Shown here piece by piece: positions 1-64,000 of a DNA stretch of 64,000 nt (positions within the stretch are counted from its first letter, which is position 1; each line of letters begins with the position of its first letter). The DNA comes from Amyelois transitella (taxonomy: Eukaryota > Arthropoda > Insecta > Lepidoptera > Pyralidae): contig NC_083505.1 of NCBI RefSeq assembly GCF_032362555.1, positions 955,001 through 1,019,000 on the forward strand. The letters run 5' to 3'. A program made the position numbers and the translations under genes. The notes beneath the pieces were generated by a model, which worked only from the letters and a program-made list of their open reading frames with translations, ran no database searches and had not been told where the DNA came from.

Positions 1-221
1 TATGTCAAATTCACGCTATTTTTGCAACAAAATTGTTGCTAGACTACCTAGTTGCTTATAATTTTCCAGCAGGCTCCATCATTTATTTGTCGTTTGAAAT
101 TCTACACGACACTTATTTTGCGTCTTTACGAGGCGACTTAAGGACACGCGGCACCAAAAATATAACCAAACAACAATATAGGTACAAACAAAAATATAAA
201 ACCGGCAATAAAAAAAGAATG

Positions 222-447
222 TGGTCGATGTTGTAAAAGGCGACTAAGGGATAGGCTTATAAATTTGAGATTCTTCTTTTAGGCGATGGGCCTAAAAGAA
301 GAGAACCTGTCACTCTTTGAATCTCAATTCTATCATCAAACCAATAAGCTGAACGTTACCTTCAGTTACAATCAGTCTTTTCAAGACTGTTGGCTCTGTC
401 TACCCCGCAAGGGGATAAGACGTCACTAGGTATATATGTATGTATGT
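222..447 (+). repeat. SINE-A, 5'-truncated
   Basis: Starts inside the element near the GTAAAAGGCGACTAAGGG motif and ends in TATGTATGT. The remainder of 1-2324 outside listed repeats shows no gene; a GATA microsatellite lies at 1309-1324. Confidence 0.8.
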
Positions 448-1479
448 TAGTAGCCTTTCCTTTAAGGATCTACCAATACATAGATTGATTCCATCCCAAC
501 CCAACTGAGCAGGTGCACAAACAAACTAAATTTCCCGTTGTACCTTCCATCTTTGATTTATACATGAGGAGAAAGTAAGATTGTCTGTTTGTTACCTCTT
601 CACATTCGACCTACTGAACATAAAGTACCTACTCTGTGTGTGCTGAACCGATTTTATTAAAACTTAGTGCAAATAATAATTCATACTGACAGACTGGGTA
701 CTGTTTTGGTAATTTCTACGGGAACAGAAAGTCGGGAATTTTAGTTAAACGCGAGCGGAGTTTCGGGCCAAAGTAAATAAAACGAATAACAAACATTAAA
801 AGCGCAAGACATTTTATTGGAACGAGGAATCTTCATTAGGTATCTTATAAACTATGTTCACAAATACAACAATGAAATCTACTAATCTAGTTAGGTACAG
901 TTATTAAGTACTAAGTTAGACTTATTGCTAACAATTGTATGTTTAAATAGGTAAAAATAAATGCTTCATGAATCAGTCAATCCTGAAATATACGTCTAGT
1001 ATTGTTTATTTAATAGTTGGTTATTTAAAAATATACATATATATTTTTTTTTTTTTTTGGAAATATCTATTTCCAAAAAAAAAATATCACGTCCTATTCA
1101 TCCAAAATACCTACTATCCTAACAGTGAGACAAGAATGCCTCAGATAAGTGTGAAGAATTTAACATAAAAACAGTATGTTTAATTCTTTCCACAAACAAA
1201 AAGTAGGTAAATCTTTTCATTTTTCGCAACTACATATTTCTAGAAATAGAAGAACGCATTGGGTTCTTTATCCAAAGTATATTTAACAAGCTTTTCAAAA
1301 CCGACTTATAGATAGATAGATAGATAAAACGCTTCATTGCACCATAAGTAAGAAACCAACATAACACAATAACTTTTGTAAAAAGAGAACCGCTTCCAAT
1401 CGATATCCTCTTTTTTCGGAGTCGGTAAAATTACTAAAACCTTCTACTAAGTGTAAAAAACACTTTCCTGAAAACTGAG

Positions 1480-1736
1480 TGCCGTGTTGTTCCCGACACC
1501 AATACAAAAAAGAATAGGACCACTCCATCTCTTTCCCATGGATGTCGTAAAAGGCGACTAAGGGATAGGCTTATAAAATTGCAATCCTTTTTTTAGGCGA
1601 TGGACTAGCAATCTGTCACTATTTGGATCTTAATACCATCATTAAGCCGAGCAGCTGAACGTGGCTATTCAGTCTTTTCGGGACAGTTGGCTCTGTCTAC
1701 CCCGTAAGGGATATAGACGTGACTATATGTATGTAT
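1480..1736 (+). repeat. SINE-A, near full length
   Basis: Begins GTGCCGTGTTGTTCCCG, and carries the central AATCT and CAGTCTTTTCG..ACTG segments and a TATG tail. Confidence 0.85.
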
Positions 1737-1997
1737 GAAAACTGAGATAATTGCGGACAAACATACATACTTACCTTTTTTTGAAGGCGGTTAAAAATTA
1801 ACACACACCGTAAGTACAAAAGCGGACTTATCACTAAAAAACTCTCTTCCAGTCATCCTTTTGGATGGAAGGAAACCAAACAGAAGAGGGCGTTGGCCAA
1901 GAGCAAAATAATTAAAAACCTAATAAGTAGTTATATTAAAAACAGAAAAAAATTGGTTTTCTTATGTAAATATAGGTTCTTTTATATAGGTATACTA

Positions 1998-2275
1998 GCT
2001 GTGCCCGCGACTTCGTCCGCGTGGAATAGTTATTTTGGACATCATTGAAGCCCTCAAGCATGAATAATTTACCCCGTTTTTTTTTTTATATTTTCCATTA
2101 TTTCTTTGTTCCTCATAGTTGCAGCGTGATGTTATATAGCCTAAAGCCTTCCTCGATAAATGGTCTATTCAACACAAAAATAATTTTTCAATTTGTACCA
2201 GTAGTTCCTGAGATAAGCGCGTTCAAACAAACAAACAAACAAACAAACTCTAAACTTTATAATATTAGTATAGAT
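1998..2275 (+). repeat. Fragment-B (LINE-tail-like)
   Basis: Runs from GCTGTGCCCGCGACTTCGTC to a CAAACAAACAAAC run and TATAATATTAGTATAGAT. It lies just beyond the gene A stop. Confidence 0.75.
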
Positions 2276-2324
2276 ATACGCTGGCAAATAAAGTATTAAC
2301 AGTAAGATACTTTAATTAAGGAAT

Positions 2325-5300
2325 TTAATTGACGTAGAGTTCAAAGCGAGCTCGGCCGATGCGGCTGTAGCGGTCGTAGTAAATGTCTCGGGTCCAGATG
2401 CGACACTCTACGCTGATCAAGACTCCGCCTGGAAGAGGAGATGGTCATAAGTGAAGTCATGATATGAGATAGGTACTTCTACATCTACGTCCTTCCTAAA
2501 TACGTAGGGAGAGGGACATCTTTCGATTTTTGAATTTTAAATTCATCGAACTTTTTTATGCACGTTCTCTTTTTAAATACTGTGCTCGCGATTTCATCCG
2601 CGTAGAATAGTTATTTTGGGCATAAAGCTAAGTTAAGCACTCGAGATGAATAAATTTCTCCGATTTTTTTCACATTCCCCATGATTTCTTCGCACCTAAT
2701 AGTTGCAACGTGATGTTATATAGCCTTAAGCCTTCCTCGATAAATGGACTATTCAACACAAAAAGAATTTTTCAATTCGAACCAATAGTTCCTGAGATTA
2801 GCGCGTTCAAACAAACAAACTCTTCAGCTTTATAACATTACTCCTTTCAAGATAAAGTTGTATTTTTTGAAGTACCGTTTGTAACTCTGTGGTCAGCCGA
2901 TAGTCCTGCCGCTGTTATCTGACATTCCCAAACCAGTTCTAAATAGGTAGACCCTGGATCCATCCCCAGGAATAAAACACCTGCTGATGTCGTGGTTACC
3001 GATAAAGCTGATACCGAACTATGAAGCACGTCAGCGGGTGCAAAGAAGAACCTACATACATACATATTATCACGACTATATCCCTTGCGGGGTAGACAGA
3101 GCCAACAGTCTTGAAAAGACTGATAGCTAGGTCACGTTCAGCTATTTGGCTATAAAAGAGAATTGAGATTCAAATAGTAACAGGTTGCTAACCCATCGCC
3201 TAAAAGGAGAATCCCAAGTTTATAAACCCTTAGTCGCCTTTCACGACACGCAAAGAAGTAACTACGTAAAAAAAAATGGTTTAAGAACAAGGTGAAAGAC
3301 TTACGCCTTGGATTCTCGAAGAAAACAGCAATCAGCGGTGGTGGCACTCTGTCGGGTTGGTTCCTCATGTAGTAGGACAGGCGGTCGGCGGTCGCCAGCC
3401 GGTCCAGCCGGAACCCCGGGGGCAGCTCGGCCGGGATGTACTGGATCGGCCCGACGTTCTCCTTGTCCGAGCTGCGTTCACCGTCGCAGGTCAACCACGC
3501 GTGGTCACCGAACTGGTGGACTGGATACTGCATCTGAGGATTAGGAATGGGTCAAGGTTCATACATACGTATGGTCACGTCTAATTCCCTTGCGGGGTAG
3601 ACAGAGCCAACAGTCTTGAAAACACTGATAGACCACGTTCAGCTGTTGGGCTTAATGATTCGTGCCGGAAACCATAAATTATCGTCGTGTGGTTCCCGGC
3701 ACCAATAAAAAAAAGAATATGACCACTACATCTTTCTCCCATGGATGTCGTAAAAGGCGACTAAGGGGTAGGCTTAAAAAATTAAGATTCTTCTTTTAGG
3801 CGATCGGCCAGCAACCTGTCACTATTTGAATCTCAATTCTATACATACATACATATGGTCACGTCTATATCCCTTGCGGGGTAGACAGAGCCAACAGTCT
3901 TGAAAAGACTGAATGGCCACGTTCAACTGTTTGGCTTAATGATAGAATTGAGATTCAAATAGTGACAGGTTGCTGGCCCATCGCCTAAAAATAAGAATCC
4001 CAAGTTTGTAAGCCTATCCATTAGTCGCCTTTTACGACATCCATGGAAAAGAGATAGAGTGGTCCTATTCTTTTTTGGTATTGGTGCCGGGAACCACACG
4101 GCACGGCATTTAAGGTTCCCGGGCACGAATAGAAAAAAGAGTATGACCACTCCATCTTTCTCCCATGGATGTCGTAAGAGGCGACTAAGGGGTAGGCTTA
4201 TAAACTTGGGATTCTTCTTATAGGCGATGGCCTAGCAACCTGTCACTATTTGAATCTCATTTCTATCTTAAAGCCAAATAGCTGAACGTGGCCCATCAGT
4301 CATTTCAAGACTGTTGGCCCTGTCTACCCCGCGGGGGATAAAGACGTGATTATATGTATGTATGTATGCCAAAAACTGTTCAGTGGTTCGCTTTTCGTAG
4401 ACTATTCCCTTTGTTCACAGCAATAGTAATAATAGTAAAGAGGTTTTCTCCGCCTACCCCTCCGGGAAAGAGGCTTGATTTTATGTATGTATGTACATAC
4501 ATACATACATATAGTCACGTCTATATCCCTTACGGGGTAGACAGAGCCAATAGTTCCGAAAAGACTGAATGGCCACGTTCAGCTGCTCGGCTTAATGATG
4601 GAATTGAGATCCAAATAGTGACAGGTTGCTAGCTCATCGCCTAAAAATATGATCGCAATTTCATAAGCCTGTATGTATGTATGTAATCGTAATAATTTCT
4701 AGAACTCACCATAGCTCTCCTTAGGTGCTCAGGCATGTCAGGCGGCAACACCATAGGTACTACCGTGGAAATGTTGTAGGGCTCCGGCACCCAGTAGTGT
4801 GTCTGTGAATATAAAGCAAGTTTAGACATAGACTGTTGGCTCTGTTCACCCCGCATGAGATGTAGACGTGATTTGACGTAAGTGTATTTGTAGAAATAGA
4901 CAGATAGATCTGATGATAATTGAGGAAAAACCTATCTATTTGATCCTTGGTCTTCTTAAAGCATTTTGAAGTTTTATGCTTTTATGAAATAATTTTTCAG
5001 TCACAACAGTAATTCTCTAATGTAATTCTGCCTTGTGGTTCCCGGCACCAATAGAAAAAGAATAGGACCACTCCATCTCTCTCCCATGGATCGTAAAAGG
5101 CGACTATGCCTACCATATAAACTTGGGATTGTTCTTTTAGGCGATGGGCTAGCAACCTGTCACTATTTGAATCTTGAACGGGCCGAGGGTCTGTTAGGGT
5201 CTTTGTCTAGTCTGAATAAAATAAAAAGAGATTTCTTCCCGTTCAAGATACGTCTTGTCGTCTCGTCGTCTTATGGTCGTCTCCCTAGTGTCGAAGTCGA

Positions 5301-8300
5301 TTGTCCTTTTTTTCACCAGTCTGACAGTCGGTTTTAGTCGTCTATATTTGTCAAGTCAAAGAGTCTCGTTTGTCCATGGAGGCTGAACGGCCGCTACAAA
5401 TCTCGATTCTAACTTAAAGCCAAATAGCTGAACGTGGCCTATCAGTCTTTACAAGACTGTTGGCTCTGTCTACCCCGCAAGGGATATAGACGTGATTATC
5501 TATACTCTATCTATCTATACTATACAGTAATTCTTATTGGCTCCCCTGCCTCCATATAGAAGGATATGAGAAGCTAGGTGGATGATCTACAACACTGGCA
5601 TGATTTATTTATTTTTTATTTATTTACGCCAAAAATACAACGATAGTAGTACACCTCTCACAGTATTTGGCAAGGAATTCTTATAAGTATAACAAAATAA
5701 AATAAAATCTTGACAGTATTAATTTCAACTAAAAGGACAAATAATAAGTATACTATGGGTAAGAAACAAAGAAGTAACTTACAGAAACAAACAAGTTGAA
5801 GTACATTCACCTTTCTCACAAAATAACAAAAAAATTCTTATAATCGTATTCCATCCATCCACATAAATATCACAATCAGGATGTTGATTTAAGAATGCGA
5901 TGATGACGTACAAACACTGGATTGGTTACTTACGTGTGTCAAACGGAGGAAGACACACGGCTTCCCCACGTGGTACCCGTAGAAATCGTCGGCTGTGCAT
6001 GGAGACCAAAATCTCATGGCTGACTCGCAGCTGTCAGACCTGAGCTGCTGGTCCCGACGGTTGTGGGTGGAACAGGGAGCCCGGGGCGGCTGGTCAGGAG
6101 TCGCCGTCTCGTAGTCTGATGGATAAGGTTGGATAAACGGTTATGTATTTGCTTGTAAGATTTTTTTTTGAAGAGAGCGGCGCATCTCTCCTCTTGTTCG
6201 GCTCGTTTAACCGGAAGGTTAATAAAGCCTTAGTAGTGGAGAAATTGTGTTTAAAGTTGTGTCTAATAAGCAATTAAAAAACAGAATAGCACAACTCCTT
6301 CTCTTTCCCATGGATGTTGTAGAAAGCGACTAAGGGATAGGCTTATAAATTTGGGATTCATTTTTTAGGTGATGGGCTAGCAACCTGTCACTATTTGAAT
6401 CTCAATTCTATCATCAAACCAAAAGCTGAACGTGGCCCATCAGTCTTTTCAAGACTGTTGGTTCTGTCTACCCCGCAAGGGATATAGACCATATTTATGT
6501 ATGTATGTAAGTCTTTTTAAGAGAGCAGCGCATCTCTTCCATGGTTCTGCTCGTTTAACTGGAAGGTTAATAAAGCCTTAGTAGTGGAGAAATAGTGTTT
6601 AAAGTTGTGTCTATAAGAAATAAAAAAAGAATAGGACCACTCCTTCTCGTGGCCTATCAGTCTTTTCAAGACTCTTAGCTCTGTCTACCCCACAAGGGAT
6701 ATAGACGTGATTATACATATATATGTATCAGCAACAACCTCGTGCTGTCAACGAGAACGAGGATAAATTTATTAAGTATTTATCAAGATATTTGTATGTG
6801 TGAACCTGACATTGCGAATTCCCTCGGGAGACGAGGCGCGAGGTTGCGAAACAGACCAAATGAAATTGCGCTCGTCGGCTCCAGCTTTGACACAGGTTAT
6901 CAAATAAATAGTTTTTGTGAGTTTATTCACCTTGTATCATTGATGCGGCCACCAATCTATTCTATCTATTCTATTCTATTCATATAATAAATCTGTAGAA
7001 GGGTCAATTCTGTACATTGAAAATATTGAAAAAATAAATAGCAGGGGGTGTTACTGGATCGATACCAAACCCAAATATGTGATTAAAAAATTTTTTGTCT
7101 GTCTGTCTGTATGTTCAGGCATCACGTGAAAACTATCGGTTCGATTTCGATGAAACTTGGTATAATTATACCTCATTATCCTGGACATAAAATGGGATAC
7201 TTCTTATCCTGGAAAAATACGTAAAAAAAATCTTAATTTTTCATTTTATGCGAACTTCTCTTACTAAACCATAGAAACATGCTAGGCGAAGCCTAGCCGT
7301 ATTTATAAGATGTCATTGTCAGAGTTACTCGAAAGGGAGAAATAAACCATTCACACGAAGACCGACATCCGCGCGGACGGACTCATGGGCGGAAGCTAGT
7401 AAAGAATAAAATTAATCTCTAGTATGTATTTATGATGTATGTATGTAATCACATAATTACCTCTAAGGAAGTCATTGATACGGGAGTACCAGATGTGCCA
7501 GCTTCCGGGGTCGCTGGGTCGGAACTCAATCAGCGGTTCTTCCCACCTGTACTCTTCTGTCCTAGGCCAGACCTCCAGCTCTGAAGAAATGAAGTTTTCC
7601 ACATTAGGCTGATTTTCTTACTCAAAATTGTGTATCGTTTGTGAAAGGTAGACTAACAAAAACAGTGCTTAGGCCTTCAGAAGTCATGCTCAGACAAGAA
7701 TGTTATTCGTGAACTTGGAAGAAATTGGGGTGGGTGGCTGAAGAATAGCAATATCCCACCAGGACGCTGTGGGATATCTTGAAATGAATCCCTGAAATGC
7801 ATTTTTGAATACAAAAAATTTAAAAATGCATTTCAGCGTCACAATGACCTTATAAATATCACATCAAACATTCATTTATCTTGCTCTGCGCCAACGCCGA
7901 TCTCCTGTTTGGTTTCCTTCCACCCAAAGGTTGACTGGAAGAGATAGCTTTAGCGTTAAGTCCGCCTTTGTACCATCTATATCTGCTTTGTGTTGTTTTG
8001 TATGTTTTACTCTTATGGTGCAATAAAGAGTTTAATCTATCTATAGCTATCATATTCAAACTGAAATATACTTACCGACATAGCGACGGGTCAGAAGCAG
8101 TCCTAACACCAGGCCCAGGATACATCCTGTAGGAATTACATATAGGGATTACTCAAGGGTTAAGGGTTAAGGTTAAAGAAGTATGTGAAGATGTAGTAAT
8201 AAGTGGAAAGTAGTCTCTGCCTTGTCTAGGTAATGTAATTTCCAAGAAGTCATAGTACATCTAGTGTTAAATAAGTTGGTTAAGTTCTTATGAGATTTTC

Positions 8301-9801
8301 GATTCGAGATTCTTTAGTTGATCACCCCGACCCTTATAAGTTTTGATTTTAGGGTAATTTTAGGTATTATATTTGGAAAATAAAATCTCGCGAGCTTATT
8401 ATTGGTCCGATTTAAAAAGTCAGCTTTTTGTAATGAGATTGTTAGCGAACTTTTACGGAGTACAAAGTCGCGGGAAATAGCTAGTTAAACATAAAACAAA
8501 TGTTTTATTTTCCGAGCCGTGTGGTTCCCAATAGAAAAAGAAGGCCGTGTGGTGCCGTCAGAGCAGAATAGCACCACCCGATATCTTCCCGCGGGTATCG
8601 TAAGAGGAGATTAAGTGGAAGGTGGGCATCAGCGCCTCTTACGCTGATATGACAACATAGTCCAGAATCAATAGACCCTGCGGTCACCAACCCGCCTCCC
8701 CAGCGTGGTGATTATGGGTAAAATCCCCCCTTTTCTGGAGAACCGGTGTAAGTCCAGCATTGGACTTTAATGAGCTGTTATGTTAAGGTAAGGTCTACCC
8801 CGCAAGGGATGTAGACGTGACTATATGTATGTTTGCCTTAGTTTTTTTTTAATAACGGTAAAATAAATTTAATGCCTAAGGTGCAGCAAATGTAGCCGCC
8901 TATAAGTCTGGATAGCGTTGTAAGCAACTTTTACGACTTCCTGTAAGTACCCATTGAGTCTGCGCAGACTTCTACGTTCATTACTAGGTCACTGCTCCGG
9001 GATACTATTATTACGTCATTAAACTAATAACATTATATAAGTAGAATTAACGTAAACAAAACATATAATCACGTCTATATCCCTTGCGGGGTAGACAGAG
9101 CCAACAGTGATCAAAAGACTGAAAAGCCACGTTTAGCTGTTTGGCTTAATAATCGAATTGAGATTCAAATAGTGGCAGGTTGCTAGCCCATCGCCTAAAA
9201 GAAGAATCTCAAGTTTATAAGCCTTTCCCTAACTCGCCTTTTACGACAATTAATATAAGTGAAGGTGAAAGTTGAAGAACAAGAGAGTGATTGATATGAA
9301 TTAAAGCGAAAGTAGTATACTGAGGTGGGAAATAGTCTGTCTACCCCTCCGGGATAAAAGACGCAACATTACTAATAATAAACGACGACCGTACGACCAA
9401 GACGAACGTATCTTGATCAAATTATGAACGTCTTGGCAAAGGGTCAGCTCAAGAGTACCCGAAACCGCCGAGCTTGCATGAAGAGAGTTATGAATGCGGA
9501 TGAAGCGAGGGAAGTGTGCAGAGATGTGTGAGATCGTGGCATGTGGAAAGATGTAGTCTCTGCCTACCCCTCCAGGAAAAAGGCGTGATTTTATCTATGT
9601 ATTTATAATAACATACATACTTTTGGTCACGTCTATATCCCTTGCGAGGTAGACAGAGTTGACAGTCTTAAAAAGACTTATAGGCCACGTTCAGCTGCTT
9701 GGCTTAATGATAGAATTGAGGCTTAAAAAAAACTTACCAATAACCAGTAGAATCACTACCACAATCCCAATGATCTTTACCGTTCTCTTCTCTAAACCCA
9801 T
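2325..9801 (-). CDS. Gene A: divergent Na+/K+-ATPase beta-subunit-like protein, minimal cytoplasmic tail
   Basis: Seven exons (minus strand): 9738-9801, 8076-8126, 7461-7580, 5934-6115, 4710-4802, 3305-3533, 2325-2428; phases 1,1,1,0,0,1; 280 aa. All donors are GTAAG/GTAAT/GTGAG and acceptors CAG. The protein is a type II single-pass membrane protein. Only about seven residues (MGLEKRT) precede the membrane span (about 8-34), and the usual tail with FLGRT-SSW is missing. The ectodomain keeps the beta-family frame: six cysteines at C93/C108, C118/C132 and C186/C255, the KPCVFLRL block, WVPEPYN with an N-glycosylation sequon at N149, and a final GVLISVEC motif. The stalk after the membrane is about 25 residues shorter than in gene B. 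Known for the family: partner of the pump alpha subunit. Inferred: a specialised or non-pump beta-like protein. The start was chosen because the ATG (ATCATGG) is in frame with the membrane exon; an alternative upstream exon cannot be excluded. Confidence 0.85.
2578..2845 (+). repeat. Fragment-B inside gene A intron 6
   Basis: Second copy of the unit at 1998-2275. The two copies flank the last exon of gene A as direct repeats about 580 bp apart. Confidence 0.75.
3058..3250 (-). repeat. SINE-A, 5'-truncated, gene A intron 6
   Basis: Reverse orientation; its 5' end stops about 55 bp from the exon 6 donor at 3305. Confidence 0.8.
3562..4368. repeat. Nest of four alternating SINE-A copies
   Basis: Pieces at 3562-3660 (-), 3691-3842 (+), 3843-4110 (-) and 4120-4368 (+) lie head to tail and tail to tail in gene A intron 5. 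They create long imperfect inverted repeats. Confidence 0.8.
4484..4680 (-). repeat. SINE-A truncated, bounded by TATG runs on both sides
   Basis: Between ATGTATGTATGTACATACATACAT and a second TGTATGTATGTA run that lies about 25 bp from the gene A exon 5 donor. Confidence 0.7.
5033..5500 (+). repeat. SINE-A split by a ~220-bp insert
   Basis: The 5' half (5033-5175) and 3' half (about 5397-5500) are separated by unrelated sequence (5176-5396) rich in TCGTC. Confidence 0.7.
6282..6728 (+). repeat. Two SINE-A copies, second internally deleted
   Basis: 6282-6510 is nearly complete. 6627-6728 jumps from the 5' GAATAGGACCACTCC to the 3' GGCCTATCAGTC. A short AGAGCGGCGCATCTCT-type repeat flanks them (6172-6240 and 6519-6600). 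Confidence 0.7.
7039..7402 (+). repeat. LINE 3'-end-like repeat
   Basis: Contains GGTTCGATTTCGATGAAACT and ends GCGGACGGACTCATGGGCGG, a common form of insect non-LTR 3' fragment. It stops just short of gene A exon 3. Confidence 0.55.
8516..8840. repeat. Composite of SINE-A-related pieces and a second short repeat
   Basis: Holds GTGTGGTTCC and GTGTGGTGCCGTCAGAGCAG starts, a GGTGTAAGTCCAGC segment, and a SINE-A 3' end (GTCTACCCCGCAAGGG to TATG). Confidence 0.5.
9060..9247 (-). repeat. SINE-A, 5'-truncated
   Basis: In gene A intron 1; ends at the GCCTTTTACGAC motif. Confidence 0.75.
9400..9602 (+). repeat. LINE 3' end with readable C-terminal ORF (partner of SINE-A)
   Basis: Frame reads TYLDQIMNVLAKGQ, then [20 protein letters not shown], then a short duplication; the closing SAYPS and a TATG-type tail are present. 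This resembles the end of a reverse-transcriptase-type ORF. Copies also occur at 10785-10910, 11580-11655, 15145-15240, 20560-20703, 23928-24068 (-), 34985-35135 (-), 36462-36565 (-) and 40395-40715. Confidence 0.7.
9612..9727 (-). repeat. SINE-A 3' half
   Basis: Ends about 10 bp before the gene A exon 1 donor region (9738). Confidence 0.7.
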
Positions 9802-10098
9802 GATTAAGTTCTACCAGAATCTAGTTGTATCAGAATCCAATTTTACCAGAATTATGTCAAAATAATCAAGTTAATGTTGCTCTAGTGACTATTTTAATTT
9901 GTTGTGACCACGAAATCAGTGTGGGGTTCCGAAGACGAGACGTCCTCCGAGCACGACACGGGATACTGAATGACGCAGGAGCCCGCGGGATTTACGGGAG
10001 CCGAAGTTGGACGATGTACATTGCTGGCTAAATTTTTTTACCAAGTTAAATTTCATTATTACAGTTACTTATTGAATAATGGAGCTTTAATTTACGAA

Positions 10099-10352
10099 CT
10101 GTGTGGTTCCCGGCACCAATAAAAATAGAACAGGACCACTCCATCTCGTTTCCATGGATGTCGTATAAGGCGACTAAGGGATAGGCTTACAAAATTAGGA
10201 TTCTTTTTAAGGCGATGGGCTAGCAACCTGTCGCTATTTGAATCTCAATTCTATCATTAAGCCAAACAGCTGAACGTGGCCTATCAGTCTTTTCAAGACT
10301 GTTGGCTCTGTCTACCCCGCAAGGGACATAGACGTGACCATATGTATGTATC
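10099..10352 (+). repeat. SINE-A, near full length, upstream of gene A
   Basis: Full element from CTGTGTGGTTCCCGGCACC to the TATG tail, about 300 bp upstream of the gene A start. 9802-16060 otherwise contains repeats and no recognisable gene. Confidence 0.85.
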
Positions 10353-10784
10353 TATAAAAATAAATCATTCTCTGAAAAATGAACAATAATATAACATTTC
10401 ATTATAAAGAACCGTCAATGTACGTAACACAACACACTGCAGCGTTGCGGAGACGGCGACGCCGCGGCCGGCGCCTCCTCGCGACAGTGTGTCGCCCACA
10501 GAGCAAAGCGTTCGCTTGTCTTGCTCTGTGTTGGCGCCAATCTGTACAGGGGACTGATGGACTTGACAACCCGTTTATGTGAACGAAAGCCTTGCAAGAC
10601 AGGGTTTATATGTGGCTGACTGTACTGTAACTAGCTGCGATAGTGGGTTTCCTTGCTGGAACAATAATTATTTTTTTCATATTGTGCTACCTAGTGTACT
10701 GTAAATGGTAGGTATATTAAGAGTTGGATGCTTAAAGTTTGAAAGTGTCATAAAATCAATGATTTTCTAAAGATAGGTCAGGTC

Positions 10785-11200
10785 AAGTGAACCCCAAACC
10801 GTCGAGCTTGCATGAAGAGTTTAAACACGTGGATGAAGTAAAAAGAAGTTCGCTGGTATCGTGCCAAGTGGAAAGGTAGTCTCTGGCTACCCCTCCGAGA
10901 ATTGATTGTCTATTGTCTTAATAAAGCGTAGTGACAGAACATGACTAGTACCGTGTGGTTTCCTGCATAAATAGAAAGAGAATAGGTAGGTACCACTCCA
11001 TCTCTTTCTATGGATACCGTAAAAGGCGACTAAAGGATAGGCTTACAAGCTTGGGATTCTTCTCTCTGGGCTGGTAACCTGTCACTATTTGAATCTCAAT
11101 TTTATCATTATGGCAGGCATCCTGATACGAGTATGCCACATTCAGGCTACTGTCTACCCCGCAATGGATGTTGATGTGATTATATGTACATAGGTATTTG
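10785..11200 (+). repeat. LINE 3' end followed by diverged SINE-A
   Basis: LINE piece 10785-10910 (GAGCTTGCATGAAGAG...CTACCCCTCCG). SINE-A 10950-11200 with an altered 3' part. Confidence 0.65.
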
Positions 11201-12329
11201 TGACAGGACATTTGAAAGTATTTTTTTATTAAAAGTACTTAATAAAGATTAAGTATTTTTATTAAAAAAAGTACTCTCCAATCTGTCTAATCAAATCAAT
11301 GCAAATTTTATTAGACGGACAGACATTCCCCTTTTTGCTATATACAATCCGTAATGGCGTTGGAGGGGGATGTCTGTAATAAACATAGTGACGTACAGAC
11401 ATATATGTGTATGTATATAGTTCAGGGGTTGTTGACATTACCCCCCGGGAGAGATTTGCGAAACAGCGACTAAGGGTGGTGGTGATAAAGTTTAGTGTAA
11501 TTCTGTTATTTGGAACATGATATTAGCTATCTAACGGACAACAAAACAAGATTGATTAATGCCAGAGTATTTGATTCAAATGTGAGTTAGTATGGAAAGA
11601 GGTAGTCTCTGCCTACCCCTCCGGGAAAGAGGCGTGATTTTATGTATGTATGAGTTAGTTTCCCTTGCAATGTCATGCGGGAGACGCTTCGTGTAAACCC
11701 CTGACTTACGCAATCCAGGGTTCTTGGTCAAAGGCATGAATGGCATGGACTCCTTCTCCAGAGTGGTGAGGATGCAACCATTACTAAAAGACGAAGTCTT
11801 GACTTAGTTTTGACAGCGGCTTCGGATGGAGGGATTATTAGCCTGACCCGAAATCCTAGTCCAGTCGTGGGTAGATAGTATCTATGCTGCAGGCTAGATG
11901 TATGCTGAACAGGATGAGGAGGAGGATTATTATAAAAATCTCATATAAATAAATTAATCTGAACAATGTATTCTCTCGTCCACATTTTATTTTAAGTTAT
12001 AGGATATTTGTGAAGTTGACGTTGTTGAAGAAAATGCTGCAGTGCACTTTGTTACCGCTTCTTCTGCATTGACGGTTTGGAAGCGGCAGTAAACTTAGTT
12101 TGAAGTAATTTATTTGACGTCAACCAATGTTGTGAAACCAAAAGATTTGACAATTATTAAGCGATATGATAGTATCCTATAATAATTATTAAAAATTTTG
12201 AATTTGATGCAGAAGATAGCGTTTTGTAAGTTCTCTGTTAAAAAAAGTTTCAGTAACTACTGCTTAAAAATTTATACCCTGTCATAATAGGTATACAATA
12301 TGCATATTTAACACAATTTACAGGTTACT

Positions 12330-12600
12330 TTGCAGGTAAACCTAACCCGTATTGAATCGATCATGGCTACAAATGCAGTTTCCTGAACGTGCAAGTTCCC
12401 TCACGATATTTTCCATCACCTTAAGAGCATCGGTTAGTATTCAAACTTACGTACATAACTTTCGAAAATAATCATTGGTATAATACATGGCCGAGTTAGG
12501 ATTCGAACCTGTGCATTTCTGCGCATCACCTTACCGTTTCGACCACGGACGCTCTTTCAAAACCAAGTCAAAGCATTTCAGGGTGAATCGCACGACATTT
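12330..12600 (+). repeat. Interspersed repeat with tRNA-like box
   Basis: Holds AACCTAACCCGTATTG, TTCCTCACGATATTTTCC-like and GGATTCGAACCTGTGC segments. Related pieces lie at 24840-25010, 49630-49760, 50060-50220, 60600-60780 and 61300-61520. Confidence 0.55.
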
Positions 12601-12894
12601 TGGCGGGAGCCGCACATAATTCGCAACCCCAGGCGACAGGCAGGCGCCAGTCCACCCCGTCGATACGGTGACCTACTTACTTACCGCTTTGTTTGGGATA
12701 AAGTTGCAATAGGGCAATGCACTCGTTTTATGAACCTTACTTTGTTTGTAACTATCATTTAGGGAAGTGGTTTTGCAATGGTAACTTATGGAATAGCAAA
12801 TGTATGAAAATATAAAACTAACCCGGCCTACACTATGTATAAGCTGACACAAATTGGGTTATGTAAAAATAAATGATTAATTTGTTATTATTTA

Positions 12895-13115
12895 TTACTA
12901 GCGGCCCGCCCCGGCTTCGCACGGGTGGACATATTTTTGTGTTTTATATTTTGAAATAAACAAAGAGTAAAAACAAATTTATGCCTATGTCACTTTTGAA
13001 GGTCTATTCTATATTTGTGCCAAATTTTATCAAAATCGGACTAGTAGTTTTTGAGTTTATTCCACACAAACATACAAAAATACAAATCTTTCCTCTTTAT
13101 TATTAGTGTGATATA
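12895..13115 (+). repeat. Non-LTR 3'-end-like repeat
   Basis: CCGGCTTCGCACGGGTGG start, AAAATCGGACTAGTAGTTTT middle, CATACAAAAATACAAA end. A similar 3' part is at 52470-52555. Confidence 0.55.
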
Positions 13116-13317
13116 TTCGAATAAAATTTCACGATACAATGCCTTACTACATTAGTTTATTAAATAAGTTAAACTAGCCCTTAAGCACTTGAAACACAGA
13201 GTGATTTATCACCCTGGTTCAGGCTTTACTATTTATGTTAATTTTTATATTACGCTTTTTGCATAAATATTTATTATTATTATTACATAATCATACAATA
13301 TTGGTCTTAATATACTC

Positions 13318-13930
13318 ACGTATAACATATCTTTTGCGGGGTAGACAGAGCCAACAGTCTCAAAAAGACTGAAAAGCCACGTTCTGTATGGCCTAATGAA
13401 AACTAATTATATTTAAAAAAAAAACAAAAGAAATATGCAAGAGCAGTTTAATTTACAGTCGTAGCAGGCGGTACGCGTTCAGAAATTCAACATCGCGTAG
13501 CAAATATTTGTAGCCGATAGATAATGAAGCTACGATTTTCATTCACGTTCAAGATCTTCGTAGCAAGACGTCGTAGCGGCTACGAGATATATAGAACTTA
13601 GTGAAAAATATTTTGCTTGTTGCTAAGATTATTTTAAGATAAGCCAGTGAAGTAGATACGAGTAACACTGCATTTCAGTATTTTATATGTATTTAAATAA
13701 GCTATTGACATAAATAGTATATTACTTACCATATGATTCCCGACACCTTAGAATAGGACCACTACTTCTATTTCCCATGGATGTCGTAAAGAGAGAGATA
13801 GGCTACTAAAGTTGGGATTCTTCCTTTGGGGATAGGCTAGCAACCTGTCGCTAATTGAATCTCAAAGCTGGACGTGGCTTTGTGGTCTTTGCGAGACTGT
13901 TCGCTGTGGTTACCACGTTAGGGATATAGA
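13318..13930. repeat. SINE-A fragments and GTAGC-rich block
   Basis: SINE-A pieces 13318-13395 (-) and 13735-13930 (+). Between them 13450-13610 is studded with CGTAGC/GTAGC words in both orientations; a matching block is at 14540-14620. Confidence 0.55.
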
Positions 13931-13931
13931 A

Positions 13932-14097
13932 CTTTTTCTAATTGGCCTGGGTCTTGGATGTTTATCTATATAAGTATTTATTTTTAAAATAAAGTATCAT
14001 TGAGTTGGTATCTCGTAACACAAGTCTCGAACTTACTTCGAGGCTAACTCAATCTGAGTAATTTGTCCCGTATATATTTATTTATTATTTATAGATG
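13932..14097 (+). repeat. SINE-T (tRNA-derived), 5'-truncated
   Basis: Carries the body of the element (TTGGCCTGGGTCTTGGATG ... AACTCAATCTGAGTAATTTG) without the tRNA-like head. Confidence 0.7.
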
Positions 14098-14202
14098 TGA
14101 TTGATTATATGTACCAAATTATGTTGTTCCTTGGTAAATTCTCGTTGTCCTTCATCGTTTCGTTTGTATTGGCATGAATTTTATGCCAAATTTCAAATAC
14201 CT

Positions 14203-14255
14203 AAGTACGCCTTGTAATTTCAAGTGAATAACACTTGAAATTACAAGGCGTACTT
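14203..14255. repeat. Perfect 24-bp palindrome, 5-nt loop
   Basis: Arms 14203-14226 and 14232-14255 are exact reverse complements (start AAGTACGCCTTG); loop AATAA. Confidence 0.9.
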
Positions 14256-16019
14256 TGTATAATGTAGGCGTATGTTGTATAATAATACGCCCGCAGATGC
14301 GACCTCGAAAAACTAAAATATCCTGTTTTGATTAAAACAAAACAGTTTATTTAATAACTCTCCCTTAAACCTGTTATAGGACAAAATTTCAGACAAAGAA
14401 GTTTTTATTATTTCTACGTTTCACTCGGACAATAACCTAAACTAGTCAGTAGTTTTATTTAAATTGACTTAATCAGATCAGTCAGTTTTAATAAAATTCT
14501 TAAGCTGATTTAAAAATAATAATGTCAAAACAAGAAAGCATTGTAGCAATCTCGTAGAACGCTGGCTACGAGCACTCTAGTATGTCGTAGCCTCGTAGCA
14601 GATCGTAGCAAGGTCTTGATTATGAGGCTATTTGATTTTAGAATCTTTTAGTACTTCCATTTTTTTCTTTCTCAATTTTTTATTTTATTTATAGAGTAAC
14701 CGAGTGTAAATATGCACAATTATGTAATTACTTTATATTACTTATAATATTGTATGGTAAGAACTCATCTACTTTTTCGTGTGCGGAGGTCAAACGTAAT
14801 GCAGTGTCAATTTGAACATGAGAACATTTAGAATATTGAAACTTTTGAAATAGAAATTCTTGTGGTCTTTCTAAAATTATTGGACACTCTCTCTGATCGT
14901 CATCAAAATTCTTCCGTGATATGCATCCTTTCTGGAGTGGAGCCCGTTCGCCTATGATTAGGAATACGGAAGGTACGTATTATCTGTGCTCTCGTTCTTA
15001 GAAGTTCTGTCACCTCACTCAGCTTATATTATGTTTATACATTTAGACAACTATATATTAGATTCACACGATGCTGTCCCTCTTCATTGTCGACTACCAT
15101 CGATGTTATCATCATCAGGTTTAACAGTATTTAAATATTTATAGAGGAAGCGGGAGAGGTCTGTAAGGATCGTAGCAAGTGGAATTCCATAGTCACTGCC
15201 TACCCCAATGGGAAACAGGCGTGATGGTACGTATGCATGTAAATATTTCTAGGGGTTCAACTAAAAACTACTTAATGAAACACACGAGAACCTAAATTGG
15301 AACCAACTATTGCGTGTTTATTGACATCCCGTCCAGAAAACATTACATAATAAATATTATTAATAATTTAAATTTATCCGTTTTATTGAAGCGTGAAAAC
15401 GTAACTTAACTTAGTGGCGCCCTCTGGCATATTCTAAAACGAATAGAAATAAACCGCCGACTATGTGGCTATTGCTAAAATTGCAGCCGGGCGCTTGGCG
15501 CGGCGCGAGTTGGCGCAAACATTGGCTATGCGTCCTACCGACTGCGCCGGGCGCAGCCGTTGGGCACTTTTAGCCTAAGTGTTGAAACAGACTCATTCTT
15601 AGTCTCACTGCTTGACCTCACCATATTTTCTCATATTTCTATCCTCAGCCTCCTACTCATGTCATGGTCTTCAATATAATATTTATGACTTCAAATTGTT
15701 AAATACGTAGAATCCCTTTAAATGATTCCTAAAATCCACCTTGGGCTCATATTAACTATCTTTTCTTACTCTGTTGCCCATAACTTGTGTGATACCGCGA
15801 CGTACTTCTTCTTCCTTCCTTGTCCTTCCATTTCATTAAAATTCATGATCTTTAAAACGCCAATATGTAATATTCGAGACTATTGCCCTAACATCTATCT
15901 CTAAAACGCTTAAATCTCTAAATTGAGTTAATAGGTATCAATAAAGTCTGAATAAAACAATTAAGGACATCTGTTCCATCACTGAACGACTGCGCCCGGC
16001 CGCGTGTGGGCAAACATTT

Positions 16020-16046
16020 GGCCACAGTTTGTGGCCAACTGTGGCC
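16020..16046 (-). repeat. Hairpin at start of gene B 3'UTR
   Basis: GGCCACAGTT and AACTGTGGCC arms around TGTGGCC, 15 nt after the stop codon. Confidence 0.7.
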
Positions 16047-16060
16047 AGCGCTGGATCAGC

Positions 16061-19000
16061 TTAGTATCGGTCCACCATCAGCTCGAAGTGGACTGAACCG
16101 CGCCTCTCGTAACGGTCGTACATGATGTTCTTCGCCCACGCTTTGCACTCGATGTTGATCAGAACACCCGCTGTAAATTAACGCATAAAATTATTCTCTT
16201 ATTTATTAGACTGTGGCTATACTGAGGCGGTGATTTGGAAGGTTAACAAAACCAAAACGTGTTAGGCATACGTCTGAGATTAATCCGGGCATTAACTCTT
16301 TTCAGAACATAATGAATGCTGTCTTTTGTAGCTCTTGGCTTTTATGAAGGAAAGCTACTCTGTGAAATTAAATTGTTATCCTTTTTAAAAGTGTTCTAAT
16401 TTGTGGCATCTTTGGATAACCTACTTAAACTGGGTTCTTTAATTTACTGTAAACCTTGCAGTTGCGTCAAAATCTTTAAGAGTCCAAAGATTGTTCCCGT
16501 TGGAACAAGAGTTCCAAATCATCACACTAAACCGATGTATGGCTCAGACGAGAGGAACTACCTTGTTGTCTAAAGACAAGACCATAACGTAGGTCAGGAA
16601 GCAGTTCCAACTTACTTCTGGGCTTCTCAAACAGCACAGCAACGAGGGGACTCAGGTACCCTTCCTTGTTGGTGAAGGGGTAGTAGTAGGCGGGGAAGCC
16701 CCTGCGAGGAATGTACTGCACAGGCCCGATGTTCTCCACGTCAGCTGGGTTTTCACCCTCACAGGATACCCATACAGTGTTGGCTTCTGGTTTCCCGGAC
16801 TGAAAGATAAAATAGTGGAAATTAAAGTTTAAGAGCTTTTTATTGCATTCATACATACATATATTGACGACTTTATCCCGTACCGGTATAGACAAAATAC
16901 AATCTAGAAAAGATGTTCGCAAGACCATGTTCAGCTGTATACTTATCTAATGGTGGAATTGAGATCCAAATAATGACAGCTAACCGATCGCCTAAAAGAG
17001 GAATCCTAAGTGTTTTCAATTACTGGATTCAATGACACAGTGCAGGTTTTAGTGTGTTCCACTGCAAGTTTGAGGAGTCGCTTCGTGTAAAAACTTGACT
17101 TCCGTGTGGTACCCAGCACACCATTCCTTTGCCAAAAAGAATAGGCACATTATCTTGTGCAGCTTTTACCCAATTTAAGTAAGATTCCCTTGCAAGGGTA
17201 CAACTCATTGTGTTAAAAAATACCGTCGAAGAATAAGGAATTCTATATAACCTTGGAATTAGACCTCGTGGAATAAAACTTATGGTCAAGAATTAAGGAG
17301 ATACGTACGTGCATCTTGATGTGGGCTTTAAGATCCTCCGGCATGTTGCGTGGCAGCTCCTCCGTGTTGTTGTAGGGCTTGGGTACCCAGTTGAAGATCT
17401 GGAATATAAAATGTATTTATTAACACCTGAAGAAAATTACTGATAAATCAATGCACAGATGATATACAAAGTGATGAACAGGGGTGCAAGGGTTAGGGTG
17501 GAAAGGGAGGCCAGGAACTTACTGACAGCTTAAACAGTGCCAGGAGATGCTAGGAGTCCAACACTCACATAGTTGAAGACCTGGGAGGCCGTCCATAAAA
17601 AGGATTTTCTCCTTAGAAAACAAAAAAAGGGGTGTTTAGGTGGAAGACGCAAATCTGCTTTTCTCCGATAAAGATAAGTTGACATTAAAGACCACACTAT
17701 TGGGCACAACATTCGGACAAACAGCAATACCTTGTTCAGTTTCAGGAAGACGCAAGGTCCAGCTTCTTCGTAGTTGTACTGGTTGGCTGGGGTGCATGGG
17801 TGGAAGTCGTCCACGGGCACATCGCAGACCTGCTTCTCTCCAAGGTTGGCTGATGTAGGGGAGCAGGGCACTCGGTTCTCAGCGCCAACCGCCTCGCCGC
17901 TGCCGCTGCCCTTCTTGCGGTATTCTAGTGGAGAAAACTTCAGTTATAAATACTCAACCAACTTCGCTTTAGCTCCCATGATGGTCTGGTAGCTACTTCT
18001 CTTTGCGCTGATTGAAAAAGGCAATTAAGCTCATTAACTTGGGATATAAAGATAATAGAACCACTCTATCTCTTTCCCATGGACGTGACTAAGAGATAGG
18101 CTTATAAAGTAGGGTTTCTTCTTCTTATAAGCGGTAGGCTAGACACCTGTCACTATTTGAATCTCAATTCTATCATTAAGCCTAACAGCTGAAAGTGGCC
18201 TGTCAATCTTTCAAGACTGCTGGCTCTGTCTGCCCCTCAAGGGATATAGACGTGATTACATGATTAATGAATTTTGGGATTCTTCTCTTAGGCGATGTCA
18301 TACTAGCTAGGCTTATCACTATAATCTTGATCAGCTAAACGTGGCCTTTCAGTCTTTTCGAGACTGTTATAATTCTGTTTACCCCATAAGGTACAAAAAC
18401 GTAATTATTACTATGTATGTATTTTCTACATGTACATGAGGCGCTCCACACCGCTAAGGACCGGGCAAGGTGGAGAGACGTAGTGCGCTCTAAACTGACT
18501 TGTCTCCGGGGAGTTCACGACCCTCAGTAATGAGGATTACGACGCAAGAAGAAGAAGTATTTTCTAAGACCTTTGAATATTGGACTGGTGTTATTTCAGT
18601 GTTTGCATGTGACCAAGTAATAAATATCTTACCACTGAGGAATTCATCGATGACCTTGGCCCACTTGAGAACGGAGCCCTTGTCGTTGGCCTTGTAGTAG
18701 ATCAGGGTGCTCTCCACGTTGGCAGAGTCCGGCATGGGGCGGAAACCGAGACCTGGACAAAATGGAAAGTCACAATTATGAGAATTACACTACTACTGCT
18801 TCCAAGCTGAACGTGGCCATTCAGTCTTTTCAAGACTGTTGGCTCTGTCTACCCCGCAAGGGATAAAGACGTGACGATATGTATGTATGTACTGCTTCCA
18901 AAGAGAAAGTTTCGTCACAATATCTTTATTGATATCACACTATAGTAATCGTTTCGCTGTACTCTCTAATAATAATATATAGAGAGTAAAACGTCTAGTA

Positions 19001-22000
19001 ATTGTGCCGTGCGGTTCCCGGCACCAATAAAAAAAGGATAGGACCACTCTATCTCGTTCCCATGGATGTCGTAAAAGACGACTATGGGATAGGCTTATAA
19101 ACTTGGGATTCTTCTTTTAGGCGATGGGCCAAAGCCAAACAGCTGAGCGTGGCCTATCAGTCCTTTCAAGACTGGTGGCTCTGTCTACCCCGCTAGGGAT
19201 ATAGACGTGATCATATGTATGTATGTGTGTATTGATATAACACTATAGTAATCGTTTCGCCTTACTTATAATTATACTCTCAAATAAAACATCTTGTAGT
19301 CAATGTGCTAACAACCTGTCAATAACTGAATCTCAATGTCATGAAGCCATATACTAGCTGAACGTGGCCTTCCAGGCTTTTCAAGACTGTTGACTCTGTC
19401 TACCCCGCAAGGGATATAGACGTGATTATATGTGTGTATGTTAGTGTCAAATATCTATGGTCAAAAGCGCACCCTGGGCTCTTCACCAGAGAGGTGAGGA
19501 CGCAATCAGGACTAACCCAAGGACGTTTATTCTTGTATATGTTAACGGAAATGTATAAAATCTAGGAAATGCATACAACTCCTAGGAAATGTACCTATAC
19601 AATTCCGAAGCTATTTAAGAAATGTATAAAATATTGTTTAAAAAATTATTTAATACATACATATCCTGGGAGATGTATACATTTCCAAGGAATTGTATAA
19701 AATTCCTATATATCTTTCAATCTTTGACAAAAGGGATCATCAATATTCACAATTCCATCTTTAAGCCATGCTAATGTGGCTTTTCAGTATTTTCAGAGAC
19801 TGTTGGCCCTGTTTGTCCCGTGAGGGATATAGACGTGATTACATACATACATGTGATCACGTCTATGAGCCTCTGCGGGGTAGACAGTGCCATACCAGAC
19901 GTGATTACATTATATTTTACGTATACGGGATCGTGGAGTAAGACCCACAGAAGACCAAAAGGAACATTATTTTTAATGGGTATCAAAATATTTTGTTTAA
20001 TACCTAGTTGGAAGGTATCGAAGTGATTTTTATGTCCCTTGGTGTTCCAAAAGAAATAATATATACCTGGGTTATTGCCAATGAGCGAGCCTTCAAGCTG
20101 CCATTTCGGGATCTTTGCGTCCAGGGTCTGGTAGAAGATAGCCAGCAGAGCCGCGAAGAAGCCGACCAGAACGGCGTAGAAGATCAGGTAGAACAGAAGG
20201 ATTTTGGCTGTAAAGAAAATATTTACAAATTAATGATTTTATTATATGGTCAATACCTACATGATGTATTTTATAAATATATATCTAATAAATATACACC
20301 ATATGCCGTGTGGTTCCCGGCACCAATACAAAAAAGAATAGGACCACTCCATCTCTTTCCCATGGATGTCGTAAAAGGCGACTAAGGGATAGGCTTACAA
20401 ACTTGGGAGAATTTTTCGGGAACTATGGTTTTTACCGTTATGAAAGATTCTCTATTTCCTTCTTAGTCTGGAGAAATTCTCCGTTTAAATTATACAACGA
20501 GAAAGTTCAGGAGAAACCGCGTGAAGATGTTACATAGGTATTCGCATTTATAATATTAGTTAAACCGACGAGCTTGCATGAAGAGAGTTATGAATGTGGA
20601 TGAAGCGAAGGAAATATGCAAAGATCGTGGCAAGTGGAAAGAGGTAGTCTCTGCCTACCCCTCCGGGAAACAGGCGTGATTTTATGTATGTATGTATGTA
20701 TAATATTAGTTTAGGATTAATTGCCTATGTATGTAAATCTCTCTCTGTCTCTGTTCAATATGTACTATTATAATTTATTTATTTATTCAATCTGTTATAT
20801 TAATACTGATTAACCAACTGAACGCTATAAATGAGTACCCAAAAATAGATCTTAACAAGTTTCTTACGTGTTCACTATCAATATTCTTAATAGGTCACTG
20901 TAATGAGTTGATGACACGAAAAAAACAGGTAAGCGCTTAGTTGGCGAAGTAAAATATACCTTCCTTGTTAGACGCTTAGTTGGCGAAGTAAAATATACGA
21001 AGTAATATATATCCTTGTTAGAAGTATGTCTGTTGTTATGGCTTCGTAATCATACTAATGATATATTTATAACTAACTAGCTGTGCCCGCGACTTCGTCC
21101 ATGTGGAATAGTTATTTTGGGCATCATTGAAGACCTCAAGGATGAATAATTTTCAGCATTTTTTTCACATTTCCCATTGTTTCTTTGCTCCTTATAGTTG
21201 CAGCGCGTTGTTTTATAGCCTAAAGCCTGCCTCGATAAATGGTCTGTTCAACGCAAAAATATTTTTTCAATTCGAACCAGTAGTTCCTGAGATTAGCGCG
21301 TTCAAACAAACAAACTCTTCAGCTTTACAATATTATTATTAGTATAGATGTTCCTTTGTCGGCGCCCATGATCGATTGACGCAAATTTCATAAGAGTTAT
21401 TTCAGGACTTACATACATACCTACATATAATCTCGTCTATATCCCTTGGGGGGTAAACAGAGCCAACAATCTTGAAATAACTGATGTTCAGCTGTTTGGC
21501 TTGATAATATCTAGAATTGAGATTCAAATTGTGACAGGTTGCTAGCCCGTCGCCTAAAAGAAGAATTCCAAGTTTATAAGCCCTTAGTCGCCTTTTTAAG
21601 TTAAAAGGAGTGTAAAAGTATATAGTAGGAAATAAAATCGTTTCAATTAAACTAACAAATTTTCAACTTTTGTTTAAAGCCAGCTTTCTTTATCAACATT
21701 AAAAATTCTCTGTGTTTCCCTGTTCACCACAGACCGTCTCCTTTGTTCTGTGCTGCGCAGTGACCGCACGATATCGATCCGATTAATTGATCACAAGTGG
21801 CGATAATGGCCGTTTCCTAGCGAATCGTCGGCACAATGGCCGCGTTTCAGACTAACGCGGAATTCTGAAATTGTTTGTTTCAAAACCTATAAAATTTTTC
21901 AGCAAGATTAGTCTCTCTCAACTTTTCTAATATTATGTTCCCAGTTGCAACGGGGCCCGCTTTCCAACTCGTTTTTTTGTCCGGTAACAAAAATATATAT

Positions 22001-25000
22001 ATATTTTTAATTAAATTTATAGCCATATAAGCTTTCAACTTTAATACATCAACCATTGCCCCACCTAATTTTAAAAACGTATATCTATTATTTGAAGGCA
22101 TGGTCAAGATTGTTAACTTCTTTATTTCATAACTAACTTCATTAAATACCTTACGAAATGGACTTCTTATAGGATCAATTAAGAACTCCGTTATCACGTT
22201 ACCCACGGGAAGAGATAGTCTTTATGAAATTCTAAGCTATCGGGAATTACGTGGACAATGATGTCTTCTTAAAAAACATTTGACGGCCTCTGTGGCGCAG
22301 CGGTAGTGGGTTAGCGGTAGTAGCTTGACCGTGACACCGGAGGTCCCGGGTTCGAATCCCGGCCAGGGCATGATGAGAAAAGAACTTTTTCTGATTGGTA
22401 TGGGTCTTGGATGTGTATCTATATAAGTATTTATTATAAAATATAGTATCGTTGAGTTAGTATCTCGTAACACAAGTCTCGAACTTACTACGAGGCTAAC
22501 TCAATCAGTGTAATTTGTCCCGTATTATTTATATTTAAGTTTTTTCAACTACAGTACGTGTGGAACATTGTCACATTGACCTAAATGATCTGTTATAATA
22601 GACTCGACAACGGACTGACGCCCGGGTTCTAATTGTCGCACAATTATTATGCGCTTGCCATCCTGACCAACGCTGTGTAATGTCAGGATGATACTGTCAT
22701 TAAAATCTCATTAGCTGTTCTAAGAAGCGGTTGGCGTTGTATAAACTTTTTAATCTCATTGAAGAAAATGCTGCAGTGCAGTTTGTTACTGCTACCTCTG
22801 CACCGACGCTTCGGGAGCGGCAGTAAAGTTAGTTTTAAGTAATTTATTTGACGTCAATATGACAACTAATTAAGTGATGTCTGAAATGTGCCTTGATAAT
22901 TAATAAAAATTATCTATTATGTATTCAAATTAATTATTTTTATTAATACATCTCAAATATCACTTAATAATTGTCATATCTTTTGGGATTGAGCGTGAGG
23001 GCAGAAGAAGCGGTAAAAACTGCACTGCATGATTTTCTTTAAGATTACTTGCTAATTTTAAAATGTCAGCCACATAACCTAAAAAAACGCGGTTACCACT
23101 CCTAATTTACCTTATTTGAAACAATAAAGTCAAGACAGAGTCGACGCGTCAATCAACAATCTCGTTAATTTTTAATTGGTAACGCATGATCATGATCATG
23201 TCTATTTTAAGGTCTCAAACCTGGGATTTTTACTCAAAATAAAATATTATGTAATAGACTCCAACTCGTTATTAAACTTCGTTCGTTCGTTCAGTTTTTG
23301 GGATGTAAGTTTGTAAGAAATATTTTCCGTGACATTTACATGCCGTGTGGTTCACGGCACTTCAGAATTGGACTACTCCACCTTCTTCCCAGGGATCTCG
23401 TAAAAGGCAACTAAGGGCCTATCCCTTAGTCGCCTTTTACCTAATAAACTTAAGATTCTTCTTATAGGCGATGGGCTTGCATCCTGTCATTGTTTGAATC
23501 TCAATTCCATCATTAAGCCATACAGTTGAACGTGGCATTTCATTACAAGACTATTGGCTCTGTCTACCTCGCAAGGGATATAGACGTCATAAATATGTAC
23601 TGTGTATGTATGTAGTTTGCAAATTTACCATAATTTTACTCTTGATTACAGTTGGCAAAACTGTCTATAACTAGTTCTCACATCTTAATGCTAAATCTAT
23701 GAGTATTCTTATAATTTATTCATACTTCGACAGTAAAGATTTATGGTCAGATGAATATAAAATGACAGTGGGTCATGCCCGTCCATACTGGCCGTCCTTG
23801 GATCGATGTTTCGAAGGACGAGGCGCGCGCAGCCCTCTAGCGGATCCCTAGTGAAACAGGCATAGAGGGCTTAGCCCCTCAGACTGACGACTAAATGGTC
23901 CTGTAGTTTTTTTATATACATACATACATACATAAAAATCACGCCTCTTTCCCGGAGGGGTAGGCAGAGACTACCTCTTCCCACTTGCCACGATCTCTGC
24001 ATACCTACTTCCTTCGCTTCATCCACATTCATAACTCTTTTCATGCAAGCTCGGCGGTTTCGGGTACTTTTTTATATACATTATAATCACGTCTATATCC
24101 ATTGCGGGGTAGACAGAGCCAACAGTCTTGTTAAAACTGATAGGCCACGTTCAGCTATTTAGCTTTAAGATAGAATTGAGATTCAAATAGTGACAGGTTG
24201 CTAGCCCATTGCCTAAAAGAAGAATCCCAAGTTTATAAGCCTACTCCTTAGTCGCCTTTTACGACATTCATGGGAAAGAGATGGAGTGGTCCTATTCTTT
24301 TTTGTATTGGTGCCGGGAACCACACGGCACATAATATTCATATCCCGAAAATAAATCTGTGTGTTTGAATGTAATCAATTGTATTCAGACACACTGATTA
24401 ATTTTCGTCATAATTGCTGCTCAACTACATATTTGATTTATTTTATTTTTAGGCTAGCGCCTTTTAAAACCGACGCATGCGCGCACAAAAAAAGTCACGT
24501 GTTCTAAAAATTTAATACGAATTCGGTAGAATAGAAATCATTTAAAGTAAGTACGGTCGAATGCAAAAACATGACCCATGTGACATAAAAATAAAAACTA
24601 TAGAGATAAAGGGTGGTTCCTTGCAGGCGCCTGTATAAATTGAATAACATTAAGTGATATTAATAAAAAAAAAAGATTGTCCTTTTCAGAATTTGGATTT
24701 AACTGATAAAACATATTAGTGATCTCCTCAAAAATTGCGACTTAACAATAATTTACTGTAAGCACTATACTTTCATACGCTTTACGTTAACAGCATGAGT
24801 AATCATTATATTTCTTCTGGCGTAAGTCCTAGTTACTTCCTCACCTCTCAAGAAGACCAGGGTGCACTTTTGACCATAATCTTGCACTTGGGCAAGTAAG
24901 AAGCGACTCCCCTCTGTTCCTTGCAACATTTGCACGAAAACCTAACCGATATCGGATCATGGTAATACAGATAATTGCCTGAATGTGCAGATCTCCTTAC

Positions 25001-26156
25001 GATGTTTTTTTTTTTCTTTTCTTTTTGCTTTGACCGACAACATTGTCAAGAAATAATTAAGTTACATGAACATATATCTGAATCAACTCTCAATTTATAT
25101 GTCGTGAAGTTCAATCAAATCCACATGATAGTTGTTGCAATATTGTAAAATATAGTTTATCAAATGGAATTGAACGTTGAACTGGCATCCGGGATAATTT
25201 TAGACATTGTCGTCGCGGGTTTAAATGCTGCGATAAGCCAATATTATAATTGAATATGTTTGATTAAAAAATCATATCGTAAACTCACTTCCTACATTTC
25301 AAACATGAACAAAATTCGTCCACGGCTTTCCGAGTTTAGCGCATACATACACACAGAAAAAAAGAGGGCCTTTACTTTATAATATGACGAATTGAATGAT
25401 ATAGCTCTACTCTCAGATCAACTTTCTTTAGGGCTAGAACAGTATAAACTGTGAATCAAGTTCTTCTACATTTTAGGGAGTTGCCAGTGAGAAAAAAAGC
25501 ACTACAAATAAATCTCAGATTTATGGACAGAGGGAGCCACTGTCGGCAGGTGCGCCACGACAGAGCCTTCAGTAATATTGAAAATTTTACTCCAAAAACG
25601 TATAATCGGGAAATAGCTTAAACAGGGGTTTAAAAGTATTTTAACATTAGTTATACGTGTATTTAACATGTACCTAATGTAAGTTACTTAACTATTTAGA
25701 AACGACCTAATATGTTATTAAGTTTTTGTTTTCGTAAAATGGAATAATATAGGTATTTTACTACAGAAGTACTTTCTCAGTATTTTATTTTATTACTATC
25801 TGAAAAAAAATCACGCATGTTTAACTTTGATTTAAACATGAATTGTTTCACACATACAGTTACGTAACTTGAAGTACCACAGTACGCTTTGAACACGCCT
25901 ATGAATAAAACTACCATAATTTTAAAGTTTTAAAATTTTTAACATCTAAAAATGCAAATGGTAATTCCCAGATAACCCAATCGATTTCCCTCCATAAGGT
26001 CTTTGTCTTAACATAACACTCACCCCAGCTGGATCCCGTGCGCCCCAGAAACTGGCCCGTCTCCGAGTTCCACAAAAAGATCCTGAACGACTCCCATTTC
26101 CCTAGGTCCGGCGGTGGGGCGTAATACTGTTCAGTTACTTTGGTCTTGTCAGCCAT
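16061..26156 (-). CDS. nrv: Gene B: canonical Na+/K+-ATPase beta subunit (nervana family)
   Basis: Seven exons (minus): 26024-26156, 20067-20207, 18633-18752, 17731-17924, 17309-17398, 16616-16799, 16061-16170; 323 aa. The cytoplasmic tail (1-44) carries [19 protein letters not shown] and FLGRTGSSW. The membrane helix is about 46-69 ([17 protein letters not shown]...). The ectodomain has [15 protein letters not shown], three inferred disulfides (C152-C165, C175-C189, C239-C296), one sequon at N206, the aromatic AYYYPF and GYLSPLVAV segments that match the alpha-contact region of the family, and the terminal GVLINIEC block. Function (known for the family): obligatory chaperone and regulator of the P-type Na+/K+ pump at the plasma membrane. 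It matches the usual length and is the best candidate for the ancestral, housekeeping copy. Intron 1 is 5.8 kb. The leader just upstream (26160-26330) is GC-rich. Which of Drosophila nrv1/2/3 is orthologous was not decided. Confidence 0.95.
18045..18400 (+). repeat. Two SINE-A fragments, gene B intron 3
   Basis: 18045-18262 and 18270-18400, both truncated, tail CTATGTATG. Confidence 0.7.
18805..19442 (+). repeat. Three SINE-A copies in series, gene B intron 2
   Basis: 18805-18890 (3' end only), 19004-19232 (near full) and 19310-19442 (3' half). A ~60-bp stretch (TATAGTAATCGTTTCGC...) is repeated before and after the middle copy, at about 18940-19000 and 19242-19300, suggesting a flanking duplication. 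Confidence 0.75.
19530..19720. repeat. Degenerate minisatellite of GGAAATGTATA-like words
   Basis: Words GAAATGTATAAAAT, GGAAATGTACC, AGATGTATACATTTCC and GGAATTGTATAAAATTCC recur in both orientations. Confidence 0.5.
20302..20703 (+). repeat. SINE-A 5' part, then LINE 3' end
   Basis: SINE-A 20302-20410 begins 95 bp into gene B intron 1. The LINE tail at 20560-20703 ends in TTTTATGTATGTATG. Confidence 0.75.
21070..21605. repeat. Fragment-B (+) then SINE-A (-)
   Basis: Fragment-B 21070-21345; SINE-A 21408-21605 truncated at its 5' end. Confidence 0.75.
22283..22545 (+). repeat. SINE-T, full length with pol III boxes
   Basis: tRNA-like head with A box TGGCGCAGCGG (22293-22303) and B box GGTTCGAATCC (22349-22359), then the GATGAGAAAAG body. 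Other full copies: 49790-50047 (-) and 55953-56150 (-). Confidence 0.85.
22745..23045. repeat. Fold-back element (fragment-D in inverted pair)
   Basis: Left GAAAATGCTGCAGTGCAG...ATGACAACTAATTAAGTGAT and right CACTTAATAATTGTCAT...CTGCACTGCATGATTTTC are imperfect inverted arms. Single arms of the same unit occur at about 12020-12200, 31690-31865 (-) and 59940-60085. Confidence 0.65.
23341..23615 (+). repeat. SINE-A with internal palindrome
   Basis: Complete from TGCCGTGTGGTTCACGGCA to the TATG tail, with a local inverted duplication at 23400-23440. Confidence 0.85.
23928..24331 (-). repeat. LINE 3' end and a full SINE-A, same strand
   Basis: LINE tail 23928-24068. SINE-A 24083-24331, one of the most intact copies (ends GGTGCCGGGAACCACACGGC). 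The rest of gene B intron 1 (24332-26023) shows only minor repeat pieces. Confidence 0.8.
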
Positions 26157-27605
26157 CGTGAGATTCAGAGCCGGACTGCGGACTGGAATCGATTGCCGGT
26201 GCCTTCGCCCCTGTACGTCCCCTCTCTCCCCCCCTCAGCCCCCGCCCTCGCCAGCGCAGTGCCCTGCAACCCCCTTGCGTAATCGTTACGTAAGATATCT
26301 GCGCGCGCACTACTCAGACCTAGTTTGAACCAACCAGCAATTTAGACCTGTAGTTTGTTCCATAATAATGGCGTTTTGGTAGATTTTGTAAAGGATGGGG
26401 CGGTCAAGTTAGCTTGGTGGGAAAACGGGGTTGCAAATAGCGATGTACACTCCATCACGACTGTATGGTGGAGTATTAAGTGTAGTTTTGCTTCGTTTAT
26501 TAGTTTTTCTTGGCAATGTTGAAGTCATTGTTCTGGGTTGGTGGTCTTTAGGAAATTTTCATGTCAGTCAATAATTTATGTGGTCACTTATTCGTTAATA
26601 AATAAAATATTAACTAATTTTATTCAGAACGACTGCTTTAAAAAAAGCCTAGATAGCCTTTATTTCTTAAAATAGTAGTTAACAGTATGGATGGACAAAA
26701 GTTTTTAATTACGACATTCTTATTTTTTTTTATAATCACCTCATGTCAGTTTTCTTCGACCTTTTACGTTTGCTTATTAAGGTATGCAATGTAAAATTTG
26801 TAAAAATTATTGAGTGAGTATACAAAAATATTAAGAAATAGTTCGAACAAAACCGATCAATAATCATTATGAGATTGGGGTTAATTTTCTAATGCTAATT
26901 TGTATATTTTTTTATTAAAAAATTTGAATAAAAATGTTCAATAAGCTTCAATAACTTTTATTTTTCAATAAATAACTCCTGAGGAACCCACAACCGTCAC
27001 AAACACAAATAAATTAATTATCAACTATTTAAACTACTTATAAATAGTACACTATATATATGCCATAAGTACATTCATTCATAATAATAATTTTCTTTTT
27101 GGGAAGTAAAAAAAATCGTAAGCATAAAAACGCCTACAAGAAAAATTTACGCAAATTTTCGTTAACGCGCTGACGCTAATCCTTTTACGTACTTACTAAA
27201 ACCGTGACACTGATCAACTTTTCCAATGGGACCAAAACTAAAATCACAAAAAAAAAATTCTATTACATTTTGTCGTTGACATGATCATTGTACAGTTTCA
27301 TAATGGAACTACTGATGATAATTTTCATCAATTCCTTTTAAAATGGACGTGGAAATAAAAGAAATAGTCATCATGATCTCAAAATGGTGAAATCTTGACC
27401 AAACAACTTATAATAATAAATTATTAATTTACGCCAAGAATTAAAATATCAATGGATGCATGGATGGAGCATGGCAAGACTCAATCTATTGTCGAGAAGC
27501 AATGATGAAACTTTTTTTTTTTTTCAAAAATAAAAACAATGTAACGAAGTTTTTAAGTAAGTTCCCAAAAAATATATTGACCTATTTAATAATAATCACA
27601 TTAAT
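26157..27605. other. Gene B upstream region to the Asn/Gln-rich gene end
   Basis: 26160-26330 is GC-rich and probably holds the gene B leader or promoter; no TATA box seen. 26331-27605 is AT-rich, unusually free of SINE-A copies, and shows no gene. Confidence 0.5.
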
Positions 27606-28966
27606 CTATTCTTTTTTAACTTCCACCTTAGTTTGATTACCCTGGTTCAACTGGTATACAACCTCAGCCGGTGGTTTTGTCCAAGCCTGACAGACACAGG
27701 TGGGTCCCGGACCACCAGTTTGATGACTCCCCGAGACCTGGAACCCACTGGAGGATCCTCCCGAACTTTGCAATCCTTGGTAAGATCCCTGGTTATTTTG
27801 TACGTACTGTCCTGTTTGCTGGACTTGATTCGTATTCTGACCAGCAGGGTTGGTATTCTGACCTCCGATGGGCTGGTTCTGGTTGTATTGTCCTCCCTGA
27901 ACTTGGTTTTGGTTCTGGTTCTGATTTACGTATTGACCTCCAGACTGCTGCATTTGGTTCTGGTTCTGGTTTTGGTATTGCCCTCCGCCTTGTTGGTTTT
28001 GGTTCTGATTTTGAACAAATTGGTTCTGAGGATACGTGCCGTATTGTCCTTGTATCTGGTTTTGAGCTTGATTTTGTGTATTAACAAAGTTTCCCTGTTG
28101 TGTGGGATACCCTTGGCTTCCCATTTGTCCTTGTCCGTTTTGGCTAGGCCCGTTATTAACTGGATAATTGCCCTGTTGGTAATTTCCATTCTGATAATTC
28201 CCGTTTTGGTAATTCCCGTATTGGTTCTGCGTATTTCCGTAGTTTTGATTTTGGTTTTGATTTTGATATTGGAACTGGTTTTGATTTTGGTTTTGGTTTT
28301 GATTCTGGTTCCACTGGTTCGGGTAGCCCTGTTGTGGAGCGTAGCTACTGCTGCTTTGATAAGAAGCCTGTTGTTGATAGGAAGCTTGCACGGAAGTCGA
28401 AGGTTTGTTCTTATGGTTGTGGACTATATCAATGACCCCTCCTATTATCTTCTCCGGGATTAGAAGACCGACCTTCCTGCCTTCCTTCTCGCTGGATTCC
28501 GCATAGTGTAGCGTTGCTACGATTAAAATCTGGAAGCATAACAAATACCTACATAAATATTATAATTCTTTGCGGGTCCTACATGCTTGAAATGAGATGA
28601 TTTCGCTTAAAGATTAACTTTGCAATAAAAATAAAACGCGTCATGAAAATAAAAGAAAAATTAAGGCAATTAATAAACATAATATGAACCACTTTTGAAC
28701 CTATCACATACTTAAAAGTTTTAATAAAATTAGTTTAAATAAAATAGAGTACATAATAAACTCACTATTATTTCTTTTAACAAGTAAGAATAGCAATTTT
28801 TTTTGTACCGATTTATAGAAAATCCAAATGTACATGACTAACCTAGATTTAAAAAATTCTACGCCTCACATACCAGAACAATCGTTTTTTGAGGAAATTA
28901 ACATAATATCGACGACAAAGTATAACAAACGGTACTTACAATGATGGACAAATTGAGCAGCCCCAT
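27606..28966 (-). CDS. Secreted Asn/Gln-rich low-complexity protein
   Basis: Two exons (minus): 28940-28966 and 27606-28529, joined in phase 0 by a GTAAGT donor and a TTCCAG acceptor; 316 aa. Exon 1 encodes MGLLNLSII, and with exon 2 it makes a typical signal peptide (hydrophobic 6-19, likely cut after A19). Residues about 20-52 (ESSEKEGRKVGLLIPEKIIG...) are ordinary sequence. About 55-262 is an extreme N/Q/G/Y-rich tract built from QNQNQ and GGQYxNQNQ units with QQGNYP-type spacers. A short conserved-looking tail follows, with CVC at about 288-290 and a charged end VEVKKE. There is a TATA box 94-100 bp upstream. The family was not recognised. The composition resembles structural or prion-like secreted proteins (silk, cuticle, matrix or mucosal), but nothing in the sequence fixes a role. 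It sits alone between beta-subunit genes B and C. Confidence 0.85.
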
Positions 28967-31900
28967 TACGCGAGACTCGGATACCACTTTCTTCTCAAGA
29001 GACACTACCTTCCACTCCTGGGGCCAGGTGCGATTGCCAGAATCCTGTCAAGGACACGGTTTTATAGCCAACTGACCACCACTGCGGAGGCAGGGTTGCC
29101 ACTGAGCACTTATAATTATTTATTTAATAAAATATCTTGGATTTTTATTGAGTAATGACTTTTTAAATAAAAATAATAATATGTATTTCTATTTAGCGGT
29201 CGTATTTATAATTGCCTGGTCAGACAATGGTGATGAAAAAAGAAATTTCATTCGATTCCATTTCATGACATCCCATTTTATTTAAATTTACTTTCAATGA
29301 TAATTTAGGCTAATCCTGAGTTTAACCACTGCTGTGCCGCTTCACCTGTGATGTCGGCTTGACCTAGGCTTAGCCAACATCATAGTGGCTACGTCTAGGT
29401 CTCCCTCTAGAAAAATAAAATATTTATTTTTATTTTTTCCTGAAGAAAGTGATGAGCAACCCTACTTACACACATGTCGCCAGTCAAATGTGATCGAAGA
29501 TGTTGCGCGTGAGTTCTCTCGCCCTTTGAATCAGATACCGCTACAGGGTCGCTTTGGTTGGGGCAAATATTATTTTATCGATATCCATACCGATAAAAGT
29601 ATTTATGCCGTATGGTTCATCCATGTTGCCATATCTTTCCTATGGATGTCGTCAAAGGCATAGGCTAATAAATGTAAGCGATAGGCTGGCAACCTACCTC
29701 ACTATTTTAATCTTAATCCCACTATTAAACCTAGCCAAGACTATTCGCTCTGTCTATGACAAGGGATATAGACGTGATAGTATAATTTGTATGTATGTAT
29801 TTTTCAATTCGACATAAAGATTTTTACAGGTTTCTCATGAGCTTATGAACAGATTTACAAAAATGTAGACGTGTTTCAATTTTTTTTTTAAACAATTTCA
29901 ACGTTTAAAAATGGTTTATTTATAACCTCAATTAAAATATCGTTGTCGATACATCTCGCAGTCCCGCTCTACGCTGTCAAATCGTATGATTGACGTCGCC
30001 GCACGCCGCGTTTCTTTTGTTCCTTTTTCGAATTTATATCGCATTCGAATCGATTCGCGATTTATTCGAATAACCCCGTTTAAACGCGTTCGGGGAAAAG
30101 CAAGATGGATTCTTTTGATTACCAATGCTGCTAATTTGCCACCATGAATTATTGTCTTATTGGCGATTTTATAAGTTTGTTATTACTTTCACCAGATTAT
30201 TCTCGGTGTCTTCCATTTTTTATTTTTTTGTGATATTATTCTAGTAACGTATATTACTTAACTAATGTCTTACTGACTAAATAGTCCACTTAAATGAAGC
30301 CGTAGACTACTGCTTTTTCTCGGGCAAAAGATAACTACCATTCATTCCGGAATAAAGGAATGTTCCCGCAGGATTTTCGACTATACGAGCGAGCAAAGCC
30401 GCGAGCAAAAGTGCTAGTATATAATATATTTGATGTGTTACTTAGCTTATTGAATGGTTTAATTTTTCATTTTTAAGTATGACAGATATAAGTACTTATA
30501 AGTGTTTTACTAAAAGATGGGCATAATTAAATAAGTGTTATCTTCGGATCCAGTGGTATAAGATATTTAATACGTTCGTATACCTATAACCTCTATATTT
30601 TAAAAACAATCAAAAAAAATTTATAAAAAAATATTATTTAAATTTTTATTAAATAATTTTTTTTCCAAATCAACAAAAATAGTATAAAGAAATGGATCAA
30701 TCATCAGATAATTATTAGCATTGCAATATCGTATTGTAATGAATCATACAAAACATAAAAACTCACTTAATATACATAATGTATATTAAAATGAATAAGT
30801 AACTCCATGATCACTTTCGTCCGAATGTAAAGTCTGACTTTTATATACAAACATGCTTAGTCACAAGACACTTGTGTACTTATAAATTATTGCTTTCTCC
30901 CATCGTATTCATTGCTAAAATGACCTAGATTGTTCCCAAAGCTGGAGTCAACCGACAAAATTTGTAAGTAAATTAATAAATTTTATGAATTTATTACATC
31001 TGTTTATCGGGTAAATAAATTTTTTAAAATTATTGTGCCCTGTGGTTCCCGGCACCAATACAAAAAAGAATAGGACCACTCCATCTCTTTTCTTGGGATT
31101 CTTTTTCAGGCGATGGGATAGCAACCTGTCACTATTTGCATATCAATTCTATCATTAAGCCAAATAGCTGAACGTGGCCTATCAGTCTTTACACGACTGT
31201 TGGTTCTGTCTACCCCGCAAGGGATATAGACGTGACCATATGTATGTATGTATGTATGTATAAAATAATTGGGCTGGCACCCTGTACGTGGCCTTCGAGT
31301 CTATTCGAGTTAGCAGGCTCTGTCTGTCCCACTAACCAGCTAAACTACTTTTATAACGCGTAGTGTAGACGGTTCACTGCATAGATTCTTTTAAAAAAAA
31401 TTATATCTACATATGTCATTCATATAAGAAAAATACAAATCACCAAAACATGATATCAATATTTTGTCTCGATAGAAAAAAATCATAAATGAAGGTCTAA
31501 AAATATCTTTCAATGAGTAGAACTCTATGTACAAATTCTTTTTACCAAACAATTTACTAGCATAATACTGTTTTATTTTTTGATTAAAAACTCTTTTTAA
31601 GTATGAATAACGCAAAATATTGTTTCTACGGGATTTTCTATCGCCATATTATGCATCAAAATTCAAATTCAAAATTTTTATTCATTATTATAGGATACCT
31701 ACTTCATATTGCTTAATAATTGTCAAAACGTTAGTTTCACAACATTGGTTGACGTCAAATAAATTACTTAAAACTAAGTTTACTGCCGCTTCCAAGGCGT
31801 CAGTGCAGACGAAGCGGTAACAAACTGCACTGCAGCATTTTCTTCAACAACGTCAACTTCACAATTATCCAAACTTAGAATGAGGACGAGAGAATACATT

Positions 31901-33401
31901 GTATATCGTGTATCAGACCAGGAGAACATAGTCGAGACGAGCTAAATCTTAGCGCAAGGTAAAGGTCCATTATGCGGTGTTACGATATATTTATTAATCA
32001 CGACGCGACACGACAAATTGTTGCCGGAGTTACTGAGGGGGCGATGGATAGCTGTATGCAAGACGGGGCATGTGAATGTGTAGGTATGTAATGAAAATAG
32101 AACATTACAGCTTGGGACAAAATTAAATTTTTGTATGTATGTGTGTTTGTAACGTTTTTGAAATATTCACACTATTGTAAACAATTAAAGTTTTCGCGAG
32201 GTCTAAGTTTGCGGCGAACGACTAGTAAGTATTATAAATCATATACATAATGTAAACACGCAAGTCCGTAAATTAATCTTCTACATTAAAACTTTTGAAC
32301 ACTAGGTTTTCATTAGAATAACAAATAGGTAGGCTACAATTTTCACGCAACCAAAGTAATATCACGTCTATATCCCTTGCGATCTAGACAGAGCTAACTA
32401 TATTGAAAAGACTGATAGGCCACGTTCAGCTGTTTGGCTTAGTGATAGAATTGAGATTCAAATAGTGACAGGTTGCTAGCCCATCGCCTAAATCTAAAGT
32501 TTATAAGTCTGTCCCTTAGTCGCCTTTTACGACATTCATGGTAAACAGATGGAGTGATCCTATTCTTTTGCTTTTGGTACCGCAAACCACACTGCTATGA
32601 TACATATATTCCAATTTAATCAAAAAAAATATGCAAAACAAACTACTCGTTAACAAACTTACACACACATAAATTACCATGAACTAAAAAAGTATTATAA
32701 AAATTATCTTCACACAAAAAAAAATCCTTGACTTCAACAAATTGTTGCCTCCCGCACTACGCCGTCCTATTATCCTGTGCCGGCCCTCGGTCCAGGCTGG
32801 CTCGCAGACCGTCTCCCAACTCTAAGGTGAGAGGACACGGGGGGCAACACTAGCTTCTAGGACACCAGACGTGAGTTTTACTTTGTTCCAGTAATCTCAT
32901 CAATTTAATAGATAGGAGTATTATTAATTGAAATCTACTGCACTTCAAAAAGTTAAATATATTTTTATACTCGTAATGCACATAAGTACAGTTTTTGTCT
33001 TAAAGTTTACTACATTCATACATAAAATCACGTCTATATTCCTTGCGGAGTAGACAGAGCCAACAGCCTTGAAAAGACTGATAGGCTCCGTTCAGCTTTT
33101 TGGCTTGATGATGGAATTGAGATTCAAATAGTGACCTTATATTTACATAATGTAAGTATCATTTAGTACTTATTGAAAATTTAAAAAAATATTTCGTTTT
33201 TTAACGTATTATATATTTATTTCTATTTGGATCCCAATTCTATGATCAAGCCAAACAGCTGAACGTGGCCTATCAGTATTTTCAAAACTGTTGGCTTTGT
33301 CTACCTCGCAAGGGTTACTACGTGACTATATGTATGTACTGTACGTATGTACAAAGATATTCCTTTTAACTCTCACTATGTTAACACCACGAACATTTTC
33401 A
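28967..33401. other. Intergenic region between the Asn/Gln-rich gene and gene C
   Basis: SINE-A pieces at 29605-29800 (+), 31036-31262 (+), 32360-32598 (-), 33018-33135 (-) and 33225-33355 (+), plus a fragment-D arm at 31690-31865. A promoter and 5'UTR exon of gene C are expected here but were not identified. Confidence 0.6.
29060..29066 (-). promoter_or_regulatory. TATA box of the Asn/Gln-rich gene
   Basis: On the minus strand the sequence reads GGCTATAAAACC, a strong TATA box. A start site about 30 bp downstream (near 29035) would give a leader of about 70 nt to the ATG at 28966. Confidence 0.7.
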
Positions 33402-33411
33402 GAAATCCGAA
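33402..33411 (+). promoter_or_regulatory. Probable 3' splice site and short leader before the gene C start codon
   Basis: ACATTTTCAG ends at 33401 and is followed by AAATCCGAA and then ATG. This looks like an acceptor after a 5'UTR intron, so the gene C promoter is probably further left. Confidence 0.45.
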
Positions 33412-36400
33412 ATGACGGTTAAGAAGCGCCCTTCAGACCTGACGAGCTTGGAGCGGTTCAACCTCTACTACAAGGAGAAAGAGGAACCGCTGACCAAGGG
33501 CCAGAAAGCCAAGCGGTTCATATGGAACCCCAAGACCAAGGAGTTCTGCGGGAGGACTGGATCCAGCTGGTGTGAGTAGACCTTTTTCTTTTACGTCTCA
33601 TCATCATTATACGTTAGGAAAGAACCAACAATCTCTGAAAGACCGCGGCCTCTCAGGAATAAAGTTCAAAGACTGTAGAGTTATAGAAATAGGCTTATAA
33701 ACTTGGGATTCTTCTTTTAGGCGATGGGCTAGCAACCTGTCACTATTTGAATCTCAATTCTATCATCAAGCCAAAAAGCTGAACGTGGCCTATCAGTCTT
33801 TTCACGACTGTTGGCTCTGTCTATCCCGCAAGGGATTTAGACGTGACTATATGTATGTATGTACTATAGAGTTATTTAAGGGGACTGGATCCAGCTGGTG
33901 TGAGTAGACCTTTTTCTTTCACGTCTCATTATCATTCTACATCAGGGCAAAACTTACAATTAAGGAAAGACTAAAAGACCGTAAGGAATAAACTTCATTT
34001 GGAACCCCAAGACTATACAGTTATTTGAGAGGACTGGATCCAGCTGATGTGAGTAGACCTTTTCATTCTATGTCTCAAGATCATCACATTTTAAGACAGA
34101 GCCAACAAAGTGACTCCGTCTGACATCTGCAACCATTGCCCTTTAAGGTACCTGACCCATACTGGATCAGGTAAAATCTGCCTATTCCCTTAGCGCTTTT
34201 TACCACATCCGTAGAATAGAGTGATCCTATTCTTAATACCGAAAACCGCACGGTACATCATATTCATTGAGCATTTGTACAAAATTCCATAGAACAGAAG
34301 GTCAGAACATCTTTGTGCGAGACTCACGCGCACGCGCAGGATGTTCGTAATGATCTCATTGCTTCAATTCCCGGCCGCCGCGGCTTCCGGCGACCGCTCC
34401 TTGGGATTTAAATACCAGTGGAATCCAGGGGAAACTAGACGAGATTAGTTAGTCTTTTGTATTTGGGACGAGCTTATATCCGCAGATTTGCCATCTTTAA
34501 AGTATAATTCCCGTAGCTACTATTCCAGTAGGAATAACAAAAAAAGCATAGTTACTTATGTTAATTTCCAAGATCTAAACTATCTAAGTTTCGTCAAAAT
34601 CGGTACAGTGGTTCAGCCGTGAAGAAGTAACAAGAAAACTTACGTTATTTAAGACGAGATTTGGAGCAAGCCTTTGCATATATGGTACTATTGAAGGTTT
34701 CTCTGTCTCAATACCAAATATCATCCAAATCGGTCAAGCAGTTTTTAAGTTAATGGGTAACAAACATAAAAAATGCCAATATTTTCTTTTTGTAATGCTT
34801 TGTAAGTATGGAATTAAGGACGACTTGACGTAATAATCTCATCTCATTACCCCAATTCCACGCAGTTTCCGGCGCATGCGCTCCTTTTGATTTGAATACT
34901 AGTGAAATCCAAGGAAAACCAGACAGAATTAGTTAGACTTTGAGAAGTTATGGATGACTTGAATGAGGTAAAACCATACGTACATAAAATCACGCCTCTT
35001 TCCCGGAGGGGTAGGCAGAGAACCTCGTACCTCCTTCCACTTGCCACGATCTCGGGTACTTTTGACCTGACCCTTTACCAGGACGTCCTTAATTTGATCA
35101 AGATACGTTCGTCTAGGTCTTCCCACTCCGACCACATTAAACTAAATTTTGCTGCCTATGAAAATTGTGGGTCAATGTCTATTGACTGATCGTCTATATC
35201 CCTTGCGGGGTAGACAAATCTAGCCGACATTGAACGACTGATATGCCACATTCTGCTGTTAGGCTTAATTTGCTACATTGAAACATGATATATTATCTTA
35301 TAAATATGTTAAATTTAGTTGCTAAACGACATACTTAAGCATACTAGATAGCCTATTAAATGAAATAGACATTTGTTTGTTCAATGTTACGTATGCTAGC
35401 CCATCGCCTAAAACAAGAATTTCAAATTTATAACCCTTTCTGTAAAGCCTAGCCTATCTTATAAAGAGATGACGTGGTCCTTTTATTTTTTATATAAGTA
35501 CCGGTAACCACACGGCACCTATTTAAAATGTCCAACAATATGTTTTTCTCTGTTCCAGCCAAGATATGCCTATTCTACTTCACATTCTACAGCGCACTGG
35601 CCATTCTGGTAGCTATCTGCATGTGGACCTTCCTTCAAATGCTGGACCAGAGACAGCCCAAGTGGAAACTCCAGGAGAGCATCATCGGCACGAACCCAGG
35701 GCTCGGGTTCAGGCCCACGCCTCCAGAGGTCTCCAGCAGTGTGATCTGGTACAAAGGCAACGACCCAAACAGCCACCAGTTTTGGGTTAGGGAATTGTCC
35801 AGCTTTTTGACAGGTGAGATTTTAGGGTGCGCGGTAAATCTGGCTAGTTTCTGCGTGTGGTTACCGGCACAAATAGAAAAAGAACAGAACCACTCCTCTT
35901 TTCCATGGATGTCGTAAAAGCCGACTAATTAATGGCTTATAAACTTGGGATTCTTCTTTGAGGCGACAGGCTAGCAACCTGTCACTATTTGAATCACAAT
36001 TCTATCATTAAGCCTGACAGCTGAACGTGGCCTATCAGTCTATCAAGACTGCTGGCTCTGATAACTATATATATAGGGATAAAGGCGTGATTATATGAAT
36101 GAATGCCAAATTCTTTCATTTTCCATTTCAGCGTACAAAAGAGACGGCAAAAAAGCCGGTGCGGGTCAGAACATCCACAACTGTGACTTCAAGCTCCCTC
36201 CCCCGGCCGGGAAGGTCTGTGATGTGGACATCAGCGCCTGGGGTCCCTGCGTCGAGGGGAACCACTTCGCGTACCACGCCTCAACACCTTGCATCTTCCT
36301 CAAGCTGAACAAGATCTACGGGTGGAAGCCAAGCTTCTACAACAGCTCTGATGCTCTGCCGAAGGCCATGCCTGAGGACTTGAAGGAACACGTCAAGAAT

Positions 36401-38058
36401 ATTACCGCGTATGATAAGAATTATGTAAGTTCTTCAGTAGCATATGTATCATATATCCTACATACATACATAAAATCACGCCTCTTTGCCGGAGGGGTAG
36501 GCAGAGACTACCTCTTTCCACTTGCCACGATCTCTGCATACTTCCTTCGCTTCATCCACATTCATATATCCTACTTATATTATAAATGCGATTATGGATG
36601 TTGGTTAATCTTTCACGCAAATAGTACTGAATTGATTACGATGAAATTTGGTATGTAGGTAGCTGAACTCAGAATAACATACAGGCTACTTTTTATCCCG
36701 GAGTTCCCGTGGGATTTATTGTTTTGTTATGATAAAAGTTTTACGCGGACGAAGTTGTGGGCGGCCTCTTGTACATAATAAATGTTAAAGAACGTCATCT
36801 TCCGCTAAATACTCATTTTTACCAACTGAAAAATATATTCTAAATACCTACTTCTTCTTAAATTTACTATCAAAAATTTGAATCTTCTTTTAGGCGATGT
36901 GCTAAATAACCGTCACTAGCTACCAATCTTCTCAAGACTTTGGCATTGTCTACCCCGTAAATGACAAAGTCGTGATATGTGAATGAATTTTTTTTAATCT
37001 CTTTAAATCTCAGATCTATCATTCAGCCAAACAGCTAAACGTGGTCAGTCTTATCAATGCTGTTGGCTACCCCGCAAGGGATATATACGTGATTATATGT
37101 ATGTATGTATCTTTATTTTTTCTATCTTTTCAGTTGAACATGGTGTGGGTATCCTGTGAGGGGGAAAACCCCGCCGACCGCGAGCACATTGGTCCAATCC
37201 AGTACCTGCCTTATAGGGGCTTCCCCGGGTACTACTTCCCGTACACCAACCAGGAGGGCTACCTCAGTCCCTTGGTCGCCGTCCACTTTCAGAGGCCGAA
37301 GAGTAAGTATCACTTAATACATACATACAAAAAATCACGTCTATATCCCTTGCGGGGTAGACAGAGCCATCAGTCTTGAAAAGACTGATAGGCCACGTTC
37401 AGGTTTTTAGCTCGATGATAGAATTGAGATTTAAATAGTGCCAGGATTCTAGCCTGTCGCCTAAAAGAAGAATCCCAAGTTATAAGCCTATCCTTTAGTC
37501 GCCTTTTAAGACATCCATGAGAAAGAGATGGAATGGTCCTATTCTTTATTTTAATGGTGACGGGAATCACACGGCGACACGAGTCTCATAATAATTTTTT
37601 AAAATTAAGATATAGTCTGAACATTGAGCAACTTAAATCTAGGAGTCTGCATGGATCTTTCATCAAAGGGAGTACTCCTCCTGAATTCTGACAGTAGACT
37701 GTAGGACTGCACATTAGGGTATTAGCATTAGTTTCCAACTGGAAGTCGCCAAAACTGAGGCTTATTTTGGAAAGATATGATGGTCGTTGGTAGGCAATCG
37801 AAAAGAGTCCTTGCAAGATCCAAAGATTCTTTAGAGAATTGGTTTTGGGGTGTTTCTTTTTAGTACCTTATCGATCAGATTTCGGCGATAAGAGAACCTT
37901 GGGCTCTTCCTAGGGTCAAACGCTAGGATAATAATCATAATGTTTCATTTCCAGCTGGCATGCTGATCAACATCGAATGTCGTGCGTGGGCGCACAATAT
38001 AAAGTACGACCGCCACGAAGGCATGGGTTCCGTGCACATTGAGATCATGATTGAATAA
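33412..38058 (+). CDS. Gene C: Na+/K+-ATPase beta subunit paralog with two introns lost
   Basis: Five exons (plus): 33412-33571, 35559-35813, 36132-36424, 37134-37302, 37955-38058; 326 aa. The tail (1-53) is longer and more charged than in B, ending [18 protein letters not shown]. The membrane span is about 56-78. The ectodomain has [11 protein letters not shown], six paired cysteines (C156/C168, C178/C192, C244/C301), sequons at N209 (NSS) and N228 (NIT), [19 protein letters not shown] and the terminal GMLINIEC block. Exons 2+3 and 4+5 of the other paralogs are fused here with no intervening bases, so two introns are absent. It is the only member on the plus strand. A TTTTCAG immediately before the 9-base leader (33402-33411) suggests an upstream, unlocated 5'UTR exon. 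Known family role: pump assembly and regulation; tissue specificity cannot be read from sequence. Confidence 0.95.
33689..33862 (+). repeat. SINE-A with target-site duplication
   Basis: 5'-truncated copy bracketed by ACTGTAGAGTTAT (33672-33684) and ACTATAGAGTTAT (33863-33875), a 13-bp target duplication with one mismatch. Confidence 0.8.
33863..33910 (+). pseudogene. Decayed partial copy 1 of gene C exon 1 (3' end plus donor)
   Basis: GGACTGGATCCAGCTGG followed by TGTGAGTAGACCTTTTTC repeats the end of exon 1 (33556-33590) and its flanking intron almost exactly. Its 5' part was split by a SINE-A insertion (33689-33862). Confidence 0.75.
33994..34054 (+). pseudogene. Decayed partial copy 2 of gene C exon 1, with stop in place of the final Trp
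   Basis: Eighteen codons align without gap to the last 18 codons of exon 1: FIWNPKT, then a diverged IQLFE, then RTGSS. The final TGG has become TGA, and the TGTGAGT donor is retained. This is a relic of tandem partial-exon duplication inside intron 1. Confidence 0.8.
34351..34942 (+). repeat. Direct repeat pair flanking a LINE-tail-like segment
   Basis: 34351-34456 and 34831-34942 share TTCCGGCG, GCTCCTT, GAATCCA/GAAATCCA and ATTAGTTAG. Between them 34500-34765 holds GTCAAAATCGGTACAGTGG-type LINE-tail sequence. Confidence 0.65.
34985..35516 (-). repeat. LINE 3' end and SINE-A pieces
   Basis: LINE 34985-35135 reads [20 protein letters not shown] on the minus strand. SINE-A remnants at 35185-35270 and 35400-35516. 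The second lies just upstream of gene C exon 2. Confidence 0.7.
35850..36105 (+). repeat. SINE-A filling gene C intron 2
   Basis: The 318-bp intron 35814-36131 is about 80% SINE-A, leaving only short splice-site margins. Confidence 0.8.
36462..36780. repeat. LINE 3' end (-) and fragment-C (+)
   Basis: 36462-36565, then 36570-36780 (TTACGATGAAATTTGGTATG ... GCGGACGAAGTTGTGGGCGG). Confidence 0.7.
37030..37115 (+). repeat. SINE-A 3' end abutting the gene C exon 6 acceptor
   Basis: The TATGTATGTATC tail ends about 20 bp before the exon at 37134 and runs into the pyrimidine tract. Confidence 0.7.
37330..37580 (-). repeat. SINE-A near full, starts 30 bp after gene C exon 6
   Basis: Tail side faces the exon: the CATACATACA run begins about 18 bp into the intron. 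Confidence 0.8.
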
Positions 38059-38528
38059 TTTTGTGATTTTTCTAAGACTTTAAAAAAAAACATTCGAAAT
38101 TTGAATTATTTGTTGCTGTTTAAATCTAGTCTTTTTTTTCCAAAGAGAACTGTTTAATTGCTGCGTATAATTAATTCATTGTTATTTATTTTTTTCGATT
38201 TAAAAATGGAAGAGTGATTTGTAAAGACGCGAAAATTGTTTGCTGTCGTCATATAATTGGCCAATGTTTACAGCTTTTCATCAGTCTTGCATGCATTTTG
38301 ACAGAATAACTTAAAAAATTTAATGAACCCTGGTACTAATTTGAAAATTTTAAATATTTTTCTAAATAGGTACAAATCTAAAATCTTCTACGAACTTCTT
38401 ATTCATTCTAATGTTATGTGATTTCAAGAATTAGGTAAAACCAGATTATTACAAAAAGCTGTGAATTGTATTTATTACGAATGTCATTTTAGACGTACGA
38501 ATGAGAAGTCAATTATAATTGAGTGTGA

Positions 38529-38534
38529 AATAAA
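38529..38534 (+). terminator. Poly(A) signal candidate, gene C
   Basis: First AATAAA in sense orientation after the gene C stop, implying a 3'UTR of about 490 nt. Confidence 0.5.
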
Positions 38535-40025
38535 TTACGCTATTGTTTTATACATTGTTTCAATGCCAAACTCTCATTTCCAATTGGGATTTGACGCCTT
38601 GTTAATCGTATAAGAAGTACCTATAGATTGTGTGTGCTGTGTGGAATAGTAACACTATTCTATTTTAGATGAATTGACTACAAACAAAAGCACTAACTGC
38701 ATCTAAAATTCTCAACATTTTCGACACCAGCTTTCGTGACTGACAAGTGACAAAACTGACAATTTTTATACATACATACAAACATAAGGTCACGTCTATA
38801 TCCCTTGCGGGGTAGACAGAGCCAACAGTCTTAAAAAGACTGAATGGCCACTTTCAGCTATTTAGCTTAATGATAGAATTGTGATTCAAATAGTGACAGG
38901 TTGCTAGCCCATCGCCTAAAAAAGAATCCCAAGTTTGTAAGCCTACTTTTACTCAATATATTTATTTTAGCAATTAACAGAAAACAAAAGCACTAACTGC
39001 ATTTAAATTCTCAAGATTTTTGACACCAACTCTCGTGACAAGTGACAAACTGTCAACTATAGGTAGTTACCTAATTCTCACAAACTTTAAAAGCACTAAA
39101 ACTTCAACAGTTGAGTTTTCCATCTCTCTCTCTCTCTGTCTGATGAGAGATATTTTATCCCAAACTGACATAAAACCTCCAAGGCTGCTGTAAATGAAAA
39201 AAAACATACTTAATTCCCCGCGGGGTAGACAGAGCAGACAGCCTCGAAAAGGCTGATAGGCCACGTTCAGCTGTTTGGCTGATAATGATAGAATTGAGAT
39301 TCAAATAGTGACAGGTTGCCAGCACAACGCCTAAAAAAGCATCGCAAGTTCATAATCCCTGAGTCGCCTTTTACGACATCCATGAGAAAGAGATGGAGTG
39401 GTCCTATTCTTTTTTGTTTTGGTGCCGGGAACCTCACGCACAAGAAAAAACAGTTTATCACATAAATGTATTTATTACTAACCTTTATTTAAGTACTTAT
39501 TCCTTAAATGTCTGTAATGAGACATTTTTAAACAAAATCTAAAAATATCGTGACTAGAAACAAACTAATCTACACTGATTAAGATATGTTTGTTTTGTAA
39601 TGGATAAATTTGAAACTACAGAACCAAAATTAAACTTCATGACATGTAAATGATAGAAATTTTATGGATTCTTGCTTCAGAACAAGTTTCTATTTCGATC
39701 CCGTGGTCAGGAAGGTAAAGAAAGAGATGCCAAATTAAATAAAATTAAATCCTGTGACCCTGTGACTTTGTAAGTGGTGAATTGACTACTAAAAATATAA
39801 CTAGAACAGTCTTCGCAATATGAACGTATGCGCGTTATTTAATTAGTTAAATTTTTATTGGATCGAAAAACTTAATCTCTTTAATTATTTAAAATTGTAA
39901 ATCTTAATAGAAAGGCGCTTACTATTTTGATTTCTGTGACATTAATTTTGGATTTAAAATTATACTTATCAAAGAAATCTAAATAGTGACCTTCTATAAG
40001 TTTAAAGGTTTACAATTCTATTAAA

Positions 40026-40043
40026 TTTATTTTTATTTTTATT
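40026..40043 (-). terminator. Triple poly(A) signal candidate, gene D
   Basis: Three consecutive AATAAA hexamers on the minus strand (40038-40043, 40032-40037, 40026-40031), starting about 106 nt after the stop codon. Confidence 0.6.
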
Positions 40044-40148
40044 GATAGTGGAAGAAGAGAGAGAATTCTCTTAAAATTCTGCATGAAATGTGTGATTGAA
40101 CATTTTTTTTAAATACTAAGGCACTGGTAGTTTCTACGAGACCAGTCT

Positions 40149-43100
40149 TTAATCGATCATGACCTCCAGATGCGTGGAGCCGAGACGGTTCTTGAGGCTC
40201 TCGGAGTACCTGATGTTCTTGGCCCAAGCCCTGCAGCGGATGTTGATGATCTGACCCCCTGAAAAATTAGGCAGCTGAAGTCACAATACAACACTGTAAT
40301 GAACATATGCTTCTGCAAGGGAATATAATACAAATTAAAAAAAAATCTTAATTTATAAATTAAACAAATATACAAGGAGAGTGTGGAGTGTGGAGGGATA
40401 GGTCGGAGTGGCCTACGAACGTATCTTGATCAAATAAAAGAGGTCCTGGCAAAGGGTCAGTTGAGTTAGGCTCGTAGTAAGTTCGAGACTTGTGTTACGA
40501 GATACTTACTCAACGATACTACCTTTTATAATAAATACTTAAGGACGTCCTGGTAAAGGGTTAGATCAAAAGTACCTACCCGAAACCGCCGAGCTTGCAT
40601 GAAGAGAGTTATGAATGTGGATGAAGCGAAAGAAGTAGGCAGAGATCGTGGCAAGTGAAAAGATGTAGTCTCTGCCTACCCCTCTGGGAAATGGGCGTGA
40701 TTTTATGTATGTATATTACGCAGCTGAAACCACTGAATGGATTTCACTGATATTAGTCATAGTAACATACATATATTTATGACGTGGTAACATTAAAAGT
40801 GTAATTTCAGAAATCAGACAAGAACAAAGTTTAACGGAGACCAAAGTCAAAGTTACCTACCAATTTGCGCCTTTTTAAAGCATTGGTGCCGTGTGGTTCC
40901 CGGCACCGATACAAAAAAGAATAGGACCACTCCATCTCTTTCCCACGGATGTCGTAAATGGGCTACTAAGGGATAGGATTACAAACTTGGGATTCTTTTT
41001 TAGGCGATGGGCTAGCAACCTGTCACTATTTGAATCTCAATTCTATCATTAAGCCAAATAGCTGAACGTGGCCATTCAGTCTTTTCAATACTGTTGGCTC
41101 TGTCTACCCCGCAAGGGATATAGACGTGACCATATGTATGTATGTATGTATGTTAAAGCATTTTTTGAGTTAAAGGTGTTACCTAGAACACGTCTCAGAA
41201 TAATTCTGCTTACAAGCCTTCGTACACCACAAAATCACCCACAGAAAATTAATATAATTAAACTAAGCTTTCTGTAAGCTTACCGATGTAATACAAAAAG
41301 ACATCTTATTAGACTTTATAGATAAGATTTAGAAGTTTGATATCAACCTAATACTAAATTCTAATGCTCACTTGTCGGATTCTGTAGTTCCACAAAGACC
41401 AAAGGACTCAGGTATCCAGGCGTGTTGTCGTATGGGAAATAGGACTGGGAGAACCCTGGTTGGGGGTAGTACTTCAAGGATCCCAGGGCGTCCTTGTCAG
41501 CCCCACGCTCCCCTTCGCATGATACCCATACTTTACGACGCTGAAATAAATAAGGTATTTTATCAGCTTCAAGCTGAAAGCTGAAGTGCCGTGTGGTTCC
41601 CGGCACTAATAGGAAAAGAATAGGACCACTCCATCTCTCTCCCATGGATGTCGTGAAAGGCGACTAAGGGGTAGGCTTATATACTTGGGATTCTTCTTTT
41701 AGGCGATGGGCTAGCAACCTGTCACTATTTGAATCTCAATTCTATCTTAAAGCAAAATAGCTGAACGTGGCCTATCAGTCTTTTCAAGACTGTTGGCTCT
41801 GTCTACCCCGCAAGGGATATAGACGTGATTATATGTATGTATGTATGTTCAAGCTGAAATCTTGGAAGGCAAATTCTCTGATCTGAGTCTTTGCCTGTCC
41901 TCACTTCCACTTTGGTCGTTATACACGCTTCATCTTCAGACTTATTTTAAACGTAGTTAGGTATCACGTCGATAAAAGTTCTGTTCGCAAAGAAAAATAC
42001 AATAACTCTTTTTTGGACCACAATAAATTACAGTAAATTCACAATCATGTATTAAAAAGTGCCGTGTGGTTCCCGGCACTTATAAAAAAAGAATAGGACC
42101 ACTCCTTCTCTTTCTCATTGATGTAGTAAAAGGCGCCTAAAGGATAGGATTTTAAACTTGGGATTCATCTTTTTGGCAATAGGCTAGCAAACTGTCACTG
42201 TCAGTATTTGAATCGCAATTCTATCATCAAGTCAAGAAGCTGAACGTGCTTTATCAGTCTTTTCAAGACTGTTAGATCTGTCTAACCCGCAAGGGATATA
42301 TAGGTACGTGATTATATGTATGTATGTATGTATTACCTGTTCATGCGCTGTATGTTCAGTCATGTAATCCTTGATATGCTGAGGTATTTCTTCAGGTAAT
42401 TCTTCGAGAGTGTCAAAGTAGTCGGGCTTGAATCCGTATAACTGGAAAATATATCCTACTTATATTATAAATGCGAAAGTTTGTGAGTATGTCAGTATGG
42501 ATGTTTGTTACTCATTCGCGCAAAAACTACTGAACCGATTACGATGAAATTTAGTATGTGGGTATATAGCCGAAGACCCAGAATAACATATAGGCTACTT
42601 TTTATCCCGGAGTTCCCGCGGGATTGATAGGGTTTCCATGCGGACGAAGTCGCGGGCGGCCTCTAGTATGAAATAATTTCAATATGCCCGTAGATTTGCG
42701 TTAAAATAAATACAACATAACTTACAGATTGAGTTAAAACTACGAGTATTTAAAACAAAAAAATTTTTGCTCCGCCGAAGTTAACTCAAGGTTCATTAGA
42801 ACTGTTAAAACCTATGACAATGATTTAGGATTTGCTCTGTCATCCCGGGGATCTAATCCAAGTGAGATGGTGATCAGGGAAAGTGATAGTGAAGAAAGAA
42901 TTCTTTTCTTCATTCTTCAGAACGCACAACACATAAAATAAATAGAAATTAAAATTACCTGGTGGCAATATAAAAAATAATAGGGCCACTCCATCTCTTT
43001 CCCATCGATGTCGTTAAAGTTGACTAAGGGATAGGCTTATAAGATTGGGATTCTTATTTTAGGCGATGGGCTAGCATCACTATTTGAATGTCAATTCTAT

Positions 43101-46100
43101 CACTAAGCCTAACAGCTGAACGTGACCTATTGTCTTTCAAGACTGCTGGCGCTGTCTACACCGGGACCCCGATAAGGGATAAAGACGTGATTATATGAAT
43201 GAACTAGCTGTGCCCGCGACTTCGTCCGCATGGAATAGTTATTTTGGGCATCATTGAAGCCCTCAAGGATGAATAATTTCCCCCGCTTGTTTCACATTTT
43301 CCATTATTTCTTCGCTCCTAATAGTTGTAGCGTTATGTTATAATAGCCTAAAGCCTTCCTCGATAAATGGTCTATTCAACACAAAAATAATTTTTCAATT
43401 CGAACCAATAGCTCCTCAGATTAGCGCGTTCAAACAAACAAAGTCTTTAGCTTTATAATATTAGAATAGATGAATGAAATTGAAATTGAAATAATCATAC
43501 TTTGTTCAACTTGATAACGAAGCATGGCTTGTCGCTGCTGTAGCCATAGTCAGTCTCCTTGGTGCAAGCCCGGAGCCTGGTCACATCGAAGGAGCAGACC
43601 TCATCCCGGGGCGGTCGCATCTCGTTAGGACAGTCTATCTGGTTCACCCCCCGGTTCACCAGTAAGGATTTGTTCTCGTACGCTGGAAATGAAAGGGAAA
43701 ATTTTACATGAAACAGCTTTTCGAATATACTAGAATAGAATAGAGTAGATTTATCTTCAAAATTGGATACAAGGTATCACTTATTGACGTCACATCACTT
43801 AGATCTAATTATATCTACTACTGCTTCCAAAGCGCATGTGCACTATTAAGGCTTACTAAGATAGGAGCTTCAGTAATTAATAGCATACATATGGTCATAT
43901 CATATGGTCATATATAGTAGTAGGTCGACTATATCCCTTGCGGGGTAGACAGAGCCAACAGTCTTGAAAAGACTGAATGGCCACGTTCAGCTATTTGGCT
44001 TAATGATAGAATTGAGATTCAAATAGTGACAGGTTGCTAGCCCATCGCCTAAAAGAAGAAACCCAAGTTTTAAGCCTATCCCTTAGTCGCCTTTACGACA
44101 TCCGTGACCATCCAAACTTGAAGCTGCTATGTGCCGTTAATTCATGTCATATCTATATATATCTAATTGTTCATAACAAAATTTTGACAAACAAAATTAT
44201 TTGCCGTGTGGTTCCCGGCACCAATACAAAAAATAATAGGACCACTCCATCTCTTTCCCATGGATGTCGTAAAAGGCGACTAAGCGATAGGCTTACAAAC
44301 TTGGCATTCTTTTTTAGGCGATGGGCTAACAACCTGTCACTAGTTGAATCTCAATTCTATCGTTAAGCCAAATAGCTGAACGTAGCCATTCAGACTTTTC
44401 AAGACTGTTGGCGCTGTCTACGCCGCAAGGGAGATAGACGTGACCATACGTATGTATGTAAAATTTTGAAATTTCGCTCTCTTTCATCATACCATAAAGC
44501 CACTTACGGTTCAGAAACTCATTCAAGTTGTCTATGTACTTCTGGTACTGCGTCCGGTTGCCTCGGGTGTACCAGATCAAAGCACCCTCCTCGTAGATCA
44601 GCGGCCGGTGACCCATCCCGGGGTTGTCGCCTGGAACAGGTTACACAAGACTATTTTAAACTTCAGTTACTAATTAAAAATAGTGTTCTCGAAAATGCCG
44701 TGCGGTTCCCGGCACCGATGAAAAAATGAATAGGACCACTCCATCTCGTTCCCATGGATGCTGGCTTATAAACTTGCGATTCTTCCTTTAGACGATGGGC
44801 TAGCAACCCGTCACTATTTGAATCTCAATTCCATCATAAAGCCAAACAGCTGAACGTGGCCTATCAGTTTTTTCAAGACTGTTGGCTCTGTCTACCCCGC
44901 AAGGGATATAGACGTGATAATATGTATGTATGTATTTTACCAATGATGGAGTCAGCTAGCTGGAAGTACGGGATCTTCTCGTCCATGGTGTACAGCAGCC
45001 CCGTCATGCAGATGGAGAAGAAGATGATGATGCAGATGTACATCACCAGGTAGATCAGCCCGATCACACCTGGAATATGTAAATATCCATCAGAATCCAA
45101 AACCACTAAATTTGTGTGTGAAAGTCTTTCCTTCTGTAAAGCTTGAACGAAGCTACGGCTGAACTACTAAACGTACTATAACAAAGAACTTGGCAAAAAA
45201 TAACGTTAATTCTTGTTGGTGCCTCATGGGTTGCCTCTCCACCCATTATTCTTCAGCAAGGATTACAGGAAGGTTGGTAGAGCCGTGGGTTGTGATGTGA
45301 TAGCCCAAACCGCTGGTTCTAGAGATTTCACATCTATACTAATATTATAAAGCTGATGAGTTTGTTTGAACGCGCTAATCTCAAGAAAATTCTTTTTGTG
45401 TTGAATAGACCATTTATCGAGGAAGGCTTTAGGCTTTATAACATCACGCTGCAACTATTAGGCACGAAGAAAAAATGGAAAATGTGAAAAAAACGGGGGA
45501 AATTGTTTATCCTTGAAGGCTTCAATGATGCCCAAAATAACTATTCCACGCGGTCTAAGTCGCGGGCACAGCTAATATATTATATACATTGTGTTTTCAA
45601 GAAGATTTCCCAAGTGGAAACACTCCCACAGGAATTTTGGGAAATCTTTTTTCCAGCCGCATAAAATCATTCCGTTTTATATTTTATTCCGAGTTGCGGG
45701 CGTACTCCAATTAGATATGAAGATATCTTCAATCACAAGACTTATTGTACTAAATAGTGCTAAAATAACAAATTTGAACGATCATTATGCTATTATGGCT
45801 ATTCATACCACTCGCAAATTAGGTGCTAAGTGCTAAATAACGTCTCGTATATTTGTCTGTACGTAATGATATGAAATTGGAAGCAAATAGTAGCTCTACT
45901 TGGCTAGGCATATTAAAAGAAATGTATATTTCTATACTTTCTTCAATTGAATCTTTACAATAATAAATACTTACTTATAAATGGTTATCTTTATAAGTAA
46001 GTATTTAGCATAAAATATAGTATCGTTGAGTTAGTATCTCATAACACAAGTTTCGAACTTACTTCGTAACTAACTCAGTAATATGTCCCTTATATATATA

Positions 46101-49100
46101 CATATATTTATTACTTATTTCATGATAGATAACGGGTGAAGAGACAATAACTCATGATGTTAATGAAACTACATTACATAAAAATTTTGCAACCCAGGTC
46201 ATTTATAATCCACGCTTAATCTTCCGCCATAATTAAGCAGTGTTGAATCCAATTAGTTACAAGCTCCTTGGTATGAGTACGTAGTTAGTTGATCCTTAGC
46301 GAATCGATTCTCGCCGAAATAGCCCAATGCTCGGCCGTGGTACGTGTTTACTTTACATTACTCGGTGGAATACTGACGAAACCATTTCCGTTTCGACGAG
46401 GTCGACAGTCCCTGGAGGATTTTGAAGGCTGTTTTTTTTTTACTACAAGATTTGTGGTAGTAAGGAAGAATGCCTTTGCGAAAACCCTCGACTTTGAAGC
46501 GGTCTTTGTGCAAAGATTTCCTGCAAGTATAAGTGATGTGACGGCACTGCGCGTATTTTAACTAACATTTTCTATGTCGTTTTTTACGACATAGGTACAT
46601 ACATATAATCACGTCTATATCCCTTGAGGGGTAGACAGAGCCAACAGTTTTGAAAAGACTGATAGGCCACGTTCAGCTGTTTGGCATTATGATAGAATTG
46701 AGATTCAAATAGTGACAGGTTGCTAGCCCATCGCCTAAAAATATAAGCTCAAGTATAAGCCTATCTCTTAGTCGCCTTTTACGACATCCATGGTAAAGAC
46801 ATGGAGTGGTGCTATTCTTTTTTGTATTTGTGCCGGGAACCACGCGGACATAAAAATTATCTACTAATTCCCAATTATTATCTACGGCATTATAAATTTG
46901 ATATAACAAATTTATAATCCATGGAAATATGAAAGATATTTATGTGGTATACAATCAAACAGACTGTACCTACAGTGAAAATATTATGTGTATATGTATG
47001 TACCGAGGCCGGACTATTTGCGGAGAACGTAAACTGCGGTGTGACGTCAGTAAGCAATATTTTCCGATACATTACCTAAATTGAGACGCGTGAGTTTACC
47101 GCTTCTGTATATTCTTATACTTACTAGCCGTGCCCGCGACTTCGTCCGCGTGGAATAGTTATTTTGGGCATCATTGATGATGAATAATTTTCCCCGTTTT
47201 TTGTTTTTTCACATATTCCATTATTTCTTTGCTCCTTATAGTTGCAGCGTGATGTTATACCTATAGCCTAAAGCTCGATAAATGGTCTATTCAATGCAAA
47301 AAGAATTTTTCAATTCGAACCAGAGGGTTCTGAGATTAGCGCGTTCAAACAAACAAACATCACGCTGTAACTTTTATGAGCGAAGTAGTAATGGAAAATG
47401 TGAAAAAACAGGGGAAATTATTCATCCTTGAGGGCTTCAATGATGCCCAATTTCATTCACGCAGACGAAGTCGCGGCCACAGCTTGTGTATTATAAGATT
47501 TGTCGGTGAATCTATAAATTTTGCATATTCATGATAAGTCATGATGCCGGTAGACTGAAATAAACTCTAGTGAAACGTCGAATTGGAAGTGATGCGTAAT
47601 GATTCATACATTATAGTATATTTCTATCAGTACCTATGTGATGATATGGACGACGAATAAATGATATTTATGGTTTTATGACTGTGCCTTGTGGTTCGCG
47701 GAAATTGAGAATAGGATCTTTCTAGAATAAGTCCCGGTTGCGTCCTGAAGATTCAGACTTTGGATACTTCTTTCAGGCGATGCGACGGGCTAGCAACCTG
47801 TCACTATTCGAATCTCAATTCAATCAGTAAACCAAACAGCTGAACGTGGCCTATCAGTATTTACAAGACTGTTGGCTCTGTTTACCCCGCAAACGATATA
47901 TACGTGATTATATGTATGTATGTATCTACTACTAAGTGCGAAACGAAGACTGTGCCCATTTCAGCAAGTAATGAAAAGTGTGCGTAATGGAAAACTCCAC
48001 TATACTGGGGGTGGCTTGACATACCGCACCTATCGGATCGCACTGTAGAGGAATAATAAGTATTTGGTGTCTTATAGAGTGCGCGTCAAGTACTTCACGG
48101 CGGGAACTTTCGTTATGAAGATTTGTTCGAAACCGCTTTCATTAAATACTAGCCGTTAACCGCAATTCCCGTTTTTGTATGTGAAAAGGGGCGAATTTCT
48201 GGAAAAAGGAGGAACATTATTATGATTTTCTCTGATCTCTTTGCCAAAAAATCATGAAAGTTGTTTAGAATGTATTCACGACAAACAAAAAACAGTTTTC
48301 TCATTATTATATTAGTATGGAAGTGATATTCGGAGTTGAAAGTTGTAAGAAACTTAATAATACTTCGACATGTTACCGAGAAAAGGGTTTCCCCGTTTTT
48401 TTTTCCACATATTCCATTATTTCTTCGATCTTAAACTTTATATAGCAAAAAGATTTTTTCAATTCGAACCAGTAGTTCCTGAGATTATCGCGTTCAAACA
48501 ATCAAGCAAACTCATCAGCTTTGTAATATTAGTATAGATTAAAGTTAATAATCAAAGTTATATAATCTAAATTCGAAATTCTGATTGTTCTTCAACTTCT
48601 AGCGACTGCGCACTCCAGATGTACCTCATGTGAACTCTATGGATCGCACCCATCTTTACGACGATTGTTATAGGTGTAAGGTAGAAATTGAAGGTTATTG
48701 TTTGCGAGAATTGGCTATGGATACCTATATTTCATAACTCACTTTTAATAAAAAAATTAATATACCTATTTTAGCGTTTAAATTTAAAAGATTCCTTTTA
48801 GACTAAGGGCTAATCGACCTGTCTAAATAAGTATTTCTTAATTCTCGTGTAGTTTCTACTCGCTTAGTAATTTTTACTCATTTTTCAAGAATTCTTCTCC
48901 CGTTCATGTATATACATACATATAATCACGTCCTTATTACTTACGGGTAAGAGCTAACGGTATTGACAAAAACAGAAAAGCCCAGACCATCGTCTAAAAG
49001 AGAAATCCTAAGTTTATGTGTATTCCTATGATTTAATTTTTCAATCTGCACGAGAAACAAGCAGCTGGCATACACACGTATGTACTTAAAAAATACATAC

Positions 49101-50980
49101 ATACATATCATCACGTCTCGACCCTTGCGGGTCAGAGCCAACAGTCTTGAAAAGACTTATAGGCCACGTTCAGCTATTTCGATTTAAGATAGAATTGAGA
49201 TTCAAATAGTGACAGGTTGCTAGCCCATCGCCTAAAAGAAGAATCCCAAGTTTATAAGCCTATCCCTTAGTCGCCTTTTACGACATCCATGGGAAGAGAT
49301 GGAGTGACCTATTCTTTTTTCTATTGGTGCTGGGAACTACACGGCAAAAAATAAAAAATATACCTTTAAATATATACCTTTACTACCAGACCAGCGTGAA
49401 AACTATACATTCAATAATACTCGTACATTAAAGATACATTGTAAAGTTCGTTAAAAACTCATAGTTTTAAACATAATTACAAGTTATCTACTAACTTTGT
49501 AATTACATATTTCATTACTAAATGATGTTTCAGCAGATGAATATTGATATAATGTAGTATTTAAGTTTATTAATGTTGGGTTCTAAAAGAACCAATAAAT
49601 CTTTTCTGTGGAATGTTCTAGGTATGTTCTTCATCATTATCGGCGTAAGTCACAATTTTATCCTCTCTGGTGAGAGGCCCAGAGTTCGGTCATAAATACA
49701 ATCCTTTTTATGGTCCTTTTCATCTTTTTACACAAGGCGACTCCATCCCTCCCGCAACCTTTACAGGGGGATCCTAATTTATTAAATATAAATAAATAAA
49801 TATATACGGGACAAATTACACAGATTGAGTTAGCCTCGAAGTAAGTTCGAAGCTTTACCTACGTTACGAGATACTAACTCAACGATAGGTAGGTACTATA
49901 TTTTATAATAAATACTTATATAGATAAAAATCCAAGACCCAGGCCAATCAGAGAAAGTTCGTTTCTCATCATGCCCTGGCCGGGATTGGAACCCGATACC
50001 TCCGGTGACAAAGACAAGCGCACTACTGCTGCGCCACAGAGGCCGTCAAGTATTCAAGGAGTGATACCCAGGGGTCAGCTAAGTTTTTAAGGTAAGTCAG
50101 ATTTTGGCACGAAGCGATTCACATCTGACCTCCGCAACCTTTACAGGGGAACCTTAACCCGTATTGTAATGTGCATGTATCATCGCGATGTTATCTCCCA
50201 CTTTAAGAACATAGGTTATAAATTGATTAAAGTTATAGTGTCATTTCACAACCTAGGTATTCTGATATGCACCCTTAAATTTAAGTAGGTTCCATAACTA
50301 TATAGAGCTAAGCTTGATATGCTATCAAAGCAAATGTTCTTCCTCTCCAGAGAGATGAGGCTGTAACCAGGACTAACGCCGCCGGGAAGAATAATGTCAT
50401 TTGCTTTGAACAATTTCTTTTATTGAACTTCATATTGTCCTAATGTGATGTGTCTGTCTCCGAATTATTTTATGTATTTTTATGGTCAAACATAGGCTAC
50501 TTCGTCTAAAACTGAGAATCCCGCGAGAACAAGAAACCGGGAATTTTACGTGGAATAAGCTGCGAGCTAAAGTTATTTTTTTTACAATAATTGTAGATTT
50601 ATTGCCCGTCATAAAAATTTATTACAGTCGATTGTTGACAGTTTAATCTCAATATTACTTTCTGGATGGTAATTCCACTGAGTACGAAAAAAAAAAGAAA
50701 TTATAGTTAGTATATTTTACGACATCCATGGGAAAGAGATGGAGTGGTCCTATTCTTTTTTTGTATTGGTGCCGGGAACCACACGGCATTGGCATAATGC
50801 ATAAAAAAACACACGAGATGAGCTATATTAGGATAGGTACTCACCCCATCTATGCGGCGTGCGCCCCAAAAACTTCCCCTCCTCTGGGTTCCATATAGCG
50901 TACTGGATCCTCTGCAAGAAAGGTCTATCTGGTGGTCTCCTGCAGTAGTTGACTTCACCATTCTGCTTGTGAGCGCCCAT
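40149..50980 (-). CDS. Gene D: Na+/K+-ATPase beta subunit paralog
   Basis: Seven exons (minus): 50845-50980, 44941-45069, 44508-44630, 43501-43682, 42337-42441, 41372-41540, 40149-40258; 317 aa. The tail (1-45) contains IQYAIWNPEEGKFLGRTPHRW. The membrane span is about 48-70 (LIYLVMYICIIIFFSICM). The ectodomain has TMDEKIPYFQL, DNPGMGHRP, six cysteines (C147/C159, C169/C183, C233/C290), sequons at N113 (NRT) and N133 (NKS), SYFPYDNTPGYLSPLVFVEL and an RCRAWAKNIRY ending. The start at 50980 has a near-ideal context (CCACCATGG); an in-frame ATG at 51040 would add 20 residues but lacks such context. Intron 1 is 5.8 kb. The donors of exons 2 and 5 are followed almost at once by SINE-A tails. Divergent from B but complete, with no stop or frame break, so probably functional. 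Confidence 0.93.
40395..40715 (+). repeat. LINE 3' end interrupted by a SINE-T fragment
   Basis: Coding-like LINE end split at 40457-40550 by a reverse SINE-T body; the KGQ region appears on both sides. Confidence 0.65.
40887..41155 (+). repeat. SINE-A full length, gene D intron 6
   Basis: From GTGCCGTGTGGTTCCC to four TATG units. Confidence 0.85.
41586..41850 (+). repeat. SINE-A full length (best reference copy)
   Basis: About 265 bp: 5' hairpin, central GCTAGCAACCTGTCACTATT, 3' hairpin CAGTCTTTTCAAGACTG, and (TATG)n. Confidence 0.9.
42058..42335 (+). repeat. SINE-A tail against the gene D exon 5 donor
   Basis: The TATG tail ends within about 3-5 bp of the donor at 42336. Confidence 0.85.
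42440..43470 (+). repeat. Fragment-C, SINE-A and fragment-B in series
   Basis: Fragment-C 42455-42666, SINE-A 42955-43200, fragment-B 43205-43470; together they occupy most of gene D intron 4. Confidence 0.75.
43905..44462. repeat. SINE-A inverted pair, gene D intron 3
   Basis: 43905-44115 (-) and 44202-44462 (+), head-to-head with about 85 bp between. The second tail ends about 45 bp from the exon 3 donor. Confidence 0.8.
44696..44935 (+). repeat. SINE-A tail against the gene D exon 2 donor
   Basis: TATGTATGTAT then TTTAC|C: the tail lies about 5 bp from the donor at 44940. Confidence 0.85.
45330..46115. repeat. Fragment-B (-) and SINE-T body (+)
   Basis: 45330-45572 and 46000-46115. Between them (45573-46000) no gene or clear repeat. 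Confidence 0.65.
46595..46850 (-). repeat. SINE-A near full, with small hairpin at its tail side
   Basis: Preceded by CTATGTCGT/ACGACATAG (46572-46594), a copied piece of the element. Confidence 0.75.
47125..47490. repeat. Fragment-B inverted pair
   Basis: 47125-47360 (+) directly followed by a partial reverse copy 47365-47490; long fold-back. Confidence 0.65.
47685..47925 (+). repeat. SINE-A diverged
   Basis: TGCCTTGTGGTTCGCGG start; TATGTATGTATG tail. A fragment-B remnant follows at 48390-48540. Confidence 0.7.
48910..49346 (-). repeat. Two SINE-A copies
   Basis: Diverged 48910-49020 and intact 49100-49346. Confidence 0.7.
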
Positions 50981-51672
50981 GGTGGAGACTGACTGAATTC
51001 TGAACGCGAGCAACCGCGGATAAGGAACGTAGAATATCAAGATATAGAGTGAAATTGCAAGCGATGTTTTGTACCTATGAACCGTTGTCTCTTAGAGGAT
51101 AAGGCCTCTAGGGCGAAAACTTCATTGGAAGTGATTTATTAATTTTTTCTTGTAATTGTATAAATTACTGTGCAATAAAGATATTACAAACTTCAATCTC
51201 AATTCTAGTCATTTTTATACACAACAAGATATTTAAGTGCGCAAATGTGTCTATCAGAAAGTCTTGGTTGAGACTTCAGTGTAGATTCTTGACCATTTTC
51301 AGTAACTTGAAGTTGGAAGAGGTTATCGACAAATCTATCATCTTGCTTCAGCCAAAACGACAGAAACCCATGTTCCTTCTTAGGGTAGGAAGTCACAAGT
51401 AGTAACCACCATATCATACATAATATGGTTACGTCTATATCCCTTGCGGGGTAGACACAGCCAACAGTCTTGAAAAGACTGAATGGCCACGTTCAGCTAT
51501 TTGGCTTAATGATAGAATTGAGATTCAAATAGTGACAGGTTGCTAACCCATCGCCTAAAAAAGAATCTCAAATTTGTAAGCCTATCCCTTAGTCGCCTTT
51601 TACGACATCCATGGGAAAGATATGGAGTGGTCCTATTCTTTTTTGTATTGGTGCTGGGAACCACACCGCATT
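50718..51672 (-). repeat. SINE-A copies on both sides of gene D exon 1
   Basis: 50718-50787 (5' end only, 58 bp from the exon) and 51420-51672 (near full, about 440 bp upstream of the start). Both are followed by CATTGGCATAATGCATAAA, so this flank is duplicated. Confidence 0.75.
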
Positions 51673-52014
51673 GGCATAATGCATAAATATTATGAAATAT
51701 TAATAAATGGTTTAATTATTTACATTGACTTCTACTGTACTTACCTTTGATCACTTATATACTGCTATAGTCAATGAAGTAGTGGATATCCACCTAAATC
51801 TTTAACTATAGTCGCCCGCCCAGCCTTCAATTATCATTGAATGAAACTTATACTTTATTACTAAGCGATGGGTCATTGTGTAATATGATGGACCTACCTA
51901 GCATCGGAGTCGCTTCATGTAAAAACCTGACTCACCCAATCCAAGCTCAAGGTAAAAGCGTTACCAGTGCACCTTCTGAAAAGGATGTTACTTAAAGAAA
52001 GAAGTTTATATCTT

Positions 52015-52930
52015 TCTTTTTTTATTATTAAACGGTTTTATTTAGCTCACCCCGTTTGTTTTATTTATTCTTGGGTCAAATTTAGTAATTCAAATTTCAC
52101 CCTCTTCCTGTCAACCGATTAATCTGAAATTTTGTATACACTTTGGATTTTGGTGACAATATAATTATGTTTATTCATTATCATTATAAATTCAAGATGG
52201 CCGCCGTTACAAAATGGCGGATAATTTAGGTTTCATTAATCCCATCAATATGGGTATCAAATGAAAGGGCTCAACAAGCAGAATACAATATACTATAAAA
52301 AATTGAAATCCAAGATGGCGGCATCTACAAAATGGCGGATAACTTAGGTTTTATCAATCCCATCAACATGGGTATCAAATGAAAGGTCTCAACAAGTAGA
52401 ATACAATTTACTATTCAAAATTAAAATCTAAGCAGTGGGATAAAATGTAGCCTATGTTACTCCTGAAGGTTAAGTCTATCCCTGTGCCAAATTTCATTCA
52501 AATCGGTCCAGTAGTTTTTGAGTTTATTCGTTACAAAAACAAATAAAAATTGGTAAAAAAACTTTTTAAGTTAAACGGTTTTATGTTAAACATACATTGT
52601 TGTGTAACTTTACAAAACAAACATTTTAATCAACGATTGTAGACAATTGACGTGCCCCACGGTTTTATTTTAGTCTAGTCTATGCATATGTTTATAATTC
52701 CCACGACTGTATCTATTTTATTATTTTTTGGTTTTTAGTACATTTATATTAAACATTGCAATGTATGTTTAACATAAAACCGTTTAACTTAAAAAGTTTT
52801 TTTACCTATTTTTTTATTTTTTGGTTTTTAGTACATTTATATTAAACATTGCAATGTATGTTTAACATAAAACCGTTTAACTTAAAAAGTTTTTTTACCT
52901 ATTTTTTTATTCATGTACACAAGCCAATGC
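52015..52930. mobile_element. Candidate non-autonomous DNA element with 48-bp inverted repeat
   Basis: Perfect inverted arms 52552-52599 and 52759-52806; the right arm is part of a 93-bp tandem duplication (again at 52852-52899). The left border region carries another TTAAACGGTTTTAT at 52029. Within it 52190-52440 is a ~118-bp tandem repeat with AAAATGGCGGATAA. No transposase ORF seen. Confidence 0.6.
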
Positions 52931-53274
52931 CTCCCTTTACACTTTCCTGTCGTGGGCCTGCTGGAAGAAATTTCTCTAGAAATAAGTAGTGCCCTTGTTC
53001 TGAATTTCTCTTTATTTTTAGTTTTATTCTTATTTACCTTGATATACATAAATATATTTAAAAAAATAATTAAAAGTTACATGCCTTGACACAGTTCTAC
53101 AAATTTGAATGGTTTAATATTTATATTTTATTAGTCTGTTCCTACCTATGATCACTTCTATACTGCCTATAAAGTCTTTGAACAAGTAGATATCCGCCTA
53201 AATCTAGCTAGCGGCAACTATCGCCGCCTGCCCCCGCCCAGCCTCGCCCGCCCAGCCTTCAATTACTATCCAAT

Positions 53275-53530
53275 GAAACATACATACATATAGCCACGTC
53301 TATATCCCTCTCGGGGTAGAAAGAGCCAACAGTCTTGAAAAGACTGATAAGCCTCGTTCAGCTGCTTGGCTTGATAATTGAATTGAGATTCAAATAGTGA
53401 CAGGTTGCTAGCCCATCGCTTAAAAGAAGAATCTGAAGTTTATGAGCCTATCAATAATTAGCCTTTTACAACATCATGGAAAAGAGATGGAGTGGCCCTA
53501 TTTTACTGGTGCCGGGAACCACACGACCAC
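53275..53530 (-). repeat. SINE-A inserted in a duplicated block
   Basis: Flanked by CCAATGAAAC and CAAATGAAACTC, which are continuous in the related uninterrupted block at 51725-51870. Confidence 0.7.
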
Positions 53531-53751
53531 ATAGCATGGCATCAAATGAAACTCATACTTTATTTCTAAGTGGTTGTTATATGATGTCCATTCTTCAAAC
53601 ATAAGCGTTGGTGGCATCACGCATTTAACTGGATACCGAATGAGGTATTAATGACCGTTGTCCAAATACATGTAGCGACATGTCTGCACCACACGTCACA
53701 ATAATAAAAAATACAATCACGCGACGCTATCAGTCAAAAACAGCGAAAAAC

Positions 53752-53910
53752 CTAAATCGCGCAAGCAAAGATTTCACGGATTGGAGCTATATATACAACC
53801 TCTGACAAAACGTCGGAGCCTCCGTTCCCCAGGCATAACACCTAGCCTGGCGAAAGATCTTCCCTTTGAGGAGGTCCAACCCAAACATCGCTCCCCCTAC
53901 AAAACAGTTT
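53752..53910 (+). repeat. Repeat shared with gene E intron 6
   Basis: GCGCAAGCAAAGATTTCACG and the following ~140 bp recur at 56238-56395. Confidence 0.65.
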
Positions 53911-54399
53911 GAGTGCTAACCAATGCTCTAAACGGTGAGGGCAAATGTTTCTAAGAAACTTTATAAAGATGGATTTTCAAAGAGAAAGATTTGAATATAC
54001 TGGTACATGTTAGCAACTGTTTGTTTAACCATTAAGGTAAGACCCCCTGCAGAGGTCAGACTAGAGTGAAAGACCGCAATAACCCAAAAAACAGCGGGAG
54101 ATATCATTAAGCATTAATGTTAAGAAAAAATTAAACAATTTTTAATGTATTTTTCTAAATTTTATTCCTCTTATACAATAGGTACAACTAATTAATATGT
54201 ACATTTTGCATCTATCTTAAAAAATACATTTGGTTTTAAACTACCTAGGTGGAAGGTACATGCCGCCTTAATCTAGTCTAAAAACTACTTCATGTAAAAT
54301 TAACACTGACACAAACATAATATAGTTGTAGCTCGTACTTCTACTTATTTTTAGCTTTTTGGTGGGGTTAAAGACGGGAAAAACCAACAAAATGCAGTG

Positions 54400-54890
54400 C
54401 CGTGTGGTTCCCGGCATCATTAAAAAAAAGCATAAGACCACTCCATCTCGTGCCCATGGACGTCGTAAAAGGCGACTAAGGGATAGGCATATAATGGGAT
54501 TCTTCTTTTAGGCGATAGGCTTGCAACCTGTCACTATTTGAATCTCAATTCTATCATTAAGACAAACAGCTGAACGTGGCCATTCAGTCCTCTCAAGACT
54601 GTTGGCTCTGTCTACCCCGCAAGGGATATAGACGTGATATATGTATGTATGTATGTAAAGACGGGAAAAACAGAAGATTAATATACTTATCATATCGCTA
54701 TTTGCCACGTTCAGATGTTTTGCTACATGATAGAATTGAGATTTAAATAGAAGACAATTGGCTAGACCATCATCGCCTCAAAAGAATACTTCCAATTATA
54801 GGTTATCCCTCAGTCGCTTTACGACATCCATGGGAATGAGATGGAGTGGTCCTATTCTTTTTCCATTGGTGCCGGGAACCACACGGCACC
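54400..54890. repeat. SINE-A tail-to-tail pair
   Basis: 54400-54655 (+) near full and 54700-54890 (-). Around them (53911-54400, 54891-55190) no gene seen. Confidence 0.75.
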
Positions 54891-55189
54891 GTTGGATACC
54901 TATTTAATAAATTTACATTCCATGTAGCATCTCAGTAAAAAGGCCGTATCATTGATGATGCAGACGAGACTAATTAGTTACACCATTAAAATTGCAAATG
55001 ACAACTCGGATTCCACACATTTGAAAAAAAAATCCTTAATTTCGATTCACCATAAATAATGTAAAGAGGATTTCACACATTTGAAAAAAAAAAAATCTTA
55101 TATTCCGATTTCATAAAAGACTTCAGAGTTTTTTTAAAGCTAACAATTTTACTTTCAAGTTGGCTTTGATAAGAGATATCCTAATCCTA

Positions 55190-55580
55190 ATTATATTATG
55201 AATGCGAAAGTTTGTATGTATGTATGGATGTTTGTTACTCTTTTACGCAAATACTACTGAACCGATAACGATAAAATTTGGCATGTAGGTAGCTGAAGAA
55301 CTAGAACAACACATGCTTTTATCCCAGAGTTCCCGCAGGATTGATTGTTACGTTACGATAAGGTTTCCACGCGGACGAAGTCGCGGGCGGCCTTCAGTAA
55401 TCCTACTTATATTATAATGCCAAATTTTGTATGTATGGATGTTTGTTACTCTTTCACGCAAAAACTACTGAACCGATTACGATGAAATTTGGTACGTAGG
55501 TAGCTGAAGACCCAGAACAACATATAGGCTACTTTTCATCCCGGAGTTCCCGCGGAATTGATAGGGTTTCCATGCGGAAA
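55190..55580 (+). repeat. Two tandem fragment-C copies downstream of gene E
   Basis: 55190-55400 and 55405-55580; the second runs to about 13 bp from the gene E poly(A) signal. Confidence 0.7.
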
Positions 55581-55592
55581 TCGCATGCGACT

Positions 55593-55598
55593 TTTTAT
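55593..55598 (-). terminator. Poly(A) signal candidate, gene E
   Basis: AATAAA on the minus strand about 45 nt after the gene E stop codon. Confidence 0.5.
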
Positions 55599-55642
55599 TA
55601 ATACATAAAAGTTTCCTAGACTTCTAAAAATATCACTATAGA

Positions 55643-58600
55643 TTATGGTTCTGCTGTCGTAGTCTCTGTCGCATCGTCTGCAGCTAAAAACAGCCTGAAC
55701 CTTGTATAACCCGACGGCTCTTTCAAGCTCTTCTTATAGATGATGTTCTTTGCCCAGGCGCGGCATCTGATGTTTACTGCGATGTTCACTGATACAAAAA
55801 AAAAAAACAAATTATAAAGATGAAAACATTATACTTTTAGGCGATGGGCTAGCAACCTGTCACTATTTGAATCTCATTTCTATCATTCAGTCTTTTCAAG
55901 ACTGTTGGCTCTGTCTATCCCGCAAGAGATATAGACGTGACCATATGTATGTCTCAAAGTAAGTTCGAGACTTGTGTTACAAGATACTAACTCAACGATA
56001 CTGTATTTTATAATAAATACATACAGATAAACATACAAGTCCCAGGCCAATCAGAAAAAGTTATTTTCTCATCATACCTGGCCGGGATTCGAACCCGGGA
56101 CCTCCGGTGTCGCAGACAAGCGTACTACCGCTGCGCCACAGAGGCCGTATATACTTGTACATACATTAGTGCCTTTTGGTCACCAGCTCCAATAAAAAAT
56201 GACAAAAGAACCACTCCGTCTCGTTCCCGTAGATGTCGGTAAATCGCGCAAGCAAAGATTTCACGGATTGGAGCATAAATACAACCTCTAGACACAATAT
56301 CGTCTGTCGCGCGGTTCCCGAAGCATCTAGCCTGTCGGAATATATTCCCTTTGGTGGCTTTCGAACCGAATCATTGTTCCCGCTAACAAAAGTAACAAAA
56401 TATATTTATTTATTTTTTATTTATTTATTTATTTTCACAAACTTAACCTATCATTACAGATATACCTAATTCGATAGGATAGTATTCAAGTTATTCAATA
56501 TACAATTATCAATTATATTCTGAGAATTATAATATTATTCTACTAATCACATAAGACATACAAAGTCGATATTGTGAATTCGCTCAGGGAACAGGAGAAA
56601 ATATATTGCGTTCTTACCAGGAGGAGTGACCACAACGGGCAAGAATGGACCAATGTCAACCGGCCCGTTGGTGAAAGGGAAGGTCCCGACCAAACTCCGA
56701 CCCCACGGGTATGAGAAGATGGTACCCAAGGTCCCGTTTGATTGGGGCTCTTCGGAGCAGGACACCCATACGCTTTTGGTCTGAAAGTTGAAAAATATCT
56801 GTAATGAAATGTAAGTGTATAATCGAACTTTGGTCCAATTGGTGCCGTGTGGTTCTCGGCACTTATACGACCAAAGAATAGAACCACTCTGTATCTTTTT
56901 TTTTGGTTCTTTTGGTCTGTTTTTTTTTATTTGATTGTTCCTTTTTGATTTTGTTTGTTTGTAAACTCTTTATTAAAACAGGATTTAGAAGAATATGTAC
57001 AATGGCGGACTTATCTCAATCGGGATTTCTTCCAGTCAACCAAAACAAAGGAAAATCCATAATCAAAAAGGCAGCGCACATAAAAATCATTGAGGATGCG
57101 TTATAATAATCAATAAATTTCTAAATAATTAAAAGATATTTGAACATTGACGTACTATAAACATGTTTATAGTTGATCGAAGTATTTAAATAAAGCAATC
57201 TAACTACCAGATCTTTTAGTGAAAAATATAAGGACTCTTGTTGAATGCAAATAGAAATCACTTTACAAGCTTTTAGTTGTTATATCAAATGTTCACAAAC
57301 ACTTCAAATATTACAAACTAGAGGCCGCCCGCGACTTCGTCCGCATGGAAACCCTATCAATATCGCGGGAACTCCGGGATAAAAAGTAGCCTATAAGTTA
57401 TTCTGGGTCTTCAGCTACCTACATACCAGATTTCATCGTAATCGGTTCTGGAGTTTTTGCGTGAAAGAGTAACAAAGATCCATACTGACATCCTGGCATA
57501 CTCATAAACTTTCGCATTTGTAATATTAGTAGGATAAATAATTTGGTAATTTAATTTGATACCTGGGAGTGGTCTAGACCCTTTATGTGTTCCTTGAGGT
57601 CATCAGGCATATCTTCCGGCAATCCACTGACGTCATAATATTCCGGGACCCAGTCGAAAATCTTAAAAAAAAATCGTAGGTATTAAAATAAACTAATTCA
57701 TAAATGAGTGCCGTGTGATTCCCGGAACTTACGGATAGGGCCACTTCATATGTTTCCCATGAATGTCGTAAAATGTGTGCCGTGTGGTTCCCGGCACCAA
57801 TAGAAAAAAGAATTGGACCACTCCATCTCTCTCCCATGGATGTCGTAAAAGGCGACTAAGGGGTAGGCTTATAAACTTGGGAATCTTCTTTTAGGCTATA
57901 AACTGTCACTATTTGAATCTCGTGATATCGTATCGTGAATCGTCGAAAAAAACGTGGCCTATCAGGCTTTACAAGACTGTTGGCTCTGTCTACCCCGCAA
58001 GGGATATAGACGTGATTATATGTATGTATGTCTGTCGTAAAAAGCGACTAAGGGAAAGGCTAACTTGGAATTCTTCTTGTAGACTATACAATATTTGAAT
58101 ACAGCTAAACGTGGTTTTTCAGTCTTTTCAAAGCCGTTAGCTCTGTTCATCACCACAATTCATTAAACGCAACAAACATGAACAGGAACCAATTAATTTG
58201 CCGCCGCAATAGTTATGATACTGTAAGGACGTTTATTTCCCGTGACGTCATCAATTCCCGTGCCGTGCGGTTCCCGGCATCAATAGAAAAAAGAGTAGGA
58301 CCACTCAATTTCTCTCCCATTGATGTCGTAAAAGGCGACTGTGGGAAATGCTTATAACTTAGGATTGGCTAGCAACCTGTCACTATTTGAATCTCAATTC
58401 TATCATTAAGCCAAATAGCTGAACGTGGCCATTCAGTCTTTTCAAGAGTTGGCTCTGTCTATACCCCTATGTACACATATGGACACGTCTATATCCCCCG
58501 CAAGGGATGTATGTATGTTAAAATATTTAGGAAATCGAGAAGTTAAATGGTATCACTGCAGAGGTTTCCACGCGATATTTGTCTTTATAGTAAAACAAAA

Positions 58601-61229
58601 AAAAACTTTACAAACCTTATTGAGTTTGATAAAGAAACACGGCGACCGAGGAAACCCGTATCTGTCTGGTCCAACACACGTCTCCATACCCGTCGGTATT
58701 GCGTTGGGATAGGCTGCAAATAAAATACGTAATGAGTAAGTATATAAGAGGAAGTATGAAAGTAGCGCTAATAAATGAAAAGATACATACATGCATACAT
58801 ATGGTCATGTCTATATCCCTTGCGGGGTAGACAGAGCCAACAGTCTTGAAAAGACTGAATGGCCACATTAAGCTAATAATCTTAGATATAAATATACTAA
58901 AGTTATGTTTTCATTCAAATTCCCGCGGGAGCGAAACCCCGGGACGCAGCTAGTCATATCTATAGCAAACTGAAGGTTACATAGTCAATATAACATTTCA
59001 CAATCTACGGTTTGGCGAGGGTCATCCTTTGTACTGTGATCTCATTCGTGTAAGTACAAATCAATCATTAAGGGCAATGAAGCTATAACATTTGTCGTGA
59101 TTGATGTGGAACGTATACTAGCGACTGCTTTCGGGTTTACTCGGGTGTCAATTGCAGCAACCTGTCACTATTTGAATCTCAATTCTATCATAAAGCCTTA
59201 TAGCTGAACGTGGCCTGTCAGTCCTTCAAGATTGTTGGCTCTGTCTTCCCCGCAAAGGATATAGACGTGATTATATATGAATTAATGGATGAGACAATGA
59301 TAGCTTATAAACTTTTATTATAAACTAGATGTGCCCGCGACTTCGTCCGCGTTGAATAGTTATTTTGGGCATCATTAAAGCCCTCAAGGATGAATAAATT
59401 TCCCCGTTTTTTTTTTCACATTCTCCATTATTTCTTCGCTCCTTATAGTTGCAGCGTGATGTTATATAGCCTAAAGCCTTCTTCGATAAAGGTCTATTCA
59501 ACGCAAAAAGAACTTTTCGTTTCGAACCAGTAGTTCCTGAGATAAGCGCGTTCAAACAAACAAACTCTTTATAATATTAGTATAGATGAACTCACTTTTT
59601 AGGTAGTCATCAAGCTGTTTTATGTAGACCTCTGTGGCGTTCTCGACATCAGTCCGGACTTCGAAGCCATCCAGTGGGAACGGTCGAAACGACATTCCTG
59701 GATTTGCACCTGAAAATTAAGTCAGAAGTTAATATCTCTCATCTGCCAAGACCCGGTAGCGCCTTCTACTCTCTAGAGAGGAGTATGGGCCGCAGACCAA
59801 GATACTGGAGGTAAGCTTGTAAGTAGCTAAATAAATTAAGCTAAGTTTTTACACAAAGTTATTCCCGGACATATCTTCACCTTTCTGGTGAACAGCACCG
59901 CCTAAACCTAAGCACTAATAAGACCGACAACCTGTCTAACCCGCTGCAGTGTAGTTTGTTCCGCCGATTCTTCTACACATGCGCTTTGAAAGCGGTGGTA
60001 GTGATAATTAGATTTAAGTGATGTGACTTTTACAGTGACACTTATTGACAGTGATACCTTGTGTCCAATTTAGAAAATAAATCTATTCTATTCTATTCTG
60101 TTACGTCATGCCGCGTCGGTCTTCCCGGCGCCCCTCTCCTCAGCACGGGAGCCCTAAAAATGCACCCTGGGTCTTTGGACTATCAGCTTTCACCAAGTAG
60201 CGGCAACTAGCGGCTCTTTGACGGATCTTGTGTAGGTATATATCTAAACCCACGAGCTATTTAACTTGTGAAACTAGTCCAAATAAAGTTTGTCTTTATT
60301 CTGTACATTTTTTAATTATCTCTCATTACTCTAACCTGCGTAGTTTTACTAAAACGCCACACCCGTAAGGGATAAAGACGTGATATATTTATGGGACAAT
60401 ATACATACATACATACATATGGTCACGTCTATATCCCTTGCGGGGTAGACAGAGCCAACAGTCTTGAAAAGACTGAATGGCCACGTTCAGCTATGTGGCT
60501 TAATGATAGAATTGAGATTCAAATAGTGACAGGTTGCTAGGCCATCGCCTAAAAAAGAATCCCAAGTTTGTAAGCATACTAATGGGACAATATAATTGGA
60601 TATATAGTAAGTTAGTCAAGTTTTTACAAGAAGCGTTGACTTCACCAACATCACCGTGACTTTGGTGGGAAACCTAACCCAAAATAGATCCTGACTCCAC
60701 ATTTAAATTGTCTGAAAAGCAAATTTTCTTAAGATGTTTTCCCTCACCGTTAATACCGTTTAGCAGTCTTAAAACTAACCAAAAAAAAATAGTGTATTAT
60801 CAATTTTACCGCAATTTTTAGGTGCCGTGTGGTCCCCGGCACCAATATCTACAAAAAAGAATAAGACCACTCCAACTCTTTCCCATAGATGTCATAAAAG
60901 GCGACTTAGGGATATGCTTATAAAATTGCGATCCTTTTTTTAGGCGATGGGCTAGCAACCTGTCACTATTTGGATCTCAATTCCATCATTAAGCCGAGCA
61001 GCTGAACGTGGCCATTCAGTCTTTTCGGGACTATTGGTTCTGTTTACCCCGTAAGGGATATAGATGTGACTATATGTATTTATGTATGTATCAATTTTAC
61101 CTATAAGAGACTGATGTAATGTGAAGGCCGGTCTACTATTATCCAGGGTGAGGAACAGCCCAGCCATGCAGGCTGCAAACATGGCCGCCAGGACTGCGTA
61201 GAACACGAAGTAAAATGTCAGCACTATAC
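55643..61229 (-). CDS. Gene E (5' incomplete): beta-subunit paralog lacking the first disulfide pair
   Basis: Six exons seen (minus): 61101-61229, 59596-59709, 58616-58713, 57563-57661, 56618-56780, 55643-55788; 248 residues plus an unseen first exon that must end in phase 1. The first visible exon encodes the membrane span (LTFYFVFYAVLAAMFAACM) and TLDNSRPAF. Then come NPGMSFRPFPLDG with an NAT sequon, the CFFIKLNK block, IFDWVPEYYD, VWVSC, an NGT sequon, and NIRCRAWAKNIIY. The exon equivalent to exon 4 is 98 nt against 182-194 in A, B and D. It has only METC and SPC, so cysteines 1 and 2 of the family are absent. The region matching AYYYP...LSPLVAV in B is strongly altered. The C-terminus is extended by a Thr/Asp/Glu-rich end (DDATETTTAEP). 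No canonical exon 1 (FLGRT-SSW) was found between 61230 and 64000. Confidence 0.88.
55835..56150. repeat. SINE-A 3' half (+) joined to SINE-T (-)
   Basis: In gene E intron 6; the SINE-T ends with the CTGCGCCACAGAGGCCGT head. Confidence 0.75.
57320..58520. repeat. Fragment-C (-) and several SINE-A copies around gene E exon 5
   Basis: Fragment-C 57320-57535. SINE-A starts at 57706 and 57777 (nested, to 58030), 58030-58150 (partial) and 58259-58520. Confidence 0.65.
58790..59585. repeat. SINE-A pieces and fragment-B, gene E intron 3
   Basis: 58790-58880 (-), 59155-59280 (+), fragment-B 59325-59585 (+) ending about 10 bp from the exon 3 donor. Confidence 0.7.
60405..61090. repeat. SINE-A pair, gene E intron 2
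   Basis: 60405-60580 (-) and 60822-61090 (+). The second's TATG tail ends about 10 bp from the exon 2 donor at 61100. Confidence 0.8.
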
Positions 61230-64000
61230 CTGCGAAAATAAAATGAAACTTCATCATCTCAGCGCTTTTTCTCCCACTCTTATTGGAGACATACATCTTC
61301 TTGCTCCTGGGTGTAGACCCGGTTACTCAGGAGGTCAACACTCTGGAGAGGAGTACGCCCTTGACCATGGATTCTGGACTGGGTGAGTCAGGTTTAGACA
61401 TGTAGAAACTTATATTTGACCTCCGCAACCTTAGCACTTAAACCCGTATCGGATCACGGTTACACATCTAGTTGCTTAAATGTGCAGGTTGCCTCCCGAT
61501 ATTTTCCCTCGCCGTAAGATTATTCGGGGGTTTGTGGGGCATAGAAATATTGTCTCAAAAAAATTATACTACCTACTGTATTTTCAGACTTATTGATGGA
61601 ATTGAGATTCAGACAGTGGCAGATCTATTCCATTTCCTGATTAATATATTTAATTATTATAGTTAATAAGTTAAACCTCAGCTTTAGTTCGCAACTCCGC
61701 CCGCGTGAATACTTATGTTTGCAAAATTTAATGGAGATTGTGTTTGTTTAATGGATTTTACGTACAAGCCATACAAATAAACACATAAACATACTTTCAC
61801 CTTTTAGTATGGATATAATGTCTACCTGTCCTTCGTTATTATTCTCAGTGTAGCCGCACCTTTACGACCGGTCGGTGACGCCTGCGCCGCTATATTCGTC
61901 GGCACTAAAATAGCGCGTGCGCATTTCCACACCCATACCGAAAATCCATTCAATATTATGAATGCGAAGGCGACGTCTGGCTATCCGTCTGTTACGGTAA
62001 CACGCCAAAACCGCTGAACTTCAATTGCTACTCTCTCTACTACTCTCTTTCTCTCTAAATGCAGCGTCTTCTATCATGCTTCGGAGCTTGGGGTCTAAGA
62101 TTCCAACATTTCATATTCCACACGGTCTGGTCCCGTGCAAACTACGCCGGGTGACTTATTGGTACCAGTCAAAACTTAGCAAATTTCAATTCATGCATAC
62201 AGATCAGTCCATGAATCTCGTAAAATATGATTTTCAGTAATTTTTCAGTACAAACTTTTTGGCGGGAACAGAGATTTTTCGCAGATACCAGGATCAGCTG
62301 ATCGACCACCGCCATGTTTCTGCAGTGTCCGAGCAAGAGACAAGACAAAATAATACAGGCTGGCTGTCATACATTTTTTTTTTACAAGAGGTTTTAACTA
62401 TGAGGCTAAGATCTATCATCGATAACGATTTTGAAAAAATTTGAACGTTTAAAATTTTTCTAAGGCCCATACACCACGAAAATACGTGGTCTATAATTAT
62501 TCTAGGCTAACAATTGGGATTGAACTGTGAACTAGGCACGGCGACCTTCAGGCAGAACCAGGTATAGGTAGATTTATCTTGTATAGATTGGTTCCGCTGA
62601 ACCGTGAAACTACATAGATTTGCATGAAGTAGGTGCATAATAGATGAAACGCATACTGCTTATTATATTGCTTTGCGTATTTGACATAGGTTTTATACAT
62701 AGCCGCCTTTTACGACATCCATGGGAAGGAGATGAAGTGGTCCTATTCTTTTTTCTATTGGTGCCGGAAACAAAACGGCACCAAATAAATAATTGTCAAG
62801 GTTTTATATACATATGTAGGTACATAAATTAGAAATAGGTACTTAGATTGTTTCGTGCCAAAACGGCTGATCCGACTTTTGTGTCATAATTTTGAGAAAA
62901 TGCAATCTGGAATTCTATTCTAAAACCCAAGAAACAGATTTCTCAGTCTATTCACGTAATAAACAAAACCCAGTTTCATAACGCACTTCATATCGCATCG
63001 TTTCATGGGTTTTCAATACGATCATTGATAAAAATAAAGCTATAAAGGTTTGCCCTTGGACTCATGGCGGCTGCGAGGAATAGAAATGGGGTCACACTGG
63101 ATTTCTAAAGGTCAAATCCAGAGGGGTATGAATTTTGTGTAAGCTTTATTATGCCTTTGCTATTTAAAAAAAAATTGGTATAAGATTTATTCGGACAGAA
63201 TACATAAAGAGCTTTAGTAATATTATTGTAGATACTTAATTGTTTTGATCTTTTTCTGTTAATCTTAATAAAATATTTAAAGAAAGAAAGAAAATAGTTT
63301 ATTACGAGTATCACTATAGTAAGTCATACACACATACTAACATACGTCATACATATGATTATATGTATGACGTATGTTAGTATGTGTGTATCCCTTGCGG
63401 GGAGACAGAGCCAACAGTCTCGAACTCTGAACAAAGCTGTTTGGCTTCATAATGAAACTGATGGCCAGTACCTTCATCCAATAAAGTGAACGAGAACACA
63501 GAGATAAGAAGTTAGCGAACTCCAGGCTACTGAGTTCTGTGCAAAACCTAGATACACCGGAAGCATAGCTTAACGTCTGTTATATAACAACTCTTCGTTA
63601 AATGGCGATAGGCGATATAATTAGCATGAAATTAGCGCGAGGAAAATCGGTCGCTTGATCGCCAGATTTACTACATTACCTATACTAACAAATCCTACTA
63701 ATATTATAAATGCGAAAGTTTGTGAGTATGTCAGGATGTCAGTATGAATGTTTGTTATTTCTCACGCAAAAACTTCTGAAACGATTGCGATGAAATTAGG
63801 TATGTAGGTAGCTGAAGACCCAGAATAATATATAGGCTACTTTTTATCCCGGAGTTCTCGCGGGATTGATTCCACGCGTACGAAGTCGCGGGCGGCCTCT
63901 AGTAAATCCGTATTTACACCAACATGTGCCGTGCGGTTCTAGGCACATTAGAACCACTCCATCTATTTACCATAGATATCGTAATAGACTTCTAAACTTG
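61230..64000. other. Probable gene E intron 1, no exon found
   Basis: SINE-A pieces at 62705-62785 (-), 63390-63450 (-) and 63925-64000 (+); fragment-C at 63690-63905; a perfect palindrome at 63327-63390. No FLGRT/SSW exon or other gene seen. Confidence 0.55.

Follow-up and report, generated by a model that had tools for sequence, protein, structure and literature searches.

A local cluster of six diverged Na,K-ATPase beta-subunit genes in the moth Amyelois transitella

Background

Insect Na,K-ATPase beta subunits have a type II layout. Several beta paralogs per species are described in insects, as Drosophila nrv1-3 and Oncopeltus beta1-3 (PMC9110512), and the four betas of Oncopeltus differ in distribution (PMC12125057; PMC9110512). 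Oncopeltus betax, a beta without the usual cytosolic N-terminus, is described as lacking homologs in other insects (PMC12125057). Beta-like genes besides the nrv genes, named CG5250, CG11703 and CG8663, are listed in Drosophila (PMC522876, Table 6). The genes reported below belong to the same family as nrv1-3 and Oncopeltus beta1-3, to which they were matched by name, but are six multi-exon genes residing in a single cluster. The solved chain closest to gene B (searched with a hand-made draft of B) is 8k1l_B, the beta2 subunit of Artemia salina (organism as given in PMC11172918), which is 50% identical to B and 46% to C and carries the same six ectodomain cysteines, yet is placed outside the cluster set in each of the six trees built.

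Organization of the cluster

The window (the whole 64-kb stretch of DNA analyzed) holds five Na,K-ATPase beta (PF00287) genes, wholly or in part, as a sequence-only reading had proposed; the full cluster, however, spans about 74 kb and has six members, and both gene F and the first exon of gene E lie just beyond the window (Table 1). Position 61229, taken in that reading for the start of gene E, is the upstream end of exon 2, exon 1 being located 6.7 kb farther upstream. Gene C runs in the opposite direction to the remaining five. A Gar1-like gene adjoins the block. The block is likely to be a long-established group of neighbouring Na,K-ATPase beta genes, a known kind of family cluster.

Table 1. 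Beta genes and exons in and next to the window. Positions are those of the window unless preceded by C1 (contig coordinates). Structures of A exons 3-7, B, C, D and E exons 2-7 derive from spliced alignments; PF00287 scores refer to whole proteins (A without candidate exons).
Feature	Position	Strand	Exons	PF00287 (bits)	Remarks
Gene A, exons 3-7 (secure)	2325..7580	-	7461-7580, 5934-6115, 4710-4802, 3305-3533, 2325-2428	95.4 (profile positions 77-281)	beta ectodomain; phases 1,0,0,1
Gene A, candidate exon 1	9738..9801	-			MGLEKRTVKIIGIVVVILLVI-G; donor GTAAGT, phase 1
Gene A, candidate exon 2	8076..8126	-			CILGLVLGLLLTRRYV; donor GTAAGT, phase 1; in the usual place of the anchor exon
Gene B	16061..26156	-	26024-26156, 20067-20207, 18633-18752, 17731-17924, 17309-17398, 16616-16799, 16061-16170	274.4	canonical beta, 323 aa, 7 exons; phases 1,1,1,0,0,1
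Gene C	33412..38058	+	33412-33571, 35559-35813, 36132-36424, 37134-37302, 37955-38058	283.9	326 aa, 5 exons; introns 2 and 4 absent
Gene D	40149..50980	-	50845-50980, 44941-45069, 44508-44630, 43501-43682, 42337-42441, 41372-41540, 40149-40258	251.8	317 aa, 7 exons; phases 1,1,1,0,0,1
Gene E, exons 2-7	55643..61229	-	61101-61229, 59596-59709, 58616-58713, 57563-57661, 56618-56780, 55643-55788	146.6	whole protein 294 aa
Gene E, exon 1	C1:1,022,912-1,023,047				MSNTHD...GRTPKRWG; beyond window
Gene F	C1:1,026,303-1,031,019				beyond window

Computed splicing of genes B, C, D, E and F yields for each a single uninterrupted reading frame, running from ATG to stop across GT-AG junctions; the earlier view that all genes are intact holds for B, C, D and E, but A is complete only with two candidate exons. 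Third-position GC is 0.58-0.76 in B-F, against an overall GC of 0.34-0.42 measured in 4-kb steps across the window. All six cluster proteins (A without candidate exons), as well as the one beta-like protein from contig C9 that was scanned, exceed the curated PF00287 cut-off (23.3 bits), with scores of 95.4-283.9 bits and E-values of 4.4e-27 to 1.5e-84, which exclude chance as the source of the family match.

Seven exons with phases 1,1,1,0,0,1 are common to A, B, D and E, exons 1 and 2 of A being candidates. The intron phases, described earlier as matching throughout, diverge in C, and also in F, a gene of six exons in which intron 2 is absent and intron 4 is shifted by one base (phase 2). The structure and phases shared by B, D, E and the secure exons of A show that these genes arose through duplication rather than retrocopying; neighbouring paralogs with intron positions and phases in common, the pattern left by tandem duplication, are found here, C and F deviating.

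The proteins vary in tail length, disulfides and NxS/T sites, a difference noted earlier and borne out by the protein alignment. The cysteines of disulfide pairs 2 and 3 are present in 12/12 aligned proteins. All six ectodomain cysteines of B, C, D and F fall in the columns where they are expected; the first pair is absent from E and from both C9 proteins. Gene E also features a short exon 4 and the longest C-terminal tail of the set; remnants of the lost part of exon 4 were sought upstream, the top score being 24 and no match convincing. A GRT motif is found in the tail of B, C, D, E and F.

Genome searches with PF00287 and six proteins (B, C, D, E, A and one C9 protein), in which the best candidates were scored, revealed outside the cluster only two beta-like genes, both intronless and located on contig C9; a match on contig C14 (E 0.99) is at chance level. 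Relatives were also sought in viral contigs (52 pattern matches) and in contigs of prokaryote genomes (22), and none was confirmed, as expected for an animal gene.

Gene A

The secure part of A has intact splice sites and phases in all five exons and no stops in 241 codons. Its ectodomain carries six cysteines by number and spacing, though the first is not in the column used by B. Without candidate exons, A lacks a start codon. Motif, anchor and similarity scans of the 8.5 kb separating A from B found no canonical exon 1 or 2. The anchor-exon scan gave no match in the interval of A, and the true exon as sole match in the intervals of B, D and E; the exon-1 motif scan, also negative in the interval of A, picked up the first exons of B, D and E plus one spurious match at 498. 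Similarity scans of the same interval gave best scores of 35 for exon 2 (40 on the opposite strand; 84, 99 and 117 in leave-one-out controls) and of 36 for exon 1 (36 on the opposite strand, in a scan run without leave-one-out control). The hydrophobic frame at 11859-11996 does not qualify as an exon of A, as suitable splice sites are lacking and adjoining sequence is, by eye, repeated in an intron of B.

The two candidate exons have a single genome match each. They are the sole such pair in the interval, and any pair, a weaker one, was seen in 1 of 38 control windows, a control devised after the exons had been seen, so that 1/38 is no clean probability. With them A would have an intact frame with GT-AG junctions, a GC3 of 0.71, a tail of 9 residues and a glycine-rich anchor lacking the aromatic residues kept in the other proteins (partly so in D). 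Gene A is best described as a non-standard beta, in which the ectodomain is kept and the short tail and membrane anchor are probably different. It may resemble betax of Oncopeltus, as that protein is described, in that the canonical cytosolic tail was not found, a likeness that may be convergent. Tentatively, the anchor of A may have been swapped, the 9-residue tail and a glycine-zipper helix (GxxxGxxxG, with no aromatic contact face) replacing the alpha-binding anchor, with the ectodomain self-associating on the cell surface independently of the pump, as an insect counterpart of the milkweed-bug betax.

A 5'-truncated pseudogene, or a remnant no longer yielding a membrane protein, would also account for exons 1 and 2 being unrecognisable by scans which recover those of B, D and E, for a branch that is the longest or near-longest in the trees, and for an odd amino-acid make-up. 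We hold this to be unlikely. At 24-33% identity to the other cluster proteins an unconstrained frame is expected to have gained stops, the probability of none in 241 random codons being about 1e-5; the intact exons, the six cysteines and the GC3 value argue in the same direction, and the two candidate exons complete the frame.

Partners of the alpha subunit

A search with one 101-residue alpha fragment detected a single canonical alpha match, which comprises two exons on contig C17 at 92-93% to the query; an open frame on contig C31 reaches 45%. The local family of diverged betas proposed earlier is real, and the suggested role of its members as alternative partners of the pump is the most probable one given one canonical alpha locus and six clustered betas, A being a possible exception. 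B, C, D and F would encode ordinary type II beta subunits, as probably would the reduced E, and these would join the alpha subunit encoded by the single canonical gene, aiding its folding and arrival at the membrane. If betas are partitioned among tissues, for which gut, testis and tubule had been proposed, pumps differing in ion affinity or junction role would result. Lepidopteran blood is high in potassium and low in sodium, and replacing a silkworm beta with rat beta1 altered both Na+ and K+ affinity, as reported in PMC9483571. Tuned pumps would matter in such a setting. A, with its beta ectodomain on a probably different short tail and anchor, may act independently of alpha, for example in cell contact, and perhaps is not a pump partner.

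Most betas of the cluster could instead work apart from the pump, in septate junctions or adhesion. Junction roles are published for Drosophila Nrv2 and for Oncopeltus beta1 and beta2, and Oncopeltus beta3 and betax were observed without alpha (PMC9110512; PMC12125057). Against this, the FYxxFY-type anchor face is kept in B, C, E and F, and partly in D (IYLVMY, in which two of the tyrosines are retained), and we find a general pump-independent role improbable.

Age of the cluster

Identity among the six cluster proteins is 24-55%, and long branches lead to B, C/F and D/E in the trees; the set is therefore not a recent expansion. D and E group firmly. The branches of D, E and A are longer than those of B, C and F, which could also mean relaxed constraint. 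A branch (support 89/87, not starred; 69/90 with the C9 pair included) separates the six proteins from Artemia beta2 and vertebrates. B as sister of Artemia beta2 is absent from the best trees, a grouping not rejected by AU tests (p 0.167 and 0.208). A Drosophila Nrv1 (unverified sequence) joins D+E (92/92, 91/90), or D where E is dropped (88/90); this provides a lead that the D/E split predates Lepidoptera and, if right, agrees in part with the old clades shared by insects which the sequence-only reading had set against its own proposal. A late burst of tandem duplication in Lepidoptera or in this species, sorted by selection, would fit the adjacency of the six genes and their place on one side of the branch, but has little probability in view of the identity levels, the paths from B to C/F, of the same order as those to Artemia, the intron changes of two kinds seen in C and F and, as a lead only, the landing of Nrv1 inside the set.

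Conclusions

The analysis provides a corrected map of the beta-subunit genes of one insect, six in a single block against one canonical alpha locus, and suggests that one alpha may be tuned by many beta partners. If real, the new anchor of A would offer a direct test of whether beta ectodomains function without the pump.

Beta genes in the genome

Profile searches with PF00287 over the whole 327-Mb genome (33 contigs) gave 19 exon-level matches, 15 of them within one stretch of the contig holding the window (C1) and four in two intronless beta-like genes on another contig (C9). The stretch carries six Na,K-ATPase beta genes, named A to F. The sequence-only reading had counted five and ended the cluster at 61229; both figures are short, because gene F, as a whole, and exon 1 of gene E reside outside the window. 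Protein queries from the cluster genes other than F, and from one of the C9 genes, added no further beta gene among the best candidates scored, the sole row outside the cluster and the C9 pair, on contig C14, being at chance level (E 0.99).

Positions of the features discussed (plain numbers are window positions; C1, C9 and C31 are contigs of the same genome)
Feature	Position	Strand	Remarks
Beta cluster	C1:957,325 to 1,031,019		order up the contig A(-), B(-), C(+), D(-), E(-), F(-)
Gene A, candidate exon 1	9738-9801	-	both candidate exons short, with strong donors and compatible phases
Gene A, candidate exon 2	8076-8126	-	
Decayed partial copy of first exon of C	33985-34044	+	in intron 1 of C; followed by a stop
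Intron-4 equivalent of F	C1:1,028,223-1,028,577 (73223-73577)		absent from C
Intronless beta-like pair (locus L021)	C9:9297355-9298239 and 9299353-9300276		57% identical in the family alignment; long N-terminal tails
Alpha-like sequence	C31:10523635-10523907		inside the unbroken frame
N/Q/G/Y-rich frame	27606-28559	-	between B and C; 317 codons, repeats
Glycine-arginine-rich frame	C1:1,031,518-1,032,177 (76518-77177)	+	divergent from F
Marginal tRNA match	49972-50043	-	29.1 bits vs. cut-off of 29
25-base repeat word, example sites	3859, 5471, 19401, 31211		39 other places

Gene structure and protein features

Gene models were obtained with a purpose-written spliced aligner and refined by hand. 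B, C, D, E and F (323, 326, 317, 294 and 317 residues, respectively) each read as a single open frame from ATG to stop. The earlier statement that the genes lack stops and frame breaks holds for B to E, gene A being complete only with its candidate exons. With these counted, A, B, D and E feature seven exons and phases 1,1,1,0,0,1, and the matching intron phases proposed before are confined to these four. Introns 2 and 4 are absent from gene C. In gene F, intron 2 is missing and intron 4 sits one base away from its position in A, B, D and E (phase 2 vs. 0), possibly by intron sliding. Exon 4 measures 98 bases in E vs. 182-194 in A, B and D. Third-position GC is 0.58-0.76 in the genes; the window as a whole, measured in 4-kb steps, has a GC of 0.34-0.42.

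All 12 proteins in the alignment carry the cysteines for disulfides two and three; E and both C9 proteins lack the first pair, and the disulfide sets of the cluster genes do differ, as had been suggested. The aromatic face of the beta anchor touches alpha. A FYxxFY-like face is kept in B, C, E and F, and reads IYLVMY in D. The predicted candidate anchor of A has no aromatic residues, and carries G at each fourth position (GCILGLVLG).

The N-terminus of gene A

Exons 3-7 of A are clear (95.4 bits, PF00287 positions 77-281). Tail and anchor exons of the usual beta kind were not found by anchor, similarity and motif scans: the anchor-exon scan gave nothing for A, the true exon being the only match in all three control genes; the best exon-2 similarity score was 35, under the 40 of the opposite strand (controls, 84-117); and the exon-1 motif scan recovered B, D and E, and nothing in the interval of A. 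The two candidate exons, each matching once genome-wide, would encode MGLEKRTVK, the hydrophobic run IIGIVVVILLVIGCILGLVLGLLL, and TRRYVE leading onto exon 3, for a predicted protein of 280 residues. One such exon pair occurs in the interval of A, any pair in one of 38 equal-length control windows, and the lone control pair is weaker (hydropathy 2.78 vs. 3.37, donors 6.7 vs. 8.4). As this test was designed after the candidate pair had been seen, the N-terminus is graded as plausible rather than shown.

Divergence of the cluster genes

Pairwise identity among the six proteins is 24-55%. A 10-protein maximum-likelihood tree splits arthropod from vertebrate betas at 100/99 and unites D with E at 98/97; it sets the six cluster genes apart from Artemia beta2 and the vertebrates at 89/87, a value not starred. 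C and F group at 80/93 without A; in the 10-protein tree, which includes A, this pair has a value of only 57/15. When the C9 pair is included, five of nine inner branches are open and the branch enclosing the six drops to 69/90, D+E being kept at 97/98. AU tests do not reject a grouping of B and Artemia beta2 (p 0.167 and 0.208). An unverified sequence of Drosophila Nrv1 groups with D+E in two trees (92/92, 91/90); in a third, with A and E dropped, it groups with D (88/90). All three trees place Artemia beta2 outside a set made up of the cluster genes and Nrv1 (88/88, 90/89, 85/86). No beta relatives were found in scans of viral and prokaryote contigs. Splits among the cluster genes that would predate Lepidoptera are a lead only.

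Neighboring sequence

The 25-base word TACCCCGCAAGGGATATAGACGTGA, part of a dispersed repeat, occurs at 43 places in 64 kb on both strands (up to 3 mismatches), vs. a mean of 0.00 in 100 shuffles. The marginal tRNA match is possibly a repeat. The N/Q/G/Y-rich frame has no Pfam match. The frame beside F, which we take to resemble the snoRNP protein Gar1, is a possible synteny marker.

Relation to known betas and to alpha

Multiple betas per insect are already known. There are nrv1-3 (PMC9110512) and the beta-like genes CG5250, CG11703 and CG8663 (PMC522876, Table 6) in Drosophila, and four betas differing in place and role in the milkweed bug (PMC12125057; PMC9110512). One of these, beta-x, is N-terminally truncated and reportedly without homologs in other insects (PMC12125057); A likewise seems to lack the usual tail, a likeness by description that may be convergent. 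Gene A may turn out to be a new beta variant. No description of a lepidopteran beta cluster was found in titles and abstract openings of the papers listed from the open literature, which is weak evidence of absence, because the search covered these parts only and subscription papers were mostly outside it.

An alpha fragment of 101 residues found one canonical match in the genome, in two exons on contig C17 (92-93%). Other pumps probably account for three more rows (52-55% over 33-38 residues). A single open frame of 1018 codons on contig C31 is 45% identical to the same fragment; it is perhaps an intronless alpha that might pair with the C9 betas. Replacing the silkworm beta with rat beta1 altered K+ and Na+ affinity (PMC9483571). 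Six clustered betas and one alpha point to a probable role as alternative partners.
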